A stretch of DNA of 64,000 nucleotides from a virus. Where the stretch lies: positions 47,556 through 111,555 of IMG/VR virus record IMGVR_UViG_3300036852_000353; one strand, 5' to 3'. The notes below the pieces were generated by a model. That model saw only the letters and a program-made list of their open reading frames with translations, was not told where the DNA came from and did not search any database. Within the stretch, counting starts at the first letter, position 1; each line of letters opens with the position of its first letter. Made by a program: the position numbers and the translations under genes. Positions 1-64,000 of the stretch are shown one piece after another.

Positions 1-24
1 CATCTCGATGTTCCGGACAACTGA
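1..24 (+). CDS. 3' end of a CDS entering from the left
   Basis: The first seven codons read HLDVPDN and stop at TGA 22-24. The gene lies immediately upstream of the holin-like gene, so it probably belongs to the lysis/tail cassette. Too little is visible to name it. Confidence 0.4.
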   Translation, partial: HLDVPDN

Positions 25-41
25 TGGAAGGGAAGCACGCC

Positions 42-281
42 GTGGCTTCAGCCGCTGTGGAAACGAAGGTGAAGGCGGCCACCAGCGCAGCCGTCGCCGT
101 AGGCGTCGCAATTGCCCTGCTGAATGGCACTGTGGGCAACTCCCAGCTTCTGGGGGTGCTTCCTGCCTGGGCGCAGGCGGTCGCGGTCGCGGTCGTGCCA
201 CCTGTGGTGACGTTCCTGTCCGGCTGGCAGGCCCGGCACACTCCGCGTTCCGATACGGGCGTACTCACCCCGGAGGACTGA
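42..281 (+). CDS. Holin-like small membrane protein
   Basis: About 79 aa with two hydrophobic segments (roughly residues 12-29 and 44-61) separated by a short turn and followed by a charged tail ending TPED. This is the usual topology of small phage holins that permeabilise the membrane for endolysin. The GTG at 42 is preferred because GGAAGGGAAG lies 8-9 bases upstream; an ATG at 24 is in frame. It is followed closely by two further membrane proteins on the same strand, which fits a lysis cassette. The holin call rests on topology and position only. Confidence 0.6.
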   Translation: MASAAVETKVKAATSAAVAVGVAIALLNGTVGNSQLLGVLPAWAQAVAVAVVPPVVTFLSGWQARHTPRSDTGVLTPED

Positions 282-299
282 CCCTGAGCGGAGGCGCTC

Positions 300-647
300 A
301 TGCCGGACAACGTCACCCTCGGCGAGGTGATGAGACGCCTGGACGATGTCCGCCTCGACCTCAAGGAAGACATCCGCCAACTGCTGCAGATGCTGGAGAC
401 CAAGGTTTCCATGGAGCGCTATCAGTTGGAGCAGCTGGCGCGTGATGAGACAGCCCGGATGATCCTGGCCAGAATCCAGGCCATTGAGGAGTCCCGGGAA
501 AGAGAACAGCAGCAAAAACGCGAGGATGAGCAGAGGCTCGCCGACCGCCGTGCCGCCGACCGCCGCCTGATCTTCACGGCCATCATCGCGCCCGTGATCA
601 TGCTCTTCCTCACGCTGTATCTGAGCGCACGAGGGGCCGGTTCATGA
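300..647 (+). CDS. Coiled-coil protein with C-terminal membrane anchor
   Basis: 115 aa. The first ~85 residues are strongly charged and heptad-like (rich in R, E, Q, L); residues ~92-112 form one hydrophobic segment. A GGAGG Shine-Dalgarno precedes ATG 300. It overlaps the next gene by 4 bases (ATGA), so translation is coupled. Tail-anchored coiled-coil proteins of this kind are common beside phage holins; a second holin or spanin-like role is possible but not shown. Confidence 0.65.
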   Translation: MPDNVTLGEVMRRLDDVRLDLKEDIRQLLQMLETKVSMERYQLEQLARDETARMILARIQAIEESREREQQQKREDEQRLADRRAADRRLIFTAIIAPVIMLFLTLYLSARGAGS

Positions 648-1285
648 GCGGGCAGCACAAGGATGCCGTACAGAGCAAGCGGCGCATGGATGTCGTTTTC
701 GGTCTGCTGGCTTTCGCCGTCCTTGTCGCTTTCGCCGTTCTGGCTTTCTGGGTTCAGAGTCTGTCCAGTGAGCTGCGGGTTTCCAATGATGCCCGGGATG
801 CGCTGGCGCGTCAGGTCCAGCAGCTCGGGCAGAAGCCGGTGGCTGGTCCGCCGGGCAGCCGTGGAGAGTCAGGTAAGTCTGTTGTCGGGCCGAAAGGCGA
901 CAAGGGAGACAAGGGCGATACGGGACCTGAGGGACCGGCCGGGAAGACCGGCCCGAAGGGTGACAAGGGCGATCCAGGCAACGAGGGCACGTCAGCTACC
1001 GGGAGTCCCGGCACGAACGGCGCGGACGGGTTGCAGGGACCTGCCGGTCCCGCGGGGCCCCAGGGTGAGGCAGGACCGGCAGGACCGCAGGGGCCCGCTG
1101 GCGCGGACGGGGCGGATGGTCAGGACGGTCAGACCTGCCCCGACGGATATGGCCTCCAGGCGCCGAGCTACGATCCGGATGCGCTGGTCTGCCGCAAGGA
1201 CGGTAGCAGCGATCCGTCGCCCACCGACAGCCCGTCCACGGCCGCCATGAGCGGTCTCGATCCTCAGCGTCGTCAGTACACGTGA
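644..1285 (+). CDS. Membrane-anchored collagen-like protein
   Basis: 213 aa. One transmembrane segment near residues 14-34, a short coiled linker, then about 30 Gly-X-Y triplets (roughly residues 65-160, many GPK/GDK/GPA) interrupted once, and a C-terminal Cys-containing tail. Collagen-like triplets in phages usually occur in tail-fibre or surface proteins; here the N-terminal anchor and the neighbouring holin-like genes suggest a host-envelope location. It overlaps the preceding gene by 4 bases. Confidence 0.75.
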   Translation: MSGQHKDAVQSKRRMDVVFGLLAFAVLVAFAVLAFWVQSLSSELRVSNDARDALARQVQQLGQKPVAGPPGSRGESGKSVVGPKGDKGDKGDTGPEGPAGKTGPKGDKGDPGNEGTSATGSPGTNGADGLQGPAGPAGPQGEAGPAGPQGPAGADGADGQDGQTCPDGYGLQAPSYDPDALVCRKDGSSDPSPTDSPSTAAMSGLDPQRRQYT

Positions 1286-1300
1286 GAGGAGGTGGACTTC

Positions 1301-1351
1301 ATGCTCGACGTTCTCGTACAGGTAATGGTCTCGCTCTCGCTGTTCCTCTGA
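1301..1351 (+). CDS. Very small hydrophobic peptide
   Basis: 16 codons, MLDVLVQVMVSLSLFL, preceded by a strong GAGAGGAGG ribosome binding site 15 bases after the collagen-like stop codon. Entirely hydrophobic, so a membrane micropeptide is plausible. The strong RBS is the only support for translation. Confidence 0.4.
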   Translation: MLDVLVQVMVSLSLFL

Positions 1352-1366
1352 TTGTAGGGTCGTGCC

Positions 1367-1624
1367 ATGGCTCGCATGTATGGGGCGTATGGCCGCCCGC
1401 GTTGTCCTTCATGCCGTGCGTCATCCGGTCCTGGCTGTCCTGATCAGTCGCGTGGCAAGCGCGGTCAGCGGCAACTCGAAGAGCGGCAGTGGCGCCGAGA
1501 GGCGGAACCGGACATTCTCGATGTCGAGGAGGAGCTGCGTGCCCTTGACTTCATCGAGAGAACATGGCTGCCCGGCTGGTATCTTGATCGCTTCGACTTC
1601 ATATGGATTCGCCCGGTAGAGTGA
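1367..1624 (+). CDS. Small protein with zinc-finger-like CPSC motif
   Basis: 85 aa. Residues ~13-26 contain CPSCRASSGPGCP, a possible metal site, followed by a basic Arg/Gln stretch and an acidic then aromatic C-terminus. It is the last plus-strand gene of this arm and ends just before a strong terminator. Function not recognised. Confidence 0.55.
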   Translation: MARMYGAYGRPRCPSCRASSGPGCPDQSRGKRGQRQLEERQWRREAEPDILDVEEELRALDFIERTWLPGWYLDRFDFIWIRPVE

Positions 1625-1659
1625 ATCCGTCCACAACAGTTGAGGCGTGGCACAGTGAG

Positions 1660-1697
1660 GCCCCCGGTTGCTGCTCAGGCAGCGGCCGGGGGCTTTT
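1660..1697. terminator. Bidirectional terminator between convergent arms
   Basis: Stem GCCCCCGG (1660-1667) / CCGGGGGC (1686-1693) with an inner CTGC/GCAG hairpin, followed by TTTT on the plus strand. It separates the rightward lysis arm from the leftward block and overlaps the last codons of the first minus-strand gene. Confidence 0.8.
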
Positions 1698-1989
1698 CTT
1701 CGTTGTCGGGGTCCATCAGTTCGTACAGGGCGATGAAGTCGGCCGAGCGGTAGACGCGGGCGTAGCGGCCGGGCTGTCCTGGGCGGGTGCTGCGTCGTTT
1801 GCCTGCGGGTGGCACCTGGTAGTGGTGGTAGCGGGTGAGGTTGCGCAGCTTGGTGACGGTGACGTCGAGAGGGGTGTCCTCGGGGTCACCGGGCAGCGGG
1901 CCGAGGTGGCGGGCGGCGTCGGTGATGGTCCACAGGCGTGCGTCGTCACCGACGGCGGACAGATCCTGGGAGGTCCAGCCGCGTGTCAT
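1675..1989 (-). CDS. Putative winged-helix/MerR-like regulator
   Basis: 104 aa. A helix-turn-helix-like segment near residues 20-35 (WTITDAARHLGP) precedes a basic middle and an acidic tail. Its start overlaps the upstream stop as ATGA. It is the terminal gene of a three-gene leftward operon with 1986-2204 and 2201-2827. DNA binding is inferred from this pattern only. Confidence 0.5.
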   Translation of the reverse strand: MTRGWTSQDLSAVGDDARLWTITDAARHLGPLPGDPEDTPLDVTVTKLRNLTRYHHYQVPPAGKRRSTRPGQPGRYARVYRSADFIALYELMDPDNEEKPPAAA

Positions 1990-2204
1990 GTGAGTTCCTT
2001 CGGGTAGTCGATCCAGGCGGTTTCGTGCCCGCCCCAGGGACAGGGAACCGGAACGACTTCAGCAACGTCCGACCACTCACGGAGTAGTGCCGTGTGTTCG
2101 GAGCACTCGTGAACGTGTCCGTACTGGCCGTGGAAGCGTAGGGCGAAGGCCGCCGCCTTCGGGCAGCCGGACCAGCTGCATTCGTCAGGCCGCGCGGGTG
2201 TCAT
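1986..2204 (-). CDS. Small Cys/His protein, unknown
   Basis: 72 aa with CSWSGCPKAA, HVHECSEH and CPWGGH, suggesting a zinc-binding fold. ATGA overlaps on both sides place it in an operon with its neighbours. No family recognised. Confidence 0.55.
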   Translation of the reverse strand: MTPARPDECSWSGCPKAAAFALRFHGQYGHVHECSEHTALLREWSDVAEVVPVPCPWGGHETAWIDYPKELT

Positions 2205-2827
2205 GCCGCCTCCGTCTCGTCCCAGCGGAACGCCAGACCGTTCGCCGTGATGGTGAACTCGGCGGACCAGCGCGGGCGTTGGTCGTTGTGGTTGCGGCAG
2301 TCAGGGTTGACGCAGACGGCGAGGCCGCGGGCCGGGTTCCAGCGCATGGTCTTGTGCTGGCAGTACGGGCAGGGCGGTTCCTTCTCGCCGGGCTCCCGGG
2401 GCAGGCGGTGCAGTCCGCCCGCCGGGTTGAAGTAGACCTCGGCGCGGCGGGCCCAGCCGGTGAAGTAGTTCAGGATGGCGAGGACATCATTGTCGTCGCA
2501 GGCCTCGCAGAGGTTGACCACCGAGTCGACGGCGTAGCGGGTGTTGTCGGCGGAGGAACCCCGCCGCTTCAGGTACCCGCCGGTGACGCGTTCCTTGAGG
2601 TGGATTTCCAGGCGTCGTATCTCCTGGTGGAATTCGAGCGTCAACTCCGCGGCGACAGAATTCCATGGAATGGGCGCCACGGAGCGCTTGTGGTGCGGTA
2701 TCGGCGCCTGATATTCGCCGGTGACCTGCCGGTATGGCACGGCGAGTTCGAGGGTGTTGTGGAGGCGAAGTGCGTGGTCGGCGGTGGTGCGCAGGCGTGC
2801 GCGGAGGCTCCCCGGCTCATGGATCAT
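2201..2827 (-). CDS. Zn-ribbon protein, unknown phage family
   Basis: 208 aa. An N-terminal helical domain is followed by a C-terminal zinc ribbon (CPYC ... CVNPDC, residues ~150-175). No Shine-Dalgarno precedes ATG 2827. Instead a perfect TACAAT (-10-like, 2834-2839) sits 6 bases upstream, so the message may be leaderless. It is first gene of its operon, directly downstream of a terminator. Such helical plus Zn-ribbon proteins are common in actinobacteriophages; role unknown. Confidence 0.6.
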   Translation of the reverse strand: MIHEPGSLRARLRTTADHALRLHNTLELAVPYRQVTGEYQAPIPHHKRSVAPIPWNSVAAELTLEFHQEIRRLEIHLKERVTGGYLKRRGSSADNTRYAVDSVVNLCEACDDNDVLAILNYFTGWARRAEVYFNPAGGLHRLPREPGEKEPPCPYCQHKTMRWNPARGLAVCVNPDCRNHNDQRPRWSAEFTITANGLAFRWDETEAA

Positions 2828-2833
2828 GCTGGA

Positions 2834-2839
2834 ATTGTA
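2834..2839 (-). promoter_or_regulatory. -10 element for a probable leaderless transcript
   Basis: TACAAT on the minus strand ends 6 bases before ATG 2827. With usual -10 to +1 spacing, transcription would begin at or next to the start codon. No convincing -35 is seen. Confidence 0.45.
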
Positions 2840-2860
2840 ACCAGTAATGCGGGAAAGAAA

Positions 2861-2894
2861 GCCCCGCCCCCGGAATTCCTCCCGGGGGCGGGGC
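2861..2894. terminator. Rho-independent terminator
   Basis: 13-bp stem GCCCCGCCCCCGG / CCGGGGGCGGGGC with a short loop, T-rich on both sides (TTTCTTT on the minus side). It ends the leftward lipoprotein/TerD operon. Confidence 0.85.
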
Positions 2895-2943
2895 GCATTT
2901 TGTTTTTCTGACGTATTGAATTACGTCGTGGTGTGTCGTGTCA

Positions 2944-3309
2944 TCATCCGTCGTCTGGTTCTTCGGCACCGGCGCCGTGTGTGCTCACTACGGCCGTGGG
3001 GCCCGGTACCCAGTCGCCGCCGCACTTCTTGGGGTCCTGCACCACAATCATCTGGGATCCGTTGTAGTCGGTGTTGGTGCCCTCGATGAGACGCCACGGC
3101 GGGGCGCCCGCCACGCACTTCGTGGAGACGTTGCCGTACCCGTCGGGCATGTTGGTGACGATGGCCGGGGTGTCGTCGCCACCCTTCTTGCCGGTGCTGC
3201 TGGTGGCTACCGGCGCGTCGCCCATGCCCTTGCTGTCGTTGTCCCTGCTGCAGCCGGTGGCCGTCAGAGCGAGAGTGGCCGCCGCGGCGGCTGCGAGCCA
3301 GCGCCTCAT
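2944..3309 (-). CDS. Lipoprotein, unknown
   Basis: 121 aa. A classical type II signal peptide (MRRWL, Ala-rich core, lipobox LTATGC with Cys at residue 20) predicts a lipid-anchored extracytoplasmic protein. The remaining ~100 residues include two further Cys. Its ATG overlaps the TerD stop (ATGA), so the two are translationally coupled. It may act in the infected-cell envelope; no specific function is recognised. Confidence 0.75.
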   Translation of the reverse strand: MRRWLAAAAAATLALTATGCSRDNDSKGMGDAPVATSSTGKKGGDDTPAIVTNMPDGYGNVSTKCVAGAPPWRLIEGTNTDYNGSQMIVVQDPKKCGGDWVPGPTAVVSTHGAGAEEPDDG

Positions 3310-3890
3310 GCGTACTGAGCCGCTCGTGCCATCAGGACATCCTGGCTGCTGGCGGTGAAAAGCTCGTCGATCAGCGACAGCTCCCACTCCTGACCGGCGC
3401 GCTTGGCGCGGAGCATGGCGCAGGTGTTCTGGCTGGAGTTGATGGTGACGCGCGAGGGCTCCCACGCCTGGCCGTCGACCGTGATCTCCACGGTCACGGA
3501 GGAGACGTCGCGGAAGGAGACGCCCGGCTTGTAGGCGGAGATGCAGAAGACGAGTGTGTCGACGTAGGCCGGGACGGTGGAGAGGTCGACCTCGTGGGCC
3601 TCTCGGGAGAGCGGGTCTTTCTTGCCGAAGGGCAGCTTGCGCCCCTTGGCGTCCTTCCCGGCGACGAGAGAGCCGTTGTTGAAGGGATCGGTGTCGTCGA
3701 ACCAGCAGATGCCCTTGGCGGCGGTCCCGAGCAGGCCCACGGTAATGATGTCGAGGTCGACACCCACGGCAGACTTCACCTTCCCCGCCAGGGACTTGTC
3801 GCCGCCGCTGGTGCCCTTCCAGGCGCCCCCCACACGGACATTGCGGCCGGTCACGCGGACGGCGGGGCCGTCCTTCGTCATGCTGTGCAT
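3306..3890 (-). CDS. TerD-domain (stress/tellurium-resistance type) protein
   Basis: 194 aa. The sequence carries TerD hallmarks: a GVDLDI strand near the start, FDDTDPFNNGSLV, an acidic calcium-site-like region, and VDLSTVPAYVDTLVF in the middle. TerD proteins are Ca2+-binding cytoplasmic factors linked to metal, DNA-damage and phage stress; Streptomyces hosts carry many. The ATG at 3890 is used with a GACAAGGAAG leader upstream; an ATG at 3881 is also in frame. It is coupled to a lipoprotein downstream and lies in the same neighbourhood as Ro60, another stress-linked family. Confidence 0.75.
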   Translation of the reverse strand: MHSMTKDGPAVRVTGRNVRVGGAWKGTSGGDKSLAGKVKSAVGVDLDIITVGLLGTAAKGICWFDDTDPFNNGSLVAGKDAKGRKLPFGKKDPLSREAHEVDLSTVPAYVDTLVFCISAYKPGVSFRDVSSVTVEITVDGQAWEPSRVTINSSQNTCAMLRAKRAGQEWELSLIDELFTASSQDVLMARAAQYA

Positions 3891-3902
3891 AGAGGTGGTT
3901 CT

Positions 3903-3912
3903 CTTCCTTGTC
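3903..3912 (-). promoter_or_regulatory. Start-associated GACAAGGAAG motif
   Basis: Perfect core, extended CACCGACAAGGAAG, upstream of the TerD gene. Confidence 0.7.
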
Positions 3913-3933
3913 GGTGGTACAGAAGGCAGCCCG

Positions 3934-4284
3934 CTACTGTGCGGACTGCCGGTTTTCCTGCGCGAGGCGGCTGGTGTTCGCCTCGTTGCGGGCCAGGATC
4001 TCGCCGGGCGGTGTCTGTCCCTCCCCGTAGCCGGGGACTTCGTCCAGTGTCCAGACGGTGACCTTCCTCCAGACCCGCAGGTCCGTGTCATCCGGGTCCT
4101 TGGCGAGGTGGTAAGCCTGGATCCTGGTGACCTCGTCCCGGTCCACGCGTTCGTTGGTGGACTGCACCCAAGCGCCATGGGACAGCTTGGTCTGCATGAC
4201 GTAGACCGGTTCGGTTTCGATGACGTACCCCTGAAGCTGGTCGATCTTCAGCGGATCGTTCTTCCACAGTTCCTCGTCGGGCAT
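3934..4284 (-). CDS. Unknown protein, 116 aa
   Basis: Mixed alpha/beta composition, Asp/Glu-rich with a Gln/Asn-rich tail. GGTGAAAGG precedes ATG 4284, and longer upstream reading frame is rejected because this RBS is good. No known domain. It lies between the Ro-region terminator and the TerD gene. Confidence 0.6.
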   Translation of the reverse strand: MPDEELWKNDPLKIDQLQGYVIETEPVYVMQTKLSHGAWVQSTNERVDRDEVTRIQAYHLAKDPDDTDLRVWRKVTVWTLDEVPGYGEGQTPPGEILARNEANTSRLAQENRQSAQ

Positions 4285-4318
4285 ACGACACCTTTCACCA
4301 GGGGCAAAACGCGAGAAA

Positions 4319-4362
4319 CCCGCAGTGCAAGCACCCGAGAGATGAGGAACTTGCACTGCGGG
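4319..4362 (-). terminator. Terminator of the Ro transcription unit
   Basis: Perfect 13-bp stem CCCGCAGTGCAAG / CTTGCACTGCGGG with an 18-nt loop, followed on the minus strand by TTTCTCGCGTTTTG. It lies just downstream of the tRNA at 4392-4465. Confidence 0.8.
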
Positions 4363-4391
4363 AGCGCCGTGGCATGGGCCGCGGCGCTTCG

Positions 4392-4465
4392 TACGCACGG
4401 AGGGACTTGAACCCCCATCATCCAGGACCTGAACCTGGCGCCTCTGCCAATTGGACTACGTGCGC
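4392..4465 (-). tRNA. tRNA with CAG anticodon (Leu?), class I shape
   Basis: Acceptor GCGCACG/CGTGCGT with A73, D-arm with GG, anticodon arm CCAGG-TTCAGGT-CCTGG, T-arm GGGGG-TTCAAGT-CCCTC. The 7-nt loop gives anticodon CAG with U33. Oddly for Leu, the variable region is only 5 nt (class I), so identity is uncertain. It lies between Ro60 and its terminator, so an Ro-associated tRNA-like RNA is an alternative. Confidence 0.65.
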
Positions 4466-4469
4466 TCGT

Positions 4470-4496
4470 TCACCCGCAGCTTTGATGCACACGGGT
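4470..4496 (-). other. Hairpin upstream of the CAG tRNA
   Basis: Perfect 9-bp inverted repeat GTTCACCCG / CGGGTGAAC with a 9-nt loop, ending 5 bases from the tRNA acceptor. It could be a processing signal or structured spacer. Confidence 0.5.
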
Positions 4497-4533
4497 GAAC
4501 TCTATGCTATTCACTACCCTCATCAAGCGGCAG

Positions 4534-4650
4534 TCATTGGTGTTTCCTCGCCGGACCACTGCACTCCGGCGAGGAACTGATGCGAAACCCCGTCGTGCAC
4601 TTCCGCATCCACCACTGAGGTGCGTGCATGCGGCATGTCTTCAGGCACAT
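4534..4650 (-). CDS. Small Cys-rich protein, 38 aa
   Basis: Starts MCLKTCRMHAPQWWMRKC at ATG 4650, preceded by the start-associated GACAAGGAAGG motif. Five Cys and many basic residues. Contains a 10-bp perfect inverted repeat (4546-4574). Unknown role; it lies between Ro60 and the tRNA. Confidence 0.45.
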   Translation of the reverse strand: MCLKTCRMHAPQWWMRKCTTGFRISSSPECSGPARKHQ

Positions 4651-4659
4651 GCCGCGCAC

Positions 4660-4669
4660 CTTCCTTGTC
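4660..4669 (-). promoter_or_regulatory. Start-associated GACAAGGAAG motif
   Basis: Perfect core upstream of the 38-aa gene at 4534-4650. Confidence 0.65.
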
Positions 4670-4712
4670 GGTGCGGGCCGGAAGACCTCCCCAGGTGCGT
4701 CCGGCCCGCGGA

Positions 4713-6383
4713 TCAATCGCCCTGGGACACCGCATCCCAGGGCCAGACGCCCGCCACTCCCGCTTCGAGCATCGGGATCAGCTTGAACGCCTGGTCAGTT
4801 AGTCCGCCAAGCGTGAAGCGGGCATCACTGCCGCTCGGCATGGCGGAGGCCGTGTATCCCGCGAAGTTCCACATGTACACGGGAACGTTGAGAGGGACGA
4901 CGGCGTCGATGCGGGTGTGCTCGACGCTGTAGCCGTTCTCGTTGGAGGGCAGGTACCCGGGCTGGGTCTGCTCGTCGGTGATGATGACGACACGGTCGTG
5001 GTTGTTGTAGTGGCGGCGGACAGCGGCGGGGATGTTGGTGCCCCAGTCCTTGCCGAACTGCTCGACCAGGGGCAGCACACTGGTGCCCTTCTTGACCGTG
5101 ATCTCCCGGGACTGGCCGTGAAATTCGACCAGGGTCGGGATCTCGGCACGTACAGCCAGCGCGGACCCGAAAACAGCGGCCTGGTCGGCGCGGGAGATGT
5201 CTTTCATCTTCATGTTCGGGAACTTGTGATCCCAGTCGGGGAACATCGACGGGCTGCGGTCCACGAGGATCAGCGTGCGCCCGCCGAGGGAGGGCACGTT
5301 GGCCAGTGAGTGGTTCAGTGCCTGTTCCAGCGGATAGGCCCAGCGCAGCAACCCGGCGTCCTTCGTCGCGCGGTGGGCGGCGAGAAAGCGGAAGGGGAAC
5401 TGCCGCGACCGCGCGATGACGTCGGCGTCGGTCAGCGCGGACACGATCTGCTGGGCGACCTTGTCAGAGACCCCTGCCTGGTCGAAGTTCCGCAAATTGC
5501 GGATCTGCGACATGATGCCCATGGACGGGATCATCGCTTCCCAGGCCGCCTTGTCCAATGGGCCCTGCAGCCATCCGGCCAACGCCTCCCACGTCATCCC
5601 CGCTTTGGCGAGGATCTCCGGACCGTCGGGGCCGGTGACCACCGCACGGCGTTCCTCGACCGGCATCTCCATCAGCCTCTTGCGTGCCGTGAGTGTCCGG
5701 TTCGAGTCGGGCGGTACCGCGGTGTCGGGGTGGTGGCGGCGGTCGAGGGCGTATTGGAAGACGTCGCCCTGCCACGGCTTGTCGGGGTCCGGCGACGCGT
5801 GCACCAGGTTGAGGATGTCGCCGAAGCGGTAGCCCTTGGACGCGGTGTCGTACTTCAGCAGCGCCTTGCCGTTGTAGAGACGGCGTACGGCGTCGGCGAT
5901 GCCGCGCTTGACGGGCTTGGGTACGTTGCGGCCGTACGTGGACGTCCAGTAGGCGAGCAGCTCGCCGGGCTCGTCGGCGCGCTGCAGCACGGAGTCGATG
6001 ACCTTGCGCGAGCCGAGCTGGTTGTGCTGGAGGCGTTCGGCGGTGAACTCGGCCGCACCAACGAGGGCGGCAGTGCGCATGTTGCCCGGTCCGCGGAGCC
6101 ACTTGAGCATGTCGGCTGTCCAGACCGGGTCTTCCACGGTGGTCTTGCGGATGAGGCGGGCGAAGCGGCTGTCACGGTCGATGCCCGACTCGTGGAGATG
6201 GTCCTTGCCGTCCAGGAGGGCACCGGACGCCATGAGGAATAGCTCACCCTGTGCGGTACGTGTCCATCCCGGCGCGCCGAGGGCGGTCGTGGTGTCGGGG
6301 GTCTTGGAGACCGTGGCGATGGGACTCGTGGTCGTGGCGACCGGAGGCTTGGTCTTGTGGCTGGTGGTGTTGAAGCGGGCCAC
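4713..6383 (-). CDS. Ro60/TROVE-domain RNA-binding protein
   Basis: 556 aa, the usual length for bacterial Ro (Rsr). Residues ~45-330 fit the alpha-helical TROVE ring that holds misfolded RNA 3' ends and binds Y RNA on its outside. Residues ~345-540 are a von Willebrand A domain with an intact MIDAS start DRSPS and later TDEQ. Ro proteins bind Y RNAs and act in RNA quality control and with exoribonucleases such as PNPase. GTG 6383 is chosen because GACAAGGAAGG lies 7 bases upstream. The six Y-RNA-like genes and tRNAs at 6432-7721 end 49 bases upstream and probably share its transcript. Confidence 0.92.
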   Translation of the reverse strand: MARFNTTSHKTKPPVATTTSPIATVSKTPDTTTALGAPGWTRTAQGELFLMASGALLDGKDHLHESGIDRDSRFARLIRKTTVEDPVWTADMLKWLRGPGNMRTAALVGAAEFTAERLQHNQLGSRKVIDSVLQRADEPGELLAYWTSTYGRNVPKPVKRGIADAVRRLYNGKALLKYDTASKGYRFGDILNLVHASPDPDKPWQGDVFQYALDRRHHPDTAVPPDSNRTLTARKRLMEMPVEERRAVVTGPDGPEILAKAGMTWEALAGWLQGPLDKAAWEAMIPSMGIMSQIRNLRNFDQAGVSDKVAQQIVSALTDADVIARSRQFPFRFLAAHRATKDAGLLRWAYPLEQALNHSLANVPSLGGRTLILVDRSPSMFPDWDHKFPNMKMKDISRADQAAVFGSALAVRAEIPTLVEFHGQSREITVKKGTSVLPLVEQFGKDWGTNIPAAVRRHYNNHDRVVIITDEQTQPGYLPSNENGYSVEHTRIDAVVPLNVPVYMWNFAGYTASAMPSGSDARFTLGGLTDQAFKLIPMLEAGVAGVWPWDAVSQGD

Positions 6384-6390
6384 GCCTGTC

Positions 6391-6400
6391 CTTCCTTGTC
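6391..6400 (-). promoter_or_regulatory. Start-associated GACAAGGAAG motif (Ro gene)
   Basis: Core GACAAGGAAGG supplies the Shine-Dalgarno for the GTG start of Ro60. Confidence 0.75.
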
Positions 6401-6431
6401 ATCGCACCAGCCGGTGGCTGGTGATCAGGTG

Positions 6432-6561
6432 TCCCCGAGATCAGGTCGGTATCGGAACAAGGCGTCTTGGGCCACTCGACCACACCAGCAAGCTGGCGAC
6501 GGGATTCGAACCCGCGTCTCCCTCTGGAAAGGAGAAGTAGCCGATACCTTCGCACCGGGGA
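6432..6561 (-). ncRNA. Y RNA (YrlA-like) with permuted tRNA-like module, copy 1
   Basis: 130 nt. Ends pair as TCCCCGG/TCGGGGA. Next come the boxes GGTGCGAAGGT (5' side) and CCTGATC (3' side) and a perfect 8-bp helix GGTATCGG/CCGATACC. This closely resembles the Ro-binding stem of Y RNAs (GGUCCGAAGGU / CUUGACU in vertebrates). The distal part is a circularly permuted tRNA mimic: T-arm half first (GCGGG-TTCGAAT-CCCGT, CGCCAGC), only TT as linker, then acceptor GCTGGTG and a D-arm. Closest Y RNA to the Ro start codon. Confidence 0.82.
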
Positions 6562-6566
6562 CGTCG

Positions 6567-6644
6567 TGGGAGATGAGGGATTCGAACCCTCTCGCGACCG
6601 GGGCCTGCCGGTGCTTCAGCCGTGTGTCTGGCCAGGACTCTCCC
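6567..6644 (-). tRNA. tRNA or tRNA-like gene, isotype unresolved
   Basis: 78 nt with acceptor GGGAGAG/ATCTCCC (one G-A mismatch next to the T-arm), a canonical T-arm GAGGG-TTCGAAT-CCCTC and A73. The D/anticodon region is not canonical: the best anticodon-like stem is ACCGG/CCGGT with a 6-7 nt loop lacking U33. It may be a degenerate tRNA or another tRNA mimic. Confidence 0.45.
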
Positions 6645-6727
6645 GTGTTCAGTTATATGCTGACGGGCTGCGGGAACCACCCCGCAGCCCGTCAGTGTGG
6701 CCGGACCCACCCGGATACCAGACCAAG

Positions 6728-6802
6728 TGGAACATGGGGGAATCGAACCCCCGACCTCTCGCTTTTCAGACGAGCGCTCTCTCCGAGCTGAGCTAATGTT
6801 CC
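6728..6802 (-). tRNA. tRNA-Phe (GAA)
   Basis: Complete cloverleaf: acceptor GGAACAT/ATGTTCC, D-arm GCTC...GAGC, anticodon arm CTCGT-CTGAAAA-GCGAG, T-arm GGGGG-TTCGATT-CCCCC, A73. CCA is not encoded. Confidence 0.92.
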
Positions 6803-6934
6803 GGGTGACCCCTCCCTGTGACGGAAGGGGCAGCGCGACTCGGGACGATCACTCCGGGGTATTCAAGGAAGTGACTCCATCACGCTTCTCCAGCGGCCCG
6901 TGAAGGCGTACTGCACTGGAGCCGATTTCGGTTG
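6803..6934 (-). other. 132-nt spacer between tRNA-Phe and tRNA-Ile
   Basis: No cloverleaf or Y-RNA box GGTGCG is found here. It contains a TCACT/AGTGA hairpin and may simply be transcribed spacer. Confidence 0.4.
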
Positions 6935-7009
6935 TAGGGCCTGGAGGACTTGAACCTCCGACCACTTGCGTATCAGGCAAGTGCTCTAACCGGGCTGAGC
7001 TAAGACCCC
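6935..7009 (-). tRNA. tRNA-Ile (GAT)
   Basis: Acceptor GGGGTCT/AGGCCCT with G-U closing pair, D-arm GCTC...GAGC, anticodon arm CTTGC-CTGATAC-GCAAG, T-arm GGAGG-TTCAAGT-CCTCC, A73. Confidence 0.88.
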
Positions 7010-7013
7010 TAGG

Positions 7014-7157
7014 TGCCTGAGATCAAGATCGACGACACTGTTCGTACCAATGCTCTACCAACTGAGCTACCGGACAGAGGGGGGAGCTGCCCGGACAGGA
7101 CTTGAACCTGTGACCTTTGGTTCCCTGTGAAGTAGGTATCGTCTGTCGCACCAGGCA
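7014..7157 (-). ncRNA. Y RNA (YrlA-like) with permuted tRNA-like module, copy 2
   Basis: 144 nt. Outer stem TGCCTGG/TCAGGCA, boxes GGTGCGACAGA and CTTGATC, helix GACGA/TCGTC. The inner module is the clearest circular permutation. Reassembled in normal order it has acceptor TGTCCGG/CCGGGCA, D-arm GCTC-AGTTGGTA-GAGC, anticodon-position stem TTGGT/ACCAA, variable AGGTC and T-arm ACAGG-TTCAAGT-CCTGT. In the DNA the T half (ending 7088) precedes the D half (starting 7076) with an 11-nt capping loop. The RNA ends emerge from the anticodon stem, as in YrlA RNAs. Confidence 0.85.
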
Positions 7158-7168
7158 CATGATGTGAC

Positions 7169-7236
7169 TGTCTGAGATCAGATCGGCGTCAGGGGGGACT
7201 TTTATCAGAAGTACCCTGTTGCCTGCGCACCAGACA
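7169..7236 (-). ncRNA. Short Y RNA without T-arm module, copy 3
   Basis: 68 nt. Outer stem TGTCTGG/TCAGACA, boxes GGTGCGCAGG and TCTGATC, then a GGG...CCC stem holding a small hairpin ACTT/AAGT. It lacks a D-arm and T-arm, so it would be a minimal Ro-binding Y RNA. Confidence 0.68.
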
Positions 7237-7249
7237 GAAGTCATGCGCG

Positions 7250-7325
7250 CGCCTGAGGTCAAGAGTGGGCGTTCCGGCGTGATTTCACCAGAAGAAGTAG
7301 CCGGGGGTGCCGTTCGCACCAGGCG
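7250..7325 (-). ncRNA. Short Y RNA without T-arm module, copy 4
   Basis: 76 nt. Outer stem CGCCTGG/TCAGGCG, boxes GGTGCGAACGG and CTTGACC (very near the vertebrate CUUGACU box), inner stem CCGGC/GCCGG with the shared TACTTC strand. No T-loop. Confidence 0.7.
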
Positions 7326-7357
7326 CACAATGGTTGGCACTCTGTTGAGTTGTCTAG

Positions 7358-7431
7358 GACAGACGACGGGATTTGAACCCGCACTGCCCCCTCGCATGGC
7401 GGGGGCGTGCTGCCAACTACACCACGTCCGT
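7358..7431 (-). tRNA. tRNA, anticodon unresolved
   Basis: Acceptor ACGGACG/CGTCTGT, D-arm GTGT-AGTTGGCA-GCAC, T-arm GCGGG-TTCAAAT-CCCGT. The anticodon stem CCCCC/GGGGG encloses a 9-nt loop GCCATGCGA with no clear U33, so the isotype cannot be assigned. Confidence 0.6.
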
Positions 7432-7440
7432 CAGGTGTAC

Positions 7441-7572
7441 TGCCCGAGATCAAGTCGACGACGCGTTCGTAAGCGCTCTGCCAGACTGAGCCACCGGCCG
7501 ACAGCCGGGCGGGATTTGAACCCGCGACCTCTCCATTAACGGTGGAAGAATTCGTCATCTGCGCACCGGGCA
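7441..7572 (-). ncRNA. Y RNA (YrlA-like) with permuted tRNA-like module, copy 5
   Basis: 132 nt. Outer stem TGCCCGG/TCGGGCA, boxes GGTGCGCAGAT and CTTGATC, helix GACGA/TCGTC. Inside, a T-arm half (GCGGG-TTCAAAT-CCCGC, CCGGCTG) is followed after one base by acceptor CGGCCGG and D-arm GCTC-AGTCTGGCA-GAGC. CGGCCGG/CCGGCTG pair over 7 bp. Same permuted order as copies 1 and 2. Confidence 0.82.
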
Positions 7573-7653
7573 GTATTGAGCGGCCCACCTTGGCGGGTGG
7601 CCCACCCTCGGTTGCACTCAGGCCTTGAGATGCCACCGAAATTTTGGTTCGAA

Positions 7654-7721
7654 CGGCAGAGGTCCGTGGCGTCGCCGGGTCGTATCTTGGAAGGAAGGAA
7701 CCGGCTCCTTCGCACCTGCCG
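7654..7721 (-). ncRNA. Short Y RNA, first gene of the array, copy 6
   Basis: 68 nt. Outer stem CGGCAGG/TCTGCCG, extendable to GAACGGCAG/CTGCCGTTC; box GGTGCGAAGG; inner GCCGG/CCGGC stem with TTCCTTC. The 3' box is CGGACC, weaker than its relatives. It begins about 7 nt after the predicted transcription start. Confidence 0.62.
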
Positions 7722-7734
7722 TTCGAGTGCGTTC

Positions 7735-7762
7735 ACACTATCACCGCCGGTGACTCTGTCAA
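7735..7762 (-). promoter_or_regulatory. Strong sigma-70-type promoter for the Y RNA/tRNA/Ro unit
   Basis: -35 TTGACA (7757-7762), 16-bp spacer, -10 TAGTGT (7735-7740). It is placed to start RNA just before the first Y RNA. Confidence 0.7.
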
Positions 7763-7790
7763 CGCGCTTTCTTGCTTTAGTCGGCTGAAA

Positions 7791-7811
7791 GTTCTGACCG
7801 GGTTTCAGAAC
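7791..7811 (-). terminator. Terminator-like hairpin
   Basis: GTTCTGA/TCAGAAC 7-bp stem followed on the minus strand by TTTCAG. It separates the gene at 7823-8161 from the tRNA promoter. Confidence 0.5.
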
Positions 7812-7822
7812 GCTGCCTCATG

Positions 7823-8161
7823 TCAACTAGCTTTGGCCATAGGTTTGTTGACGGTGCGCAGCGGGATCGTGGTTTCCGTGTCGTCGCTGTCGAACGAATG
7901 GCTGGTCGGCATATTTCGCATGACCTCGTTGATGTCGTCCTGAAGGTAGAACGTGTTGTTCTCGCCTTGCAGGCGGCGCAGTTCTCCGCGCAGGAACTTG
8001 ACATCTGAAGTCAGTGAAAGGTTGTGCTCCTGTGAGGACTTGTAGGCCTGGTAGATCTCCTGCATCCGGCGGTTGATGCGTCTCTTGCCTCTGCCGGGGG
8101 AGATGACACCGATGGCGAAGGTCAGCAGCCAGAAGACACGGCCGGGTTTGCGTGGTGCCAT
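7823..8161 (-). CDS. Membrane-anchored coiled-coil protein, unknown
   Basis: 112 aa. One N-terminal hydrophobic segment (residues ~8-20), a basic patch GRGKRRINRR, a heptad-rich region ~30-75, and a Ser/Asp-rich tail. ATG 8161 follows a GACAAGGAAGG leader. Function unknown. Confidence 0.65.
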   Translation of the reverse strand: MAPRKPGRVFWLLTFAIGVISPGRGKRRINRRMQEIYQAYKSSQEHNLSLTSDVKFLRGELRRLQGENNTFYLQDDINEVMRNMPTSHSFDSDDTETTIPLRTVNKPMAKAS

Positions 8162-8174
8162 AGGCGGTGTACGC

Positions 8175-8184
8175 CTTCCTTGTC
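8175..8184 (-). promoter_or_regulatory. Start-associated GACAAGGAAG motif
   Basis: Upstream of the gene at 7823-8161. Confidence 0.7.
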
Positions 8185-8205
8185 ATGGCATGTCCTGATG
8201 TCCGA

Positions 8206-8574
8206 TCAGGCGGCCAGGGTGCCCTTGTCGTCCGTGGACGGTTCGGTGCCCGTGATGCGCTGTGTCTGCTCCTGCGGGGCGGCGCTGTGCACGCCCCGAT
8301 GTCGGAGGTAACTGGCGTACCAGTTTTCGACCTCGGTCAGGTCGAAGACGGAGCGTCCCTTGCCTCCGTTGGCCGTTCCTGTTGTCTGGACGGCTTCAGG
8401 AAAATCGTTGAAGTGGCGGTAGTGCCACCACTTGTGTACTAGCTGTCGGCTGATCGGACGTGGACGAGTCGGGTAGAGCTTGTTGAGGTGTTCCGCCGCC
8501 TTGGCGAAGCCCCCCCGGTCAGCAGTGCCGTCGTCGTCTACAACCGGTTCAGCCGGACGTTCCTTGTCAGTCAT
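8206..8574 (-). CDS. Putative MerR/excisionase-like DNA-binding protein
   Basis: 122 aa. A helix-turn-helix-like region around residues 45-65 (ISRQLVHKWWHYRHFNDFPE) resembles excisionase/MerR winged helices. ATG 8574 follows GGGGAGG. Its first codons, MTDKERP, contain the GACAAGGA string inside the coding sequence. Possibly a transcription regulator of the Ro/tRNA or early region. Confidence 0.6.
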   Translation of the reverse strand: MTDKERPAEPVVDDDGTADRGGFAKAAEHLNKLYPTRPRPISRQLVHKWWHYRHFNDFPEAVQTTGTANGGKGRSVFDLTEVENWYASYLRHRGVHSAAPQEQTQRITGTEPSTDDKGTLAA

Positions 8575-8960
8575 CCGTACCTCCCCGTGTTGCATGCGGT
8601 GGTGCGGGGGCCGGATGTGGACCGGCACAGGGGTCTGGTTTTCCGCCAGGCTGGGCTACCCCGCGTTGGTGTACCGCGTATTGAGAGCAGGCCCACAGTA
8701 GACACGAGTAGACGCAGATGCGCCTGCGGGTCTGTCACTTTTGTGCAACGCCTGTATACGGACTGTGTCACAGCCGTTGCGGGAAGCTGCCGGTCCCTGT
8801 GTGCCCGGCAGCTACAGAATGCAGGTTATCCCCCGGCACACGCGCGACGACACAGGCAGGCTCACGGTGGTCCGTCAAGAATCAGCGGTGATCTCACCCT
8901 AACAGGTAAGGGTCGTGTGTTGAAGGAGTGAAGCAGGAGGTGGGACGGCGTGTCGGAGCG
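8575..8960. other. 386-bp intergenic region
   Basis: No convincing gene. It holds the hairpin at 8786-8812 and a TATACA -10-like element on the minus strand near 8754, so it probably separates two leftward operons. Confidence 0.5.
8786..8812 (-). terminator. Terminator-like hairpin
   Basis: 8-bp stem GCTGCCGG/CCGGCAGC; no strong T-tract, typical of high-GC actinobacterial terminators. It ends the replication/recombination operon. Confidence 0.6.
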
Positions 8961-9494
8961 TCAGAACGGGGGCAGTCCGGGGGCGTTGGGGTCGGCCACC
9001 GGACCGGGCGCGGGCGCGGTGGCCATCGCCATCGGGTCCGGGGCGGGCGGCGCCACGGGACCGGCCGATACCACGGGTGGCAGAATCCGGATGTCCTCCA
9101 CCTCTTCGTCGCTGTTCTTCTTCTTCCGGCGGCCGACCTGGGCGCGGGCGGTGCGGCCCTTGAGGGCGGCGATGACAGCGTCGTCGCTCGGCTCGGCCTC
9201 GAAGAAGCCGTCGTCGAGGCCGAGAGCGGCCATCTCTTTCAGCCAGATCGCGACGAGGCCCGGGTACTGCTCGATGACCGTGTCCGAGAGGGTCATCCAG
9301 TTCTTGAACTTCCGTCCGGCCAGCGGGCCGGTGGTCACCTCGAACTGGACGATGAAGCCCATGCCGCCCTTGCTCGGCTTCTCGGCGTCCACCACCTTCA
9401 CGTCGTAGGCGCCGACGGGGAACAGCTCGAATCCGGCGTCGCGTCGCTTCGCCAGCAGGTCTCGGTAAAAGGCATTCGCCACTTTAGTCACCAT
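8961..9494 (-). CDS. Putative ssDNA-binding protein (DUF669-like)
   Basis: 177 aa. N-terminal beta-rich domain with FPVGAYDVKVVDAEK and FIVQFEVTTGPLAGRKF resembles the DUF669-type single-strand binding proteins found next to phage Sak4/RecA-like ATPases. It ends in a KKK basic patch and a Pro/Ala-rich tail, as in many SSBs. The ATG at 9494 overlaps the previous stop. The adjacent ATPase and nuclease genes support a recombination role. Confidence 0.6.
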   Translation of the reverse strand: MVTKVANAFYRDLLAKRRDAGFELFPVGAYDVKVVDAEKPSKGGMGFIVQFEVTTGPLAGRKFKNWMTLSDTVIEQYPGLVAIWLKEMAALGLDDGFFEAEPSDDAVIAALKGRTARAQVGRRKKKNSDEEVEDIRILPPVVSAGPVAPPAPDPMAMATAPAPGPVADPNAPGLPPF

Positions 9495-9975
9495 CTTTCC
9501 GATTTCGCCTGGATTGCCAGGCTTTGCGCGTGTTCTCGGATCGCTGCTCAGGAGTGAGTGATGCATTCCATGCCCGCTGGGTCTCGCTCCGTCGAGCCCG
9601 TTGAGCATCGGTGAACCTGCGCCCCACGTTCGCGGCGCGCAACTTCTCGAACACGCCGTCGTAGGTGAAGTGGCAGGACACACACATGGCTTGGTAGTGC
9701 TCGTAGGGATCGAGACCGTCGGTGTCGTGGATCTGCGCCCAGTGCTTTGCCCCGGATCCGCACTCGCAGCACTGTTGATCAGCCGCCTTGCCACGTGTCT
9801 CCCAGACGCGCGCATGGCGCGCTTGGTATCCCACGGGCGAGTCGCCGTGCTTACCACACGCGCAGTCCGGCTCGCACTTCCGCATCCTGTGGCGTGCGCA
9901 GACGCACCCGGGCTCACAGAAGACACCCCGGTGACGACCGCATGTACAACCCGGCGGACACTTCGGGCGTTTCAT
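9484..9975 (-). CDS. HNH-like endonuclease with triple Cys/His repeats
   Basis: 163 aa. The N-terminus carries three tandem CxxxCxCxxH units (CPPGCTCGRH, CEPGCVCARH, CEPDCACGKH), then an HNH-like zinc fold (CCECG ... MCVSCHF), then two basic NUMOD3-like segments ending RRNRKD. This layout is typical of phage homing HNH endonucleases, which cut DNA and bind it through zinc/NUMOD modules. It sits between the SSB-like and Sak4-like genes with small overlaps on both sides. Confidence 0.65.
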   Translation of the reverse strand: MKRPKCPPGCTCGRHRGVFCEPGCVCARHRMRKCEPDCACGKHGDSPVGYQARHARVWETRGKAADQQCCECGSGAKHWAQIHDTDGLDPYEHYQAMCVSCHFTYDGVFEKLRAANVGRRFTDAQRARRSETQRAWNASLTPEQRSENTRKAWQSRRNRKDGD

Positions 9976-10703
9976 GCGGCTGGCGCCTCGTCATCCATGC
10001 TGCCGTGAATCACGGAGAGCATGTCCGTGATGCTGGGGTTGTCGATAAACCGACCCAGTCGTCCGCCCACGCGTTCACCGGTTGCGTAACCCTGGGCCGG
10101 TCCGATCAGGAGCCGGTGGACTGCGGTGCCATCCTCTTGGGGGAGCGCCGCCAGATATGTCAGCAAATCGACATAATAGGGCAAAGTGACCTTCAGCTGG
10201 CCCTGCACGAAGGGGAACCAGGTGCCGTCCTGGCGCTGGTTGGTCATGGCGATGAACAGCACCGCGTCGAGTGGCTTGACGGGGTGGGTGACGAGGTCGC
10301 GGAGGTTGCGGATCAGGAGCGAGGCCTTGCGGAGCATCTCGCCCCAGTCCTTGATCTCCAGCGGGTGGTCGCCCTTGAGGCTGTCGGCGAGGCGTTGCTG
10401 GACCTCGGAGATGGAGTCGACGACGACGCTGCGGAAGGGGTGCTGGCCGGTGTTGAGCCACTCGTAGGCCTTCTCCACCGCGCGGTATTCGCGGACGGTG
10501 ACCAGGCAAGAGTCCCAGGTTCCGTCGTGCTCGGGGATCTTGTCGGTCAGCGGGTTCCAGTAGATCTTCCGGGAAGGGGTGAAGCGGGAGCCCATCTCGG
10601 CGTCCAGGACGAGTCGCGGTGCGGGGGTGGTGTCTCCGAGGTAGGACTTCCCGGCGCCCTTCGGGCCGTGGACGATCATCGAGATGCCGGGCATGTCAGC
10701 CAT
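9972..10703 (-). CDS. Sak4/RecA-like ATPase
   Basis: 243 aa. Walker A GPKGAGKS (residues ~13-20) and Walker B VVVDSISEV (~90), followed by a RecA-fold core with SAMTNQ-type sensor region (FIAMTNQRQDG). Length and context fit phage Sak4-type single-strand annealing ATPases or AAA recombinase loaders. It is next to an SSB-like protein and a Cas4-like nuclease and overlaps the latter (10696-10703). Confidence 0.75.
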   Translation of the reverse strand: MADMPGISMIVHGPKGAGKSYLGDTTPAPRLVLDAEMGSRFTPSRKIYWNPLTDKIPEHDGTWDSCLVTVREYRAVEKAYEWLNTGQHPFRSVVVDSISEVQQRLADSLKGDHPLEIKDWGEMLRKASLLIRNLRDLVTHPVKPLDAVLFIAMTNQRQDGTWFPFVQGQLKVTLPYYVDLLTYLAALPQEDGTAVHRLLIGPAQGYATGERVGGRLGRFIDNPSITDMLSVIHGSMDDEAPAA

Positions 10704-11661
10704 GCGTGCCCCCTTCCGGCGAGGACATGCCGATGGCCGCCTTCACCTGAGCGAGAAGATCGAGCTTGCGATATGCGTATGCGTCGGCGTTCTCGATGAA
10801 CTCGGCGCGCATCGCGTCCTCGACGCGGGAGCCGTCGTCGAACAGCGGACACATGTTGACGAAGGGGCAGTCCCAGTCGCAGCGGTCCGGGATGGGGTTG
10901 TGGTAGGCGACGAGGCGGTGGTCGACGCCTGCATTGAGCTGGCGGACCACCCGGTCCATGTCGTCCATGATCCCGGTGATGCGGGTGAGGGCGTTCTTGC
11001 GCTCGACCTCGTTGTATCTGATATGAACCTGGTCGTAGAACGGGCCGGTGGCGCGGGCGGTGCGCTTGGAGCGGAGCATCATCGTGTAGAGAGCGCCGTC
11101 GACCCGCTCGTCCTTGTTGGACAGGTCCAGGAGGGTGGAGTAGATCAGCATCTGGGGATCGAGCATGATCCGGTTTGCCTTGCTGAGAGTGCCGACCGTT
11201 TTCCAGTCCCTCAGCTGCAGGGCGCCGTCCAGGGTGCGGCGGACGATCTGGTCGAGTTTGCCGTGGATGCGGGCCATCGATCCGTTGGTGAGCAGGATGT
11301 AGGTGTCGATCTCCTGCTCGGTGGAGACGACTTCGTGCTGTTCGTCGAGTCCGTTCTCTGCGGCCCACTCCATGAATCCCGCGATCATGATCGTGGCGTA
11401 GTCCTGCTCGCCCGTCAGTTCCGCCGCATACTCGGGCCGCTGACTGCGGGCGATGTCGTAGATGATGGCGACCGAGGCGAACGGGTCGATGTCGTACCCG
11501 TAGTACCCCTCCATGGCAGCGTGAATGCGGGTGCCGAGAAGGGCGGCGCCGACGGGCTTGGCACGCATCGGGTCGACGCCCCACTTGAAGTAGTAGGTGA
11601 GTGCCCACTGCCGACGACAGCGCAAGAATTTGGCGAGTTCCGAAGGGCTGGCGCTGAGCAT
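10696..11661 (-). CDS. Cas4/RecB-like PD-(D/E)XK nuclease with Fe-S cysteines
   Basis: 321 aa. Motifs in order: an early Cys (FLRCRRQW), GTRIHAAMEGYY, a GKLDQIVRR ... LRDWKT active-site pair (D and DxK), and C-terminal CDWDCPFVNMC giving the other three cysteines of a 4Fe-4S cluster. This is the Cas4/AddB-like exonuclease layout, which resects DNA ends. ATG 11661 overlaps the upstream stop. It belongs to the recombination operon with the Sak4-like ATPase. Confidence 0.82.
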   Translation of the reverse strand: MLSASPSELAKFLRCRRQWALTYYFKWGVDPMRAKPVGAALLGTRIHAAMEGYYGYDIDPFASVAIIYDIARSQRPEYAAELTGEQDYATIMIAGFMEWAAENGLDEQHEVVSTEQEIDTYILLTNGSMARIHGKLDQIVRRTLDGALQLRDWKTVGTLSKANRIMLDPQMLIYSTLLDLSNKDERVDGALYTMMLRSKRTARATGPFYDQVHIRYNEVERKNALTRITGIMDDMDRVVRQLNAGVDHRLVAYHNPIPDRCDWDCPFVNMCPLFDDGSRVEDAMRAEFIENADAYAYRKLDLLAQVKAAIGMSSPEGGTHG

Positions 11662-11867
11662 CAGGCGGCCTCCCCGAAGAGGTGGTCGTCGCACTCCCAG
11701 GAGTAGAAGTCCGCCTCGCAGGTGAGTTCACCGTCGTGGTTGTTGCCGTCGTGTGTGCACCGTCCCCACGGGACCCAGTGGCTGCCCTCGTTGATGCAGC
11801 GCACGGAGGTGGCCTCGCTGTAGATCTGGCAGCGGCGGACGGCCGGTGGGTGCATGTCGATGCTCAT
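11661..11867 (-). CDS. Small Cys-rich protein, unknown
   Basis: 68 aa. C-Q, RCIN, RCTHDGN, LTCEADFYSWECDDH suggest metal binding. ATG 11867 overlaps the upstream stop (ATGA). No family recognised. Confidence 0.6.
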   Translation of the reverse strand: MSIDMHPPAVRRCQIYSEATSVRCINEGSHWVPWGRCTHDGNNHDGELTCEADFYSWECDDHLFGEAA

Positions 11868-12157
11868 GTGTGATCGCCGTCCGGCCCGGTGTGGCGGGCC
11901 CAGATGCCGTGCTTGCCGCCTGTGGTACGTGCGACTGCCTCGAAGGTGCCCTCTGGTGCGTAGGCGGCAATCTTTCCTCGGCGGATGAGGTGGGCCACGG
12001 AGTTCGCGCTGGATGCGTTGTCGTAGGTGCCGATATGCGCCCATTCCCCTGTGACCTTGCGGAGCTTGTCGGCGATCTTCCGGTGCTTGGACCTCTTGGC
12101 ATTGCCGTGGATCTTCGCGGGAGGTTCTTCGAAGCGGATCCGTGTGTGGAGGGTCAT
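11864..12157 (-). CDS. Small basic protein, unknown
   Basis: 97 aa, Lys/Arg-rich first half (KIHGNAKRSKHRKIADKLRK) and a middle segment ARSANSVAHLIRRGKIAAYAPEG-like that could be a small DNA-binding fold. ATGA overlaps on both sides tie it to the helicase operon. Confidence 0.6.
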   Translation of the reverse strand: MTLHTRIRFEEPPAKIHGNAKRSKHRKIADKLRKVTGEWAHIGTYDNASSANSVAHLIRRGKIAAYAPEGTFEAVARTTGGKHGIWARHTGPDGDHT

Positions 12158-13731
12158 GGTTTCTCCCCGAGGAGTCGGAGCAGGGTGGTCCGGTCCCGGA
12201 CGAGTTCCTCCGCGTGTATCGCCTTGGCCTGGAGGATGTCCTGCTTGGTCTCTTCGACCGTTCCCGGGGTGATCTGCCGGATGATCTGGATGGAGTCGTG
12301 GCGTTCGGATCCGATGCGGTAGATCCGGTCGACGAATTGCTGGTTGCGGATGCTGCTGTAGCTGTCCTGCATGGACAGCAGCCTGGACGCCCGGGTCAGG
12401 GTGAGTCCCTCGGCCCCTGCCCCGAGCGTCAGCAGGATGACGCGGAGTTTGCCGTTCTGGAATCGTTCGACGGCCTGTCCGCGTTCGTATCCCGACTGGG
12501 CCCCCGTCACGAGGCCGTGCGGGATGTCAAGTTTGACTAGTCGTTCTGCTGCCAGTTCGATGAGCTGGCGTGATTCGGCGCCGACGACGAGGGGCTCGTC
12601 ACCGAGTTCTTCGAGGAGGTCGGCGAGGTCGTCGACCTTGGGTGAGGGGGCGACGAGCTTGACGTCGAAGTCGGGGTACTCGTAGAGGTACCTCTCGTAG
12701 ACGAAGTCACCATTCTCATCGCGCTTTTGTTCACGGATGAGTCTGCCGTCGAAGTCCACAAGCCGGTTGCCTGTGTAGACCGGGCGTCGTCGCCATTCAC
12801 GGCGGGTGACCGGCTCCAACTCGGCGCAGGAGGAGGCCAGCTGGTTCAGGCGCATGACCTGGGCGAGCGGGTTGGGGGCGACGAGCAGGCCGTCGATGTT
12901 GGCGATCATGTGCAGGCGCATCTGCTCGTACGCCTTCTTCTGCTTGGGCAGCATCGGCGTGTGCCGGATCTGGTCCGGCAACTTCGGTGGGAGCTGCGGC
13001 AGGGCGGCCTGCTTGGGGATGCGCCGCATCAGAGGGTCGACGATCTGGAAGAACTCGGCCTTGTTCTCGGACTTGATGCCGTGGACGTCAAGGCCGCCGA
13101 AAAAGTTGGGTGTGACGTCGGCGTACCGTTCGGTGTACTTGATCTTGGACGGGGTCCACTCGGGCTCGATGCCATGCAGGAGTGCCCAGAGCTGGACGAT
13201 GTCCTTGTCGATGGGTGTGCCGGTGGCGAGGTAGCGGAACTCGGCGCCGTGCAGGACTGCCCAAGTCGCCCTGGTCTGGGCTGACCTCGGCTCCTTTAGT
13301 CGGTGCGCCTCGTCACAGATGACGGTGCGCAGGCCCATCTCGTTGAGTTCTTTGGGCTCGCGGTCCTTGTCGGAGAGGGCGATGGTGCCGTATCCGGCGA
13401 GGCGGGAGTGCAGGCGCACGGCCTCCCAGTTGACTATGAACACCGAGGCGTCGCTCGCGAGCTGCTTGCGTCGCTTGAGGGCGGAGCCGTCGACCACCTG
13501 GACGGTGAGTTCGGGCGCCCACTTCGCGAGTTCGAAACTCCAGGTTGACGACTTCAGGGAGTTTGGGCACACTACGAGGGCTGGGAAGGGGTTCTGCCCC
13601 ATCTCGGCAAGGACCTGAAGGGTCCGGATCAATTGGGCTGTTTTGCCCAATCCGGGCGAATCGGCAAGAATCGCCCGTTTGTTCCGTACGAGAAACGCGA
13701 CACCGGGGCGCTGGAAGTCAAGCAGCTTCAC
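12154..13731 (-). CDS. SNF2-family DNA helicase/translocase
   Basis: 525 aa. Motif I SPGLGKTAQL (~25), motif II DEAH (~145), motif III LATGTPI, motif V GAGAEGLTLTRAS (~440), motif VI DRIYRIGSERHDSIQI (~470). The order and spacing match phage SNF2/SSL2 helicases that remodel replication or recombination intermediates. GTG 13731 starts inside the upstream gene, so coupling is likely. Confidence 0.88.
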   Translation of the reverse strand: MKLLDFQRPGVAFLVRNKRAILADSPGLGKTAQLIRTLQVLAEMGQNPFPALVVCPNSLKSSTWSFELAKWAPELTVQVVDGSALKRRKQLASDASVFIVNWEAVRLHSRLAGYGTIALSDKDREPKELNEMGLRTVICDEAHRLKEPRSAQTRATWAVLHGAEFRYLATGTPIDKDIVQLWALLHGIEPEWTPSKIKYTERYADVTPNFFGGLDVHGIKSENKAEFFQIVDPLMRRIPKQAALPQLPPKLPDQIRHTPMLPKQKKAYEQMRLHMIANIDGLLVAPNPLAQVMRLNQLASSCAELEPVTRREWRRRPVYTGNRLVDFDGRLIREQKRDENGDFVYERYLYEYPDFDVKLVAPSPKVDDLADLLEELGDEPLVVGAESRQLIELAAERLVKLDIPHGLVTGAQSGYERGQAVERFQNGKLRVILLTLGAGAEGLTLTRASRLLSMQDSYSSIRNQQFVDRIYRIGSERHDSIQIIRQITPGTVEETKQDILQAKAIHAEELVRDRTTLLRLLGEKP

Positions 13732-14053
13732 GTGTCTCCCCTCGCGCTTCGATGCGGTCGATGATCTGGGCGATGGGGTCGCTGGCAGGCAACTCCATCG
13801 CAGTTCTCAGGTCTGTGGCCGGTTTGATCCGGCTGTTGTATTCCTCCCACGACCACTTCGTCAGCAGCGTCCCCACGCTCAGATCGCTGTCGAAGAGGCC
13901 TCGGAGGGTAATGCATGTGGCCCAGCTCAGCGGGGCCGTCCAGTACCCGGCGTTCTTGTCGTAACGGGCGCCGGGTACTTGCTGGACCAGGTGCCGCTCG
14001 TGGTACTGCGTACGCACGGCGATGCGACCGTCCACGATCTCAGCGACCGGCAT
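13718..14053 (-). CDS. Unknown protein, SNF2-associated (HARP-like?)
   Basis: 111 aa. YHERHLVQQVPGARYDKNAGYWTAP is reminiscent of the small HARP/N-terminal modules that accompany SNF2 helicases; this is inference. GGAGGATGGC precedes ATG 14053. It overlaps the helicase by 14 bases, which suggests a joint role, perhaps a split HARP-SNF2 protein. Confidence 0.55.
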   Translation of the reverse strand: MPVAEIVDGRIAVRTQYHERHLVQQVPGARYDKNAGYWTAPLSWATCITLRGLFDSDLSVGTLLTKWSWEEYNSRIKPATDLRTAMELPASDPIAQIIDRIEARGETREAA

Positions 14054-14118
14054 GCCATCCTCCGCATGTCTGCCGCCTCGAACAAGATTCCGAGTACGGC
14101 GGCGATCATAACACCTGC

Positions 14119-14610
14119 TCAGTAGCCGAGGGGTAGTCCCTTGCGGACGTTTTCCGGCACAGGTTTCATTCTGATCAGGTGTCTGAACAGGTGACATGCC
14201 GCGTCGTTGGCGTGCTGCTGGCCCGGCTGGTACCAGCCCAGACGGCGCAGGAAGACCGTCGTACTGCCCGCCATGCGGGCCGAGGACGGCTGCCCCTTGA
14301 TCTGCGGGATGCCGTACTGCTGGCATGCCTGGTCGATGACGGCAATGGCGTCGTTACTGGGCTTCGCGTTCGACCCCGGCCGAGGGCGAGGCGTCTGGAT
14401 GTACAGCTCGTAGCCGACGGCGAGGCGCCCTTCGTACATGTACTGCAAGTCGGCAAGACACTGCCCGAGTTCCTCGTAGCTGTACTGACCGGAGGTGACG
14501 TCAAGGACGGCACTGTACTGGCCGGAGGTGAACCGGTCGGCCGTGATGTCATAGACGGCGCCGCCGGTGGTGAGGCCGGGATCGAACCAGGCAATGACGT
14601 CCTCGGTCAC
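14119..14610 (-). CDS. RuvC-like Holliday-junction resolvase
   Basis: 163 aa. Begins with the RNase H-fold strand AWFDPGLTTGG (first Asp ~8), with later acidic positions and a C-terminal NDAACHLFRH (Asp). This is the arrangement of phage RuvC-like resolvases, which cut branched DNA before packaging. GTG 14610 overlaps the upstream stop as GTGA. Confidence 0.7.
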   Translation of the reverse strand: MTEDVIAWFDPGLTTGGAVYDITADRFTSGQYSAVLDVTSGQYSYEELGQCLADLQYMYEGRLAVGYELYIQTPRPRPGSNAKPSNDAIAVIDQACQQYGIPQIKGQPSSARMAGSTTVFLRRLGWYQPGQQHANDAACHLFRHLIRMKPVPENVRKGLPLGY

Positions 14611-14921
14611 TGGTCGTCCTTGATCTCGGTGACCTTCACCCCGCGCCGCCAGCCACCGCGCCACATCTCGTGGTACTTCTGCTGGTCGATCCTGGCGAGT
14701 TCGAGCAGCAGCTCGGGATCCTCCGGCGGCGCGGCGGCCATCAGGCGCTGGACTTCGCACACGGGGTAGCGGCGCAGACCGTTGGGTGTGCGGAAGAACC
14801 CGATGATGCCGTTCGTGGCCCACTTGGTGACGGTCCGGGCGTCGACGTCGAAGATCTTCCCAACGTCGCGGGGGGTGAGTGTCTCCTCGTGGAGCCAGTG
14901 CTTGGGGATCTCGGCAGCCAT
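14607..14921 (-). CDS. MerR/excisionase-like HTH protein
   Basis: 104 aa. TPRDVGKIFDVDARTVTKWA (residues ~16-35) is a clear helix-turn-helix, followed by the wing-like FFRTPNGLRRYPVCEV. Likely a small DNA-binding regulator within the replication operon. Confidence 0.7.
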   Translation of the reverse strand: MAAEIPKHWLHEETLTPRDVGKIFDVDARTVTKWATNGIIGFFRTPNGLRRYPVCEVQRLMAAAPPEDPELLLELARIDQQKYHEMWRGGWRRGVKVTEIKDDQ

Positions 14922-14954
14922 GCGGCCTCCTTTACGCCAACGTTCGGTTGTGGG

Positions 14955-15311
14955 TCACAGGGCAGGCGGCCGGGCCAGCAGCCGGGCGATGTCGCTGAGA
15001 GTCTTGGTGTGTTCGTCAACCCGCTTGCGCTCGGCGTCGTAGTCGCGTCGCAGGGCGCGGGTGTCTTCGGCGCCCTGGTAGTGACGCACCAGCGCATCGA
15101 GGAGTGACTGGCCGACCTCGAACGGCAGACAGAAGGACGGCTTGTCCTCCTGGTCCGAGGCAGCGGCACCATCCGGGAGCGGTTCCCACCGGCGCCCGAA
15201 CTCGTCGCCTTCCGGTCGCAGGATGTAGCGCGGATCGCCGTCAAACTTGCGGATGATGTAGATATCGAGACTGTCGCGGAAGAATCTCTCGCCGATGTAG
15301 ACCTGGATCAC
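14955..15311 (-). CDS. Unknown protein, 118 aa
   Basis: Beta-rich N-terminus (IQVYIGERFFRDSLDIYII) and a charged helical C-terminus with heptads. GTG 15311 overlaps the upstream stop (GTGA). No domain recognised. Confidence 0.55.
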   Translation of the reverse strand: MIQVYIGERFFRDSLDIYIIRKFDGDPRYILRPEGDEFGRRWEPLPDGAAASDQEDKPSFCLPFEVGQSLLDALVRHYQGAEDTRALRRDYDAERKRVDEHTKTLSDIARLLARPPAL

Positions 15312-15676
15312 CAGCTCACCACCCTCGGAGCATCGTCGGAGACCTCGTGGTGCGACCACACCGTGATGTGCTTGAAGCCCCCGGCCTTCAGGCGATCGAC
15401 CAGCTCATCGGGCTGGGCGTAGTTCCAGCCGAACCAGATGACCGCGCTCCCGGCGACCTTGCTGCCGTGCTGTAGCGTTGGCCAGTCGTCCCGCTCCAGG
15501 GAGATGATCGGGATGTCTGCGGAGAAGTCTTCTACCGGACAGTCGTCGCCGTACTCGCGTGCGGGGATGGCATAGACGGCTTCCCAGATGGCCTTGGCGA
15601 CCTTCGGTGCGACGGCTTCGGCGAGTCCGTCTTCGCTGTCGCCGATGATGACGAACATGTCGGTGACGCTGCTCAT
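15308..15676 (-). CDS. Unknown protein, 122 aa
   Basis: Begins MSSVTDMFVIIGDSEDGL and continues with an alpha/beta pattern ending HHEVSDDAPRVVSW. ATG 15676 overlaps the upstream stop. No known motif. Confidence 0.55.
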   Translation of the reverse strand: MSSVTDMFVIIGDSEDGLAEAVAPKVAKAIWEAVYAIPAREYGDDCPVEDFSADIPIISLERDDWPTLQHGSKVAGSAVIWFGWNYAQPDELVDRLKAGGFKHITVWSHHEVSDDAPRVVSW

Positions 15677-15960
15677 GACGACACCGCCTTCCACAGATCC
15701 GACACCAGGTGCCAGACCAGCGCTCCGTCCGGTGTCAGCGCGGTGCCTACATACAGAGCTTCCTCGGGTATCTCGTGGCCAGTGCCATAGACACGGAAAC
15801 GCAGCTCGTCTACAAACTCGTCAGCGTCGTCTTCAAAAGGATGCGCCCAAAACTCCACGAAACCATGGTGGCGGCAGGCCACGTGCAACGGCGGCCCGCA
15901 CTTGAAGGTGTGCCAGCGGTCGTCGACTGGGACCTCGTAGCGGTAGATGCGGTATGTCAC
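15673..15960 (-). CDS. Unknown protein, 95 aa
   Basis: Aromatic, acidic protein. GTG 15960 overlaps the polymerase stop as GTGA, so it is the cistron directly after DNA polymerase. Role unknown. Confidence 0.55.
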   Translation of the reverse strand: MTYRIYRYEVPVDDRWHTFKCGPPLHVACRHHGFVEFWAHPFEDDADEFVDELRFRVYGTGHEIPEEALYVGTALTPDGALVWHLVSDLWKAVSS

Positions 15961-17741
15961 TTCTGCCACCTCTCCGCCATGATCTTTCCGCCAGCAGTGA
16001 GGGGCACGCGGTAGGACGTTCTGTCGGTCATGCACTCCTGGACGGTCCTCAGAACTTCTTCAGCCTGGTCGGCAGGCGCTTCGAGAAGGATCTCGTCGTG
16101 CACGGGCAGGCGCAGCATGGAGGTCAGGCCTGCTGCGTCCATGTTCAGCAGGCAGAGCTTCATGTAGCGAGCGGCTTCGCCCTGGATTGCGTAGTTGAGG
16201 GTGGCGTATTCCTTGCCTCTGTCGCAGGGCAGGAAGCGGCCGTCGCTGAGGTGCACTCCCCCTCGTCCGTGGGGACCGTTGCCGCGTTTCGCGTCGTGTT
16301 CGAGGCGGTTCATCAGCCGCTTCATGCCGGGGAAGCGGGAGTTGAACATTTTCTCGAAGTAGGCCACGTGCTCCAGGCTGGCGCCGGAGGTCATGGCGAT
16401 CTTGTCGCGGCCTCCGCCGTATGCCTTCGCGTAGACGCTGTTCTTCGTCAGCTGACGGCGGGGGTCGTCCTTGATGAGGGCGGCGTCGGCGTAGAGGGTC
16501 CGCGCGACCAGGGTGAAGAAGTCGGGGCCGATCGTGTCTGCTTCATGGAACGCCTGGATGAGGCCTTCGTCGCCGGAAAGGTGCGCGAGGATACGCGCTT
16601 CAACTTGATCCAAGTCGCATGAAACCAGGACGCATCCGGGGCGCGGGATGAAGCTGCCGCGGATGACTTTGTCATCCCGTGGGAGCTGCTGCAGCGGTGG
16701 GTCGGAGACGGACATCCGCCCTGTGCGGGCGCCCATGACGTTGATGCTGCAGTGGACTACATCATGTGCGTCGGCCAGTTCCAGGAAGGCGCTGCTGTAG
16801 CGGTCGCGGATGTCTTCGGTGTGCCGGACGGCGCGTATGTACTGGGCGAGCTGGCGGACGGCTGCATTCTCGCCGTGGTCGGCGTAGAACTTGAGGGCGT
16901 CCTTGTCGAATTGCGGGGCGCCCTTGTCCGTGTAGTACATGATCTTTTGCCCGCAGGCGTCCATGGCCTTGGCTATCTGGGCGCTGGACTTGGGGCTGGT
17001 GATCTTGTGGGCGTTCTTGAGCCAGGTGCGGATCTTGTCCGATGCGGCGTCGAAGTCGTCGATGGACTGCTTGACGTAGGGGACGTCGAGCTGCAGGCCG
17101 CTGCGCATCATGAGGGTGCAGATGCGGGTGGCGGCCCGCTCCAGGGAGTACGCATCGGGGCAGGTGGCGTTGACGCGTGAGCTGAGGTGCGGCTCCAGGT
17201 GGACGGTCTCCACCGGGTCGAGACTCCCGTACAACCAGAAGGGCGGGTAGTCGATGGGGACGGTGCCCCAGTCCCAGCCGTTGGCTTTCATGCCTTCGTC
17301 GAGTTCCTGCTGGCCGACGGCGGCCTGCGGGTCGACGAATCGTTTGTTCAGCGGCTTGAGGCGGTTGTCCCGGGTGGGGTCGTCGAGCCGGGCCATGGTG
17401 AGGGTGTCGTGCAGGCGCTCCCAGGGGATTTCGTAGCCGGTGTGCTCGGCGACGAACTGCCAGTCGAAGGGCGCGTTGTGGGCGACGTACTCGCCGTCGT
17501 ACTCGCGGAAGGCTTCGAGGGCGACGCCACCCCACTGCTGCCAGGGGATGAGCCAGCCGTGGTGGTGGTCGCCGAACTGGAGGGTGCGCAGGTGATTGCG
17601 GTACGCGCTGAGCCCGGATGTTTCTGTGTCGAATCCGAGGGGGCCTTCGCGGCGCTGGCCGAGCCAGGTCTTGAATGCGACGGCGTCGGCAACGGACTCC
17701 ACCAGGTGGAGTTCTACGTCTGCGAGAGGTGACGTCGTCAC
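15957..17741 (-). CDS. DNA polymerase I-type replicative polymerase
   Basis: 594 aa, family A. A 3'-5' exonuclease domain carries FDTETSG (DxE, ~38) and VAHNAPFDWQF (~95). Polymerase motif A is SCDLDQVEARILAHL, motif B RRQLTKNSVYAKAYGGG, motif C LPVHDEILLEAP. It lacks the 5'-3' exonuclease domain of bacterial Pol I, as usual in phages, and synthesises phage DNA. GTG 17741 is set by GAGGAG, which lies in the 3' arm of a 12-bp hairpin (17746-17781). Confidence 0.93.
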   Translation of the reverse strand: MTTSPLADVELHLVESVADAVAFKTWLGQRREGPLGFDTETSGLSAYRNHLRTLQFGDHHHGWLIPWQQWGGVALEAFREYDGEYVAHNAPFDWQFVAEHTGYEIPWERLHDTLTMARLDDPTRDNRLKPLNKRFVDPQAAVGQQELDEGMKANGWDWGTVPIDYPPFWLYGSLDPVETVHLEPHLSSRVNATCPDAYSLERAATRICTLMMRSGLQLDVPYVKQSIDDFDAASDKIRTWLKNAHKITSPKSSAQIAKAMDACGQKIMYYTDKGAPQFDKDALKFYADHGENAAVRQLAQYIRAVRHTEDIRDRYSSAFLELADAHDVVHCSINVMGARTGRMSVSDPPLQQLPRDDKVIRGSFIPRPGCVLVSCDLDQVEARILAHLSGDEGLIQAFHEADTIGPDFFTLVARTLYADAALIKDDPRRQLTKNSVYAKAYGGGRDKIAMTSGASLEHVAYFEKMFNSRFPGMKRLMNRLEHDAKRGNGPHGRGGVHLSDGRFLPCDRGKEYATLNYAIQGEAARYMKLCLLNMDAAGLTSMLRLPVHDEILLEAPADQAEEVLRTVQECMTDRTSYRVPLTAGGKIMAERWQK

Positions 17742-17745
17742 GTGT

Positions 17746-17781
17746 GTGCACTCCTCGTGCTGTTGTTGCCGAGGAGTGCAC
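17746..17781 (-). promoter_or_regulatory. 5'-UTR hairpin burying the polymerase ribosome binding site
   Basis: Perfect 12-bp stem GTGCACTCCTCG / CGAGGAGTGCAC with a 12-nt loop GCAACAACAGCA. The GAGGAG Shine-Dalgarno of the polymerase GTG start is wholly inside the stem. In T4, DNA polymerase represses its own translation by binding a hairpin over its RBS; a similar control is an inference here. Confidence 0.6.
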
Positions 17782-17810
17782 AGTAAACACGTCAGAGTTG
17801 ACGCGGCAAG

Positions 17811-17863
17811 ATTTTCTCAGATCAAATCTAGCTTGTCAACCTGGTGGAGACAAAAAGTGTCAA
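17811..17863 (-). promoter_or_regulatory. Polymerase promoter region with duplicated GGTTGACA
   Basis: -35 TTGACA at 17834-17839, 17-bp spacer, -10 GAAAAT at 17811-17816. A second GGTTGACA lies 24 bp upstream (17858-17863), either a second -35 or half of a direct-repeat operator. Confidence 0.5.
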
Positions 17864-17880
17864 CCCGGTGGTGACGAAGA

Positions 17881-18234
17881 TCAGGCGGCCTGTTCCTCCA
17901 CCGGGCCGGACTGCCCGATCCACTTCAGCCACGTGCGTTTTTCGGCCTCCGTGACCGATGGGAAGCTGGAATCGAGGCCCAGCGTGTCGAGGATGCCCGG
18001 GTGCCGTTCGTCCGTGGTGAGCAGGCTGTCGGCGTCCCGGCGGTGATTGGGGTGCGTGCACGGCGTGGTCGGCGTGGCGTCGCATCGGTGCCGGTTGCTC
18101 AGGCGGCGTGCTTCCATGGTGGCCATGCGGCGCTGAATGTCTTCGGCGACGTCGTCGGGGACCCGGGTAGCGTGCCGCGGGCGGCGTACGGGGCGGGCGG
18201 AGGGGTCCTCGGCGTACAGCTCATCGATATTCAT
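17881..18234 (-). CDS. Unknown protein, 117 aa
   Basis: Acidic start MNIDELYAED, basic centre, and CDATPTTPCTHPNHRRD that may bind metal. Short gap to the gene at 18249. No family recognised. Confidence 0.55.
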   Translation of the reverse strand: MNIDELYAEDPSARPVRRPRHATRVPDDVAEDIQRRMATMEARRLSNRHRCDATPTTPCTHPNHRRDADSLLTTDERHPGILDTLGLDSSFPSVTEAEKRTWLKWIGQSGPVEEQAA

Positions 18235-18248
18235 ACAGTTTCCTTATC

Positions 18249-18902
18249 TCAAATCCTTCTCGGACCCTTCCACGCCATCGCGATGTCCGGATCTTTTCGG
18301 GCCGCCTCTCGTAGCATCCTGGCGGCCATTTGGCTGATTTCACCACTGTGGCGATACAGCCTGCTGACGATGGCAGCCGCGTCGGAGCACAGATAAACAT
18401 GGGTGTCCGAACGTTCTTCGGCGATACGTTCATCGGCCCGCATCTCTTCCAGGTCCAGCGGTTTGCACGTCGGGCAGGGATAAAGATTGCGCCAACGGGT
18501 GGGATTTCGTTGTACGGATCCGACCGCGTTGATCATATGCCTTCTTCTGACGCAGGGACCATCGGCGCGGTGGTAGACCCAGGAGCGGGCGATGATCTCC
18601 AGGGCGTAGCGGAAGGGTTTGTCCTGCTGCCTTTCGTCGGGGGCGAAAGGTTTTGCGCAAGCTGCGCAGATGATCTGGCCCTCCGTGAGCGTGTCCTCGC
18701 TGGCCAGCAGCGTGCGGGGTGGACTGCACCCTCCGCAGCTGAGTGTGAGCCGCCAGTCATGGACCGTCTCGACGATCTGATAGAGCGCCATATCGGTCCA
18801 GCGTGGTTTGCGGTCACTGCCGAAGCGCTGGTCGACCAGCAATACGCCTGTGACGGTGAACGGGCCCAGACGGTCGTGCACGGTGAATTCTTTGTTTTCC
18901 AT
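18249..18902 (-). CDS. Zn-ribbon protein, unknown, 217 aa
   Basis: CGGC ... CAAC and CPTC pairs suggest a zinc ribbon or multi-zinc fold. First gene of its unit; no clear Shine-Dalgarno before ATG 18902. Unknown role. Confidence 0.55.
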   Translation of the reverse strand: MENKEFTVHDRLGPFTVTGVLLVDQRFGSDRKPRWTDMALYQIVETVHDWRLTLSCGGCSPPRTLLASEDTLTEGQIICAACAKPFAPDERQQDKPFRYALEIIARSWVYHRADGPCVRRRHMINAVGSVQRNPTRWRNLYPCPTCKPLDLEEMRADERIAEERSDTHVYLCSDAAAIVSRLYRHSGEISQMAARMLREAARKDPDIAMAWKGPRRI

Positions 18903-18973
18903 GTGCTCGTCCTAGCTGGCGCCTACATGTCCCTACTGCTTCCGGCGAGCAAAGTAGTTGACTGGGGTTCAAT

Positions 18974-19004
18974 GCCCGTCGCACGCCATAGGAGTGCGAC
19001 GGGC
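18974..19004 (-). terminator. Hairpin, terminator or operator
   Basis: 11-bp stem GCCCGTCGCAC/GTGCGACGGGC, 9-nt loop. Confidence 0.6.
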
Positions 19005-19048
19005 TTCCTCGTCCTGGCGCGAAGCGTAACAGAGAGTGTGCAAAATTG

Positions 19049-19092
19049 CCGCCCCGATGTGGCACGAATCATGCCCACGATCGGGGCGGCTG
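19049..19092 (-). terminator. Rho-independent terminator
   Basis: 11-bp stem GCCGCCCCGAT/ATCGGGGCGGC followed on the minus strand by AATTTTG. It ends the operon with the genes at 19171-19930. Confidence 0.75.
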
Positions 19093-19170
19093 CTCCGTTC
19101 ATTCCGTCGAGTAGTGTTTCGGTCAAAACCAGGTGGACAGGACCGGCCGTTGCACAGTGCGTCAGTATGC

Positions 19171-19332
19171 CTACGGTCGGTGCGTATATCCGTCCTCTTG
19201 TGCAACTTCCTGACCGATGTCCACTTGCTTCCCCCTGCCACTCATACAAGCGGATGAGTGCCCGTGAATGTCACAGCAGGCGCCGCAGTCGCAGGCGGGG
19301 TCGCGCCGCAGGTGGGCGGGTACGCCATCCAT
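19171..19332 (-). CDS. Small Cys-rich protein, 53 aa
   Basis: Contains ACDCGACCDIHGHSSAC, a likely metal site. ATG 19332 overlaps the SLOG stop (TGATG). Last gene of its operon. Confidence 0.55.
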   Translation of the reverse strand: MDGVPAHLRRDPACDCGACCDIHGHSSACMSGRGKQVDIGQEVAQEDGYTHRP

Positions 19333-19787
19333 CAGACTGCCCCCTGGTCGGTCATCCATCTACGGGCGCGCTGGACGGACCACTCGTCAACCTCGATGCA
19401 CGACTCCTTCATGCGCTTGACACAGTCCCAGGTTCCACGCGAGGTCGGCTCGGGGAAGGCCAGACCGTGAATCATGTCGGTGGGTGCCAGCTGCAGGGCC
19501 TCATTCACGATGCCCTGATTGCGGATGGGGCCCGCCGCATTGTCGTAGCGGTCCCAGTCCGCCGGACGGCGCCGCAGATCGATGCCCGGGGCGGTCTGCG
19601 CCCAGTCGTCTGCGTAGCGGTCGGCACCTGTCATCTCGTCGCTGCCGAGTGGCTGGCAGGCGCCGTGGAAGAGGATGAAGTTCCCATACCAGACGTAGAG
19701 GGTGTTGAGGTTCGATTCGACCACGCGGCGCAGGTTCTGCGGGTAGCTGCGTCCGCCGGTCACGATGACGACGTGCTGAGCATTCAC
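19332..19787 (-). CDS. YspA-like SLOG-family protein
   Basis: 151 aa. VIVTGGRSYPQ near the start, HGACQPLGSDEMTGAD, GPIRNQGIVNEAL and MIHGLAFPEPTSRGTWDCVKRM match the cpYpsA-related SLOG (DUF2493) fold, thought to bind nucleotide-like ligands. It is common in phages and conflict systems; biochemical role unproven. GTG 19787 overlaps the upstream stop (GTGA). Confidence 0.75.
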   Translation of the reverse strand: MNAQHVVIVTGGRSYPQNLRRVVESNLNTLYVWYGNFILFHGACQPLGSDEMTGADRYADDWAQTAPGIDLRRRPADWDRYDNAAGPIRNQGIVNEALQLAPTDMIHGLAFPEPTSRGTWDCVKRMKESCIEVDEWSVQRARRWMTDQGAV

Positions 19788-19930
19788 GCGGCCATCCCGT
19801 TCAGTGCGTCGAGAACACGCCGCATGGTGTCGATGTCGTTGTCGTAGGGCCGGGCCAGCGGGTTTTCCTGCTCGCTGGCGGGCTCGCCCTGCGTGATGTC
19901 ATCGGTGTCGTCGTGCTTGTCCAAAGCCAT
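19784..19930 (-). CDS. Small acidic protein, 48 aa
   Basis: Begins MALDKHDDTDDITQGEPASE, strongly acidic. ATG 19930 follows GACAAGGAAGGCCAGCC. It leads the SLOG operon and is coupled to it through GTGA. Confidence 0.65.
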   Translation of the reverse strand: MALDKHDDTDDITQGEPASEQENPLARPYDNDIDTMRRVLDALNGMAA

Positions 19931-19937
19931 GGCTGGC

Positions 19938-19947
19938 CTTCCTTGTC
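19938..19947 (-). promoter_or_regulatory. Start-associated GACAAGGAAG motif
   Basis: Leads the operon at 19171-19930. Confidence 0.7.
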
Positions 19948-19972
19948 ATGTTCCCCTGTACCCGAGGGGCGG

Positions 19973-20488
19973 TTACTGCTGTGGTGCGGGGGGCTCATCG
20001 TCGATCCAGACGATCTCAGTGTTGCCGTTGTGACCGCTGATCTGCTGGAACGGCGCGATGCCGGGGTTGTCGTAGAACTCGAACTTGGGCTGATTCCGCG
20101 GCGGGCCGCCGAGCCAGCGGATGGCGGTGGCGCCATCGGAGAAGACGCAGAACTCCACGATGTGGCCGAGACCGGAGATCCCGGTGATGTCGACCTTGCG
20201 CAGGGCCGTTCCGCGGCTCGGCTGCCGCTCTGGTATCGGCCGCACCGGCTGGGGTGGTGCGTGGATGACGCCGTCGTCGTGGTTCTCGGGTATGTACGAC
20301 ATAGGTTCCTCCTGTGCCGGTTGCTTCAGGGCCTCGCGCAACCTGACGTACAGGTCGCGTGTGGCCTCGCTGACACTGTGCCCGAGGGGCAGGTCCGCCA
20401 TGATGTCGTCGGCCTGCCCCTCGGTGAAGCTCAGGGTGATCGTGCGCTGCCCCGGGGGCGCACTATTGGCTGCTGGCAGCTCGTTCAT
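19973..20488 (-). CDS. Unknown protein, 171 aa, possible internal start
   Basis: Residues 1-60 (MNELPAANSAPPGQRTITLS...) are helical and charged; residues 63-171 are beta-rich. An AGGAGG followed by ATG at 20302 lies inside the frame, so a separate 109-aa product (MSYIPENHDD...) may also be made. ATG 20488 overlaps the upstream stop by 26 bases. Function unknown. Confidence 0.55.
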   Translation of the reverse strand: MNELPAANSAPPGQRTITLSFTEGQADDIMADLPLGHSVSEATRDLYVRLREALKQPAQEEPMSYIPENHDDGVIHAPPQPVRPIPERQPSRGTALRKVDITGISGLGHIVEFCVFSDGATAIRWLGGPPRNQPKFEFYDNPGIAPFQQISGHNGNTEIVWIDDEPPAPQQ

Positions 20489-21143
20489 CGGACTTCTTCG
20501 GGGCTCCTTCCGGCTCCTGGTCGATGCGCGGCAGCGGGCATCCCCGGTAGTGCTGCGGCAGACTCTGCGGCGTGGTGAACGCCAGGCCCAGCTTGATGCA
20601 CTGCGCGTGGGCCCGGCACTGGTAGCGGGGCTCGCCGTTGCTCTCCCGGGGCAGGATGCCCTCGGGGTCTTCCCAGGCGATGTCCCACGCCCTGAGACCG
20701 TCATGGATCATGTCGGCGTGGGAGTTGCGGTCGGAGTAGTTGACGAGTTTCGGCCCGCCGCCTTCGGTGGGGTGCGGCAGCGGGCAGAGGATGCGGCGGA
20801 CGGGCTTGTCGGATTTGCCCTCCTCGGCCTTGTCTTCGATGGGCAGCTGCTCGGCGGCCTGGGGAGGGGGAGCACCCAGTTCCTTTGGCTTGGCAGTCTT
20901 CACTGCCTTGGCCCTCTTCCTGGGTGGTGCTTCCTCCTGAGCGGGGGCTGGGATCTCCCGGCCGCAGTCGACGAAGAGCCGCACGAACTCCTGGAAGAAC
21001 ACCTCATCCCTGCCGCACACGTCGACTTCCACCGGCGGGCGCCCGTCGACGGCGATGGTGTGCTGAGCAACAGCTTCCGTGTTGGGGAGGTCGTGCTGGT
21101 TGCAGGGATCGCATACTTCGATCCACTTGATGTCCTTGGCCAT
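20463..21143 (-). CDS. Unknown protein with zinc motifs, 226 aa
   Basis: CDPCNQHDLPN at the start, a long Lys/Pro/Ala-rich linker, then CPLPHP, CRAHAQC and YRGCPLP. The first module recalls Lsr2/histone-like N-terminal segments, but this is weak. ATG 21143 touches the upstream stop (TGATG). Confidence 0.5.
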   Translation of the reverse strand: MAKDIKWIEVCDPCNQHDLPNTEAVAQHTIAVDGRPPVEVDVCGRDEVFFQEFVRLFVDCGREIPAPAQEEAPPRKRAKAVKTAKPKELGAPPPQAAEQLPIEDKAEEGKSDKPVRRILCPLPHPTEGGGPKLVNYSDRNSHADMIHDGLRAWDIAWEDPEGILPRESNGEPRYQCRAHAQCIKLGLAFTTPQSLPQHYRGCPLPRIDQEPEGAPKKSDERAASSQ

Positions 21144-21499
21144 CAGCGGTTCGCCTTGCTCCGGTACTCGGCCTCGACGGCGGCTTCCCGGAAGACGGCG
21201 CGGCCGTCGCTGTCGAGGCGGCCGGTGCCCTTCGGCATCAGGTAGCCGTCGGGGTATTCCGACGTCGCATTGAGGATGTGGCCGCCGCTGATGACGTAGT
21301 GCCGCTTGTAGCCGCAGCGGCGGCAGCGGCGTGTGCGGATGTAGGTGCCGTTCTCGTCCATCTGGACGTCGTGCTTGGCCATGCTGTGGCCGTCGCTGCG
21401 GCACTCCACCCACGCCTGCTTGATGGTGCTGGCGAACTCCTGGACGTCGCCCACTTCGGCGATGGGCGACGCCTGCTTCTTCCTGCGGTTGGCAGCCAT
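21143..21499 (-). CDS. Zn-ribbon protein, unknown, 118 aa
   Basis: Basic N-terminus MAANRRKKQ, then TRRCRRCGYKRHYV. CRRC with nearby Cys/His suggests nucleic-acid binding. AAAGGA precedes ATG 21499. Confidence 0.55.
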   Translation of the reverse strand: MAANRRKKQASPIAEVGDVQEFASTIKQAWVECRSDGHSMAKHDVQMDENGTYIRTRRCRRCGYKRHYVISGGHILNATSEYPDGYLMPKGTGRLDSDGRAVFREAAVEAEYRSKANR

Positions 21500-21526
21500 G
21501 CGGATGTCCTTTGTGGTGGTGGTGAT

Positions 21527-21559
21527 CCGGTGGTGTGCAGGTTACCTGCACACCACCGG
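21527..21559 (-). promoter_or_regulatory. 33-bp near-perfect palindrome
   Basis: 15-bp arms CCGGTGGTGTGCAGG / CCTGCACACCACCGG around TTA. It lies between two leftward genes and upstream of the 21143-21499 start, with no T-tract. An operator, attenuator or terminator are all possible. Confidence 0.5.
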
Positions 21560-21564
21560 GTGTT

Positions 21565-21837
21565 TCAGCGGCTGGTCGGGGATTTACGGCCCCTGAGTTC
21601 GCTGGCCTTCTTCTTGCCTGCTTTGGTGACGGTGTAGACGGGGCTGTTGTCCTCCAGCTTCTCGTCGAGGAAGCCGTGGCGGACCAGGCCCTGGCACACG
21701 GCGTCGGTCAGCGCCCGGTTCTCGTCGTACAAGGCGTCGCCGTCCTTCAGGCGCCAGACGGGCTCCTTGCGTTTGGCCGCGGTGAGCTTGAGGAGCACCT
21801 CGGCGTGGGCTGTGCCGAAGGGGAGCTGCCGCGTCAT
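21565..21837 (-). CDS. Putative winged-helix protein, 90 aa
   Basis: Helical start (FGTAHAEVLLKLTAAKRKEP) and a VYTVTKAGKKKASEL ending typical of winged-helix wings. ATG 21837 overlaps the upstream stop (ATGA). Confidence 0.55.
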   Translation of the reverse strand: MTRQLPFGTAHAEVLLKLTAAKRKEPVWRLKDGDALYDENRALTDAVCQGLVRHGFLDEKLEDNSPVYTVTKAGKKKASELRGRKSPTSR

Positions 21838-22217
21838 CGCCGCGCCTTCTTCCTGCTGTAGTCGACAGCCGAGTTGTAGCGGTCGCCCGCCCCCAGGGCG
21901 TTGTAGGCGGCCTTGTCGCACACCTCGATCTCCTTGCCGGTGTAGTCGGCGCGGATGTCGAGTTCGTAGCACTCCGGCTTGGTGGTGGCCGTGGCGGTGA
22001 TGGACCCGGTCGTCACCGTCGTGCAGGTGCGCTTGCCCTTCTTGACGGTGCAGACCCGCTCCTTGACGGGCTTGTTCGTCTTCTTCGTCTTGGCGGGCTC
22101 GTACTCCTTTTCGATGACGGTGCCCTTGACGGGCCTGGTGTGGGTGTCGGCGCCGCAGGCGGTGATCAGGAGCACCGGTGCAGCGATGAGGGCGGCGATT
22201 ACGAGGCTGGTTCTCAT
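21834..22217 (-). CDS. Lipoprotein, unknown
   Basis: 127 aa. Signal peptide with lipobox LLITAC (Cys ~21); Lys/Thr-rich mature part with paired cysteines. ATG 22217 has a GACAAGGAAG leader. Likely surface-exposed in the infected cell. Confidence 0.75.
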   Translation of the reverse strand: MRTSLVIAALIAAPVLLITACGADTHTRPVKGTVIEKEYEPAKTKKTNKPVKERVCTVKKGKRTCTTVTTGSITATATTKPECYELDIRADYTGKEIEVCDKAAYNALGAGDRYNSAVDYSRKKARR

Positions 22218-22231
22218 AGACGATGTGTCGT

Positions 22232-22241
22232 CTTCCTTGTC
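22232..22241 (-). promoter_or_regulatory. Start-associated GACAAGGAAG motif
   Basis: Upstream of the lipoprotein at 21834-22217. Confidence 0.65.
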
Positions 22242-22253
22242 AGATGCGGAAAC

Positions 22254-22280
22254 GGCGGCCAGCTGCAGGGGCTGGCCGCC
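22254..22280 (-). terminator. Terminator of the glycan operon
   Basis: GGCGGCCAGC/GCTGGCCGCC stem with a 7-nt loop, followed by GTTTCC. Confidence 0.7.
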
Positions 22281-22298
22281 GTCCTAGTGTGGCGCTTC

Positions 22299-23717
22299 TT
22301 ACCGGAGGTTTCCAGGAATCGGCAACTCCGTGGTGATCGTGCTATGTGGGTCGTAGAGCGTGTGGACTGGCGCCGTCAACTTCCGTAGTGGCATGGTCTC
22401 CTCGTGCCGCTGCGCCGGGATGATCACCTTCGGCGGTGCTTCATCCGCGGTGCTCTTGCGCGTTCCCCAGTGGGTGGTCCGTGCCTGTGTGATGGCCCAG
22501 TACATGGCGGGCTTGATGAGGAGCAGGTTCAGCAGCGAGACGAGCGGCGTCAGGAAGAGCCACGCAACGAACTTCTGTCCTGTACTCATCTCGGGGCGCA
22601 GTGCCACGTACATGCCCGTCTGCGCGTAGGTCATGATGACCCAGTACCCGAAGCCTTGGAGGAATACGAAGTATTCGCCCTGGTGGTACGGAAGCGCGAA
22701 GAACACCCAGGCGTAGAGAACAGGCGCGACTCCTGTGAGCACCATGCCGTACAGCCGGAAGAAGAGCGGTGCACCCTCGAAGTAGGTCAGTTCGTAGCCG
22801 ACGTACTTCCAGTAGGACTTGAACCACCGTACTCGTTGCGTCCAGAGTTCCCCCAGGCCTGTCGGCATGGCGCTATACACGAGTGCTTCGTTGACGGCGA
22901 CGACCTGTCCACGCTGGAGTGCGTAGTGCGTGAGACGGCGGTCGTCGCCTGCGGTGCCGGAGGTGATGTAGTCCTCAAGGTTGTTGAGGACCAGCTCCTT
23001 GCGGTAGACCGCGAGGATTCCGGATGTCGGTGCTACGGCGCCGAGCTGGGAGCGTGCCATGCGGGTGACCAGGCACCAGGTGACGATCTCGACGTCGATG
23101 ACGCGGGTCAGCCAGTTGTCGAGGCGGTTACGCACCAGTGTCAGGCCGGTGCATGCCTGGATTCGGGCGTCCGACATGGCCTTCATGCAGTGCCAGAGGG
23201 CCATCCTGTGGAGCACCGAGTCGGAGTCCACCGTCAGGAGCATGTCGTAGGAAGCGGGGTCGACGCGTCGCAGGACGTAGGCCTGTGCGTGACGCTTGCC
23301 CGCGTTGGCCTGCCGGTGCCACGTCACCAGCGGGTGGTCGAAGGGGACCACAGGCACCCGGGATCCATCGTCGACCACGTGAATCGCTTGGGGCGGGCGC
23401 GCCTGGTTGATGAGCGCCCACACCGTAGCGTAGAGCGCTTCTTGCGGTTCGTTGTAGGCGGGCACGATTGCGAGGACACGCGCCGGGGAAGGCGGGTAGT
23501 GCTGGAAGCTGCGCCCCCGGATGGCGGCAGTGAGAGAGAAGACCATTACCACCGTGATGACGCAGTAGAAGACCAGCGCTACACCGAAAGACTGCTTGCT
23601 CCACATGAAGTGGTACAGCAGCGACCATGCGGTGGCCGCCAGGATGGCGGCCACACACACGAACACCTGCCAGGGGGAGCGGGTCCTCCTGGGCTTCATG
23701 CGGTGTTTATTACCCAC
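22299..23717 (-). CDS. Processive family 2 glycosyltransferase, hyaluronan-synthase type
   Basis: 472 aa. Two N-terminal membrane segments (~17-63), a GT-A domain, and about four C-terminal membrane segments (~320-430). GT2 motifs in order: VPAYNE, VVDDGSR, TVDSDS, a GDDRRLTHYAL acceptor motif and QRVRW (QxxRW), which together mark processive synthases such as HAS, chitin and cellulose synthases. GDDRRLT and QRVRWFKSYWK look most like HAS. It would polymerise and export a UDP-sugar glycan at the membrane. GTG 23717 or ATG 23700 could start it; neither has a clear RBS. Coupled to the genes at 23710 and 23892. Confidence 0.82.
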   Translation of the reverse strand: MGNKHRMKPRRTRSPWQVFVCVAAILAATAWSLLYHFMWSKQSFGVALVFYCVITVVMVFSLTAAIRGRSFQHYPPSPARVLAIVPAYNEPQEALYATVWALINQARPPQAIHVVDDGSRVPVVPFDHPLVTWHRQANAGKRHAQAYVLRRVDPASYDMLLTVDSDSVLHRMALWHCMKAMSDARIQACTGLTLVRNRLDNWLTRVIDVEIVTWCLVTRMARSQLGAVAPTSGILAVYRKELVLNNLEDYITSGTAGDDRRLTHYALQRGQVVAVNEALVYSAMPTGLGELWTQRVRWFKSYWKYVGYELTYFEGAPLFFRLYGMVLTGVAPVLYAWVFFALPYHQGEYFVFLQGFGYWVIMTYAQTGMYVALRPEMSTGQKFVAWLFLTPLVSLLNLLLIKPAMYWAITQARTTHWGTRKSTADEAPPKVIIPAQRHEETMPLRKLTAPVHTLYDPHSTITTELPIPGNLR

Positions 23718-23868
23718 GGGTGCCGTTCCGCTTGGCCACGCGGTAGGTGAACGCGCCGATCAGGATCAGCGCGATGACTATCGCAAGGAGCCAGTCGATG
23801 CCCACCCCCACGCCGAAAATCGTCAGCGTGCCCAACCCCGTCTTCGCGAGGGCTCCTTCGTCGTACAT
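23710..23868 (-). CDS. Small single-span membrane protein, 52 aa
   Basis: MYDEGALAKTGLGTLTIFG..., with one long hydrophobic segment (~residues 16-42) and a basic tail YRVAKRNGTRG. ATG 23868 follows GACAAGGAAGGAAATC. It overlaps the glycosyltransferase start, so it may be a partner subunit. Confidence 0.65.
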   Translation of the reverse strand: MYDEGALAKTGLGTLTIFGVGVGIDWLLAIVIALILIGAFTYRVAKRNGTRG

Positions 23869-23874
23869 GATTTC

Positions 23875-23884
23875 CTTCCTTGTC
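23875..23884 (-). promoter_or_regulatory. Start-associated GACAAGGAAG motif
   Basis: Upstream of the 52-aa membrane protein. Confidence 0.7.
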
Positions 23885-23891
23885 GGTGCGG

Positions 23892-25157
23892 CTAGAGCCG
23901 CTCGATGTGTGGGGCCGTCGGCATGACGCCCCGGGTGTCCAGCACGTAGGTCGCGTAGACGGCGACGTGCTGGAGATCGAAGGCCGTGTGCGGCGTGAGC
24001 AGCACGACGGCGTCGTAGTCCCCGATGTTGAGATCGTGACGGTCGGGAATCTCCTTGAGCTGGTCGAGGTCCCCCTCAGGGAAGAAGGGGTCGACCACGG
24101 TGACGCGGGCTCCGGCCTCGCGCAGCAGGTCAATGACGTCGGTGGCCGGGGATTCGCGCATGTCGGCGGTGTCAGGCTTGTAGGCCTGGCCGAGCGCGAG
24201 GATGAAGGCGCCGTTGAGCGCCTGGCCGTAGCGCTGGCTGAGACCGTCCTGCAGACGGCGTACGACATAGGCGGGCTGGTTGTCGTTGATCTCCTGCGCC
24301 AGTTCGACGAGGCGGAACGTGGCGCCGAACTCGGTACGCAGATGGTGGGTCAGGTAGACCGGGTCGCAGGGGATGCAGTGGCCTCCGACGCCGGGCCCGG
24401 GGGTGAACTTGGTGAAGCCGAAGGGCTTGGTGGCGGCGAGGTTGAGGACGTGGTGGACATTGACGCCGAGGGTGTGGGCGTGCCGCTGGAGTTCGTTGAC
24501 CAGCGCGATGTTGACCTGGCGGTAGGTGTTTTCGAACACCTTGGCCAGCTCGGCTTCTTCGAGGCTGTCGGCCGGGACCAGGTGAGCGGTGATGCCCTGG
24601 TAGAACTCCATCACCTTGGCCAGGCAGTCTTCGGTGAGGCCGGAGATGATCTTCGGGGTCTTTTGGAACGTCCAGATGTGGTTACCGGGGTCGATGCGCT
24701 CCGGGCTGAAGCCGACGTGGAAGTCCTTGCCCGCGGTGAGTTCGGAGGCCGTCTCCAGGATGGGGATGACGACGCTGTGGGTGGTGCCCGGGTAGGTCGT
24801 CGACTCCAGGATGACGGTGGCGCCGGGGTTCAGGTACATCGCCACTGTGGTGACGGCGCTTTCGACGTAGCTGAGGTCGGGGGCGCCCTTCTTCACGGGT
24901 GTGGGGACCGTGATGATGGCGACGTCGAAGTCCTTCATGTGGTGTTCGTCGTTGATGGGGCGGTACAGCCCGTGCAGGCCAGCGAGGGTCTCCTGCAGCT
25001 GGAGGGAGGTGATGTCTTCTACGTAGGAGATGCCTGCTGTCAGCTGCTGGTAGCGCTGCTGGTCGGGTTCGTAGCCGAGTACTTCATGGCCCGCTTGCGC
25101 GGCAGCCATGGCCAGGGGCAGGCCGACGTAGCCCTGCCCCATGACGAGAATCTTCAC
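23892..25157 (-). CDS. Nucleotide-sugar 6-dehydrogenase (UDP-GlcNAc/UDP-ManNAc type)
   Basis: 421 aa. NAD-binding GQGYVGLPLA at the start, ESTTYPGTT, FSPERIDPGN, KVFENTYRQVNIA, and the catalytic-Cys motif GVGGHCIPCDP. The GGHCIP form is that of WbpA/WecC-type dehydrogenases; UDP-glucose dehydrogenases usually have GGSCFPKD. It would oxidise a UDP-HexNAc (less likely UDP-glucose) to the uronic acid with two NAD+. GTG 25157 follows AAAAGGAAGG, a variant of the start-associated motif. First gene of an operon with the HAS-like synthase, so it probably supplies its substrate. Confidence 0.85.
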   Translation of the reverse strand: MKILVMGQGYVGLPLAMAAAQAGHEVLGYEPDQQRYQQLTAGISYVEDITSLQLQETLAGLHGLYRPINDEHHMKDFDVAIITVPTPVKKGAPDLSYVESAVTTVAMYLNPGATVILESTTYPGTTHSVVIPILETASELTAGKDFHVGFSPERIDPGNHIWTFQKTPKIISGLTEDCLAKVMEFYQGITAHLVPADSLEEAELAKVFENTYRQVNIALVNELQRHAHTLGVNVHHVLNLAATKPFGFTKFTPGPGVGGHCIPCDPVYLTHHLRTEFGATFRLVELAQEINDNQPAYVVRRLQDGLSQRYGQALNGAFILALGQAYKPDTADMRESPATDVIDLLREAGARVTVVDPFFPEGDLDQLKEIPDRHDLNIGDYDAVVLLTPHTAFDLQHVAVYATYVLDTRGVMPTAPHIERL

Positions 25158-25219
25158 AGGGATTGCCCTTCCTTTTCACGGATCATCGTACTGGTCAGAA
25201 GTTGACGTTCTGCTTGTAG

Positions 25220-25267
25220 TGACGCATCTGAGACATGCGTCAGCCCGGAACCTCAGGCTCCGGGCTG
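25220..25267. terminator. Double hairpin, terminator-like
   Basis: TGACGCAT/ATGCGTCA followed by CAGCCCGGA/TCCGGGCTG. It separates the 25299 gene from the sugar operon. Confidence 0.6.
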
Positions 25268-25298
25268 AGTTGGTGTTGTGATCAGCAGTTGTGGCTGA

Positions 25299-25496
25299 CT
25301 AGAAGCCCCAGGCCTCATCGCACATGTCGACGATCTCGGCCAACAGGATGTTGCCTTCGGTGACGGAGTCCGACCAGGCGGACGCGTCGGGGTAGTCGGC
25401 GTCAATCATCTTCTGTCGCTTGTCGCGCCAGCCTTTGGCCTCGACCAGCTTGCGCTGCAACTTCGGGGGGATGTGGTGGGTGGGTTCGCTGTCCAT
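25299..25496 (-). CDS. Unknown protein, 65 aa
   Basis: Basic helical first half (PPKLQRKLVEAKGWRDKRQK) and acidic second half ending DEAWGF. CAGGAGAACGCC sets ATG 25496. Confidence 0.6.
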   Translation of the reverse strand: MDSEPTHHIPPKLQRKLVEAKGWRDKRQKMIDADYPDASAWSDSVTEGNILLAEIVDMCDEAWGF

Positions 25497-25602
25497 GGCG
25501 TTCTCCTGTTGGTGGTGGGGTGAGGTGCGGCACTCGCGAGAGTGGCGTCCAACCCGGCCCGACGCCGTGCTGCACCTCCTTACCGGCCAGTCGACCCTCA
25601 CA

Positions 25603-25812
25603 TCATGCGGCGTTCCTGTGCACTGCCTGGCGGATCTCGTCGCTTCTGCGGACTAGGCAGCCGTCGCATGTGCAGGCTTCGGGATGGCTGAGGGTGTCCT
25701 GGCGGCGGGCGGCGGCGAGGGCCTTGATCTCGTCGACCAGCTGCTCGTTGCTGTCAGGCAACGGGCTCTCCCCGATGGCCCAGGGGTTGGGGATGTCCTT
25801 CTTGCGTGCCAT
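25603..25812 (-). CDS. Unknown protein, 69 aa
   Basis: Helical with CTCDGC near the end. Its start overlaps the upstream stop. Confidence 0.55.
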   Translation of the reverse strand: MARKKDIPNPWAIGESPLPDSNEQLVDEIKALAAARRQDTLSHPEACTCDGCLVRRSDEIRQAVHRNAA

Positions 25813-26063
25813 CAGATGACCTCCGCGTGCAGAATCCGGGCGGGTGCGACGTCACTCTTGATCATGCCGTCGTCGGTACGGGCGAAAACGCCGGAGGGTC
25901 CGATGGACAGGACGTTGCCCTGGTACACGCCGTAGACGCTGTCGTCGGTGAAGGTGACGCGGAGGATGCCGTGGGCGGTGACGTGGCTGTAGGTGGCTCC
26001 GTAGTGGAGGGCCTTCAGGGTTGTGAGTGAGTAGCGCGGTTCCTCTGCGATGAGCTGTTTCAT
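25812..26063 (-). CDS. Unknown protein, 83 aa
   Basis: Beta-rich (ILRVTFTDDSVYGVYQGNVLSIG). ATG 26063 has a GACAAGGAAGGGC leader. Confidence 0.6.
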   Translation of the reverse strand: MKQLIAEEPRYSLTTLKALHYGATYSHVTAHGILRVTFTDDSVYGVYQGNVLSIGPSGVFARTDDGMIKSDVAPARILHAEVI

Positions 26064-26075
26064 AGGGTCTGAGCC

Positions 26076-26085
26076 CTTCCTTGTC
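26076..26085 (-). promoter_or_regulatory. Start-associated GACAAGGAAG motif
   Basis: Upstream of the gene at 25812-26063. Confidence 0.65.
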
Positions 26086-26144
26086 GTGTTCCGGGAGTCG
26101 GCCCGGCTCCGTCAACTCCTGTCTGGACCGTGTCCAGTTTGCGA

Positions 26145-26675
26145 TCAGGCTCCTTTCAGGTCATACACGGTAACGGGGATACCACACGCAGTGAGGGTGT
26201 TTTGGATGATCGGTTCGATTTCATCCCAGGTGCCGCCGCCGAGACCGCATCCGATGCGCGGCATGTGGACGGAGGCTTCGTTGAGGTAGGCGATGTGGGC
26301 GACCTGTTCCAGACAGGAGTGCACCGCGTCGTAGTCGACGGCGCGGGGTGCGCTGCTGTGGTGCCGGATGCCCCGCTGGGCGATCATGTTGGCGACCAGG
26401 GTCCTGGACTCGTAGTCCGCCTGCTCCATGGGGCGCGGGTTGTAGTGGGTGAGCTGGATCTGTCCCAGCGTGAACGGGACTTCTTGGTCGCCGTTCTTGT
26501 AGAAGGTGTTCTCGGCCCAGTGGCGGTAGCACATCTCCGGTTCACGGTCGCGCTTGGAGAGTGCGACCACGAATCCACTGCCCCACTTGCCCTTGTCGTT
26601 ACAGACGTGCGCGATGATCTTGAGGCCGTCGCCCTGGGGGTCGGTGGCATCGCCGGTGGTGTAGGTGATGGTCAA
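26145..26675 (-). CDS. Macro-domain protein (ADP-ribose-binding)
   Basis: 176 aa. TYTTGDAT, IIAHVCNDKGKWGSGF, MPRIGCGLGGGTWDEI and a C-terminal VTVYDL are the macro-domain signature, covering the ADP-ribose pocket (GDAT, HxCN, GxGxGGG). Related proteins hydrolyse ADP-ribose-1''-phosphate or remove ADP-ribose from nucleic acid or protein. A TTG start at 26675 overlaps the upstream stop (TTGA), matching the coupling used elsewhere in this genome. It may counter ADP-ribosylating host defence; that is inference. Confidence 0.82.
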   Translation of the reverse strand: MTITYTTGDATDPQGDGLKIIAHVCNDKGKWGSGFVVALSKRDREPEMCYRHWAENTFYKNGDQEVPFTLGQIQLTHYNPRPMEQADYESRTLVANMIAQRGIRHHSSAPRAVDYDAVHSCLEQVAHIAYLNEASVHMPRIGCGLGGGTWDEIEPIIQNTLTACGIPVTVYDLKGA

Positions 26676-26950
26676 GTTGCTGCCTTCTGCTTCCTCGTCA
26701 GGGAGATGCCGGGCCTCTTCGGGCTGGCTGCCCGGGGCGGGCAGGGAGGCAGCTGCGCGGGCTGGTGGTTGAGCCGGTCGCATTCGGCGTCGGCGCTGGT
26801 GTAGTCGGGGTGCTGGCTGATGAAGGTGTACGTCTCCTTCTCGCCGAGGGCCACGGCGACCCACTCCTTCAGATGGACCACGGCGTAGTCCTTGGTGGGG
26901 TTCAGCCGCATGCCGCGGTGCAGGACTATGTAGGGGTGCGAGGTTTTCAT
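26672..26950 (-). CDS. Unknown protein, 92 aa
   Basis: Alpha/beta start (HPYIVLHRGMRLNPTKDYAVV), Pro-rich basic tail. Coupled to the macro-domain gene and to 26947-27318. Confidence 0.55.
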   Translation of the reverse strand: MKTSHPYIVLHRGMRLNPTKDYAVVHLKEWVAVALGEKETYTFISQHPDYTSADAECDRLNHQPAQLPPCPPRAASPKRPGISLTRKQKAAT

Positions 26951-27318
26951 GTGCGGCGTCCTCTCCTTACGGCTTCGGCGCGGATGGCGTCGGCGGGGTA
27001 GAGCGCGATCATGCGTCCGCTGTTCTCGTCTTGTCGTTCACGGGATCTCTTGATACCCCAGCGGGACAGGGCGGAGCGGGCGGCGGCTGCATCGCGGTAG
27101 CCGAGGTACTCGGCTGTCTCGGCTGCGTTCCACGCTTCGGCTGTGTCCGCTTTTGCTGCCTCTTCAACAGCAGCCGTGACGTACCGGTCGATCAGCTTCA
27201 TGGCGGCAGCGACGTCGCTGTCACAGGAGCAGTGGCAGAAGGGACACATCTCCTCGTTGCCGCCCGGACATCCGATGATCAGTTCGCGTAGCTGTTGTTC
27301 GAGTTCGTCACGGTTCAT
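26947..27318 (-). CDS. Putative HTH protein with N-terminal Cys cluster
   Basis: 123 aa. CPFCHCSC near residue 25, then AAETAEYLGYRDAAAARSALSRWGI, which looks like an excisionase/HTH module. Possibly a DNA-binding regulator. Confidence 0.6.
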   Translation of the reverse strand: MNRDELEQQLRELIIGCPGGNEEMCPFCHCSCDSDVAAAMKLIDRYVTAAVEEAAKADTAEAWNAAETAEYLGYRDAAAARSALSRWGIKRSRERQDENSGRMIALYPADAIRAEAVRRGRRT

Positions 27319-27700
27319 GGTGTGGTTCCCTGCCAGGGTGCGAGGTATACGACGAGCCAGGAGACGGCCAGCCAGCAGAGAATGACGGATACGCAGCCGA
27401 TGCAGTACTCGGCGACGGGGTTACGCTCGCGTGGTGGTGGCTCTTGCGCCGTCTCGTGATCCATTGCCCTATGTTTTTCAGGAGTGCCAGGACGTCGGCA
27501 ACGATCCTCGCGATGAAGGCGGCGGTCCACAAGATGGACGCGGCGGCCATGGGGGCGATGTAGCCGGTTGCCAGCAGCCAGTCGGTCCGCGTGGAGGGTA
27601 CGGGCAGCACGCCGATGGTGATGACCAGCCACTCTGCGAGTGTGAGGACCGTGAGGCAGACGAGCAGGCAGCCCAGGGCGGATCTTCGTGGAGCGGCCAT
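27308..27700 (-). CDS. Membrane protein, 130 aa
   Basis: Two to three hydrophobic segments (~residues 10-30, 40-65). The last 50 codons overlap another open frame (27315-27464) that also encodes a membrane segment. ATG 27700 follows GACAAGGAAGGACGG. Confidence 0.55.
   Translation of the reverse strand: MAAPRRSALGCLLVCLTVLTLAEWLVITIGVLPVPSTRTDWLLATGYIAPMAAASILWTAAFIARIVADVLALLKNIGQWITRRRKSHHHASVTPSPSTASAAYPSFSAGWPSPGSSYTSHPGREPHHEP
27315..27464 (-). CDS. Small membrane protein, 49 aa, overlapping frame
   Basis: YCIGCVSVILCWLAVSWLVV is a clear transmembrane stretch. Its stop overlaps the next start as ATGA, the rule in this genome, which argues it is real. Weak RBS. It overlaps the upstream gene completely in another frame. 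Confidence 0.5.
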   Translation of the reverse strand: MDHETAQEPPPRERNPVAEYCIGCVSVILCWLAVSWLVVYLAPWQGTTP

Positions 27701-27709
27701 CGGGCCGTC

Positions 27710-27719
27710 CTTCCTTGTC
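27710..27719 (-). promoter_or_regulatory. Start-associated GACAAGGAAG motif
   Basis: Upstream of the membrane protein at 27308-27700. Confidence 0.7.
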
Positions 27720-27734
27720 GGGGTGGTGCGGGTG

Positions 27735-28007
27735 TTACTCGTCGATCTCGCGTGCGGAGAAGGAGCAGACGCGCGGGATGTAGGCGCCGGTGGCCTGCGC
27801 CGCATCGTGCAGGATGGGGCGCGCTGTGTCCATGGCGTCGTACACGGTGTCGGCGTCGACCTGCCAGCACAGGTGGACCTGCTTGTTGACGCGGTCGAAC
27901 TTGACGAACGATCCGAAGCCGAGGATCTGCCGGATGGCGAGCGTCTCCGTGGTCTTGAGCCATCCCACGTCTGCGATGACGCTTTCGATGCTGTAGGTCT
28001 GTATCAC
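27735..28007 (-). CDS. Unknown protein, 90 aa
   Basis: IQTYSIESVIADVGWLKT start, alpha/beta, ends with SAREIDE. GTG 28007 is chosen because of AGGAGGTGAAACA. Confidence 0.6.
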   Translation of the reverse strand: MIQTYSIESVIADVGWLKTTETLAIRQILGFGSFVKFDRVNKQVHLCWQVDADTVYDAMDTARPILHDAAQATGAYIPRVCSFSAREIDE

Positions 28008-28055
28008 TGTTTCACCTCCTTGAACAGGGTCTGTGCTCATGGGTGTTGTGGATGG

Positions 28056-28250
28056 TCATGGTGCCTCCCAGTCGACGCAGCCGTTGAGGAACATGGCGGC
28101 CTCCAATGCGGTGTCGTGGTCGGTGTAGTTGCCGATCCGCTGGGTGGGGCGGTGCGGGCTGTGGCGTGCTATCTGGAAGCAGCCGTCCAGCTCTGTGTGC
28201 GGCTCGACGCGGTACTCGGCGACGGGCCTGGGTAAGGGATCGGCTGGCAC
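28056..28250 (-). CDS. Unknown protein, 64 aa
   Basis: Hydrophilic, ends ALEAAMFLNGCVDWEAP. GTG 28250 preceded by CGGAGGCAGCC. Confidence 0.55.
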   Translation of the reverse strand: MPADPLPRPVAEYRVEPHTELDGCFQIARHSPHRPTQRIGNYTDHDTALEAAMFLNGCVDWEAP

Positions 28251-28264
28251 GGCTGCCTCCGGCG

Positions 28265-28417
28265 TCAGGCGGTGAGCATCTGGATCAGGACCCACCCGGC
28301 GACGGCGGCGATGGACCACCAGATGCAGAAGCGGGTCAATGGGTGATGCCGATCGTTTCTCCAGAGATAGACCCAGGTATCGACATCTTGGTCGTACTCG
28401 TCGTCGTAGTCGTTCAC
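28265..28417 (-). CDS. Small membrane protein, 50 aa
   Basis: Acidic N-terminus MNDYDDEYDQDVDTW and one transmembrane segment (CIWWSIAAVAGWVLIQML). GTG 28417 follows GACAAGGAAGTCA. Confidence 0.65.
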   Translation of the reverse strand: MNDYDDEYDQDVDTWVYLWRNDRHHPLTRFCIWWSIAAVAGWVLIQMLTA

Positions 28418-28420
28418 TGA

Positions 28421-28430
28421 CTTCCTTGTC
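28421..28430 (-). promoter_or_regulatory. Start-associated GACAAGGAAG motif
   Basis: Upstream of the 50-aa membrane protein; it lies in the ancestral 3' end of the frameshifted gene. Confidence 0.65.
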
Positions 28431-28535
28431 GTGGCATCTCGCTGCAGAACGGGTCGATATCGCAGACCCGGTCGTGAAGATAGCTGCCGTGGACGCAGCG
28501 TGGGCGGTTGTAGTCGGGATTGTGATCCCGGCCGG

Positions 28536-28694
28536 GTGCCCGGCGCGGCTCACCGGCGCGCTTGTGCCAGAAGAGGGGCTCGTCCTGGGTGCCCGGCGCG
28601 GCTCACCGGCGCGCTTGTGCCAGAAGAGGGGCTCGTCCTGGGTGCCCGGCGCGGCTCACCGGCGCGCTTGTGCCAGAAGAGGGGCTCGTCCTGG
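28536..28694. repeat. Three tandem 53-bp repeats
   Basis: Identical units start at 28536, 28589 and 28642 with GTGCCCGGCGCGGCTCACCG. No spacers. It causes the frameshift noted above. Confidence 0.9.
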
Positions 28695-28889
28695 GTGTCC
28701 GGCTCCCAGAGCAGGAGTGCGGCGTAGGCATGGTGGTAGGTCTTGAAGCACCAGCCATATGTGGGCATGTTCCGCTGGTCGATGCCGATGAGCCGGTGGT
28801 TGAGGCCCATGCGGACAATCAGGTAGCGGTGCGTGCCGTCCGTTGCCAGCTCTGCGGCCTTCCACGCCGCGTTGAGGGCGTGGGGCTGC

Positions 28890-29480
28890 TCATGGAGCTG
28901 CATGCTCGGTCTCCGGGTCCGGGATGTACTGCATGTCGGTCTCCAGCTGTTCGTCGTCGCCGGTGTCCTCGACGGGCTGCGGGAGTGGGTGTGTGAGGAA
29001 GTAGCGGACAGGGAACTCAGGGCTGCTCCGGGCGGTGGAGTAGAGCGTGAGGCCGAACTGGTTGCCGAGGTTCTTGGTGGCACGCAGGAAGGCCACGGAG
29101 AGAGCACCGTTCATGCAGTCGCTGTGCAGGTCCCAGATGGCTGTTTTGTCGCGTGCCTCCCTGCCCTGGCCCCAGGCTCCGGCGCCGTCCCAGAACGCTC
29201 CGGGAGTGCCATCGGGGTTGCGGATGATGATGCGGACGCGGGCGCGGTAGGCGACGTATCTGTTGAAGGATTTTCCGTCGTCGCCGGTGGGTACTTCGGT
29301 CAGTTCGAGCGTTTGTTCGCTCCAGCCCAGGGGGCCGAAGATTTCGCTGAGCCGTGCCCTCACATAGTCGTGGGGAACGATGAGCTGGTTGTCGCTCTCT
29401 CGTTGCCCGACGATGTTGTGGTCGAAGGGTTCGAGGAGTTCTTTGATTTGGGCGTGGCTGAGTCCGTTCACGGTGTTCAT
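28890..29480 (-). CDS. Rad52/Rad22-like single-strand annealing protein
   Basis: 196 aa. LEPFDHNIVGQRES, YVRARLSEIFGPLGWSEQTLEL, FNRYVAYRARVRIIIRNPDG and KNLGNQFGLTLY follow the Rad52 N-terminal fold that anneals ssDNA in a ring. Phages use such proteins for recombination-dependent replication. ATG 29480 has GACAAGGAAGTCCGC upstream. It overlaps the frameshifted gene by 14 bases. Confidence 0.78.
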   Translation of the reverse strand: MNTVNGLSHAQIKELLEPFDHNIVGQRESDNQLIVPHDYVRARLSEIFGPLGWSEQTLELTEVPTGDDGKSFNRYVAYRARVRIIIRNPDGTPGAFWDGAGAWGQGREARDKTAIWDLHSDCMNGALSVAFLRATKNLGNQFGLTLYSTARSSPEFPVRYFLTHPLPQPVEDTGDDEQLETDMQYIPDPETEHAAP

Positions 29481-29485
29481 GCGGA

Positions 29486-29495
29486 CTTCCTTGTC
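29486..29495 (-). promoter_or_regulatory. Start-associated GACAAGGAAG motif
   Basis: Upstream of the Rad52-like gene. Confidence 0.75.
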
Positions 29496-29512
29496 GGTGG
29501 AAGGTGGTGCTG

Positions 29513-29541
29513 AAAAGGGCGGCACGAAGCCGCCCTTTTTT
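29513..29541. terminator. Bidirectional terminator
   Basis: AAAAGGGCGGC/GCCGCCCTTTT stem with a 5-nt loop and T-runs on both sides. Confidence 0.85.
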
Positions 29542-29550
29542 CTGGTTTGT

Positions 29551-29796
29551 TCAGTTGTTGACGAACCGCAGTGCGAACCCGTCGTGATCCCGCAGGGTCG
29601 CCATCTCGGCCTTCTTCTTGTGGGCCTTCGCCCAGACCGTTGCGTTCATGCGGGCGCTGCTGGTCTGGACGTGGTAGTCCTCGCCCTTCCGCAGTTCCCA
29701 CCAGTCGCCGTCGTCGTAGTGCTCCCAGTTGTACTCGGTACGCGGGGCGGTCTTGGTGATGTGAGAGACCATCTCGTTGGGGATTTTCTTAGCCAT
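29551..29796 (-). CDS. Unknown protein, 81 aa
   Basis: Basic/acidic mixture with NWEHYDDGDWWELRKG and Lys-rich centre. No Shine-Dalgarno; TATAGA (29806-29811) lies 9 bases upstream of ATG 29796, so it may be nearly leaderless. Confidence 0.6.
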   Translation of the reverse strand: MAKKIPNEMVSHITKTAPRTEYNWEHYDDGDWWELRKGEDYHVQTSSARMNATVWAKAHKKKAEMATLRDHDGFALRFVNN

Positions 29797-29805
29797 GCGA
29801 GGAAT

Positions 29806-29811
29806 CTATAG
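29806..29811 (-). promoter_or_regulatory. -10 element TATAGA
   Basis: Precedes ATG 29796 by 9 bases, with a GGTTGC-like -35 about 17 bases upstream. Confidence 0.4.
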
Positions 29812-29862
29812 AGACGTGCTGTTCCGCGCAACCAGTTGTTCTCACAATTTTATGGATTTTCG

Positions 29863-31284
29863 TCAACGCCGGTAGCTTGTGATGATCGCTGCATCCTTGG
29901 CTCGTGTGAGGGCCGTGTAGAGCCACTGTGGATAGATGCCGCCCGGTGCGCCCTCATCCATCACAATCACCTGGCTGAACTCCGATCCCTGCGCCTTGTG
30001 TGCGGTGAGTGCGTAGGCGTAGTCCCACAGGCGGGAGTGCCGCGGGCGGTCCGGGGAGTTCTTCCACAGGTCCCGCTCGGCGCCGAACTGGGCGCGTGCG
30101 CAGCCTGCGACGAGGAGACAGACTGGTGCGGCGGGCGTGGCCAGGACGTGGTCGTCGAGCTGAACGACCATGTCGAGGGTGGGGCCGCCGCGGTCGTGCA
30201 CGTGCCGCACGGTGCCGGTCATGCCGTTGTGGACTTGCAGGAAGTCGGCCGTTGCGCGGTAGCTGGCGCCCTCCATGACGACGCGGACCGTGTCGTAGGG
30301 CTGTCCGCCGAGTGCGACGACCCTGTCTCCTGGGCGGGGCGGGCCTCCGCCGTGGTGGGAGGCGTTGATCTCGGCGCGCAGGCGGTTGGAATGGGTGATG
30401 ATGACCCGCTCCGGGTCGGGGACCCAGCGCTCGAAAACGCCCTGCATGACGGGGTCGGACAGCGGGTAGCGCACCGCGTCCCCCTGGCCGTACCGCTGTC
30501 GTGTCAGGTAACCGTGGTTGCGGACGTCGTAGGCGGCCTGCAGGATGCCGGAGTCGGCGCCCTGACGGTGGATCTGGGTGAGCAGCACCTCGGGGTTGCG
30601 GGTCCAGTGGTTCATGTCCGCCTTGACGGGCGGGAGCTGGCCGTGGTCGCCGACGATGATGACGGGTATGCCGAAGGAGCGGACGTCTTCGACCTGTTCC
30701 TCGGAGAGCATGGACGATTCGTCGATGATGACGATCTCCCGGTGGCCGCCGAGGTAACGGCGGCGCTCGTGGGCGAGTTCTTCCCGGATCTTGCAGGTGT
30801 GGTCTGCTCGGGGGGTGCAGGGCTCGAAGCGTGCCGGGCACTGGCAGGCGTCGTCCTGCTGGCAGGTGCAGGTGTCGACGACGCGCTGTACGAGCTTGCC
30901 GGTGGTGTCACAGTGGTAGACCGGCAGCATGTGGTAGATGAGCGAGTGGTAGGTGCGTACCCGGTGGCTCTGGTTGCCGGTGAGTTTCCTGCGCAGGACG
31001 GCTGCCGCCTTGTGGGTGGGCGTGCCGAAGACGGCCCTCACGCCGAGGGCGTTCTCCAGGGCCTGCATGAGGGTGGTTTTTCCCGTACCGGCGAGACCTC
31101 CGAGGGAGATGGCGGGGGCGCGGCCGGAGGCGTGGGTGTGGGGCGCGTTCGGGCACGCGCCGAAGCCGAGTTCTTTCTTGCCTCCGTTGCAGTGGACGAT
31201 GTTCGTTGTGAGTGATTTGTGCCATTCGGTGAGCTGGTCGAGGGCGTTGGCCTGGTCGGCGCTGAGGGTGGTGGTAGTGGTCAA
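29863..31284 (-). CDS. RecD/Dda-like SF1 helicase
   Basis: 473 aa. GLAGTGKTTLMQ (motif I, ~54), IIDESSML (motif II, ~190), IIVGDHGQLPP (motif III), AHKAQGSEF and TALTRAKDAA (motifs V-VI). The order matches RecD2/Dda-type 5'-3' helicases that drive replication or recombination. An insert of ~45 residues between motifs Ia and II holds seven or more cysteines (TCTCQQDDACQC...). The TTG start at 31284 overlaps the upstream stop (TTGA). Confidence 0.85.
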   Translation of the reverse strand: MTTTTTLSADQANALDQLTEWHKSLTTNIVHCNGGKKELGFGACPNAPHTHASGRAPAISLGGLAGTGKTTLMQALENALGVRAVFGTPTHKAAAVLRRKLTGNQSHRVRTYHSLIYHMLPVYHCDTTGKLVQRVVDTCTCQQDDACQCPARFEPCTPRADHTCKIREELAHERRRYLGGHREIVIIDESSMLSEEQVEDVRSFGIPVIIVGDHGQLPPVKADMNHWTRNPEVLLTQIHRQGADSGILQAAYDVRNHGYLTRQRYGQGDAVRYPLSDPVMQGVFERWVPDPERVIITHSNRLRAEINASHHGGGPPRPGDRVVALGGQPYDTVRVVMEGASYRATADFLQVHNGMTGTVRHVHDRGGPTLDMVVQLDDHVLATPAAPVCLLVAGCARAQFGAERDLWKNSPDRPRHSRLWDYAYALTAHKAQGSEFSQVIVMDEGAPGGIYPQWLYTALTRAKDAAIITSYRR

Positions 31285-31883
31285 AGCACCTTCTCACCTT
31301 CGAGGAGGCTGGAGACGGCGTGAGTGAGCATGCCTTGCTGCACCTGCTCGCTGACGATGAGCGTAGAAGCCCTGTGCGCCCATGACGTGATACACCGCTT
31401 ACACGCCCGATCGGGACGTCCTCGCTTGTGACGACAGTATTGCGCAAGCAAACTGATGGCTTCCTGCAGCTGCTCCGCATACGCAGATTCACCGCCACCC
31501 ACGACAGGCAGGCCTGTCCTATGCGCCAGCGCTTGTCCGGCTGGCGAGAGCGGACCCTTGAGGATCAGTTGCTCTGGACATGCGTCGCGCAGCTCCTGTA
31601 GGGCTGCACGTCCGATGCCGCATCCGCGGTACGTCCTGTCCAAGTACATGAGTTCCACGGCGGGAGGGTGTATTTGCACCGTGACGAAGCCCACAGCGCT
31701 CTCTTTTCCGGTGGTCACAATAAGCAACGTTCGGAGGTAAGGAGCTAGTGGAGCACCCGCCAGCGATAGTCCGGCAGACATCTGCTCGACGAGGAAATGT
31801 CTGTAGAGACGGGCTATCTGCATACGGTCTTCTGGATCCGCCACATCGAAGCGCCGTAGGGAAACTTCTTCCTTGTCTGTCAT
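31281..31883 (-). CDS. GNAT-family acetyltransferase
   Basis: 200 aa. YRGCGIGRAALQELRDA (~residues 100-116) is the acetyl-CoA binding loop; preceded by the typical VGFVTVQIHPPAVELMYLD strands. C-terminus carries a CKRCITSWAHR segment. Substrate unknown. The first codons contain GACAAGGAAG, so a downstream start cannot be excluded. Confidence 0.7.
   Translation of the reverse strand: MTDKEEVSLRRFDVADPEDRMQIARLYRHFLVEQMSAGLSLAGAPLAPYLRTLLIVTTGKESAVGFVTVQIHPPAVELMYLDRTYRGCGIGRAALQELRDACPEQLILKGPLSPAGQALAHRTGLPVVGGGESAYAEQLQEAISLLAQYCRHKRGRPDRACKRCITSWAHRASTLIVSEQVQQGMLTHAVSSLLEGEKVL
31868..31877 (-). promoter_or_regulatory. GACAAGGAAG string at the GNAT gene start
   Basis: Perfect core but lying inside the first codons (MTDKEE). 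Its role as an RBS is doubtful. Confidence 0.35.
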
Positions 31884-31903
31884 GATGCACCATGTTCTAT
31901 TAA

Positions 31904-34861
31904 CTATTGTCGGTTTTCTTCTGATCTTTTATGGACAACGGTGGCGGATCGGCTCACTGTACGAAGAACCGAGTTGACACAGCTACCAACCTCAGCCCCG
32001 CGGCGTGACGGCGGGCCGCTTGCGCCCTCTCGCGGGGCAGGTACGGAGTCGACCGCTGGCTGTGGTGAATCCGGCACCGGGAGCGCTTCCTGCACGGGTC
32101 CGTCGGACTCATTGTCCTCATCGGCCTCGGGTGCGGGATGGTCGATACGCAGGCCGATCCCCCGGTAGACCGGGGTGAGTTTGCCGTCGATACGCTTCTT
32201 CTGGTCCCTCGCCTGAATGGTGGGGACCATGCCGAGGAGCTTCGTGGTGAAGGACTCCCGGGTGTCGGGAACTGTGCGGCCGTGCTCGCGGTTCCAGAGG
32301 ACCCACATTTCGCGCAGGCGTTCCTTGGACACCCACTTGTCGCCGCCGAGGACGCATACCTCCTCGACGAAGCCTTTCTGCGGGGCCGAGCGGTCCCGCT
32401 GGGCGCCGACGATCTCGGGGGTGGCGGTATTGACGGTGAACTGGCCCTGCTTGATGAGTCGGTCGAGGCCGTCGAGTGCCCAGTTGAGGATGCCGGGGAG
32501 TTCGGTGACGAGCCGCCCGAAGAGTGAGGGGTCTTCCTTGCCCAGGAAGGATCGCGCGGTCGTGGCGACGATCCACCGGGTGGGCAGCACGCCTGCCGAG
32601 TCCGCCCAGTTGGGGATCTCGTTGCTCAGCAGAACGATCCGGGCGGGGATCTTGCCCTGCCAGGGCTTCATCCACTTGCGGTCGACCTGGATGGTGTCCT
32701 CGCCGGTGATCGACAGCAGCCGCTCGGTGATGATCTCCGTGCCACTCTTGGGCAGGCGGGCGTCACCGATGACGGCCAGGGTCTTGTCGGTCAGGGCCCA
32801 CAGGCCGAACTGTTCCGTGAGGCTGTTGAGCGTGGGTCCGCAGCAGTTCGAGGTTCCCGCGAGCTTCTGGAGGATCCGAGCGATGGTTCCCTTGCCGGAA
32901 CGTTCCGGGCCCTGCAGCATCAGGGCTTTCTGCAGATCGGTCCGGCCGGAGATGATGTAGCCGAACCATTCCTGGATCATGCTGATGCTGGCCGGGTCGT
33001 GCTCGAACGTCTCCTCCAACCACGCTTGCCACTGTGGACAGATGGCTTTCCCGTCGTAGGCGAAGGGGACACTGGAGAACGTGAAGTAGGACGGGTCCGC
33101 GGGCGCAAGTTCTCGTCCGGCAACGCGCAGCAGACCGTTGGTGCAAGAGACGGCCAGATCGTGGACACCCTCGCCGATCATTGTGTTCTGCTGGGTGTCG
33201 TCACGCAGGTTGACGGCGGCACGCAGTGCCTTGTCGAGGTTGTTGATGTTGGCGTTGCCGGGGTTCCACGGAACCTCGGCCCACTCCTTGGTCTGCTTGT
33301 CCTGGGCCATCATGTAGGCACGGTCCATGCGCTGGTACAGCCATGAGGTGACGTCGGCGTCCGACATGACGGACCAGCAGGAGCCGTCCCAGCGCACCCA
33401 CATGTCCTGCCAGCGCATGAGGGTGGGCTTGCCATTATGCAGGAAGAAGGCGTCTCTGAGTTCGGTGGCGACACTGTAAGGCTTCTTGTCGCTCGGAGCG
33501 CGGAAGTCATCATCGATTCCGGGAAGCCTGACATCGGTGAGCATTTCCGTCTGCTCTACGGGTGCGGCCACCGCCTGCACGGAGGGTTCCTCCGTTTTCG
33601 GGACATCGACTGCCTGTTCCACGACGGCGGCACCTTCGACCACCTGTCCGTTGCCGTCCACCTGTCCGCCCCACATGTCCTCACGGGTCTCGGTGCGGGT
33701 GAAGTTCTTCCAGACGAACGGCTGCTTGAGGCCCGCCTTGGCACTGTTGACGGTGGCGCGGACCTCGGACTCATCGAGTCCGGCGTCCAGGCCCGCGGTG
33801 GTGAACTCCCGCTCCACGTCCACCGGATCGAGCTGCCCGGCCCCGGCGTACTGGTAGGACATGTAGGCCAGGCGGTTGAGCGCGTTGTTCCGCTCGAACG
33901 TCGTGGCGCGCATCTCGGCGAGGTGGTGTTCGAAGCGGGCGCGGGCGTCCTTGGCGGGCTCGCCGCTGAACTGGACGGTACGCCGCGCGGGCTTGGGAGG
34001 CACCGGGCAGGCGGCCTCCAGCTCGTCCAGGGTGTAGCGCTCGCCGGAGGACATGTACGCCGTACGGCGCCGGTTGTTCCAGTCCTTGGCGTTGATGGTG
34101 CCCGGGATCCGCAGCACACGTGCGAGATCGCGGGCCTCCGTGCCGTACTTGTACCCCATCTTCGCGGCGGTCGCCTCGATGCGCTGATGCCACCGCCGGG
34201 AGAGCGCGCTGACACGCATGCGCAGCTCGGGGTCGGTGATGTCGAGCGGCTCGGCCAGCTTGACGATGTGGTAGAAGCCGCCGCCGGAGTGCACGGTGAG
34301 GGACGCCTCGGGCAGACCGGAGACGTCGTACACAGCCTGCGCGGCGGCGGCATCCGGCGGCAGCTTGTCGGCCGCGTGGCCAACGGTGCCGAAGTCCAGG
34401 TCCGTCCACAGGGCAATGAGGCTGGCCGACTGGTTGATCCGTCCGCGAGCATGGGGGTTGTCGGGGGTCCGCGGGTCCTCGGTCAGCGTCGTGATGCGGG
34501 CGTAGATGCTCTGCTGACCGTCGACGTTGCCTGCGACCTCGACGAAGGTGACGGCCTGCTCGATGCCCTCTTCATCGGTGGGGAAGAACCGCCCCGACTT
34601 CTGGTGGGGCGTCGTCCAGATCTGGAGAAGACCCGGGACACCGAGGTACATTTCCGTCAGATAAGCGCGAACCGTGTCCCGGTCGACCGTCAGGGAGGGT
34701 GATGCAACGTGACGCTGGTCAACATCCGTACCCATCAGGTTGACAACGGGGCCCCGCTCCCCCAAAAATGGTTCTCGTCGCAAGTTGACACGATGCGTCG
34801 AGACGGAAGATGCTGGCTGGTTTAGCCTGCTAACATCTGTCTCATCCGGAATAGTCGTCAA
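31904..34861 (-). CDS. Primase-helicase (P4/D5-type)
   Basis: 985 aa. N-terminal archaeo-eukaryotic primase-like region (LDFGTVGHAADKLP, TVHSGGGFYHIVKLAEP, RDLARVLRIPGTINAK), a middle linker rich in Pro/Glu, then an SF3-type helicase with Walker A LQGPERSGKGTIAR (~660), AVIGDARLPKSG (motif B-like) and VLLSNEIPNW (sensor). This is the phage/plasmid P4-type primase plus D5 N-terminal and helicase layout that unwinds and primes phage DNA. A TTG at 34861 with GGAGGCAGGG is the longest start; MGTDVDQ downstream is an alternative. Confidence 0.88.
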   Translation of the reverse strand: MTTIPDETDVSRLNQPASSVSTHRVNLRREPFLGERGPVVNLMGTDVDQRHVASPSLTVDRDTVRAYLTEMYLGVPGLLQIWTTPHQKSGRFFPTDEEGIEQAVTFVEVAGNVDGQQSIYARITTLTEDPRTPDNPHARGRINQSASLIALWTDLDFGTVGHAADKLPPDAAAAQAVYDVSGLPEASLTVHSGGGFYHIVKLAEPLDITDPELRMRVSALSRRWHQRIEATAAKMGYKYGTEARDLARVLRIPGTINAKDWNNRRRTAYMSSGERYTLDELEAACPVPPKPARRTVQFSGEPAKDARARFEHHLAEMRATTFERNNALNRLAYMSYQYAGAGQLDPVDVEREFTTAGLDAGLDESEVRATVNSAKAGLKQPFVWKNFTRTETREDMWGGQVDGNGQVVEGAAVVEQAVDVPKTEEPSVQAVAAPVEQTEMLTDVRLPGIDDDFRAPSDKKPYSVATELRDAFFLHNGKPTLMRWQDMWVRWDGSCWSVMSDADVTSWLYQRMDRAYMMAQDKQTKEWAEVPWNPGNANINNLDKALRAAVNLRDDTQQNTMIGEGVHDLAVSCTNGLLRVAGRELAPADPSYFTFSSVPFAYDGKAICPQWQAWLEETFEHDPASISMIQEWFGYIISGRTDLQKALMLQGPERSGKGTIARILQKLAGTSNCCGPTLNSLTEQFGLWALTDKTLAVIGDARLPKSGTEIITERLLSITGEDTIQVDRKWMKPWQGKIPARIVLLSNEIPNWADSAGVLPTRWIVATTARSFLGKEDPSLFGRLVTELPGILNWALDGLDRLIKQGQFTVNTATPEIVGAQRDRSAPQKGFVEEVCVLGGDKWVSKERLREMWVLWNREHGRTVPDTRESFTTKLLGMVPTIQARDQKKRIDGKLTPVYRGIGLRIDHPAPEADEDNESDGPVQEALPVPDSPQPAVDSVPAPREGASGPPSRRGAEVGSCVNSVLRTVSRSATVVHKRSEENRQ

Positions 34862-34909
34862 TTCCCTGCCTCCGCCCTCTGCGGCGGGGCGGCGGGCATG
34901 GTGAGGTGA

Positions 34910-34938
34910 TTGATAGGCCGGTAAGTTGTAGGCATCAA
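34910..34938 (-). promoter_or_regulatory. Promoter for the primase-helicase
   Basis: -35 TTGATG (34933-34938), 17-bp spacer, -10 TATCAA (34910-34915). Confidence 0.5.
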
Positions 34939-35020
34939 CGCGGGCGTCCTTTGTCCCAGGGTGGACCCGGTGCTGTGAACACCGGAGCTCCGATCATAGC
35001 CCTCGGGAGACCCGCGTGTC

Positions 35021-35056
35021 AGGGGCGGTTCAGGAGTTCACTCCCGAACCGCCCCT
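35021..35056. terminator. Terminator hairpin
   Basis: AGGGGCGGTTC/GAACCGCCCCT 11-bp stem between the 35119 gene and the primase promoter. Confidence 0.75.
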
Positions 35057-35118
35057 AACGTTTGTCCCCGTGTCAAGAGGGAGTCGGTACCTCGTTTTGG
35101 CGGTTTGTCGACATGTCG

Positions 35119-35421
35119 TCAGTCGACTGCGTGCAGCGGCACCGTCGCACTGCCGAGCAGCTCCCGGTGGTACGCCTCCCCCAGCACACCGGCCTCCGGC
35201 AGGTCACGCAGCCGGGTCTGACGCAGCATCGGCTGGAAATCCCCCTCGATGATCTCCTTCATCGACTGCGAGGCCTGCCACAGACCGGCGTTCATCTGCG
35301 ACATCCGATAGTCGGGGCGGTCGGGGTCGGCGTGCTTGTCCTCCCATCGCTGGATGGTGGTGAGCACGGCCTCGACGACGAGCCGCATGGCTCTCAGCAT
35401 GGGACGGGGCATGGTCTTCAT
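35119..35421 (-). CDS. Unknown protein, 100 aa
   Basis: Helical, MKTMPRPMLRAMRLVVEAVLT... with Met-rich segments. ATG 35421 has GACAAGGAAGGG upstream. Last gene of the parS-bearing cluster. Confidence 0.6.
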   Translation of the reverse strand: MKTMPRPMLRAMRLVVEAVLTTIQRWEDKHADPDRPDYRMSQMNAGLWQASQSMKEIIEGDFQPMLRQTRLRDLPEAGVLGEAYHRELLGSATVPLHAVD

Positions 35422-35432
35422 AGGGTGGTTCC

Positions 35433-35442
35433 CTTCCTTGTC
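35433..35442 (-). promoter_or_regulatory. Start-associated GACAAGGAAG motif
   Basis: Upstream of the gene at 35119-35421; a parS site follows 12 bases further upstream. Confidence 0.7.
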
Positions 35443-35453
35443 GGTGGTGCGAT

Positions 35454-35467
35454 GTTTCACGTGGAAC
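35454..35467. repeat. parS-type site 1
   Basis: GTTTCACGTGGAAC. Supplies the stop codon (TCC ACG TGA) of the gene at 35457-35870. Confidence 0.85.
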
Positions 35468-35870
35468 CAGCGATGCGCCGGAGCTTCTTCAGAGCAGCCC
35501 TCGACGTGCTTGTCAGGGCGGACTCCTCGACATCGCCGATCAGCTTCAGCAACGCCCGCGCTTCCTCATACCTCAGCGGCTTCAGCGGCCGGGGCCCTCG
35601 GTTGCCGCCCGAGTGGGAACAGCGCGTTCGCCGGTCACTGAACTCCGGGTCTAGCTCGCTGCGCCACTGCCGGTAGTCGTCCTGCGCAACGAGGTTGTTC
35701 AGAGTGACAGTGACTTCTGCGCCACACAGAAGACAACGCGCTGGCCAGCGGGCGTTTGTGTCGCCGGGGTACTCTGCGGTGGACGCGTACTCGTTGCGGT
35801 CCAGTACTGCGGAACGCTCCGCCTCGCTCAGATCACGTGCGTAGTTGCGTGGCCGGTCAATGTACGCCAC
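35457..35870 (-). CDS. Zn-binding protein, 137 aa
   Basis: Helical start, CLLCGAEVTVTLNN and RCSH suggest a zinc finger; basic C-terminus ending AGST. Stop codon lies inside parS site 1. GTG 35870. Confidence 0.6.
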   Translation of the reverse strand: MAYIDRPRNYARDLSEAERSAVLDRNEYASTAEYPGDTNARWPARCLLCGAEVTVTLNNLVAQDDYRQWRSELDPEFSDRRTRCSHSGGNRGPRPLKPLRYEEARALLKLIGDVEESALTSTSRAALKKLRRIAGST

Positions 35871-35881
35871 GGTTCTCCTCT

Positions 35882-36091
35882 CTATGTTTCACGTGGAACA
35901 TCGACCGGCTCGTTCTTGATGACGATCCGGTGGGTGCGCTGGCCGTCGGCGTACTGCGCCGTGACCAGCAAGTCACCGGTGCCTGGGTCGTTCTCCATGG
36001 ACAGAATCTGGCCGCCGGACGTCTCAGGGTGTGCGGACAGTTCGTTGCGGATCTTCGTACGCAGCTCGATGAATGCGTCTCGGCTGTTCAT
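35882..36091 (-). CDS. Unknown protein, 69 aa
   Basis: MNSRDAFIELRTKIRNEL start set by ACAAGGAACTC. Beta-rich end; the last codons VDVPRET are read from parS site 2. Confidence 0.6.
   Translation of the reverse strand: MNSRDAFIELRTKIRNELSAHPETSGGQILSMENDPGTGDLLVTAQYADGQRTHRIVIKNEPVDVPRET
35886..35899. repeat. parS-type site 2
   Basis: GTTTCACGTGGAAC, read as VPRET at the end of the gene at 35882-36091. Confidence 0.85.
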
Positions 36092-36111
36092 GAGTTCCTT
36101 GTAGGTAGGCA

Positions 36112-36273
36112 CTACGCCTCGACGATCTCCAGGAAGAACAGCTCGCCGCTACTCTCATCCTCCACGCCGATCACTTCCTTGACACCCGTGCCGTCGATGG
36201 GTGACGCGTTGAGGGTGCTGGTCTCGCGGTTGATGGTGCGGATCAGCAGATCGCGCAGATCGCTCTTGGTCAT
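36112..36273 (-). CDS. Unknown protein, 53 aa
   Basis: MTKSDLRDLLIRTINRETST..., acidic end GELFFLEIVEA. GAAAGGAACACC before ATG 36273. Confidence 0.6.
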   Translation of the reverse strand: MTKSDLRDLLIRTINRETSTLNASPIDGTGVKEVIGVEDESSGELFFLEIVEA

Positions 36274-36307
36274 GGTGTTCCTTTCGGCGGTGGTCTTCCT
36301 GGTGGAT

Positions 36308-36321
36308 GTTTCACGTGGAAC
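36308..36321. repeat. parS-type site 3
   Basis: GTTTCACGTGGAAC; gives the stop codon of the gene at 36311-36790. Confidence 0.85.
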
Positions 36322-36790
36322 ATGGCGCGATGCCGCGCTCGGCACGGAACTCGTTGATGGCCGCGGTGCAGCAGACCGGCTCGCCGATCACGCTGAGGCC
36401 ATCCTCCTGCCCGAACTCCGACACCTCGCTGTTGTTCCACAACTCCTCCCACTGGCGATCGCAGTGGGAGCAGTAGTCATACCCGTCAGACTCGATGCGC
36501 GCCTCGATGACGTTCGGGTGCTGCAGCATGCCGCCGCGCAGCACTTCGCAGCGCTTCTGGTAATCGCCCTCAATGTCACGACTGATAAGGCTGTCGCTCA
36601 TGGAGAGACCCATGCCGACGTCACCGAGGCGTTTCGGCAGGATGGTCAGCTCGAACTGCTGACCCCAGACCAGCCCTTCGAGGGGGTCGCCCCACGTGTC
36701 TTTGAATCCGAGGCTGGCGATGGACATGTGGGTCTTCTGGGGACGCACGACTGCGACGACCTGCCAGTTGTCCCGCTTGGTTTTCTTCAT
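36311..36790 (-). CDS. Unknown protein, 159 aa
   Basis: VVAVVRPQKTHMSI start, Cys pair YCSHCDRQW and CCTAAI near the end. AAGGAGTGATCC before ATG 36790. Ends in parS site 3 (CST stop). Confidence 0.6.
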   Translation of the reverse strand: MKKTKRDNWQVVAVVRPQKTHMSIASLGFKDTWGDPLEGLVWGQQFELTILPKRLGDVGMGLSMSDSLISRDIEGDYQKRCEVLRGGMLQHPNVIEARIESDGYDYCSHCDRQWEELWNNSEVSEFGQEDGLSVIGEPVCCTAAINEFRAERGIAPCST

Positions 36791-36793
36791 GGA

Positions 36794-37099
36794 TCACTCC
36801 TTGGTTTCACGTGGAACATCGCCCTTGCCGTGTGCTGTGGTTGTAGCGGATCCGGCCTTGTACCCGGCCGCCCACATACGGGCGAGGAGATCCCGAAGCA
36901 GTGCGGCCTTGCTGCCAGGACCGTTGAGCAGGTCCAGCATGAGCGAAGACCGAGTCACTGCCACGGCTGCTGCACACGCCATCGCGTGGAGTTCATCGCG
37001 CTCGACGGGGCAGCCGGGCGGCAAGCTGATCCAGTCCTGGCCGTCCAGCATGGCGTCGAAATAGGAGAAGGCGATGTCACCAGCACTTTCCGTGCTCAC
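36794..37099 (-). CDS. Unknown protein, 101 aa
   Basis: Helical, begins MSTESAGDIAFSYFDAM. C-terminal DVPRETKE is encoded by parS site 4. GTG 37099 overlaps the upstream stop. Confidence 0.6.
   Translation of the reverse strand: MSTESAGDIAFSYFDAMLDGQDWISLPPGCPVERDELHAMACAAAVAVTRSSLMLDLLNGPGSKAALLRDLLARMWAAGYKAGSATTTAHGKGDVPRETKE
36804..36817. repeat. parS-type site 4
   Basis: GTTTCACGTGGAAC. Confidence 0.85.
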
Positions 37100-37287
37100 G
37101 CTTCCTCCGATGTTTCACGTGGAACATTCGCGGCGCCGTTGCCGACGAGGTGGTTCCAGAACTGTTCGGAGTGGCTGGGATCACCGCCGTACTCCGCCCA
37201 GGCCTCGACGATGGTGGCCTGCAGCATGGCGACCACCGGGTAGGGCATCTCGGCGGGCGGTATGATGACGGCGGGGATTTCAGGCAT
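37096..37287 (-). CDS. Unknown protein, 63 aa
   Basis: Begins MPEIPAVIIPPAEMP; ends NVPRETSEEA with the last part from parS site 5. First gene after parA in the transcript. Confidence 0.6.
   Translation of the reverse strand: MPEIPAVIIPPAEMPYPVVAMLQATIVEAWAEYGGDPSHSEQFWNHLVGNGAANVPRETSEEA
37112..37125. repeat. parS-type site 5
   Basis: GTTTCACGTGGAAC inside the 3' end of the gene at 37096-37287. Confidence 0.85.
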
Positions 37288-37299
37288 GTCGGCTCCTAT

Positions 37300-37313
37300 G
37301 TTTCACGTGGAAC
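37300..37313. repeat. parS-type site 6, directly after parA
   Basis: GTTTCACGTGGAAC begins immediately after the parA stop codon. Confidence 0.88.
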
Positions 37314-37314
37314 A

Positions 37315-38130
37315 TCAGCCGATGCTCCGGGCGGCCAGCTCGCGTGCGGCCTCGCGGTAGGCCTTCGCGCCCTTGCCGGTCGTGTCATAGGTCAGGATCG
37401 TCTCGCCGTGGCTGGGCGCTTCGCCCATCTTGGTCGAGCGGGGGATCTTGGCCTCCATGATCTGCTCGGGGAAGTATGCGCGTACCTCCTTCGCGACCTC
37501 CCGGGACAGCCGGATCGACGGGTTGAACATCGTCAGCAGCACCAGGGAGATGCGCAGCTCCTGGTTGAGATGCTGCTGCACAGTGCCAATCGTCTTCATC
37601 AGCAGGCTGACGCCTTCCAGCGCGTAGTACTCGCACTGGATCGGCATGAGGACCTCCCGCCCAGCCGTCAGCGCGTTGACGGTGAGCAGACCCAGGCTCG
37701 GTGGGCAGTCGATGAGGATGTAGTCGAACGGCATCTCACTGGCCTCGATGGCGTTCTTCAGCCGGTTCTCCCGGGAGACCAGAGAGACCAGCTCGATCTC
37801 CGCACCGGCGAGGTCGATGTGGGACGGCACGCAGTAGAGATTCTTCGAGAACGCCGTCTCCTGCATGACGTCGTCCAGCGGCTTGCTGTCGATGAGGACG
37901 TTGTAGACGGACAGCATGTCGTCGCTGTGATGGTCGATCCCGAGTGCGGTGGACGCGTTGCCCTGCGGGTCGAGATCGATGATCAGGACGGCGTTGCCGT
38001 ACTCAGCGAGCGACGCACCGAGGTTGACCGTGCTGGTGGTCTTGCCGACGCCGCCCTTCTGGTTGGCGACGACGAGGATGCGGGTCTGCTCCGGGCGCGG
38101 CAGGAGGGTGCCGGGGATTCCGGTGGTCAT
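37315..38130 (-). CDS. parA: ParA-family chromosome/plasmid partition ATPase
   Basis: 271 aa. Deviant Walker A KGGVGKTTSTVNL (~25-37), A' DLDPQGNASTALGIDHH, Walker B IDCPPSLGLLTVNA, and QCEYYALEGVSLL. Length and sequence are much closer to chromosomal ParA/Soj of Streptomyces than to plasmid ParA with an N-terminal HTH. ParA binds DNA non-specifically with ATP and moves ParB-parS complexes. No ParB is seen in the window. parS sites flank it on both sides (37300, 38156). AAAGGACACCACC sets ATG 38130. Confidence 0.93.
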   Translation of the reverse strand: MTTGIPGTLLPRPEQTRILVVANQKGGVGKTTSTVNLGASLAEYGNAVLIIDLDPQGNASTALGIDHHSDDMLSVYNVLIDSKPLDDVMQETAFSKNLYCVPSHIDLAGAEIELVSLVSRENRLKNAIEASEMPFDYILIDCPPSLGLLTVNALTAGREVLMPIQCEYYALEGVSLLMKTIGTVQQHLNQELRISLVLLTMFNPSIRLSREVAKEVRAYFPEQIMEAKIPRSTKMGEAPSHGETILTYDTTGKGAKAYREAARELAARSIG

Positions 38131-38155
38131 GGTGGTGTCCTTTGCTGGTGGTGAT

Positions 38156-38169
38156 GTTTCACGTGGAAC
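38156..38169. repeat. parS-type site 7, upstream of parA
   Basis: GTTTCACGTGGAAC just upstream of the parA ribosome binding site. Confidence 0.88.
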
Positions 38170-38193
38170 ATCGAATGTTCTGGGCGGCCAGCC

Positions 38194-38505
38194 TCAGCCG
38201 ACGTAGACGATCGTGTCGGCGCGCATCAGGAACGCGGTGGGGGTCTCGCCCTCGCAGGTGCCCCAGCACTCTTCGTTGCCAGTGCAGCCATCGGGACAGG
38301 AAGGCGCGGCGGCGGAGACGATCTCGACCGTTGTGTCTTCACGTTGTGCCGTGGTCAGGGGGATGAGCCAGTGGTCTTCGCCGTAGAAGCGGTGGTCATC
38401 GACTCCTTCCAGAGCGAAGACCGTCGCGGTCCACGGGGCGGTGGTGCCATCGCCTCCCATCTGGTGGTGGTAGGCGGCGGTGATCTTTCCGGAGTAGCCG
38501 GGCAT
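38194..38505 (-). CDS. Unknown Cys-containing protein, 103 aa
   Basis: MPGYSGKITAAYHHQMGGD..., with CPDGCTGNEECWGTC near residue 75-90, a likely metal or disulfide site. Precedes parA in the transcript. Confidence 0.6.
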   Translation of the reverse strand: MPGYSGKITAAYHHQMGGDGTTAPWTATVFALEGVDDHRFYGEDHWLIPLTTAQREDTTVEIVSAAAPSCPDGCTGNEECWGTCEGETPTAFLMRADTIVYVG

Positions 38506-38526
38506 CGTGTTCCTTTCAGTGGTGAT

Positions 38527-38540
38527 GTTTCACGTGGAAC
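38527..38540. repeat. parS-type site 8
   Basis: GTTTCACGTGGAAC between the genes at 38194 and 38543. Confidence 0.85.
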
Positions 38541-38542
38541 AT

Positions 38543-38824
38543 TCAGTTGTCATCGGTGTTCCGGCCGACGAGATTCGACAGCAGCTCAATGATCTGGGCC
38601 TGGTTGCGGTCGATCTTCGAGTTCAGTTCACGGACCTCATCAGTGAGCCTCCCTACCTTCTGGTCCAGGCTGTCCACCTTCTGGTCGACGTTGCTCACCT
38701 TGAGCTGGAGCGTCGTCAGCTCGCTCTTGATGATCCCGAACTCACGAACGTTCTGTGCCTGAGCCTCTTCGAACCGGCGAGTCAGCGCAGCGATCTCGGC
38801 CTGTGCGATCTCGTCTTCGGGCAT
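38543..38824 (-). CDS. Coiled-coil protein, 93 aa
   Basis: Almost the whole chain is heptad-patterned (KVSNVDQKVDSLDQKVGRLT), suggesting a long parallel coiled coil. No known domain. Confidence 0.65.
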   Translation of the reverse strand: MPEDEIAQAEIAALTRRFEEAQAQNVREFGIIKSELTTLQLKVSNVDQKVDSLDQKVGRLTDEVRELNSKIDRNQAQIIELLSNLVGRNTDDN

Positions 38825-38837
38825 GGTGTTCTCCTAT

Positions 38838-38851
38838 GTTTCACGTGGAAC
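38838..38851. repeat. parS-type site 9
   Basis: GTTTCACGTGGAAC. Confidence 0.85.
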
Positions 38852-38855
38852 ATCG

Positions 38856-39041
38856 TCAGTCGTCGGGGTTGCACTGGTGGCTGTAGACCACCATCCGCGC
38901 ATCGGACTTGCCGAAGGAACCGAGACCGTGCAGGTCGTAGACCATGCCGGTACGGAACCCGCACGGGGTGTGGATGAGATGGACCAGGTGCGGGAAGTAG
39001 CCGCCGCCGCTCTCGGCCCGCCAGTCAGGTGGTAGTTGCAT
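38856..39041 (-). CDS. Unknown protein, 61 aa
   Basis: MQLPPDWRAESGGGYFPHLVH..., aromatic/His-rich, ends HQCNPDD. Confidence 0.55.
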   Translation of the reverse strand: MQLPPDWRAESGGGYFPHLVHLIHTPCGFRTGMVYDLHGLGSFGKSDARMVVYSHQCNPDD

Positions 39042-39059
39042 GAGTGTCTCCTCGTCGAT

Positions 39060-39073
39060 GTTTCACGTGGAAC
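39060..39073. repeat. parS-type site 10
   Basis: GTTTCACGTGGAAC; contains the stop codon of the gene at 39063-39377. Confidence 0.85.
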
Positions 39074-39377
39074 GTTCGCTGGCCCGCTCCGCCTTCAGTT
39101 CCTTCTCGTACTGAGTGAGAGCGGTAGCGTAGGAGTCGAGGCGGCGGCCGACGGCCTGGTTCGTAAGGTCACCACGGCGCTTCCACCCATCCTGGGTGTG
39201 GCAGACGGCGTCCTTGGGTGCGCCTTCCTCCTCTGCCTCTATACAGGCACGGGCGACATAGTCAGCGCGCAGACCGCCATCGACCAGATAGGCAACGAGG
39301 TAGCGGTAGCCGCGGTGGCGGGCGGGGTTGGTGACGTGCTGGTCGCCGGTCCCATAGGGCGGCTTGAAGGTGGGCAT
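39063..39377 (-). CDS. Unknown protein, 104 aa
   Basis: Begins MPTFKPPYGTGDQHV; helical, ends KAERASERST with the stop inside parS site 10. Confidence 0.58.
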   Translation of the reverse strand: MPTFKPPYGTGDQHVTNPARHRGYRYLVAYLVDGGLRADYVARACIEAEEEGAPKDAVCHTQDGWKRRGDLTNQAVGRRLDSYATALTQYEKELKAERASERST

Positions 39378-39386
39378 GATGTCCTC

Positions 39387-39611
39387 TCAGTCGGTGGATG
39401 TTTCACGTGGAACATCGGACAGCTCGCCATCCCCCAGCGTGAAAGCACGTGGAGTACCGGCATTCCAGGCGTCGATGAACGGCTGCGCCCTGGCCTGCAT
39501 GCCATGATGCTTGAACCGGTGGAAAGCCACGCCGTCAGTGCCCACCCAGAAGAGGGTGCCGTCGTACACCCCAGGCTGCTCCACGCCATAGGCGATCTCG
39601 CGCTCAGCCAT
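39387..39611 (-). CDS. Unknown protein, 74 aa
   Basis: MAEREIAYGVEQPGVYDGTL..., beta-rich; C-terminal DVPRETSTD comes from parS site 11. Confidence 0.58.
   Translation of the reverse strand: MAEREIAYGVEQPGVYDGTLFWVGTDGVAFHRFKHHGMQARAQPFIDAWNAGTPRAFTLGDGELSDVPRETSTD
39400..39413. repeat. parS-type site 11
   Basis: GTTTCACGTGGAAC. Confidence 0.85.
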
Positions 39612-39879
39612 CGCCCGGCTCCGATGTTTCACGTGGAACATTGGCGATGGATCGGTCCCAGCCCTCTCGCCAGGGAGAAGTGCTGGTGTAACCCAGCTCA
39701 ACAGAGAGCGCTTCGGCGAGATCCGAGACGATGCGGTAGGCATCGTCGGACAGCTCCTCCCACCTCTCGTCGCTCTCGTCGATCTGCTCGTACTCCGCCT
39801 GCTGGCGGTCGGCGTCCCAGTCCACGACTTGCTGAAGTAGGAGGCGGACGGAGGGGGTGAGTTCACCGATCTTGTTCAT
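39604..39879 (-). CDS. Unknown acidic helical protein, 91 aa
   Basis: MNKIGELTPSVRLLLQQVVDW... with many Asp/Glu. Ends NVPRETSEPGDG through parS site 12. Confidence 0.58.
   Translation of the reverse strand: MNKIGELTPSVRLLLQQVVDWDADRQQAEYEQIDESDERWEELSDDAYRIVSDLAEALSVELGYTSTSPWREGWDRSIANVPRETSEPGDG
39626..39639. repeat. parS-type site 12
   Basis: GTTTCACGTGGAAC. Confidence 0.85.
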
Positions 39880-40036
39880 GGGCGGTGCTTTCTGTTGGTG
39901 TTTCACGTGGAACATCGTTGTCGGGTGGGATGACCAACTTCGGCAGGCGGACGCCAGGGTCCGGAGTAATCAGGCCGAAGGCCCAGCCCAGGAGGCGGCA
40001 CCAGTAGTGGGCGATCGCCTCCCTGAGTTCACTCAC
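39863..40036 (-). CDS. Small protein, 57 aa
   Basis: VSELREAIAHYWCRLLGWAFGLI may be amphipathic or membrane-associated. Ends through parS site 13 (DVPRETPTEST...). GTG 40036 after GGGAGGCGCCG. Confidence 0.55.
   Translation of the reverse strand: MSELREAIAHYWCRLLGWAFGLITPDPGVRLPKLVIPPDNDVPRETPTESTAHEQDR
39900..39913. repeat. parS-type site 13
   Basis: GTTTCACGTGGAAC. Confidence 0.85.
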
Positions 40037-40283
40037 CGGCGCCTCCCGATGTTTCACGTGGAACATCGGCCCGACGGAAGTACTCCGCCCACACCTCACG
40101 TTCCTCGTCCGTCATGGTGGTGTCAGGCTTGCGGTGCAGGAACACCGTGTGGCCGCAGACGCCGCCAACGGTCATGTAGGTGCAGCCGGGAGCACACTCC
40201 ATGATCGTGACGTCTTTTGTTTCGTCGCACTCGTCCGCCGGGCAGACTGGCCACGCCTTCCAGGCGTCGAGCGGCTCACTCAC
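40029..40283 (-). CDS. Unknown Cys-containing protein, 84 aa
   Basis: CPADEC and CAPGCTYMTVGGVCGH suggest zinc binding. GTG 40283 after GGAGTCCGCCG. Ends ADVPRETSGGAGE through parS site 14. Confidence 0.58.
   Translation of the reverse strand: MSEPLDAWKAWPVCPADECDETKDVTIMECAPGCTYMTVGGVCGHTVFLHRKPDTTMTDEEREVWAEYFRRADVPRETSGGAGE
40051..40064. repeat. parS-type site 14
   Basis: GTTTCACGTGGAAC. Confidence 0.85.
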
Positions 40284-40611
40284 CGGCGGACTCCGATGTT
40301 TCACGTGGAACATTGCTCTGCTCGCGAAGCGCGTAGTAGAGCCGCTTCGCAGTGGCGTTGTCATTCACGAAGGTGCGCAGAGCCTGCTGAGCTGCCGGTG
40401 TACGGACGCGCTGCTGGTGGGTCCAGAAGAGGGCGAGCGCGATCCCGATGTCCTGCTCGGTCATCTTCACGCGCCACTTGTGACCGCTGTTATGCGCACG
40501 GTGGAGTGGCCCGACGAGGTCAGCGGTCGGCCCCACATGCCTGCTCTCGGGGCTGCTGGTCATGTTGAGCAGGATCTGGAACTGCCCGGGGGTCAGGCTG
40601 ATTTCTTCCAT
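40276..40611 (-). CDS. Unknown protein, 111 aa
   Basis: MEEISLTPGQFQILLNMTSS..., helical; ends NVPRETSESAGE through parS site 15. Confidence 0.58.
   Translation of the reverse strand: MEEISLTPGQFQILLNMTSSPESRHVGPTADLVGPLHRAHNSGHKWRVKMTEQDIGIALALFWTHQQRVRTPAAQQALRTFVNDNATAKRLYYALREQSNVPRETSESAGE
40298..40311. repeat. parS-type site 15
   Basis: GTTTCACGTGGAAC. Confidence 0.85.
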
Positions 40612-40633
40612 GGGTGTCCTTGGTAGTGGGGAT

Positions 40634-40647
40634 GTTTCACGTGGAAC
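40634..40647. repeat. parS-type site 16
   Basis: GTTTCACGTGGAAC; stop codon of the gene at 40637-40891 lies in it. Last of the dense cluster. Confidence 0.85.
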
Positions 40648-40891
40648 ATTCAGGAGCTGGATCCTGATTGTTCCAGTAGTCGTTGTCCTGGCGGGCAGCT
40701 TCCCGCGGGGTGAGGCCGTCCCCCTCGGCGATGCGCTTGCGCTGGACGTAGACGAGGCGTTCGGCCCGGATGTCCTCATAGAGGCGCCCCTCCCACCACA
40801 CGCACATGCTGCATCCGGTGCAGTAGTCGTGATCGTAGGGATCTTCCCAGTCGCCGTACTTCAGGCCATAGGGGTCAAAGGTTGTGGTCAT
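40637..40891 (-). CDS. Unknown Cys-containing protein, 84 aa
   Basis: DYCTGCSMCVWW (CxxCxxC) then a basic helical part; ends PECST. ATG 40891 after AAGGAGGGGCT. Confidence 0.6.
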   Translation of the reverse strand: MTTTFDPYGLKYGDWEDPYDHDYCTGCSMCVWWEGRLYEDIRAERLVYVQRKRIAEGDGLTPREAARQDNDYWNNQDPAPECST

Positions 40892-40910
40892 AGCCCCTCC
40901 TTGCAGCGGG

Positions 40911-40920
40911 CTTCCTTGTC
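40911..40920 (-). promoter_or_regulatory. Start-associated GACAAGGAAG motif
   Basis: Upstream of the 40637 gene, which also has a nearer AGGAGG. Confidence 0.6.
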
Positions 40921-40930
40921 GGTGGTGTGG

Positions 40931-41308
40931 TTACAGCGGGCACTTCTCGCAGTGCATGGGCTTGCCGTCGGACTTGCGGACCAGCTGGCCGTCGCGGATC
41001 TCGTAGGGGTCGATGATGTCGGCCGCGATTTCGAGTACGTGAATGGTCTGGGGAACAATGCTGGAGTCTTCGAACGCGCTCTCCGCCGTCTTCACGTGGT
41101 GCGCCTCCTCGCGGAGCTTCTCCGCCTCACGGTGCGCACGGTCGTCCTCGACCCAGTTGAGCAGGCCGTGGAGGTAGTCGTCGTCCTCGCTGCCGCCCTC
41201 GACCGCCTGGTAGCCGTTGTGGTCCTTGGGGTGGTGGGCGATCTCCTGCCTGGCCGTGCGCGCCGTCTTGTTGACGAAGTTGTAGACCAGGTCACGGGCT
41301 ACGCTCAT
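40931..41308 (-). CDS. Unknown protein, 125 aa
   Basis: Helical, charged; ends with a HCEKCPL Cys pair. Start overlaps the upstream stop. Confidence 0.58.
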   Translation of the reverse strand: MSVARDLVYNFVNKTARTARQEIAHHPKDHNGYQAVEGGSEDDDYLHGLLNWVEDDRAHREAEKLREEAHHVKTAESAFEDSSIVPQTIHVLEIAADIIDPYEIRDGQLVRKSDGKPMHCEKCPL

Positions 41309-41610
41309 GTCTCCTCCTTCTCGTATCCCTCGCCACGGAGGTCGGCCTTCGCGATGATCTCGCTGGCCACGTCGACCGCGGCCAGGAGCGTGCGGTCGCA
41401 GAACTCCCCGAAGAAATAGGAGTGGCCGACGCTGTATAGGTGCCAGCCGGTCTGTGAGCCGGGCTCCTTACGGGAGCGGGCCCGCTTCTCCAGTTCGTAG
41501 ACCATGCCGAACACCTCGGTCTGCCGGTTGCCGTTGGGCAGGCAGATCCAGCCGAAGCCGTTGTCGGCCTCGATGTAGCGGACGTTGTCGGCCTGTCGGT
41601 AGCGGGCCAT
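41305..41610 (-). CDS. Unknown protein, 101 aa
   Basis: MARYRQADNVRYIEADNGFG..., beta-rich then helical. ATG 41610 (not GTG 41613) fits AGGAGAAGTG. Confidence 0.58.
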   Translation of the reverse strand: MARYRQADNVRYIEADNGFGWICLPNGNRQTEVFGMVYELEKRARSRKEPGSQTGWHLYSVGHSYFFGEFCDRTLLAAVDVASEIIAKADLRGEGYEKEET

Positions 41611-41936
41611 CACTTCTCCTGCGGCAGACGGACGACGACGTCATAGAACGTGATCTCACGGTCGTCGTCCTCATGGACTTCAGTGCTGGTCCCTACTGAA
41701 TCCACCTCGACCCACACGCCAGCTAGGCAGATCTCCTGGCCTTCCCCGAAAGCCATGGGTTGACGGCTCTCGGTCCAGCCCAGCGACGTGCGCGTCGGCT
41801 GACCGTTCGTATCGAAGATCGGGTAGGAGTACTCAGCGAGGTGCGTGTAAGGGTCCGGCGATTCATTCATGAACCTGGAGTCAGAGATCTTCCTGATGGG
41901 ATCAGGAAGCTGATCTCGGAAATAGTCCGGCAGCAT
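41610..41936 (-). CDS. Unknown protein, 108 aa
   Basis: MLPDYFRDQLPDPIRKISDS..., beta-rich second half. GGAGGCGTG before ATG 41936. Confidence 0.58.
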   Translation of the reverse strand: MLPDYFRDQLPDPIRKISDSRFMNESPDPYTHLAEYSYPIFDTNGQPTRTSLGWTESRQPMAFGEGQEICLAGVWVEVDSVGTSTEVHEDDDREITFYDVVVRLPQEK

Positions 41937-41967
41937 CACGCCTCCGTACACCGGCGGTAGCGGGCCA

Positions 41968-42426
41968 TCAGACGCTGTCCACGATGCGCTGCCAGTCCTC
42001 GATCAGCCGGTCCGGCGGCGCTTGCTTTAGGGCGTAGGTCTCGGTGAAACGCTCCAGCAGCTCACGCGACGCGTGCCCACGACGGGCATGGATGCCGTGG
42101 TTGGGTGCACCACAGGTGCATGCTTCGGGGTTGGTGTGCCGGTAGAAGATGTGGGTGGTGAGATGATGATCCCTGCCGACGGATTCGATCTCCACCACGT
42201 CGTCCGGGTTCCCGCGCCGGTACCAGAGGTGCCCGGCCTTCGGCTCCACCGGAGCGGAGAGCGCCGTCAGGCGGCCCTCGATCTTGCCCTGCGACAGGAT
42301 GGCGTCGAGCATGCCACGCACCACTGACAAGCCGTCGACGTCGTCTACCGTGTCTTCAGTGATCAAGCTCAAGACGTTGTCGTACAGCTTCTCGGTCCTG
42401 AGGTGGCGCTGGATCTGGCCGGTCAT
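41968..42426 (-). CDS. Unknown protein, 152 aa
   Basis: Helical start; CTCGAPNHGIHARRGHA in the second half may bind zinc. ATGA coupling with 42423-42653. Confidence 0.58.
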   Translation of the reverse strand: MTGQIQRHLRTEKLYDNVLSLITEDTVDDVDGLSVVRGMLDAILSQGKIEGRLTALSAPVEPKAGHLWYRRGNPDDVVEIESVGRDHHLTTHIFYRHTNPEACTCGAPNHGIHARRGHASRELLERFTETYALKQAPPDRLIEDWQRIVDSV

Positions 42427-42653
42427 GATTCCTCCTTGGTCTCGGCCCAGGCGGTGAACGCCTGACCGATCTGATCGGCCTTGTCAGGGCTGAGCACCAG
42501 CTCCTTGATGCCGGGGTCCACGGTGATGGCGTGCCGCGAGAACCAGAAGACGGTTCCCGAATGATCGGGGGTGACTTCCACCTCGACACTTTCGCCCTGC
42601 CGGATCAGCTCGACGATCTCCTCGGTGGTGAGGCGTCCGTTCTTGTCGGGCAT
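42423..42653 (-). CDS. Unknown protein, 76 aa
   Basis: MPDKNGRLTTEEIVELIRQG..., alpha/beta, acidic. Confidence 0.58.
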   Translation of the reverse strand: MPDKNGRLTTEEIVELIRQGESVEVEVTPDHSGTVFWFSRHAITVDPGIKELVLSPDKADQIGQAFTAWAETKEES

Positions 42654-42979
42654 CAGAGCTTCACCATCCGGCGGTCCGCCGCCATGCGTTCACGGGCGGC
42701 GGTCTCGCTGTCGAAGTCGTACGTCCACTTGCGAGCGCCGAGCCAGGTCTCCACGGCGTACCGGAACTCGCCGGAGCGGGGGTCGCGGTAGTAGGTCAGA
42801 TCGACCTCACATTCGGGGCCCTGGGACCAGTGCTTCTGATACTCCGATGCCACGAAGGTGATCAGACGTCCCTGGGCGATGGCTTCGATGATCTCCTGCG
42901 CCTCCTCGTCGGTGACGTCGGGCTCCTCGTAGTTGCCGTAGGTGGCGCTCTGGATGATGCGCTTGTCCGGCAGGGTCAC
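42653..42979 (-). CDS. Unknown protein, 108 aa
   Basis: Beta-rich with WLGARKWTYDFDSETAARE. GTG 42979 overlaps the upstream stop (GTGA). Confidence 0.58.
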   Translation of the reverse strand: MTLPDKRIIQSATYGNYEEPDVTDEEAQEIIEAIAQGRLITFVASEYQKHWSQGPECEVDLTYYRDPRSGEFRYAVETWLGARKWTYDFDSETAARERMAADRRMVKL

Positions 42980-43275
42980 TGCCGTTCCTCCTTCTTCGGC
43001 TTGATGATGTCGTCGAGTTCGTGCAGGTTGAGGGGCTCGTAGCCGAGTTCCTTCTCCAGCTCGGCGGTCTTCTGGCGGCTGGCCTCCAGCTGCCGCTGCC
43101 GTTTGGTCTCCGGGTCCACTGTGAACACGGACCAGAAGATCCAGGGCACCATCACGCCCACACCTGTGGCGTAGGCGATGGTCAACAGCGGGTTGTTGTG
43201 CAGGTGCGGGGTGAAAAGGGAGGACCAGGCGGCTGGCATCACGAGCCAGATTCCCTTGAGGCGGGGGATCTTCAT
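42976..43275 (-). CDS. Membrane protein with cytoplasmic helical tail, 99 aa
   Basis: Hydrophobic segments ~10-24 and 30-52, then a charged helix and KPKKEERQ end. Coupled to the PadR-like gene. Confidence 0.62.
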   Translation of the reverse strand: MKIPRLKGIWLVMPAAWSSLFTPHLHNNPLLTIAYATGVGVMVPWIFWSVFTVDPETKRQRQLEASRQKTAELEKELGYEPLNLHELDDIIKPKKEERQ

Positions 43276-43598
43276 GAGGCCCTCCGCCTCTTGATGTCGG
43301 CGCGGTCCTTGACCGTTTCCTGCCGGGCGACGGCCCAGCCCTCGGAAGTGAGGGCGTAGTAGCGCCGGGGCGGCCCGCCCCGGCTGCGGGGCCTGTAGCT
43401 GGGCTGGCCACGGCGTCCCTCCCGTCGCGAGATCAGCCAGCCTGCTTCTTCCAGGCGGTTGAGGATGGGGTATGCGGTGCCGGGGGCCAGGCCGGTGGCA
43501 TGGATGACCTGGCGGCCGTACAGCTCGGTGTCCGGGTCGTCGTGGTCCTTGAGGAACGCGGCCAGGACCATGCGGGTTTGCAGGGTCAGGTTAGGCAT
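43272..43598 (-). CDS. PadR-family transcriptional regulator
   Basis: 108 aa. YGRQVIHATGLAPGTAYPILNRLEEAGWLISRREG and YYALTSEGWAVA form the PadR winged helix; the C-terminal dimer helix is short, as in PadR-s1. It probably represses its own operon, which includes the membrane protein at 42976. Confidence 0.85.
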   Translation of the reverse strand: MPNLTLQTRMVLAAFLKDHDDPDTELYGRQVIHATGLAPGTAYPILNRLEEAGWLISRREGRRGQPSYRPRSRGGPPRRYYALTSEGWAVARQETVKDRADIKRRRAS

Positions 43599-43610
43599 GT
43601 GGGGAGACTA

Positions 43611-43626
43611 CTCTATCTATCGAGTT
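43611..43626. promoter_or_regulatory. Possible PadR operator/-10 region
   Basis: ACTC-TATCTATC-GAGT interrupted palindrome, overlapping TAGAGT on the minus strand just upstream of the PadR-like start. Confidence 0.45.
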
Positions 43627-43640
43627 TGGGTGGAAGGGGA

Positions 43641-43663
43641 GGCGGCCGGTTGCCCCGGCCGCC
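43641..43663 (-). terminator. Terminator hairpin
   Basis: GGCGGCCGG/CCGGCCGCC stem with a 5-nt loop, between the 43676 and PadR genes. Confidence 0.7.
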
Positions 43664-43675
43664 CCTGTGTGCAGG

Positions 43676-43978
43676 TCAGTTGTCGATGCTGCCGTTCATG
43701 TGGCCGTCGTCGTAGTAGTCCAGCATGTCACGGTCCTCCTGCGGCAGGCTGTCGATCGCGCTGCTCAGGACGAGCGCGGTGTAGTCGTCGTCCTTCACGT
43801 CCTTGCAGGCGGCAGGCTTGCCCTTCTCGTCGTTGTACAGCTGCGCGGTGATCGCCTTCTGGCAGGCCTTCAGGGTGTCCTCGTACGACGGCTTGCCCAG
43901 CCAGACCATGACGCCGGTGATACCACCGGCGAGCGTGACGGCGACGGCCAGGGCGAGCACAGCGGTGCGGCGATGCAT
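43676..43978 (-). CDS. Secreted or membrane-anchored protein, 100 aa
   Basis: N-terminal hydrophobic segment (~6-27) after MHRRT; mature part with two Cys and an acidic end. Role unknown. Confidence 0.65.
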   Translation of the reverse strand: MHRRTAVLALAVAVTLAGGITGVMVWLGKPSYEDTLKACQKAITAQLYNDEKGKPAACKDVKDDDYTALVLSSAIDSLPQEDRDMLDYYDDGHMNGSIDN

Positions 43979-43988
43979 GACGTCTCCC

Positions 43989-44561
43989 CTAGTCCCAGCC
44001 GCCGAGCAGGCCCGGACTCAGCTGCGCGTCACAGATGTTGTAGCCGCCGGAGGCGTGGCCCTTCTTCGTCTTGCCGTCGACGGTCACCGAGCAGTTGATG
44101 TCGCCGGAGCCCTGGAGCTGGGCGTTCAGGGTGTAGTACAAGGCGTCCTTGTCCAGCGGCAGGGTGGCCGTGAAGGTGCCGTTCTTGAAGGATCCCTTGC
44201 GGCTGTCGGAGTCCGAGCCGTAGCTGATGTCGAGGGAGCCGAGGGCGCCTGCGGGGGCGTTGCCCCAGACCTTGAAGGTGACGACGTCCGGCTTCTTCAC
44301 CGGCGCCGGGGTGTGCTTCTTCGTCGGCTTGGTGGCGGTGTGCTTCGGCAGCGGGGTGTCCTTCGTGGCGGCCGGGGCGGCGCTGCTGGCGTTCTTCGGG
44401 CCGTCGTCATCGGAGGAGGTGATCGCGGCCACGAAGCCGCCGAACACAATGAGGGCCACGACGCTGCCGCAGCCGATGGCGGCGATCTTGCCCGCCGTAT
44501 TCTTCTTCGGGGGCCGCGGCGGCTGTGGCGCCCACTGCTGGTAGTTGGGGTCGTAGGACAT
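43989..44561 (-). CDS. Membrane-anchored extracytoplasmic protein, 190 aa
   Basis: Pro/Gln-rich cytoplasmic start MSYDPNYQQWAPQPPRPP, one transmembrane segment (~27-48), Lys/Pro/Thr linker, and a beta-rich C-domain with a Cys pair, like MmpS/DUF4190-type actinobacterial proteins. GACAAGGAAGGC leader at ATG 44561. Confidence 0.7.
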   Translation of the reverse strand: MSYDPNYQQWAPQPPRPPKKNTAGKIAAIGCGSVVALIVFGGFVAAITSSDDDGPKNASSAAPAATKDTPLPKHTATKPTKKHTPAPVKKPDVVTFKVWGNAPAGALGSLDISYGSDSDSRKGSFKNGTFTATLPLDKDALYYTLNAQLQGSGDINCSVTVDGKTKKGHASGGYNICDAQLSPGLLGGWD

Positions 44562-44566
44562 GGTGC

Positions 44567-44576
44567 CTTCCTTGTC
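44567..44576 (-). promoter_or_regulatory. Start-associated GACAAGGAAG motif
   Basis: Upstream of the gene at 43989-44561. Confidence 0.7.
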
Positions 44577-44607
44577 GGTGAGGGTGGTGTGCAGACTATC
44601 GGTTCGG

Positions 44608-45060
44608 TCAGCGACGGTTGCGCCGCTTCGACCACTTCTTGTGACGGGGCAGGTGGCGCATGTTCAGCCCCTTGGTCTCCTGCTCGGCGGCCTCGGCAGC
44701 GGCAAGGACGGCAGCCTTGATGGCCTTGTACTCAGCCTTGCGGGGCTTGGCCTCGCGGACGACCTGGATGACCTGGTCGAGGGTGTAGTGGTAGACGCGC
44801 AGCCCCTTGCGGCGCCGGACACTGCGCTCGACGGGCGCCCCGGTGATGGCGTCCCGCAGCTTGACGATCTGGTGCCGCTTCTCCCTGGACGTCATCTTGG
44901 TGCGGTGGACCTTGGCCGGGCGCAGCTTCAGACGCTTGCGGGCGGTGTCGCAGGAACCATCGACGAAGTCGCGGGCGAGGGGCGCGTCCACGCCGGAGAG
45001 GCGCATGACGTGGGTGACGAACGAGCGGGGCCGGTCGGTGGTGTGGCTGGCGGCAGCCAT
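44608..45060 (-). CDS. Highly basic protein, 150 aa
   Basis: Arg/Lys-rich throughout, with RPRSFVTHVMRLSGV, RRKGLRVYHYTLDQVIQVVRE and end KKWSKRRNRR. Likely nucleic-acid binding. AGAAGGG precedes ATG 45060. Confidence 0.6.
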   Translation of the reverse strand: MAAASHTTDRPRSFVTHVMRLSGVDAPLARDFVDGSCDTARKRLKLRPAKVHRTKMTSREKRHQIVKLRDAITGAPVERSVRRRKGLRVYHYTLDQVIQVVREAKPRKAEYKAIKAAVLAAAEAAEQETKGLNMRHLPRHKKWSKRRNRR

Positions 45061-45143
45061 GATGGTACCCTTCTGATGTTTGGTGTTGATCACCGCGCGC
45101 CTTGGCGGGCGGTGCCATCTACGTCGGTGGATGGAATGTGCAG

Positions 45144-45177
45144 CGAAGCCCCCGGGACGCCGATCCCGGGGGCTTCG
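45144..45177 (-). terminator. Terminator hairpin
   Basis: 14-bp stem CGAAGCCCCCGGGA/TCCCGGGGGCTTCG with a 6-nt loop. Confidence 0.8.
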
Positions 45178-45211
45178 TGTTGTGTGTCCGGTTGTGGTGT
45201 ACCGCTGGGCG

Positions 45212-45463
45212 TCAGGTCTTCTCCTGTGCCTGCCGGTGCGCAGGCAGGGCCAGGGCGATGTCCACCACCTCCTCCAGGGTGCTGCGCAGCACCCACGGAT
45301 CGTTCGGGCTGTTGTAGGGGCGCACCCCCCAGCGCTGGTAGTACCCGTTGCTCATGAATCTGCGGACGGTGGCGGTGTAGACGTCGCTGCCCGTGGGCCT
45401 GACGTGGTAGACGTACGTGCCGTCCTTGTGGAGGGTGCAGTTGTCCCGTTTCAGTCGGGTCAT
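45212..45463 (-). CDS. Unknown protein, 83 aa
   Basis: Basic/aromatic start MTRLKRDNCTLHKDGTYVYH. A GTCAAGGAAGCC variant of the start-associated motif precedes ATG 45463. Confidence 0.6.
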   Translation of the reverse strand: MTRLKRDNCTLHKDGTYVYHVRPTGSDVYTATVRRFMSNGYYQRWGVRPYNSPNDPWVLRSTLEEVVDIALALPAHRQAQEKT

Positions 45464-45485
45464 GATGGCTTCCTTGACAGTCTGC

Positions 45486-46013
45486 TCAGACAGACGCGGA
45501 GGCGCGGCGCTGTTCGATGGCCTCACGCCAAAGCTGCGTCAGGATGCCGTAGTTCTGGGGAGACCATTCGTGATCGTCCAGGCGGAATCCGTACGCGGTG
45601 TAGGCGTCCACGTCGAGGCCGAGCAGTTGCATGCCGTGCTTCCAGGCCCAGCCGTCCGCTTCCTTGCCGCTGTCATGGGCATACAGCTGCGCCGAGACAC
45701 AATGGCTTCCCGAGCCGATGTCGAGCGTGCCGGGGTCCACCTCGGTGTGCCAGGAGGGGCGTGTCCTGTTCAGGTACGCGATGCCCCCGGGGACACGCAT
45801 CTCAAAGCCGGTGGTGGCAGTGGTCATGGTCATTCCTTTCAGCTCGCCGTCGTCATGCACGGACGGCTCCTTCTCATCCGGATCCAGCAGCCGGGGCGCC
45901 GAGACCAGCATGCCCAGGAACACCACGGCAGCGATCAAGTCCGCGTACCACAGCATGCCCTGAGCGATCAGTTCAGGCGTCGGCTTGACGGTGTAGGTGT
46001 ACATACTGGACAT
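45486..46013 (-). CDS. Membrane-anchored protein, possible internal start
   Basis: 175 aa. One transmembrane segment (~25-48) then a soluble domain from ~residue 63. A GAAAGGA before ATG 45827 could give a separate 113-aa soluble form (MTTATTGFEMRV...). Unknown function. Confidence 0.58.
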   Translation of the reverse strand: MSSMYTYTVKPTPELIAQGMLWYADLIAAVVFLGMLVSAPRLLDPDEKEPSVHDDGELKGMTMTTATTGFEMRVPGGIAYLNRTRPSWHTEVDPGTLDIGSGSHCVSAQLYAHDSGKEADGWAWKHGMQLLGLDVDAYTAYGFRLDDHEWSPQNYGILTQLWREAIEQRRASASV

Positions 46014-46018
46014 GGCAG

Positions 46019-46498
46019 TCAGGTGCGGCCGGGCTTGGTGAAGACCCACACGTCGTCACCGTCGTTCACGTCGTCAACCCAGATCTCAGAGTCACCCATG
46101 ACGGCGCTCTTGATCCTGCTGCGGCCGTGGTCGTTCAGCCAGTTCCAGCGCACCTGACCGCAGCGCTCTTCGAGGTACTCGTTCATCGGCCAGGCGAGGT
46201 CGGCGTAGCGGGCCGTGAAATGACAGCCCATCTCCTTGACCTGGCCGGGAGTGAGGAACATGCCGCCGTAGTGCTTGCGAGCGGCCTTCAGTGTGGCCAG
46301 GACACCGTCCTCGGTGTCCACACCCTTCCACTCCAAGCTGTAGACGAACTTGAGGGCCACGGCAGCAAGCAGGACGTCAGGGTTCTTCCCGTCCATCACG
46401 GCGTCAACGTCTTCGTCCCTCCACGGCGTGCCGTACAGCTCGGAGTAGAGGACGGACCAGACGGCGGGGATGCTGAAGCGGGTGTCGTCGGCATTCAT
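46019..46498 (-). CDS. Unknown protein, 159 aa
   Basis: MNADDTRFSIPAVWSVLYSE..., helical/alpha-beta; GACAAGGAAGGC leader. Confidence 0.6.
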   Translation of the reverse strand: MNADDTRFSIPAVWSVLYSELYGTPWRDEDVDAVMDGKNPDVLLAAVALKFVYSLEWKGVDTEDGVLATLKAARKHYGGMFLTPGQVKEMGCHFTARYADLAWPMNEYLEERCGQVRWNWLNDHGRSRIKSAVMGDSEIWVDDVNDGDDVWVFTKPGRT

Positions 46499-46503
46499 GG
46501 TGC

Positions 46504-46513
46504 CTTCCTTGTC
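46504..46513 (-). promoter_or_regulatory. Start-associated GACAAGGAAG motif
   Basis: Upstream of the gene at 46019-46498, adjacent to parS site 17. Confidence 0.7.
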
Positions 46514-46522
46514 GGGGTCAGT

Positions 46523-46536
46523 GTTTCACGTGGAAC
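46523..46536. repeat. parS-type site 17
   Basis: GTTTCACGTGGAAC. Confidence 0.85.
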
Positions 46537-46548
46537 ATCCACGCGGGG

Positions 46549-46674
46549 TTACTTCTTGGGTGCGGGCGGCGGGGTTGGTACGCCGGGGCAGGTGTAGATC
46601 TTGCCGTCCCCCGACGGCCAGTCATGGCCGGGGTGCGGGCTGGAGTTGGGACACCGGCCGGGTCCAGCAGACAT
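46549..46674 (-). CDS. Small protein, 41 aa
   Basis: MSAGPGRCPNSSPHPGHDW... with two Cys and Pro-rich end. GAGAGGAACACAC before ATG 46674. Confidence 0.5.
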   Translation of the reverse strand: MSAGPGRCPNSSPHPGHDWPSGDGKIYTCPGVPTPPPAPKK

Positions 46675-46685
46675 GTGTGTTCCTC

Positions 46686-47036
46686 TCAGAACGGCGGGCA
46701 GCCGTCGGGGTAGGTGTGTTTGCAGGTGCCGTCGCAGTCCGGGTGATGGCCCGGGACGACGGCGATTTGGCGGGGGACCGGTGCAGCCGGAGCGTGCCAC
46801 TTCGGATCACCCAGCAGCGAGCACGCAAAGCCGCCGATGACGGCGTCCGTGCTCTTGTCGAAGGTGTCGACCCAGCCGTAGCCGTCGCATTCAGGGCAGC
46901 GTTCCGGCTCGTGGAAGACACCGTCCGGGTTGGCGCCACAGGACACCTCGTTGGCGGCCAATGACACGGGCGGGTCGTCCTTGGTCAGCTCGTCGGAGCA
47001 GTGGATACAGCGTCGAGGAGTCACAGGCTCATTCAT
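46686..47036 (-). CDS. Zn-finger protein (DnaJ-type CxxCxGxG-like)
   Basis: 116 aa. RCIHCSDEL, CPECDGYGW and CDGTCKH form three to four CxxC units. Likely zinc protein; role unknown. Confidence 0.6.
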   Translation of the reverse strand: MNEPVTPRRCIHCSDELTKDDPPVSLAANEVSCGANPDGVFHEPERCPECDGYGWVDTFDKSTDAVIGGFACSLLGDPKWHAPAAPVPRQIAVVPGHHPDCDGTCKHTYPDGCPPF

Positions 47037-47376
47037 CGGAACGGCCAGCGAGGATGTGGTCGGCCAGCGCGAGGGCGGCAGCACGCGAGCTCGCACCATC
47101 GAACGCGCGATTCCACTTGCACTCGTCACGCAGCAGCTGGGACAGCAGCGGCAGGGATGCGGGGCCGAGGGCGAGGAACACCTCGGCGGCGCCGCCCCAG
47201 AAGAACTGGGCAACCGTCTGAGTCGGCGACTGGGTCTGTGTGCAGACCAGCCCCACCCGGAAGTCACGGTCGTGGATCAGGTCGGTGGGGATGTGCTTGC
47301 TGCCCGCGTGCAGGTGGTCGAGGTAGTCGGCCGCCTCGATCAGGCGGGCGCTGTCTTGCGTAGCGTCGGTCGTCAT
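47029..47376 (-). CDS. Unknown protein, 115 aa
   Basis: Helical; HAGSKHIPTDLIHDRDFRV and FFWGGAAEVFLALGP. GACAAGGAAGCGTG leader. Confidence 0.6.
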   Translation of the reverse strand: MTTDATQDSARLIEAADYLDHLHAGSKHIPTDLIHDRDFRVGLVCTQTQSPTQTVAQFFWGGAAEVFLALGPASLPLLSQLLRDECKWNRAFDGASSRAAALALADHILAGRSDE

Positions 47377-47380
47377 CACG

Positions 47381-47390
47381 CTTCCTTGTC
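47381..47390 (-). promoter_or_regulatory. Start-associated GACAAGGAAG motif
   Basis: Upstream of the gene at 47029-47376, 5 bases from parS site 18. Confidence 0.7.
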
Positions 47391-47395
47391 GGTGT

Positions 47396-47409
47396 GTTTC
47401 ACGTGGAAC
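47396..47409. repeat. parS-type site 18
   Basis: GTTTCACGTGGAAC. Confidence 0.85.
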
Positions 47410-47417
47410 ATCGTCGG

Positions 47418-47744
47418 TCAGTCGAGGTAGTCGTGGGCCCGCAGATCGGGGTGGACGGCAATGGCGTTGACCACGGCGACCACGTCCCCGCCGCGGCGGT
47501 GGCGGCCAAGGGCGGTTGTCACCTGGTCGGCCGTCAGGCCACGCTCCAGCAGTGCACCGTAGAGCGTTGCCCGGAGGTCAGCCTGAACAGCGTCCAGACC
47601 CATCACACCCGCCTGGTGCACGGCGCCGATCATGTAGATCAAGTGCAGGCGCTCCTTCTCTTCGAGTTTGGAGTCCTCCGGGTGGGGACCGGCGGCACGG
47701 CGCAGACGGTCGAGGATGTGGCCGGGAGCGGCGGAAACGATCAT
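47418..47744 (-). CDS. Unknown protein, 108 aa
   Basis: MIVSAAPGHILDRLRRAAGP..., helical. AGGAGG before ATG 47744; coupled to 47744-47935. Confidence 0.58.
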   Translation of the reverse strand: MIVSAAPGHILDRLRRAAGPHPEDSKLEEKERLHLIYMIGAVHQAGVMGLDAVQADLRATLYGALLERGLTADQVTTALGRHRRGGDVVAVVNAIAVHPDLRAHDYLD

Positions 47745-47935
47745 CATCCCTCCTTTTTGTGATTGAGGTAGCCGATCACGGTGGAAGCAAGTACACCCAC
47801 GGCCAGGAGGACGGCGACCAGGAGGATGATCAGGACCCAGGCGCCGATCCCGAGGCCGATCCCGCAGCCCTGCGGGTCGGCCTTGCGCATGTCGGGCGGG
47901 CACCAGAAGTCGTGGTACCAGCCGGGGATGATCAT
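47744..47935 (-). CDS. Small membrane protein, 63 aa
   Basis: MIIPGWYHDFWCPPDMRK... and one transmembrane segment (~32-55), NHKKEG end. Confidence 0.65.
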   Translation of the reverse strand: MIIPGWYHDFWCPPDMRKADPQGCGIGLGIGAWVLIILLVAVLLAVGVLASTVIGYLNHKKEG

Positions 47936-48126
47936 GCGTCGGCCTCCAGCATCTCGACGAAGCCGTCCCAGGCCAGGCAGTCGCCCTGATGGAAGTGGGC
48001 GTTGACGTAGGCGACGGCGACGAAGTCCGTGATCTCACCGACCGGGATGTGCAGGTGGTTGGCGGTGTAGTGGTAGGCCGCCTCCAGCTGCTGGCGGGTG
48101 CAGTTGCGCAGGATGTTGATGATCAC
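47932..48126 (-). CDS. Unknown protein, 64 aa
   Basis: Helical, IINILRNCTRQQLEAAYHYT... GTG 48126 overlaps the upstream stop (GTGA). Confidence 0.58.
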   Translation of the reverse strand: MIINILRNCTRQQLEAAYHYTANHLHIPVGEITDFVAVAYVNAHFHQGDCLAWDGFVEMLEADA

Positions 48127-48425
48127 GATGTGTACTCCGTACTGTCGGGCGCCCACCCATTACCGTGCTCGCGGTTCATTCCCTTGATCCGATTCGCCTG
48201 CTGTGTGATCCGCTCGGCGTAGGCCAGCGCCGCATCCGGGGTTAGGAGCAGCTCCAGCTCCCGGCCGTCCGGTGCGATGGTCGGCAGACGCACAAGGCGC
48301 GCCCACGGCCCATTGAGGGTCGAGGCGTTGGGCTCAAGCGTCTCGGGGTTGTAGCACGCCCAGTTGACGGCGCTCCATATGCCGCCGGGCAGGGTGGTGC
48401 GCCAGGGTGTCTTCTGTCTGGCCAT
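48123..48425 (-). CDS. Unknown protein, 100 aa
   Basis: MARQKTPWRTTLPGGIWSAV..., with a helical ALAYAERITQQANRIKG segment. Confidence 0.58.
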   Translation of the reverse strand: MARQKTPWRTTLPGGIWSAVNWACYNPETLEPNASTLNGPWARLVRLPTIAPDGRELELLLTPDAALAYAERITQQANRIKGMNREHGNGWAPDSTEYTS

Positions 48426-48760
48426 CAGCTCTCCTTCGGTACCTCGATGTCGGGCAGCACGGCGAGGACCAGGCGGCGTGCCCAGGCGTCGGCCTCCTGA
48501 ACTTCCTCCCAGTGCACCTCATCGCCCCAGGTCCATACGGCGTTCGTGCCGTAGTGCTCGTATTGCTCCTTGACGATGTCGATGATCTCGTCGAGGGACA
48601 GGTGATCCGGCAGTGGCTCGTCCTCGTCGGTTCTGTTGCGCCAGTACTGCGAGCACAGGCCGGTGACCAGAGCGCTGAGTTCGAACTCCCACTTGGTGCG
48701 GGGCTCGATCCAGCGGCACGGAATGGTGCCGTCGAACTTGGTGCCCCGGTGGATCTTCAC
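48425..48760 (-). CDS. Unknown protein, 111 aa
   Basis: VKIHRGTKFDGTIPCRWIEP..., alpha/beta, acidic. GAGGAATGAC before GTG 48760. Confidence 0.58.
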   Translation of the reverse strand: MKIHRGTKFDGTIPCRWIEPRTKWEFELSALVTGLCSQYWRNRTDEDEPLPDHLSLDEIIDIVKEQYEHYGTNAVWTWGDEVHWEEVQEADAWARRLVLAVLPDIEVPKES

Positions 48761-48761
48761 G

Positions 48762-48935
48762 TCATTCCTCCAGACGGCTGCGGTCGTGCTCGATGTTGTG
48801 CTCCGGCGCCAGCGCACCAGTCAGGCTGATGCCACGGAGGCCAGCCATCGCGTAGGCGTACTCGGCTTCCTCACCGCAGCCTGCGTCGTCGGGCTCGTCG
48901 GGGTGGATGGGGCAGGGATCAAGGTCCGTGGTCAT
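48762..48935 (-). CDS. Small acidic protein, 57 aa
   Basis: MTTDLDPCPIHPDEPDDAGC..., Cys/His start may bind metal. It precedes 48425-48760 and follows 48932-49171 with an overlap. Confidence 0.58.
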   Translation of the reverse strand: MTTDLDPCPIHPDEPDDAGCGEEAEYAYAMAGLRGISLTGALAPEHNIEHDRSRLEE

Positions 48936-49171
48936 GACTGTTGGTACCTTTCGTTGAACAGGTGGCGAGCGAACCGGCTCAGCTCGAACTCGACTTGGTG
49001 ATGCACTCGCTCCGTGGCGATGTGCGTCGACAGGTCGGCCTCAACAGGGAGCACGCTCACCACTCCCTTGATCATCTTCAAGGCGTTGATGATGTGCTCG
49101 GCGTCGTCGTCACGGATGTCGTCGGCCGGAGTGACGACGTATCCGGCGTGACGGGTGGTCACGATGATCAC
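48932..49171 (-). CDS. Unknown protein, 79 aa
   Basis: Alpha/beta, IIVTTRHAGYVVTPADDIRD...; GTG start overlapping the upstream stop. Confidence 0.58.
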   Translation of the reverse strand: MIIVTTRHAGYVVTPADDIRDDDAEHIINALKMIKGVVSVLPVEADLSTHIATERVHHQVEFELSRFARHLFNERYQQS

Positions 49172-49428
49172 CTCGGATCGTGGGTCGGTTCGGCGGGAAC
49201 GTGGCGGGCGTTGTGCAGCAACGCTTGGCGGGCGCGCTCATTGAGGCGCTCTTGCCCTGCGGCCTCCCGGGCGTCGTGCTCCTGGTCGATGTCAGCGAAC
49301 AGGTCGGCGTCATCAAGGGTGTTGATGGCCTTCGCGATGGCGGCGTACACGCCGATGGCGCCGTCCCTGGCGATCTGCCGCAAGGCGTTGAGGGCGTTGA
49401 TCTGCTCGTCGATGGTGGGCTTGGACAT
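49168..49428 (-). CDS. Helical protein, 86 aa
   Basis: MSKPTIDEQINALNALRQIA..., predicted all-helical, charged. Confidence 0.58.
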   Translation of the reverse strand: MSKPTIDEQINALNALRQIARDGAIGVYAAIAKAINTLDDADLFADIDQEHDAREAAGQERLNERARQALLHNARHVPAEPTHDPR

Positions 49429-49446
49429 CAGTTCTCCTTTTCTCTT

Positions 49447-49731
49447 TCAGATACGGCGACGGCGACGTTCTAGAACAACCGACCCCTTCGGGACGACATG
49501 CGCCCGTGGATCACCGTCCTTCATGTCGATGTAGTCCACCGTCGGACCGGCGCCCCGGCGCGTCTCGCGTTTGCTCCACGGCAGTTCCGGGAACGCCTCA
49601 CGGGCCCGCTTCAGGCGACGCTTGATCGTTCCCACGCTCGTGCCGAACTCATCGGCCAGGGCGAGGAGCGATGCACCGGCCAGCCAGCGCAGAGCAACAT
49701 CCTTGGGCGTCAGGTCAGGGCGCTGGGCCAT
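49447..49731 (-). CDS. Sigma region 4-like HTH protein
   Basis: 94 aa. ASLLALADEFGTSVGTIKRRLKRAREA is a textbook helix-turn-helix of sigma-70 region 4/LuxR type; the end is Arg-rich (LERRRRRI). Probably a small transcription factor. Confidence 0.72.
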   Translation of the reverse strand: MAQRPDLTPKDVALRWLAGASLLALADEFGTSVGTIKRRLKRAREAFPELPWSKRETRRGAGPTVDYIDMKDGDPRAHVVPKGSVVLERRRRRI

Positions 49732-49749
49732 GTCAGTCCTCCTCTCGAT

Positions 49750-49763
49750 GTTTCACGTGGAAC
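49750..49763. repeat. parS-type site 19
   Basis: GTTTCACGTGGAAC; followed by GTC rather than the usual ATC/ATT. Confidence 0.85.
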
Positions 49764-49764
49764 G

Positions 49765-49971
49765 TCAGTCGTCGTAGTGCATCCGGATGCGCTCGCCGGG
49801 GTCGAACTCGGAGACCGTGCCGTTGCCCCACTGAATGAGGATCCGGCCGCGGTCGTTGGTGACCGGCTCGCCCGCCTGCCAGGTCAGGCGCCCAAACGCG
49901 CACCAGTCGCCCATCTTGATATCCCTGGCTGCCTTGGTCTCGGGCCGGGTGGTGTCGGTGGTGTTGTTCAT
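49765..49971 (-). CDS. Unknown protein, 68 aa
   Basis: MNNTTDTTRPETKAARDIKM..., beta-rich second half. GACAGGAATAGTC before ATG 49971. Confidence 0.58.
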   Translation of the reverse strand: MNNTTDTTRPETKAARDIKMGDWCAFGRLTWQAGEPVTNDRGRILIQWGNGTVSEFDPGERIRMHYDD

Positions 49972-50052
49972 GACTATTCCTGTCGGTGAATGCAAGGACG
50001 CGACCGCGCATCCTGCGTGATGCACGGCCGCGTCCGGTCCTATCGTGTCAGC

Positions 50053-50274
50053 TCACATCGCCTGCTGGCACGCCTGGTTGAAGACGAAACGGACCAGGGC
50101 ACGTGCCTGCATGACGGCGTCAGACAGGCTGCGGGCCTCGGCGCCATCGTCGAAACGGAAATGCATGCCGTCCTGGTGAACGATGAGTGCGCGGCCGTCG
50201 GTGAGGTCGGCATAGACCTCCTCGTAGGCTTCCAGCTTGGCGCCAAGATGTTCGATGTCGATGATCGTGTTCAT
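50053..50274 (-). CDS. Unknown protein, 73 aa
   Basis: MNTIIDIEHLGAKLEAYEEV...; AAGGACATC before ATG 50274. An upstream GTG would add a Cys-rich extension, judged less likely. Confidence 0.55.
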   Translation of the reverse strand: MNTIIDIEHLGAKLEAYEEVYADLTDGRALIVHQDGMHFRFDDGAEARSLSDAVMQARALVRFVFNQACQQAM

Positions 50275-50338
50275 GATGTCCTTCGAGTTGACGGAGCAGG
50301 CCCATTCTTTCAGGTCCCACTGACAGCGTGGGCATCTT

Positions 50339-50629
50339 TCAAGCGGGCACCCTCCCGCTGCCGCAGCAGTGACCACATTCCTTCGTGGGGAGGTCGGTGA
50401 CGTGCTTCCACGTCCGGCGGCGGATGATCTCGCGGCATGTGCTGGGGCAAATGCCGTACATGCTGGCCAGAGCGAGCATGCTGATATTGCCCTCGGCGTA
50501 CCACTGCCTCAGCTCACGCACCTTCGCCTCCGTCATCTTCGCGAGGGGGTGACGCTCGCCGGGCGGGGCGCCCTTGCGCAGCCCCCTGGTCCTGCCAGGC
50601 GGGTACGCCTCAGTCGTCGAAGTGTCCAT
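50339..50629 (-). CDS. HTH DNA-binding protein (resolvase/transposase-type HTH)
   Basis: 96 aa. GNISMLALASMYGICPSTCREIIRRRTW is a strong HTH; ends with a CGHCCGSG zinc knuckle. GACAAGGAAGAAGC leader. Confidence 0.7.
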   Translation of the reverse strand: MDTSTTEAYPPGRTRGLRKGAPPGERHPLAKMTEAKVRELRQWYAEGNISMLALASMYGICPSTCREIIRRRTWKHVTDLPTKECGHCCGSGRVPA

Positions 50630-50633
50630 GCTT

Positions 50634-50643
50634 CTTCCTTGTC
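50634..50643 (-). promoter_or_regulatory. Start-associated GACAAGGAAG motif
   Basis: Upstream of the HTH gene at 50339-50629. Confidence 0.7.
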
Positions 50644-50662
50644 GTGCAGCAGGTAACCGGCG

Positions 50663-50845
50663 TCAGCGCTGAAGCATGTGATGGAACCAGTCCTCGGCGG
50701 CCATGCCGTCGATGCACCAGCCGTACGGGCCCGCGGTGATGTCGCCGGGCTCCACCTTGAGACCCTCACGGGCGGCGATCTCCTGGATGTCCCGCCGGGT
50801 CCACTCGGAGGGCGGCTTGTCGCTCCACCGGGAGGTGTCAGACAT
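50663..50845 (-). CDS. Unknown protein, 60 aa
   Basis: MSDTSRWSDKPPSEWTRRDI..., helical. Start overlaps the upstream stop region; an in-frame ATG three bases earlier also exists. Confidence 0.55.
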   Translation of the reverse strand: MSDTSRWSDKPPSEWTRRDIQEIAAREGLKVEPGDITAGPYGWCIDGMAAEDWFHHMLQR

Positions 50846-51134
50846 CATCGCCCCCCTTGCTTTCGAGTGGCTCCCCGAACGTCATGACAATGCCGCCTGC
50901 GTAGATCTGCTGTGTGATGCGGGTGTGGGCCACGCGGGCCTGATACCTGGGGCGGCTGTCCGTATGGACCTTGCCGTCATACAGGTCGCGGGCCACGGCA
51001 AACGCCTCGTCGAAGTCGTGGGTCTCGTTGTGCATACGGCCCACCGGCCCCTTGAACACCTGTCCGGTGAACTCCCACCAGGTGTCATCGCCCAGCTTCT
51101 GGTACTGAACGCTGTAAGTGGTCTCGATCTCCAT
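50838..51134 (-). CDS. Unknown protein, 98 aa
   Basis: MEIETTYSVQYQKLGDDTWW..., beta-rich. GAAAGGACACCACG before ATG 51134. Confidence 0.58.
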   Translation of the reverse strand: MEIETTYSVQYQKLGDDTWWEFTGQVFKGPVGRMHNETHDFDEAFAVARDLYDGKVHTDSRPRYQARVAHTRITQQIYAGGIVMTFGEPLESKGGDDV

Positions 51135-51202
51135 CGTGGTGTCCTTTCGTAGATCCAGAGGGGCCGCCGTGCGCGACGGGGGCCCGTGCCAGGACCGGCG
51201 AT

Positions 51203-51216
51203 GTTTCACGTGGAAC
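51203..51216. repeat. parS-type site 20
   Basis: GTTTCACGTGGAAC; the last perfect copy. Confidence 0.85.
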
Positions 51217-51218
51217 AT

Positions 51219-51662
51219 TCAGGTCGTGCGAGTGAGGAACGCGTACTGCCCGCTCCCCGGCCTGGCGAAGACGTACACCGCGCCGTTGGCCTCGACCATC
51301 AGCTCGTCCTCGCCAACCATGCCGTCCCACACAGGGGCGTCATCCTTGAACCACTCGACCTCGGTGCCCGGGTAGTTCTCCTTGATGTACTGCTCCTTGA
51401 GCATGTCAAGGTCTGCGTAGGCGCACATGAACGCCCTCGCCAGATCAATGAACGCGTCCGGCTCCCAGCTTCTCCATGCCACGGAAGCGGCCTCGATGGC
51501 TGCCGCCACCACACCTTCATTCCCGTCGACCTGCTCGACATCCATGTACACCTTGAGTATGGCCGCTTCGAGGTCGTACTCCGGTTCGTGCTCTGTCCAC
51601 CCGCCGCCCGAGACGTTCCGGAACGCCTGACGCCAGTGGTCGGCGGTGTAGTCGTCGGTCAT
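51219..51662 (-). CDS. Unknown protein, 147 aa
   Basis: MTDDYTADHWRQAFRNVSGG..., helical and acidic. GAGAGGATACGACC before ATG 51662. Flanked by parS site 20 and a decayed site. Confidence 0.58.
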   Translation of the reverse strand: MTDDYTADHWRQAFRNVSGGGWTEHEPEYDLEAAILKVYMDVEQVDGNEGVVAAAIEAASVAWRSWEPDAFIDLARAFMCAYADLDMLKEQYIKENYPGTEVEWFKDDAPVWDGMVGEDELMVEANGAVYVFARPGSGQYAFLTRTT

Positions 51663-51681
51663 GGTCGTATCCTCTCTCGAT

Positions 51682-51695
51682 GTTTCATGCGGGAT
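51682..51695. repeat. Degenerate parS-type site
   Basis: GTTTCATGCGGGAT, four mismatches to the 14-mer, in the usual intergenic position with the ATG prefix. Confidence 0.4.
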
Positions 51696-51697
51696 GC

Positions 51698-52129
51698 TCA
51701 GGCCCGGTACAGACCCAGGCACCAGTCGTTGACCGCCTCGGCATACACCCTGACAGGCCAGGATACGGCTGCGTCCTGGGTGACGTGCCAGGGCCAGCTC
51801 TTCAGACCCGTCAGGGCGATGGCCCATCCGTCGCAGTGAAAGCCGGGTTCGTACAACTTCATCTCGTCCGACCATCCGGAACCGGCCCGCAGGGCAACCC
51901 AGTCCTTGGCGATCTTCAGACAGGCCTCGGCCTGCTCGCGGGTCAGCTGCGGGGTCTCGTCCTCGCTCACAGGAGTTCCTTCCTGATCTTCTAGTTCCTC
52001 GCGGACGGCGTCCATGGCCGCCTCCAGCCCGTCGTCCCAGCCGGAACGGTAGTGATCCGAGCCGTCGGGCGGCGGGCTCTTGAGGGCAAAGATGGCGCGG
52101 GTGAGGCGCTTGATCAGCTCCTCGTTCAC
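51698..52129 (-). CDS. Unknown protein, 143 aa
   Basis: MNEELIKRLTRAIFALKSPP..., helical; coupled to 52126-52563. Confidence 0.58.
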   Translation of the reverse strand: MNEELIKRLTRAIFALKSPPPDGSDHYRSGWDDGLEAAMDAVREELEDQEGTPVSEDETPQLTREQAEACLKIAKDWVALRAGSGWSDEMKLYEPGFHCDGWAIALTGLKSWPWHVTQDAAVSWPVRVYAEAVNDWCLGLYRA

Positions 52130-52563
52130 GTCGCACTGCCCTCCGCTTCCTCAACGGTGACCAGGCCGTACTCCTTGGCCTGCTTGTCGGTCAGGGACGC
52201 CTGCCAGAAGTAGCCGCAGCGCCATGCCGGGCCGTGCGGGTCGGAGGGGTCACATCCGGCGCCGTTGTTGTAGCCAGTGGAGACCACACGGCACACCCAG
52301 CGGCGTGTGAACAGGTCCCGCATCGTGGCGGCGGGGTTCTCGAACGGCATGTCGTCGTAGTCGCCGTCCAGGTGACGCAACACGTGCTTGATGGCGTTGC
52401 CGTTGGGGCTGTCAATCGCGTCCAGGTAGGCCGTGGCCTTCGCGATGCGGTCCTCCAGCAGCACCGCGCGGGGTGCCACCTTGGCCTTGATGGTGGTGAT
52501 CAGCTCCTCGGCCAGCTTCGCGGCGAGGGCCTTCTCGTATTCGGTGCTGATGATGGCGGTCAT
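52126..52563 (-). CDS. Unknown protein, 145 aa
   Basis: MTAIISTEYEKALAAKLAEEL... helical start; Cys-containing middle (WVCRVVSTGYNNGAGC). A GACAAGGAGGAGCG variant leader precedes ATG 52563. Confidence 0.58.
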   Translation of the reverse strand: MTAIISTEYEKALAAKLAEELITTIKAKVAPRAVLLEDRIAKATAYLDAIDSPNGNAIKHVLRHLDGDYDDMPFENPAATMRDLFTRRWVCRVVSTGYNNGAGCDPSDPHGPAWRCGYFWQASLTDKQAKEYGLVTVEEAEGSAT

Positions 52564-52859
52564 GATCGCTCCTCCTTGTCGCTGCCATACATGTGGTCAT
52601 AGGTGGCGCGGGCCGTAAAGCCGTCCTGCCACATCGCCGTCATGAGCTGCTGGACCTTTTGCGCCTGCTCCGGGGTCAGGACCTTGCGCAGGGGCCCGAA
52701 ACTCTTGAACATCAGCTCCGCCCGGTAACCGGCGACTCCCAGAAGAGCCGTGCGATCAACGCCCGCGACGTTGCCTGCCGCGTCGGGATGAGCCCCCTGA
52801 GCCTGGTCGTACTCCCAGAGAGCAGCATGCAGTTTGAGCATGTCTGTACGAGTAGTCAT
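52560..52859 (-). CDS. Helical protein, 99 aa
   Basis: MTTRTDMLKLHAALWEYDQA..., all-helical. Confidence 0.58.
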   Translation of the reverse strand: MTTRTDMLKLHAALWEYDQAQGAHPDAAGNVAGVDRTALLGVAGYRAELMFKSFGPLRKVLTPEQAQKVQQLMTAMWQDGFTARATYDHMYGSDKEERS

Positions 52860-53119
52860 CGCTTCTCCCATTCCGTGGCGGGGTGGCCCACCAGATAGAG
52901 GTGCGAGCCGTCGAACCTGAACCGCCGCTCGTACACGCGATCATCCGGGGCGGCTTTCCCCTCCGCCTCGCTGTAGCTGACAGCCTCGATGGCCACCACG
53001 GGGTAGCCGGTCGCCCCGTGCACGTTGCCGGTGCGGATCTCCACGTAGCCGATGCCGTCGGGCAGCAGCACACGCAGGGTCTTGTCCGTCATGGGCAGGG
53101 TGGGGATCTGATCAGTCAC
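52856..53119 (-). CDS. Unknown protein, 87 aa
   Basis: MTDQIPTLPMTDKTLRVLLP..., beta-rich. Confidence 0.58.
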   Translation of the reverse strand: MTDQIPTLPMTDKTLRVLLPDGIGYVEIRTGNVHGATGYPVVAIEAVSYSEAEGKAAPDDRVYERRFRFDGSHLYLVGHPATEWEKR

Positions 53120-53993
53120 GGAGACCCATGCTCCTTTCGATCATGTCGCCTTCTTCGTCCTCGGCGGCCAGGCACAGTTCGCACTGGTTCTCACCGGAGC
53201 CGCACTCGTCGCCAGTCTGGCCGCTGGGGCAGCGCTCCACCTGAGATGCGGCGATGATGGTCATGCTGTCGGCACGCTTCCAGACCGGCTGGACACCAGG
53301 CCGGAGGAATTGCACATCGAGCCAGAGACCGCCCTCCCCTTCGTCGTGCTTGACGGCGCGGATGTAGCCCTGCTCGCCGTGCCGGTTCTCCACGTACACC
53401 CGGGGGCCGGTCGGCTCGCGCTTCACCGGCTTCGGCGGGGGCGGGCACTCGGGCCCGTCGGGGTGGACCTCGACCCGGTTGTCGGCGAAGGCAAAGGACT
53501 CGTAGTCCGAGTAGGAGCCCGGCTGCCATTCCCGCTGCCACCGGTACTTGGTCCGGTCTGCGGCGTAGCCAGAGATGCGGCCAGCGGACGGGTTCATGCG
53601 CTCCGGCTTGCGCGTCTCCTCGTTGTAGACCAAGTCGGAGACCAGGACGCGTGTGCCGACCGGCAACAGCTCGTGCTTCGGCTCCGGCGGCGGGTCGGCG
53701 TAGGCGCAGTCCTCGGTGTGCCGCTCGGCGCAGGCGGGTCGGCGGGCCTCCTTGGACCTGCACTCCTTGAGCGGCGGGCGGGGGAACACCTCACGCCAGG
53801 CGTCCAGCTCATGGAGCCTGCCGTCCGTCGCGGCGTCCACCTGCATCACCACGGCGGCAGTGTGCGCATACGAGGCGGAGACCAGCGCCGACAACATCGT
53901 TGCGATCTTGTCGCACCCCTCCGATTCAAGGGCCGTGAACACCTCCTTCACCGACTCTTCGAAGTGCTCCGGGCCGGTCTTTGCGCTACTCAT
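53112..53993 (-). CDS. Large unknown protein with two Cys clusters, 293 aa
   Basis: A helical N-terminal domain (EHFEESVKEVFTALESEG), a middle with CRSKEARRPACAERHTEDCA, an SH3-like beta region (GPRVYVENRHGEQGYIRAVK) and C-terminal CPSGQTGDECGSGENQCELC. The largest gene of this block. Its function is not recognised. Confidence 0.6.
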   Translation of the reverse strand: MSSAKTGPEHFEESVKEVFTALESEGCDKIATMLSALVSASYAHTAAVVMQVDAATDGRLHELDAWREVFPRPPLKECRSKEARRPACAERHTEDCAYADPPPEPKHELLPVGTRVLVSDLVYNEETRKPERMNPSAGRISGYAADRTKYRWQREWQPGSYSDYESFAFADNRVEVHPDGPECPPPPKPVKREPTGPRVYVENRHGEQGYIRAVKHDEGEGGLWLDVQFLRPGVQPVWKRADSMTIIAASQVERCPSGQTGDECGSGENQCELCLAAEDEEGDMIERSMGLRD

Positions 53994-54322
53994 GATGTCT
54001 CCTCGGGGCGGCGGTCGCCCAGGTAGATGCGGCCGTTGTCATAGGTGATCAACGAGGCGTCGGGGGCGCGCATCACATACAGGAACTCACCACCCGACCA
54101 GGCGGTACGCCACCCGGCTTTGCGCAGGTGATCCCAGACAGTCGCGGTCCCCTTGTTGCCGTCCTCGTCCTCCTGCCCGGCGAAGAAGGCATCCGGCGCG
54201 CCGGGCATGGCGGCGAAGGGGTTGTGGTCAGGGGCGAGGATGTCGATCACATCACCCGCGGTCGTCGCATACAGCAGATCGCGCAGCTGCTCGCTGATGG
54301 TGCCCCAGAACGTGTCGGCCAT
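53990..54322 (-). CDS. Unknown protein, 110 aa
   Basis: MADTFWGTISEQLRDLLYAT..., mixed; start overlaps or abuts neighbours. Confidence 0.58.
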   Translation of the reverse strand: MADTFWGTISEQLRDLLYATTAGDVIDILAPDHNPFAAMPGAPDAFFAGQEDEDGNKGTATVWDHLRKAGWRTAWSGGEFLYVMRAPDASLITYDNGRIYLGDRRPEETS

Positions 54323-54324
54323 GG

Positions 54325-54519
54325 TCAGGGCTCCTTGGTCATCAGGACCGAACACCCCATGCAGGTGCGGTAACCGTGGTGAGCGATCAGGTCGCGCGCG
54401 CTGTCATGGTCACCGGCCGTACAGACCTCGCCACCGCAGAAGGCGGCACCATCCCCACGGGTGCGGTGAATCTGCATGTCGTTGCCCTGGCCGTAGCCGG
54501 GCTCGGGGGAATGCTGCAT
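54325..54519 (-). CDS. Small Cys-rich protein, 64 aa
   Basis: FCGGEVC and RTCMGCSV: a likely zinc fold. Confidence 0.55.
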   Translation of the reverse strand: MQHSPEPGYGQGNDMQIHRTRGDGAAFCGGEVCTAGDHDSARDLIAHHGYRTCMGCSVLMTKEP

Positions 54520-54521
54520 GG

Positions 54522-54752
54522 TCAGATCTCCTCAATGCGGAAGCGGTAGCCCGATCCCTCATGCAAAACGTCCGCATTCAGGGGGTGCCGGGACAGCTCC
54601 AGTGCGAACCGGCGGGCATCGGCGGGCTTGACCATCGCGTTGTCGATGAGCACATACGCGGCGGCGAAGATCAGACCGCGCATGCTGGTGAACGGTGTCT
54701 CGTGTCGCCGGGCAGTGCCATCGGGAAGGGTGCGGTGGAGGATGTAGGGCAT
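54522..54752 (-). CDS. Unknown protein, 76 aa
   Basis: MPYILHRTLPDGTARRHETP..., alpha/beta. Start in the repeated GAGGAGCCCTGATG junction. Confidence 0.58.
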   Translation of the reverse strand: MPYILHRTLPDGTARRHETPFTSMRGLIFAAAYVLIDNAMVKPADARRFALELSRHPLNADVLHEGSGYRFRIEEI

Positions 54753-55153
54753 CAGGGCTCCTCGGTGGTGTAAGACACGCCCCGCCGGAACAGACGGGAC
54801 GAGATGTGACGGCGCTCGGCAAAGCGTTCCATGGCCTGCTTGCCAGAGGTGAACACCTCTTCGGTGTTCATGAGTTGCAAGGGCGTCTCGCTGTCGCCCA
54901 GCCAGACGTTCACCATGTGATCGACCATCCACACGTCGGCGGTCCACGTACGGAAGAAGCGGCGGTAGGTCAGCTCGAAGAGGTGCACGTGGAGTTCGTA
55001 CTCCCACCGGGGGCGGTCGCCCACGTAGTAGTGGGCGACCTGCTTGACCGACCTCACGTCCACCAGGTGGCGGCTGTCGGTCTCCAGGAAGCTCAACGAC
55101 CGGGCGTCCCGGTCGGCCAGCCAGCGGCGGGCGTCACCACCAGGGGCGAACAT
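54752..55153 (-). CDS. Unknown protein, 133 aa
   Basis: MFAPGGDARRWLADRDARSL..., mixed alpha/beta; ends SYTTEEP, whose codons form the RBS for the next gene. Confidence 0.58.
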   Translation of the reverse strand: MFAPGGDARRWLADRDARSLSFLETDSRHLVDVRSVKQVAHYYVGDRPRWEYELHVHLFELTYRRFFRTWTADVWMVDHMVNVWLGDSETPLQLMNTEEVFTSGKQAMERFAERRHISSRLFRRGVSYTTEEP

Positions 55154-55572
55154 CAGGGCTCCTCGGTGTGGGCGGTGTTGGCGGGCAGGCAGGCGGTCAT
55201 ACTCCGGGACCAGGTGAAACAGCCCAGACAGAACGCGTCGTCCAGGTGGGCGTAGGCGTGATCGGTCGGCAGCACCAGGCGCCCGCAGCACGGGCACGGG
55301 TGCGGGGCCTGGTCGGCGGCGTCACGCCGCATGGCGATTCCCCACCCCTTGTGCTCGTACGTCTGACCGAGCGGCGTTCTGCTCAAGTCCTCGACGAAAT
55401 GCGACAGGACCAGGTCACTGGGCGGGTACTCCTGATCCGAAGCCCACTCTCGCAGCACGTCGTACGCCTCGACGGCCACGCGATACAGGGTGGGCAGCTC
55501 CGTGTACACCTCGGCCTTGCCGAAGGCGGCCGGTTCGATGGGCGGGTGGATGACGGACAGGACGTAGCTCAC
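55153..55572 (-). CDS. Zn-ribbon protein, 139 aa
   Basis: MSYVLSVIHPPIEPAAFGKA..., with CPCCGRLVLP and FCLGCF forming a zinc ribbon. Ends NTAHTEEP at the same junction sequence. Confidence 0.6.
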   Translation of the reverse strand: MSYVLSVIHPPIEPAAFGKAEVYTELPTLYRVAVEAYDVLREWASDQEYPPSDLVLSHFVEDLSRTPLGQTYEHKGWGIAMRRDAADQAPHPCPCCGRLVLPTDHAYAHLDDAFCLGCFTWSRSMTACLPANTAHTEEP

Positions 55573-55584
55573 AGGGTCTCCTCC

Positions 55585-55776
55585 TCAGTCGGTCGAGCGG
55601 CCATCGAGCTGCGACAGGTCGATGGTGCGGGACTCCACGCCCGGCATGGGGTGGTGGACCTCGAACACATCGTCGATGGAGTCCGGGTCGAGCTGACGGG
55701 CCCGCGCTGTGCGGGCGGCCTCTTCGTGGGTGTCGGCTTCCACCTGGATCTCCCAGACCACGGTGAACTCGGGCAT
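55585..55776 (-). CDS. Unknown protein, 63 aa
   Basis: MPEFTVVWEIQVEADTHEEA..., a single beta-alpha unit of the kind seen in small phage proteins. Confidence 0.58.
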   Translation of the reverse strand: MPEFTVVWEIQVEADTHEEAARTARARQLDPDSIDDVFEVHHPMPGVESRTIDLSQLDGRSTD

Positions 55777-55778
55777 GA

Positions 55779-56234
55779 TCAGACCTCCTTCGTGGCCAGG
55801 CGCTGGCCGTTGAGCTTCTTGCACGGGCGGATCCGGCCCTCCCGCAGGAAGTCGTACCAGCCGTCAAAGAACTCCCCGCCGGGGCCAAGGCTGTCCTGGC
55901 GCAGGAACTGACCGGCCTCGATCACACCCCACTGGCGGTCGTAGTAGTTGAACACCTTGAGGCCCGGCGTGATCGCGGCGCCGTCGGCGGTGAAGTCGGC
56001 GGCCAGGATGCGGAAGTCGTAGCCCGACGGGTGGCCCCAGATGGTGCCCAGCGGGCGGCGGGCCAGGGCATCGGCGAACAGTCGGGCGTTCGCGCTGCCC
56101 GCGGCGCCATCCGCGATCAGAATGGTGCGGGCGGCGAGCGCGGTACGCCCGAACGTGACGAACGTGGTGGGGTGGGCCAGAATCGTGTTCACAGGGGTGC
56201 GGTACACGAGGAGATAGCGTTTCGGCGCAGGCAT
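55779..56234 (-). CDS. Unknown protein, 151 aa
   Basis: MPAPKRYLLVYRTPVNTILA..., alpha/beta. GACAAGGAAGGC leader. Confidence 0.6.
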   Translation of the reverse strand: MPAPKRYLLVYRTPVNTILAHPTTFVTFGRTALAARTILIADGAAGSANARLFADALARRPLGTIWGHPSGYDFRILAADFTADGAAITPGLKVFNYYDRQWGVIEAGQFLRQDSLGPGGEFFDGWYDFLREGRIRPCKKLNGQRLATKEV

Positions 56235-56242
56235 GTCGGTGC

Positions 56243-56252
56243 CTTCCTTGTC
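56243..56252 (-). promoter_or_regulatory. Start-associated GACAAGGAAG motif
   Basis: Upstream of the gene at 55779-56234. Confidence 0.7.
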
Positions 56253-56261
56253 GTGGTGGGT

Positions 56262-56513
56262 TCAGGCGATCCCGATCCGGTCGGCCATGATCCCCAGCCG
56301 GTCGATCACGGCCTGACGGAACGGCTTCTCCGGGCATGCGTACTGGCGCGTGCTGCCGTCAGCGGTCGTCCCCTCGATGTGTCCCGCGTAGCCGTTCTCG
56401 GTCTCCCACACCGTGCCGATGCGGGTGCCGTCGGCGGACAGGCCCCAGGTGGGGTAATTCGGGTTGCCGCTCCGGTAGTTGATGGCGTGATCAGTCACTT
56501 CCAGCGTGGTCAT
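56262..56513 (-). CDS. Unknown protein, 83 aa
   Basis: MTTLEVTDHAINYRSGNPNY..., beta-rich. Confidence 0.58.
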   Translation of the reverse strand: MTTLEVTDHAINYRSGNPNYPTWGLSADGTRIGTVWETENGYAGHIEGTTADGSTRQYACPEKPFRQAVIDRLGIMADRIGIA

Positions 56514-56534
56514 GGTGGTACTCCTCTTCGGGGG

Positions 56535-56624
56535 TCAGCGGCCGGTCGTGACGATGCGGCAGCGGCCAGCCAGACGACGGGGCGGCTCACCCCACGGATA
56601 CGGGAGTCGGCGGCGGCGCATCAT
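56535..56624 (-). CDS. Very small Arg-rich protein, 29 aa
   Basis: MMRRRRLPYPWGEPPRRLAG...; its start overlaps the upstream membrane protein stop as ATGATG. Size makes it uncertain. Confidence 0.4.
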   Translation of the reverse strand: MMRRRRLPYPWGEPPRRLAGRCRIVTTGR

Positions 56625-56791
56625 CCGGGTGCCCACAGCCACCCGGTAACACAGATGACGGCCAGGACGGCAACGACGATTGTGCTGTAGATCTGCACGT
56701 CGGTGGGCTCCGTCTTGCAGACCTTCATCCATGCCCACCGCACCAGGAGCAGGGGCGGGCTCACGACGGCCAGAAAAACGACCATCCACAT
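56621..56791 (-). CDS. Small membrane protein, 56 aa
   Basis: Two hydrophobic segments (~3-18 and 34-53) joined by KVCKTEPTDVQ. CGGGAGACG before ATG 56791. Confidence 0.62.
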   Translation of the reverse strand: MWMVVFLAVVSPPLLLVRWAWMKVCKTEPTDVQIYSTIVVAVLAVICVTGWLWAPG

Positions 56792-57087
56792 CAGTCGACG
56801 TCTCCCGACGCAATGTCGGTATTGCGGGCGTCGATCCACACCCCGGCTCGTTCGGCCAGCCACTCGCGGGTGACATCCTCGGGTCGCATGCCCTCAACGT
56901 TGAGGTCGATCAAGAACGGCCAGTCGTCTCGGCTGACCCGGTCCCCGACCGGGATCACGCGGTTCTCGTCCACGAACATCTCGCGGATGTAGATGTAGCC
57001 GCTGCCCCAGTAGGCGAACTGCCAGATGGCGCCCCGACTGTCGGGGAGCGCAGCCGTGGCGGGGCTGGCCGGTGTGTACGTGCTCAT
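56791..57087 (-). CDS. Unknown protein, 98 aa
   Basis: MSTYTPASPATAALPDSRGA..., aromatic (WQFAYWGSGYIYIREM). Confidence 0.58.
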   Translation of the reverse strand: MSTYTPASPATAALPDSRGAIWQFAYWGSGYIYIREMFVDENRVIPVGDRVSRDDWPFLIDLNVEGMRPEDVTREWLAERAGVWIDARNTDIASGDVD

Positions 57088-57089
57088 GA

Positions 57090-57710
57090 TCACTCCGCGG
57101 GGTCGTCGGTGAGCGGGACCAGGTCCAGCACGGCGGGCGGGAGCGCAACAGCCAGCTTCGCGGCCTCACTGCCCGCCTTCAGGGCGCGGGCGTCGTGCCC
57201 CTCGGCCTCGGCACGCAGAGCGGCGGCCTTGCCCTCCTCGCTGGCCTGCATGCCCCGGTGGTACAGGTAGCGGCTCAGATCCATCCAGCCGGGCGTCTGC
57301 ACGTCGAAGGTGTCCAGCGCCCGGACGGTCTCCTCCCACATCAGATTGAACGTCTTGGTGTGCCGGTCGACGGGGCCGCGCCGGTCGTTGCGGAACCCGC
57401 CCCCGAAGGGGACGTAGCCGTCCCGGTGCCAGCGCCCCTCCCGATAACCATTCGCGTACTCGATGTGCGTGCGGTCCTCGAAGAAGACCTTGTAGTGCAC
57501 GGCGTAGGCACGCCCGCGGATCGTCCAGTGATCGGCAGCGTCCGGGTCGGCCTCGAACGCGGGATCGGACGCCACACGCAGCATGGGCCGCAGGTCGGTG
57601 ACGTTGCCGCGCTCGGTGTCGTGGTAGCTGTACGGATCGGCCTGCTCCACCGCGATGTACAGCGGGCCGTACAGGGTGGCGAATGTGACGGGGGTGGTGA
57701 TGGTTTTCAT
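57090..57710 (-). CDS. Unknown protein, 206 aa
   Basis: MKTITTPVTFATLYGPLYIA..., beta-rich N-terminus and a helical Ala/Glu-rich C-terminus. Confidence 0.6.
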   Translation of the reverse strand: MKTITTPVTFATLYGPLYIAVEQADPYSYHDTERGNVTDLRPMLRVASDPAFEADPDAADHWTIRGRAYAVHYKVFFEDRTHIEYANGYREGRWHRDGYVPFGGGFRNDRRGPVDRHTKTFNLMWEETVRALDTFDVQTPGWMDLSRYLYHRGMQASEEGKAAALRAEAEGHDARALKAGSEAAKLAVALPPAVLDLVPLTDDPAE

Positions 57711-57745
57711 ATCGGTGTCCTCTCTTGGTCATGCTGCGAGGGGAA

Positions 57746-57764
57746 TGCACACCGGGGGTGTGCA
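57746..57764 (-). other. Short hairpin
   Basis: TGCACACC-ggg-GGTGTGCA, 8-bp stem between the 57090 and 57784 genes. Confidence 0.5.
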
Positions 57765-57783
57765 CTCGGGTCACGCGGCATGC

Positions 57784-58035
57784 TCAGTAATCCTCGTCCC
57801 AGCGCTCACCGGCGTACGTCGGGTCGAACCCGCCCGGGGGGACGTCGGAGAAGGGTGCGTACCGGCGGATGATGTCCTCCTGCTTCTTCAGCCGCTCCGC
57901 CCAGTGCCCGTCACAGCGGGGGAAGGAGCGGCCCGTGCCGGACAGCGGCATGCGGTACTCGACCGCGCCGGAACATTGGTTGTTGTGCCGGTCGAGACAC
58001 TCCAGCGGCTCGGCGGATTCGTTGGTGTCGGTCAT
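57784..58035 (-). CDS. Unknown protein, 83 aa
   Basis: CLDRHNNQC and RCDGH suggest metal binding. Confidence 0.58.
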   Translation of the reverse strand: MTDTNESAEPLECLDRHNNQCSGAVEYRMPLSGTGRSFPRCDGHWAERLKKQEDIIRRYAPFSDVPPGGFDPTYAGERWDEDY

Positions 58036-58047
58036 GATCCGTTCTCC

Positions 58048-58350
58048 TCAGCTGCACTCGGGGCACGGTGCCCCGGCGGAACAGACGGTGCTGCCCAAGG
58101 CGCACACCCTCTCGGTACGGAAGCTGATGCCCAGCACGCTGTGGGTGACGGTCTCGCCCAGGGGGCAGGCGGCCACCCGCTCGGCGAACGTCTGCGCCCC
58201 GCCGTCGCTGACATCCAGACCAGCGGCACGGGCCCGCTCCTCGACCAGCATCCGCACGGTACGGATGGTGTCACGGCGGTTGTCATACGGGCTGCGCAGG
58301 GACTTGACCTCACGGCCATTGCCGCGGGTGAAGTACAGGTTGTAGGGCAC
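58048..58350 (-). CDS. Unknown Cys-containing protein, 100 aa
   Basis: Helical start (RTVRMLVEERARAAG), C-terminal CALGSTVCSAGAPCPEC. Confidence 0.58.
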   Translation of the reverse strand: MPYNLYFTRGNGREVKSLRSPYDNRRDTIRTVRMLVEERARAAGLDVSDGGAQTFAERVAACPLGETVTHSVLGISFRTERVCALGSTVCSAGAPCPECS

Positions 58351-58352
58351 GG

Positions 58353-58535
58353 TCAGGCCTCCCCGTCGGCGGGCGTGGACGCAGCGGCCACGACGGCGGC
58401 GAACCGCTCGGGCGGGATGCTCACCCAGCGGGACTCGCCCCCGGGGCCGCGGACCTTGATCGCCGGAAGCTCCAGTTCGTCGTCAATGGGACGGGCCTTG
58501 TTCAGCTCACGGGCGATGTACTCGTTGTCGGCCAT
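58353..58535 (-). CDS. Unknown protein, 60 aa
   Basis: MADNEYIARELNKARPIDDE..., helical. Confidence 0.58.
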   Translation of the reverse strand: MADNEYIARELNKARPIDDELELPAIKVRGPGGESRWVSIPPERFAAVVAAASTPADGEA

Positions 58536-58537
58536 GG

Positions 58538-58939
58538 TCAGTCCTCCAGCTTCGGACGGCGGGGAAAGCGGACCTCGTTGCCGTCGGCGTTCGTGATCAC
58601 GGCGGTGGCGCCGTCTGTCTCCGCACGGACGACGGCCAGGCGTGCATCCGTGAGCGTCAGGTTGTGGAGCGTCCCGGCAAGGTCCCCGCTGGTCACGGTC
58701 ACGGTGTACGGGCCGGACTCGTGCGCGATGTAGGCGGCGACGGCGTCCCATGCATTCCAGTTGGCCATGCCAATGTGATGGCCGTTGTGGCTGATGTGCA
58801 GATACCAGCCCGCCCCGTTGTTGCGGACCGTCCAGCGGCCGGGGGCGGCGCCCGTCACCTCCAGCACCGCACAGCGCCACGACGGGTCCGGTCCGTCGTC
58901 GGGGTGCCACGTGGCGGGGGGCTTGACAGTGACAGTCAT
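58538..58939 (-). CDS. Unknown protein, 133 aa
   Basis: Beta-rich with WTVRNNGAGWYLHISHNGHH, possibly a small binding domain. Confidence 0.58.
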   Translation of the reverse strand: MTVTVKPPATWHPDDGPDPSWRCAVLEVTGAAPGRWTVRNNGAGWYLHISHNGHHIGMANWNAWDAVAAYIAHESGPYTVTVTSGDLAGTLHNLTLTDARLAVVRAETDGATAVITNADGNEVRFPRRPKLED

Positions 58940-58941
58940 GG

Positions 58942-59403
58942 TCAGAACTCCTCAACGGGGCAGCGGCCGTAGTGCTCGGCGCGGTAGGTGTCCGTGCACT
59001 TCACGCAGTGCTGGAAGTACCCGCCCCGCTTGTACACGTAGGGGCGGGTGATGGACTCCCCGCAGTACGCGCCGATGTTCGCCGGGGTGTCACGGCGCAG
59101 GTGAATGATGGTGCCGCTCTCGGTGAGCAGGCCGAAGCGCTGCCGGGGGATGCAGTCGAAGCCAGTCCCGTAGCGGCGGGCGATGTCCTCGGCCACGGCT
59201 TCGGCGGACCAGCCCTTACCGGCCGCCCCGGTGGCCAGGCAGCGCCAGCCTGCGACCTGATGGCCGATGACAGCCCAGCGCTGGGCGGCGGGATCGACCA
59301 GGACCAGGGCACGCATGCCGTTCGCCTCACGCTCGATGCGGTGGCGGTAGGTGTAGGGGCCCAGGTCCTCGTGGACGAGAGCCGCTCCGGGTTTCATGGT
59401 CAT
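58942..59403 (-). CDS. Unknown protein, 153 aa
   Basis: C-terminal FQHCVKCTDTYRAEHYGRC may bind zinc. Confidence 0.58.
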   Translation of the reverse strand: MTMKPGAALVHEDLGPYTYRHRIEREANGMRALVLVDPAAQRWAVIGHQVAGWRCLATGAAGKGWSAEAVAEDIARRYGTGFDCIPRQRFGLLTESGTIIHLRRDTPANIGAYCGESITRPYVYKRGGYFQHCVKCTDTYRAEHYGRCPVEEF

Positions 59404-59405
59404 GG

Positions 59406-59537
59406 TCAGGCTCCCAGGTAGGGCCGCACGGAGCGGCGGAACGTCTGACGGTCGGCGCGCTTGAGCTGGCGGCGGCGCACGGTCAGGTCACGGCGGCGCA
59501 GGTGGAGGCGGTCACGGTAGTAGTGGCGGCGGGTCAT
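59406..59537 (-). CDS. Very basic protein, 43 aa
   Basis: About 40% Arg (MTRRHYYRDRLHLRRRDL...). Likely nucleic-acid binding. Confidence 0.5.
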   Translation of the reverse strand: MTRRHYYRDRLHLRRRDLTVRRRQLKRADRQTFRRSVRPYLGA

Positions 59538-59561
59538 GGCGGAATCCTTCCAGGGACGGGA

Positions 59562-59798
59562 CTAGGCGTCGGCGGTATCGGCCAAGGGGGCGGGGGCCTC
59601 GGCCGTCTCGTACAGGGCGAGGGTTTCGCCACCGGTCGGCGTCATGATCCGGGTCAGGGTGACTGACTGGCCGGACGCGTTCGTGTCGGTCCAGATGTAG
59701 ACCGGGTAGCCGTGCTCGCGGGCCCATGTGACACCGCCCGTGACGACCGTGGGCAGGACGAAGCTGGAGCCGCGCCAGTGGATCTCGGTGATGGTCAT
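59562..59798 (-). CDS. Unknown protein, 78 aa
   Basis: Beta-rich, MTITEIHWRGSSFVLPTVVT... Confidence 0.58.
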   Translation of the reverse strand: MTITEIHWRGSSFVLPTVVTGGVTWAREHGYPVYIWTDTNASGQSVTLTRIMTPTGGETLALYETAEAPAPLADTADA

Positions 59799-60019
59799 GC
59801 CGTCACCTCCTGAGGGATATCGGCCAGCGGGACGGACACGGCCCGGTTGTTGTCGCGCAGGTGCACGCGGGGGGTGCCGTCGTCCTCCTCCAGCACGCCC
59901 ACGAAGGCCACGGTGTAGCCGGGGTGGGCGTCGGGGAACGGCTCGAAGGTGGCGCCGGGGGCGAGGAGACGGCCGTTGTAGGTGATCTCGTGGGTGTGCG
60001 GGTCGGTGGTCAGGGGCAT
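59795..60019 (-). CDS. Unknown protein, 74 aa
   Basis: Beta-rich, possible SH3-like fold; GACAAGGAAGGC leader. Confidence 0.6.
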   Translation of the reverse strand: MPLTTDPHTHEITYNGRLLAPGATFEPFPDAHPGYTVAFVGVLEEDDGTPRVHLRDNNRAVSVPLADIPQEVTA

Positions 60020-60027
60020 GGGAGTGC

Positions 60028-60037
60028 CTTCCTTGTC
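60028..60037 (-). promoter_or_regulatory. Start-associated GACAAGGAAG motif
   Basis: Upstream of the gene at 59795-60019. Confidence 0.7.
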
Positions 60038-60075
60038 GGTGTAACGGAGAGGTAACTTTGTTGAAGGTTGAACGT

Positions 60076-60109
60076 AGTGACCTCCCCGTTACATCACGGG
60101 AAGGTCACT
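60076..60109 (-). terminator. Terminator hairpin
   Basis: AGTGACCT/AGGTCACT outer stem with inner CCCG/CGGG, overlapping the end of the RHH gene. Confidence 0.65.
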
Positions 60110-60515
60110 GCTTGGGGTTGCGGAGACGGATGCCCCGGTAGATGTAGGTCAGCCGACCGTCACGGCGGACACGGGCGGATGAGACGCCGGGGCATGCGGA
60201 CTGAATCGCAGCACCGAATACCGAGGCATGCTGAACGCGCATGTCATCCGCGGAGCCGTAGTCACGGAACGCCTCATACAGAGTGCGGGACGCAATCTCA
60301 TACTCCGGAGAGCATTCGCACAGGTCAGAGACGAAAGAGACCAGGGGGTCCATGGGAATTCCGGGGGCTGTCTCCTGCTCGGGGATACCCAGGTGGGCGC
60401 GGATAGCGGCCAGGATTACCGCGTTCATGGTGGTGCCCTGGTCGGCTGCCGCGAGCCGGATTTGACGGTGAAGGTCGGTGGTGAGTGGGACTTTGTGGAG
60501 CACTCGATCAGTCAT
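60105..60515 (-). CDS. Ribbon-helix-helix protein with C-terminal winged-helix-like domain
   Basis: 136 aa. TDRVLHKVPLTTDLHRQIRLAAADQGTTMNAVILAAIRAHLG-type N-terminus is a ribbon-helix-helix DNA-binding fold. The C-terminal VFGAAIQSACPGVSS ... YIYRGIRLR resembles the wHTH at the end of P4/D5-type primases. Transcribed away from a repeat-dense intergenic region, so it may bind these repeats as a regulator or replication factor. Confidence 0.7.
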   Translation of the reverse strand: MTDRVLHKVPLTTDLHRQIRLAAADQGTTMNAVILAAIRAHLGIPEQETAPGIPMDPLVSFVSDLCECSPEYEIASRTLYEAFRDYGSADDMRVQHASVFGAAIQSACPGVSSARVRRDGRLTYIYRGIRLRNPKQ

Positions 60516-60932
60516 GTTCTGAGCGTACCGGCCCTGTGGGGCAGCACTCCCAGATAGTTGGCGTGTGCATCTATTGTTCCGACCCCCATCCTGTTGTGTT
60601 CCGAGTGAGGATGTCGAGGTCGGAACAGTGTTTTCCCAGGTCACAGGGTGTTTGTTCCGAGTGTTCCGAGTGTTCCGAGTGGAAACGAAGGCAATGCGTG
60701 AGAAGGGGTCAGATAACAGATAGGTAACGGTAACGAATAGGTAACGCACGCATGCGCACGTATAAGGAACCTAGAGATTGGTCGGAACACCCGGAAACCT
60801 CGGAACACAGGTGGGGTGACCTGCGCAGATGGTGTTCCGACTTACCTGTTCCGACCCCGGAACAGGGTCGGGTACCTCGGAACAGGGGCCGGACGTGGCG
60901 GCGTCAACCCGGGGTGGCTTACGGTCCGGGGC
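60516..60932. other. Intergenic region with TGTTCCGA repeats
   Basis: 417 bp without a gene. Contains 11 perfect TGTTCCGA octamers (either strand) and three GGTAACG repeats, between divergent genes. Confidence 0.7.
60575..60884. repeat. Iteron-like TGTTCCGA cluster
   Basis: Octamer TGTTCCGA at 60575, 60597, 60653, 60662, 60671, 60833, 60847; reverse TCGGAACA at 60620, 60782, 60800, 60877. The copies at 60653-60678 are direct repeats spaced by exactly 9 bp. Confidence 0.8.
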
Positions 60933-61541
60933 ATGAGCGAGAGTGTGGCCCCGGCCGATCCGGGTCTGGCCGTGATCGAGCGGCTGTGCTGGCATCTGTC
61001 GGGGTGGAACGTCGAGCAACGCGACGTTGACCGGCTCCTGGCCGAGATACAGGTGTACGCGGCAGGGGCGGGCAGTTCCGGCGCAGCGGCGCCGTTGGCC
61101 AGCGGGGGTGAGGGGGCTGAGATGGCGCCTGACGCCCCCCTGAGCGCTGCGGAAGCCCCCGCCGGGCCCGTGGAACCGTCCGGGCCCGTGCAAGAGGCGC
61201 AGGTGCCCGTACAGCGCGTCCACGTGACAGGGACGCTCGCGCTGGTCTGCCCCGGGGGGCACGCGCCAGCCGCACAACCGGCGTCGCACAAGCGGCAGGC
61301 ACCGCGCACGCGCAGGCGGGTACCCGCAGCGCAGCGCAGACGGCAGCCCGCCTCGCCGGACACACACGACCCGTCGCAGCCCGAGGACTTCCGCACCTGC
61401 CGGGAATGCCGGGAAAGCAAGGCCATCGGTGAATTCGTCCGGGATGTTCACGGACGGCGCGGACGTAAAACGGTGTGCCGGGACTGCGAGAACACCCGCA
61501 AGCGCACCGCACGCCGCGCGAAGAAGCAGACGGCCGCCTGA
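60933..61541 (+). CDS. Protein with C-terminal zinc finger (HNH-recruiting type?)
   Basis: 202 aa on the plus strand. An acidic N-terminal segment, Ala/Pro-rich linker, then Arg-rich (RRVPAAQRRRQ) and CRECRESKAIGEFV ... CRDCENTRKRTARRAKK. The CxxC-x(20-30)-CxxC end resembles zinc domains of small phage HNH or Rec-type proteins but lacks a visible catalytic HNH core. Overlaps the next gene by one base. Confidence 0.6.
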   Translation: MSESVAPADPGLAVIERLCWHLSGWNVEQRDVDRLLAEIQVYAAGAGSSGAAAPLASGGEGAEMAPDAPLSAAEAPAGPVEPSGPVQEAQVPVQRVHVTGTLALVCPGGHAPAAQPASHKRQAPRTRRRVPAAQRRRQPASPDTHDPSQPEDFRTCRECRESKAIGEFVRDVHGRRGRKTVCRDCENTRKRTARRAKKQTAA

Positions 61542-61822
61542 TGGCGATGATCCGCCGCTACGGGCAGTTCCCCGCCCTGTTCGTGCCCGACGAAGGAGAA
61601 GTGGTCCGCGCGGCACGCTCACCTGCCGGGCCCTACCTGCGGGCCGTCGTGGTCAAGGTACGCCGCGCGTCAGAGGACTACATCCGCATTGACTTTGTGT
61701 GGCTGGAGTCCTGGCCCGTCTCCCCGAGCGGCACCGGGCACCGTGCGGGGGAGAAAGGCCATGTGGAGATCCACCGGGACGACACCATCCCGCTGATCCG
61801 GCGCCTGCCCGTCAAGCCGTGA
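61541..61822 (+). CDS. Unknown protein, 93 aa
   Basis: MAMIRRYGQFPALFVPDEGE..., beta-rich; second gene of a two-gene rightward operon, TGATG overlap with the first. Confidence 0.58.
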   Translation: MAMIRRYGQFPALFVPDEGEVVRAARSPAGPYLRAVVVKVRRASEDYIRIDFVWLESWPVSPSGTGHRAGEKGHVEIHRDDTIPLIRRLPVKP

Positions 61823-61885
61823 CAGGGGCGGGGTGGCCACGGCCCACAGGGGGCTGCACTTCCCCGCCCGTACGTCAGGCAACGC

Positions 61886-62314
61886 TCACGCCACCGGCGT
61901 GATCTTCAGGTGGTAGGCGCGCACGGGGCCGTGCAGCCACGTCGAGTAATCCACCGGCCGTCCGTCGTCCGTCCGCAGCCGTGGGCTACCGTCGTCGTTG
62001 ACGTTCACCGGGAACCGGTCGAGCATGATCCGGTCGCGTTCCTGGGAGAACCCCTGGACATACCAGGGAGTCACCCTGCACCCGTCATCGATCAAGTAGA
62101 TGGCCTTGAATGCGTCAGGCTCGGCATTCCAGCCGACCACCACGTAGCGGACGCTCCCCTCGGCCGACGTCCACACTTCCAGCAGCGAGTGGGCAATCCG
62201 GCGCGGCACGGGCTCATAGTTGTCCATGGCGCAGCAGAAACCCACGGTGTGAGTGAATGTCTCCCCCGTGTGCGGGTTGGTCCAGCCGACCGGCTTGTCA
62301 TCGGTGTAGCTCAT
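61886..62314 (-). CDS. Unknown protein, 142 aa
   Basis: MSYTDDKPVGWTNPHTGETF..., alpha/beta with GFCCAMD; GGAGATCTGATC before ATG 62314. Convergent with the plus-strand operon. Confidence 0.58.
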   Translation of the reverse strand: MSYTDDKPVGWTNPHTGETFTHTVGFCCAMDNYEPVPRRIAHSLLEVWTSAEGSVRYVVVGWNAEPDAFKAIYLIDDGCRVTPWYVQGFSQERDRIMLDRFPVNVNDDGSPRLRTDDGRPVDYSTWLHGPVRAYHLKITPVA

Positions 62315-62316
62315 GA

Positions 62317-62619
62317 TCAGATCTCCCTCTCCAGCCGAACCGTCTCCACGCTGCGCACGTCGAACCGAGCGGTCAGCGTGCCGTGTTTGCGCAGCCATAC
62401 CGGCTGCCTGCGCAGCTTGTACGCCTGCGTGACCTCCATCGACCCCGTGCCGGGAATCCGGCACAGGCCCGGGTACGACAACACCCACTGAGCCGCCGTG
62501 CTCGGCGACGATGCCTTGACGTTCACCGCGGCCACCGTGACGTGCGTGAACGCACGGTTCACCGCGCGCACGTTGACCCGGTACACCGAGTGCGGCGGAC
62601 TGTCCGAAAGAATCGGCAT
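62317..62619 (-). CDS. Unknown protein, 100 aa
   Basis: Beta-rich, MPILSDSPPHSVYRVNVRAV... Confidence 0.58.
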   Translation of the reverse strand: MPILSDSPPHSVYRVNVRAVNRAFTHVTVAAVNVKASSPSTAAQWVLSYPGLCRIPGTGSMEVTQAYKLRRQPVWLRKHGTLTARFDVRSVETVRLEREI

Positions 62620-62694
62620 GACTTCCCCTCCTGTGACTGTGCGGACATCCGGCCCGCCGTTCCCTGCGGAACGGTGAGCCGAGACCCGTACAGG

Positions 62695-63048
62695 TCAGGC
62701 GTAGTGAGTCCAGCGCTCCCCGTCGCGCTCACGCCATGCGACCGCGTGACCGTTCGGGCACGAACCAAACGTGCACCCCCACGACTCGACAGAGCATGAC
62801 GCGCCGAACCCGACGAGCCACCGCCCGCCGTCGTCGTCCACCAGGGAGCGCACGCTCCGCGCATACCAGCGGTCACCGATCGTCGCCGGTCCAGAGACGA
62901 TCTGATACCGGACGTCGTCGCCCATACCGAGGTGATTCTTCGGACGGAAGTGAACCAAGTGCTCGCCTTCCACACGGATCGTCAGTCCCATGTCCGCGCG
63001 GGTGATGGGCGTCTTGCCGTCCCACTCGTACGGCAGTCTCTTTCTCAT
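62695..63048 (-). CDS. Unknown protein, 117 aa
   Basis: MRKRLPYEWDGKTPITRADM..., beta-rich, Cys near the end (CSVESWGCTFGSC). ATG 63048 after GGGAGGGTGAGTG. Confidence 0.58.
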   Translation of the reverse strand: MRKRLPYEWDGKTPITRADMGLTIRVEGEHLVHFRPKNHLGMGDDVRYQIVSGPATIGDRWYARSVRSLVDDDGGRWLVGFGASCSVESWGCTFGSCPNGHAVAWRERDGERWTHYA

Positions 63049-63350
63049 CACTCACCCTCCCGTTCCGGCGCGATCCTCGTGCAGTACGACCCGAACGCGT
63101 CGAACGCGTCCACCTCGCCCGTGTAGCCGATGCTCGGCACGTGCACGGTCACCCGCCTACCTTCGATGGCCCGGATATACCCCCACGTGGCGCGGTGCGG
63201 GTTGATATACCCGTAGTTGTTCGGCGGGTAGAACGCTGCGAGGTGGCCGATGTACGGCTTCAGCGCTTCAGTGATCTCCTCGGCGCTGAGCCCCTGCTGG
63301 GTGCTCAGGTACACCGTGCCGTCCGTGCTGGCCACGTACTTTGGAATCAT
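63048..63350 (-). CDS. Unknown protein, 100 aa
   Basis: MIPKYVASTDGTVYLSTQQG..., mixed. GGGGAGAGAC before ATG 63350. Confidence 0.58.
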   Translation of the reverse strand: MIPKYVASTDGTVYLSTQQGLSAEEITEALKPYIGHLAAFYPPNNYGYINPHRATWGYIRAIEGRRVTVHVPSIGYTGEVDAFDAFGSYCTRIAPEREGE

Positions 63351-63365
63351 GTCTCTCCCCAATCC

Positions 63366-63405
63366 GGCACGGAGTGCCACCTAAGTGACACTCCGTGCCA
63401 TTTTT
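63366..63405 (+). terminator. Strong hairpin with T-tract
   Basis: 11-bp stem GGCACGGAGTG/CACTCCGTGCC followed by ATTTTT on the plus strand. On the minus strand it lies in the 5' region of the 63048 gene, where it could act as an operator. Confidence 0.65.
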
Positions 63406-63412
63406 CCGCTGT

Positions 63413-63506
63413 GACACGACGTGTCGTGTCGGGACTACACCAGTTGAACGCGTTCAACTCCACACCGAACGACCGTTCGGTACGCGTTACGGATCATCCA
63501 GTGATC
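63413..63506. repeat. Four consecutive inverted repeats
   Basis: GACACGAC/GTCGTGTC (63413-63430), perfect 18-bp AGTTGAACGCGTTCAACT (63442-63459), ACCGAACG/CGTTCGGT (63464-63481), GATCA/TGATC (63492-63506). Confidence 0.75.
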
Positions 63507-63536
63507 AAACTTGACTAGCCACCGGTGGGGCAGGCG

Positions 63537-63959
63537 CTAGATGCGGTAGCCGAGCTGTGCGCACGTGAGGGTGGCGTCTTGGCCTGCCCAGCGGTTGACC
63601 TGCTCGTTGTTGCGGTAGGTGTCGTAGGTGACGTCACCGGTGAGTTCGCGGGTGGCGGTCATGATGCCGCCGTGGCGGTGGGCGTAGCGGCAGATGCCGC
63701 GCTGGGTGGTGTAGTCGTCGTGCTCCTGGCCGCGCTTGCCCTCGGGCACGGCGTTCCACAGGCGGGCGGCGTCCTTGGGCGTGCCGTGGGTGAGGCAGGC
63801 GTGGTCATAGGCGGGCTGTCCGCGGTAGCCGGTGTCACAGACGGAGGCCATGAGGGGGTGGGTGGGGGTGGGTGCTGCTTGTGCGCTGGGGGTGGTGGCG
63901 GTGAGGAGGGTGATGAGTCCTGCGCCGATGCCTGCGAATGCACGCCGGATACTGATCAT
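63537..63959 (-). CDS. Secreted protein, 140 aa
   Basis: Signal peptide (MISIRRAFAGIGAGLITLLT...TPSAQA, cut near 29) and a mature domain with several Cys and His, ending TCAQLGYRI. ATG 63959 keeps the usual spacing from GACAAGGAAG; ATG 63965 also in frame. Probably exported from the infected cell. Confidence 0.7.
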   Translation of the reverse strand: MISIRRAFAGIGAGLITLLTATTPSAQAAPTPTHPLMASVCDTGYRGQPAYDHACLTHGTPKDAARLWNAVPEGKRGQEHDDYTTQRGICRYAHRHGGIMTATRELTGDVTYDTYRNNEQVNRWAGQDATLTCAQLGYRI

Positions 63960-63969
63960 GTGCATGTCA

Positions 63970-63979
63970 CTTCCTTGTC
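63970..63979 (-). promoter_or_regulatory. Start-associated GACAAGGAAG motif
   Basis: Upstream of the secreted protein gene. Confidence 0.7.
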
Positions 63980-64000
63980 TGTTGGTGCCCGCTCGTGGAT

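Follow-up and report, generated by a model that had tools for sequence, protein, structure and literature searches.

Bacteria mark their own chromosome for segregation with a short DNA tag, parS, which is read by ParB, a CTP-switched clamp, and handled together with the segregation motor ParA. The consensus parS of Bacillus is the 16-bp palindrome TGTTNCACGTGAAACA, of which natural variants exist (PMC7022226), and ParB of S. venezuelae spreads 2.5-3 kb from parS (PMC12511625). Some phages make use of such systems. Bacillus phage phi29, a 19-kb virulent podovirus of a sporulating host, is trapped in spores by the host ParB, Spo0J (PMC9437464, citing Meijer 2005). The extrachromosomal phages P1, N15 and mycobacteriophages of cluster A carry plasmid-type ParABS systems in which the phage encodes ParA (see also PMC7157519) and its own ParB with its own parS. 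Two other kinds of repeated phage sites are relevant here. Stoperators of cluster A mycobacteriophages are many short directional sites between genes, bound by the phage repressor, whereas start-associated sequences (SAS) of cluster K mycobacteriophages are non-palindromic 13-mers that contain the Shine-Dalgarno, lie 3-7 bp from the start and are absent from the host genome (PMC3203893). Here we describe a soil phage, probably of Streptomyces, and two relatives that carry 20 to 32 copies of a chromosomal-type parS, one before almost every gene in a block, and an altered ParA but no ParB.

Distribution of the parS-like sites

The window analysed is a stretch of 64,000 nucleotides (positions 47,556 to 111,555) of the virus record IMGVR_UViG_3300036852_000353. 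The whole record is 111,555 bp long and has an exact 127-bp terminal repeat, so it is probably complete and a fragment artefact is unlikely. An earlier note on the window, made from the sequence alone, had described 20 identical parS sites in one orientation next to gene starts, 16 of them clustered, with a ParA resembling that of Streptomyces chromosomes and no ParB. We confirmed this observation. The sequence GTTTCACGTGGAAC occurs 20 times without mismatch, always on the + strand, and 16 copies lie within 5.2 kb (Table 1). The 20 matches on the - strand are the same near-palindromes read with 2 mismatches, and only one unrelated site with 3 mismatches was found. Shuffled sequences gave a mean of 4.9 matches (largest 12) at up to 3 mismatches, against 41 found, and chance is thus rejected. 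No further copies were found in the record outside the window. For 19 of the 20 sites a plausible start codon lies within 60 nt downstream on the coding (-) strand.

Table 1. Features of the locus, numbered as in the window. All sites are exact matches to GTTTCACGTGGAAC on the + strand; G001 and G160 are the related phages.
Feature	Position	Strand	Context	Site kept in
parS-like site 1	35454..35467	+	coding strand is -	
parS-like site 2	35886..35899	+	15 nt before gene start at 35870	
parS-like site 3	36308..36321	+		G001, upstream of ortholog although moved
parS-like site 4	36804..36817	+	13 nt before gene 36311-36790	G001
parS-like site 5	37112..37125	+		
parS-like site 6	37300..37313	+	just downstream of parA; 12 nt before gene 37096-37287	G001 and G160
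parS-like site 7	38156..38169	+	25 nt before parA start	G160, before parA
parS-like site 8	38527..38540	+		
parS-like site 9	38838..38851	+		
parS-like site 10	39060..39073	+		G160
parS-like site 11	39400..39413	+		G160
parS-like site 12	39626..39639	+		G160
parS-like site 13	39900..39913	+		
parS-like site 14	40051..40064	+		
parS-like site 15	40298..40311	+		G001 and G160
parS-like site 16	40634..40647	+		G001 and G160
parS-like site 17	46523..46536	+		G001 and G160
parS-like site 18	47396..47409	+		
parS-like site 19	49750..49763	+		
parS-like site 20	51203..51216	+	no clear start within 60 nt	
ParA ATPase (271 aa), actinobacterial chromosomal type	37315..38130	-	PF13614, 3e-61; 63% to Streptomyces ParA; Arg equivalent to Bacillus Soj R189 replaced by Ser (residue 205)	
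Small-gene block, genes of unknown function	35454..40647	-	16 sites, mostly one per gene junction	

Two related phages, of 116.7 and 104.3 kb, carry 24 and 32 sites, likewise clustered. Of the 76 sites in the three phages, 75 are identical and all point the same way, and one site is the perfect host palindrome. The median distance from the end of the site to the start codon over the three phages is 19 nt, with the Shine-Dalgarno downstream of the site. Site-bearing genes keep the site in other phages despite shuffled gene order (26/36 versus 14/239, p 2e-18).

We next compared the sites with chromosomal parS. The 14-bp core is exact and fits the Bacillus consensus, with T and A at the flanking positions in 68 and 73 of the 76 sites. 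The flanks (cgAT...ATcg) match those of 72 palindromic and 19 asymmetric windows from Streptomyces chromosomes. The assignment of the sequence to the Streptomyces parS class in the earlier note requires a correction, as GTTTCACGTGGAAC is there a minority, asymmetric variant. It occurs naturally as a minority in 39 of 41 Streptomyces genomes, with 0-5 copies in 40 of the 41 and 25 in the other, whereas the dominant sequence is GTTTCACGTGAAAC (7-36 copies). The variant is oriented so that the mRNA hairpin upstream of the ribosome site is weakened by a C.A mismatch in 76 of 76 sites (22-nt MFE of -2.2 for the actual site, -6.4 for the palindrome and -5.95 for the flipped site). The RNA hairpin as the functional element was therefore rejected. 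Stop-codon use does not explain the orientation either, since the TGA in the site ends an ORF of at least 40 codons in 30 of 76 cases, about the one third expected from frame alone.

The phage ParA and the search for a ParB

The ParA contains the Walker motif KGGVGKTT, which reads KGGVAKTT in G160. In the tree, the three phage ParAs are monophyletic (98/95) within the actinobacterial chromosomal clade (100/100). All three lost the arginine equivalent to R189 of Bacillus Soj, which is replaced by S, S and A in the phages but is present in 79/79 chromosomal ParAs. The equivalent of R218 is kept as K, R and R. In G000 and G001, two of the three phages, R/K is found where H. pylori Soj has a basic DNA-contact residue, so that loss of DNA binding is not shown.

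A phage ParB with its own specificity elsewhere in the genome had been named beforehand as an observation that would contradict recruitment of host ParB. We searched the complete 111.5-kb record with PF02195 and with a profile of 55 chromosomal ParBs and found none, the best E value with the profile being 1.4. The two relatives also lack a ParB. The phages thus do not encode a self-contained ParABS system.

Relatives and probable host

The host is inferred from relatives of the MCP, which were found in Streptomyces phage Dagobah (49.6%) and in 10 of 394 Streptomyces genomes. Dagobah has no site, and the ten Streptomyces genomes carry no array. In PLSDB only distant MCP relatives were found, so the same phage or array was not recovered as a plasmid or prophage in these searches. 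INPHARED contained no near DNA match. The sequences L382-L386 and a 48-kb contig with an identical MCP have no sites but are fragments. The phage encodes a tyrosine integrase. A hint of a Z-DNA polymerase (DpoZ) was far below the cut-off.

Interpretation

The interpretation in the earlier note, that the phage may recruit host ParB to partition or compact its genome, to titrate ParB or to silence the small-gene block, is partly supported. Chromosomal-type sites with matching flanks, a ParA from the actinobacterial chromosomal clade and the lack of a phage ParB in a probably complete genome and two relatives make recruitment of host ParB the natural reading, whereas the sequence does not decide between partition, silencing and titration. 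The note had not recognized that the variant is not the main one of the host, that its orientation is fixed relative to transcription, that the ParA has lost a universal DNA-binding arginine, or that phi29 is a precedent.

The explanation we favor, with only moderate confidence, is that the 20 sites form an orphan, host-type parS array. Host ParB would load at them and, by sliding, would cover the 5-kb block and part of the following 10 kb; given the spreading of S. venezuelae ParB, 16 sites in 5.2 kb would saturate the block. The coated phage DNA would then be handled by the host segregation machinery (ParA, SMC, pole or hyphal-tip anchoring), so that an extrachromosomal or stalled phage genome is positioned and inherited, probably including delivery into spores. 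The phage ParA, in this view, was taken from an actinobacterial chromosome and altered at a universal DNA-binding arginine, and acts as an adaptor or modulator of the host ParB complex and not as a plain copy of the host motor. In Bacillus, an ATP-Soj form that cannot bind DNA still supports origin trapping in sporulation (PMC9564211). The sites would sit in the gaps between genes, where they cost least, in the orientation that keeps the mRNA hairpin weak. The sequences themselves establish the identity, number, orientation and flanks of the sites, their conservation in two relatives, the absence of ParB, and the descent and substitution of ParA. Binding of host ParB is inferred from sequence alone, but is very probable; use for segregation or spore entry is also inferred and is about as likely as not, and the role of ParA and hairpin avoidance as the reason for the orientation are likewise inferences. 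Several findings fit this model less well. A site before nearly every gene, retained with the gene, is more than partition alone needs, the phage encodes a tyrosine integrase, so an integrated prophage may not need partition, and the loss of the R189 equivalent weakens a classical motor role. The fixed orientation is not explained by a symmetric ParB dimer.

A bolder reading, which remains possible but is rather unlikely, is that a temperate actinophage lineage has turned the host chromosome-segregation machinery into a combined inheritance and gene-control device. Host ParB loaded at a directional parS before each gene of an early block would both tether the phage genome to host segregation, into spores, and set expression, under a phage ParA altered so that it no longer acts as a nucleoid-walking motor.

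Among the alternatives, silencing survives best, although we consider it unlikely. Host ParB loaded before each gene would block transcription of the small-gene block, in the manner of stoperators, keeping early genes off in a lysogen or during sporulation, and the phage ParA would modulate the silencing. One site per gene junction in the dense block, the fixed orientation, the short distance to the start codon, the inheritance of the site with the gene and a spacing of about 150-860 bp, within the spreading range of ParB, all agree with this. However, repression of transcription by ParB is not shown here, a symmetric ParB complex does not need fixed orientation, and no promoter was mapped in the gap of about 15-25 nt between site and gene.

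A start-associated expression element, recognised by another phage or host factor or acting in the mRNA, is more doubtful. The resemblance to parS would then be ancestral or incidental. Fixed orientation, proximity to starts and retention with genes resemble SAS. However, fourteen core bases and the outer flanks equal the host parS, one site is the perfect host palindrome, and the C.A mismatch breaks the RNA hairpin, so an RNA-structure role is unlikely. Titration of ParB from the chromosome by replicating phage DNA, disturbing host segregation with phage ParA as an additional inhibitor, is very unlikely: although 20-32 sites per genome rival the 7-36 main chromosomal sites and a ParA lacking a conserved DNA-binding residue could be dominant-negative, parB is listed as non-essential in S. 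coelicolor (PMC7022226), so the gain is unclear, and a decoy needs neither gene-start placement nor orientation.

A phage with dozens of ParB loading sites, no ParB of its own and an altered ParA would be a natural experiment on what ParB does to DNA besides segregation, and on whether ParA needs DNA binding to work with ParB. It would extend host-ParB capture from one Bacillus phage to actinobacteria, make spore-borne inheritance of Streptomyces phages testable, and offer a compact parS array for imaging or plasmid stability in Streptomyces.

Comparison with known systems

Start-associated sequences share with the present sites their repetition, their mostly single orientation, their position upstream of starts and their retention with gene families, but the present motif is a near-palindrome, lies farther from the start and holds no Shine-Dalgarno. 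Stoperators share the arrangement of many short directional sites between genes, but are bound by the phage repressor, whereas here the sequence is that of the host ParB site. The plasmid-type systems of P1, N15 and cluster A mycobacteriophages share a phage-encoded ParA but include a ParB, which is lacking here. The chromosomal ParABS of Streptomyces shares the core, the flanks and a ParA of the same clade, and the phage locus differs from it by the minority variant, the single orientation, the spacing of about 350 bp, the lack of a ParB gene and the loss of the R189 equivalent. Finally, phi29 shares several copies of the same 14-mer in the phage genome (4 exact and 1 with one change) and a sporulating host, and the phages described here have the host parS without a phage ParB that phi29-type exploitation of host ParB would require. 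It differs by its 4-5 sites and lack of an annotated ParA, against 20-32 sites, a conserved ParA, an integrase and start-associated placement in a large siphovirus-type phage of an actinobacterium.

Distribution of the sites and absence of a ParB gene

The 14-mer GTTTCACGTGGAAC occurs 20 times without mismatch, always on the + strand, and 16 of these copies lie within a single block. Shuffled sequence gives on average 4.9 matches at up to 3 mismatches, with a largest value of 12, against 41 found, half of which are the same sites read on the other strand. The window is part of a 111,555-bp IMG/VR virus record (hereafter G000), and all copies in that record are in the window. The record has an exact 127-bp terminal direct repeat, as expected of a closed assembly, so the genome is probably complete. 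A search with PF02195 found nothing in the record. A profile built from 55 chromosomal ParBs that lie next to the closest chromosomal ParAs also found nothing in any six-frame ORF of 30 aa or more (best E 1.4), whereas the same profile, as a positive control, recovered 91 ORFs in the chromosomal loci. The ParA encoded within the block is a clear ParA that is 63% identical to Streptomyces chromosomal ParA. The observation of the earlier note, repeated parS-type sites and a ParA without a ParB, therefore holds.

Coordinates of the sites, genes and contigs discussed in the text
Feature	Sequence	Position	Strand	Description
Block with 16 of the 20 sites	window	35,454-40,647	+	Exact copies of the 14-mer
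ParA	window	37315-38130		Clear ParA
ORFs with sites read in frame	window	36794-37099, 39387-39611, 39604-39915		Sites read in frame at protein ends: C-termini ...NVPRETS / ...DVPRETK, and an alternative start MFHVKH
Possible decayed site	window	51678-51702		GTTTCATGCGGGAT, in the gap before gene 51219-51662, with the same flanks as site 20 of the 20 sites; may be chance
Probable BldC-like regulator	window	14607-14921	-	NCBIfam BldC hit (E 3.5e-17) among the scanned window proteins, assigned to this ORF by eye (LTPRDVGKIFDVDARTVTKWATNGIIGFFRTPNGLRRY)
TROVE-domain (Ro60-like) protein	window	4713-6383	-	Conserved at 66% in the relative G001
Glycosyltransferase (chitin/hyaluronan synthase-like) and UDP-sugar dehydrogenase	window	22299-25157	-	Suggest phage-made polysaccharide
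Tyrosine recombinase/integrase	G000 record, outside the window	18074-19006	-	84% identical in G001; suggests a temperate phage
Asymmetric parS variants in one Streptomyces-group genome	G012, contig C2	3.40-3.60 Mb		25 copies, often in tight pairs or triplets

Related phages and probable host

At least two further phages carry the same arrangement. IMGVR_UViG_3300037518_000322 (G001, 116,662 bp) has a ParA 68% identical and 24 sites, one of them the perfect palindrome GTTTCACGTGAAAC, and IMGVR_UViG_3300044694_000082 (G160, 104,344 bp) has a ParA 67% identical and 32 sites. G001 has a 147-bp terminal repeat with 2 mismatches, whereas G160 shows none and may be a fragment. Neither has a ParB by the same searches. 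G000 and G001 share 94 reciprocal best hits. The major capsid proteins (MCP) of the two relatives are 77% and 86% identical to that of G000, and the nearest isolate is Streptomyces phage Dagobah (49.6%), which has no site. Ten of 394 Streptomyces genomes hold an MCP relative. The host is therefore inferred to be probably a Streptomyces or a near relative.

Two other phage-like sequences also contain parS sites. A low-GC phage-like contig (L400/L401, from G159, 169,219 bp, GC about 36% in its first 6.4 kb) carries 12 parS sites of mixed variant and orientation without a ParB_N hit, and is possibly an independent case. A phi29-like phage (L402, from G161, IMGVR_UViG_2974611801_000001) has at least 6 parS sites, one of which lies just upstream of the collar gene and reads MFHVEHR in frame.

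The sites are of the chromosomal parS type

Over 76 sites in the three phages, the coding-strand consensus is cgAT-GTTCCACGTGAAAC-ATcg. In Streptomyces chromosomal loci, the flanks of 72 palindromic and 19 asymmetric site windows have the same profile, including positions outside the 14-mer. The variant fits the Bacillus consensus TGTTNCACGTGAAACA (PMC7022226) and occurs as a minority variant in 39 of 41 Streptomyces genomes (0-5 copies each, and 25 in one genome, G012, which also has 28 palindromes), whereas the palindrome has 7-36 copies per genome. Binding by host ParB is thus very likely, although it is inferred from sequence alone.

Orientation and association with gene starts

All 76 sites point the same way and 75 of 76 keep C at position 4, although the phages are diverged and a symmetric ParB dimer should accept T there. 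The TGA inside the site does not explain this, since upstream ORFs of at least 40 codons end there in 30 of 76 cases. Folding gives a possible reason. In the transcribed orientation the variant puts a C.A mismatch in the stem, and the 22-nt hairpin is -2.2 kcal/mol against -6.4 for the palindrome and -5.95 for the flipped site, weaker in all 76. With the start codon a median 19 nt downstream, avoidance of a stable hairpin next to the ribosome-binding site is a plausible inference, common descent of the sites being an alternative.

The sites are also associated with particular genes. Using gene calls from a simple model of our own, genes with a site upstream have orthologs with a site in 26 of 36 comparisons, against 14 of 239 for genes without (Fisher p 2e-18; within the 83-99 kb region of the record 14/16 against 5/16, p 0.003), although gene order is shuffled. 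Site and gene start travel or are kept together.

An altered ParA of chromosomal descent

The three phage ParAs form one clade (98/95) within the actinobacterial chromosomal clade (100/100). At residue 205, the position of Bacillus Soj R189, they have S, S and A where all 79 chromosomal sequences have R, and the nearby conserved D (residue 203) is N, whereas the R218 position stays basic. Conserved arginines are reported to mediate DNA binding of Soj (Hester and Lutkenhaus 2007, as cited in PMC9564211). Two of the phages have a basic residue at another position where H. pylori Soj has lysine, so loss of DNA binding is not shown. In Bacillus, Soj forms that cannot bind DNA still support origin trapping at the pole in sporulation (PMC9564211), which fits a phage ParA that has lost a DNA-binding residue.

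Possible mechanism and comparison with phage phi29

The best-supported reading is capture of host ParB for positioning and inheritance, probably into spores, with ParA as adaptor. ParB spreads 2.5-3 kb from parS in S. venezuelae (PMC12511625), and in this view sixteen sites in 5.2 kb would saturate the block. BldC controls Streptomyces development, so the probable BldC-like regulator may bear on a sporulation link. The analysis itself establishes the sequence, number, orientation and flanks of the sites, their conservation in two relatives, the absence of ParB, and the descent and substitution of ParA, whereas ParB binding, the host, the reason for the orientation, and the roles of the sites and of ParA are inferred. 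The interpretation in the earlier note, that the phage may recruit host ParB to partition or compact its genome, to titrate ParB or to silence the small-gene block, is only partly supported, as the sequences favor recruitment without deciding between its outcomes. The gene-start placement keeps silencing of the block open as a second or alternative function. An unrelated start element and titration are less likely.

In the literature searched, we found no arrays of dozens of sites, no start association with fixed orientation, no accompanying altered ParA, and no such case in an actinophage. Host-type parS in a phage without ParB is itself already known from phage phi29, the closest precedent. 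The phi29 genome carries four exact copies of the same 14-mer and one near copy, a site count that was confirmed here, and its entrapment in spores depends on the host ParB, Spo0J (PMC9437464, citing Meijer 2005).
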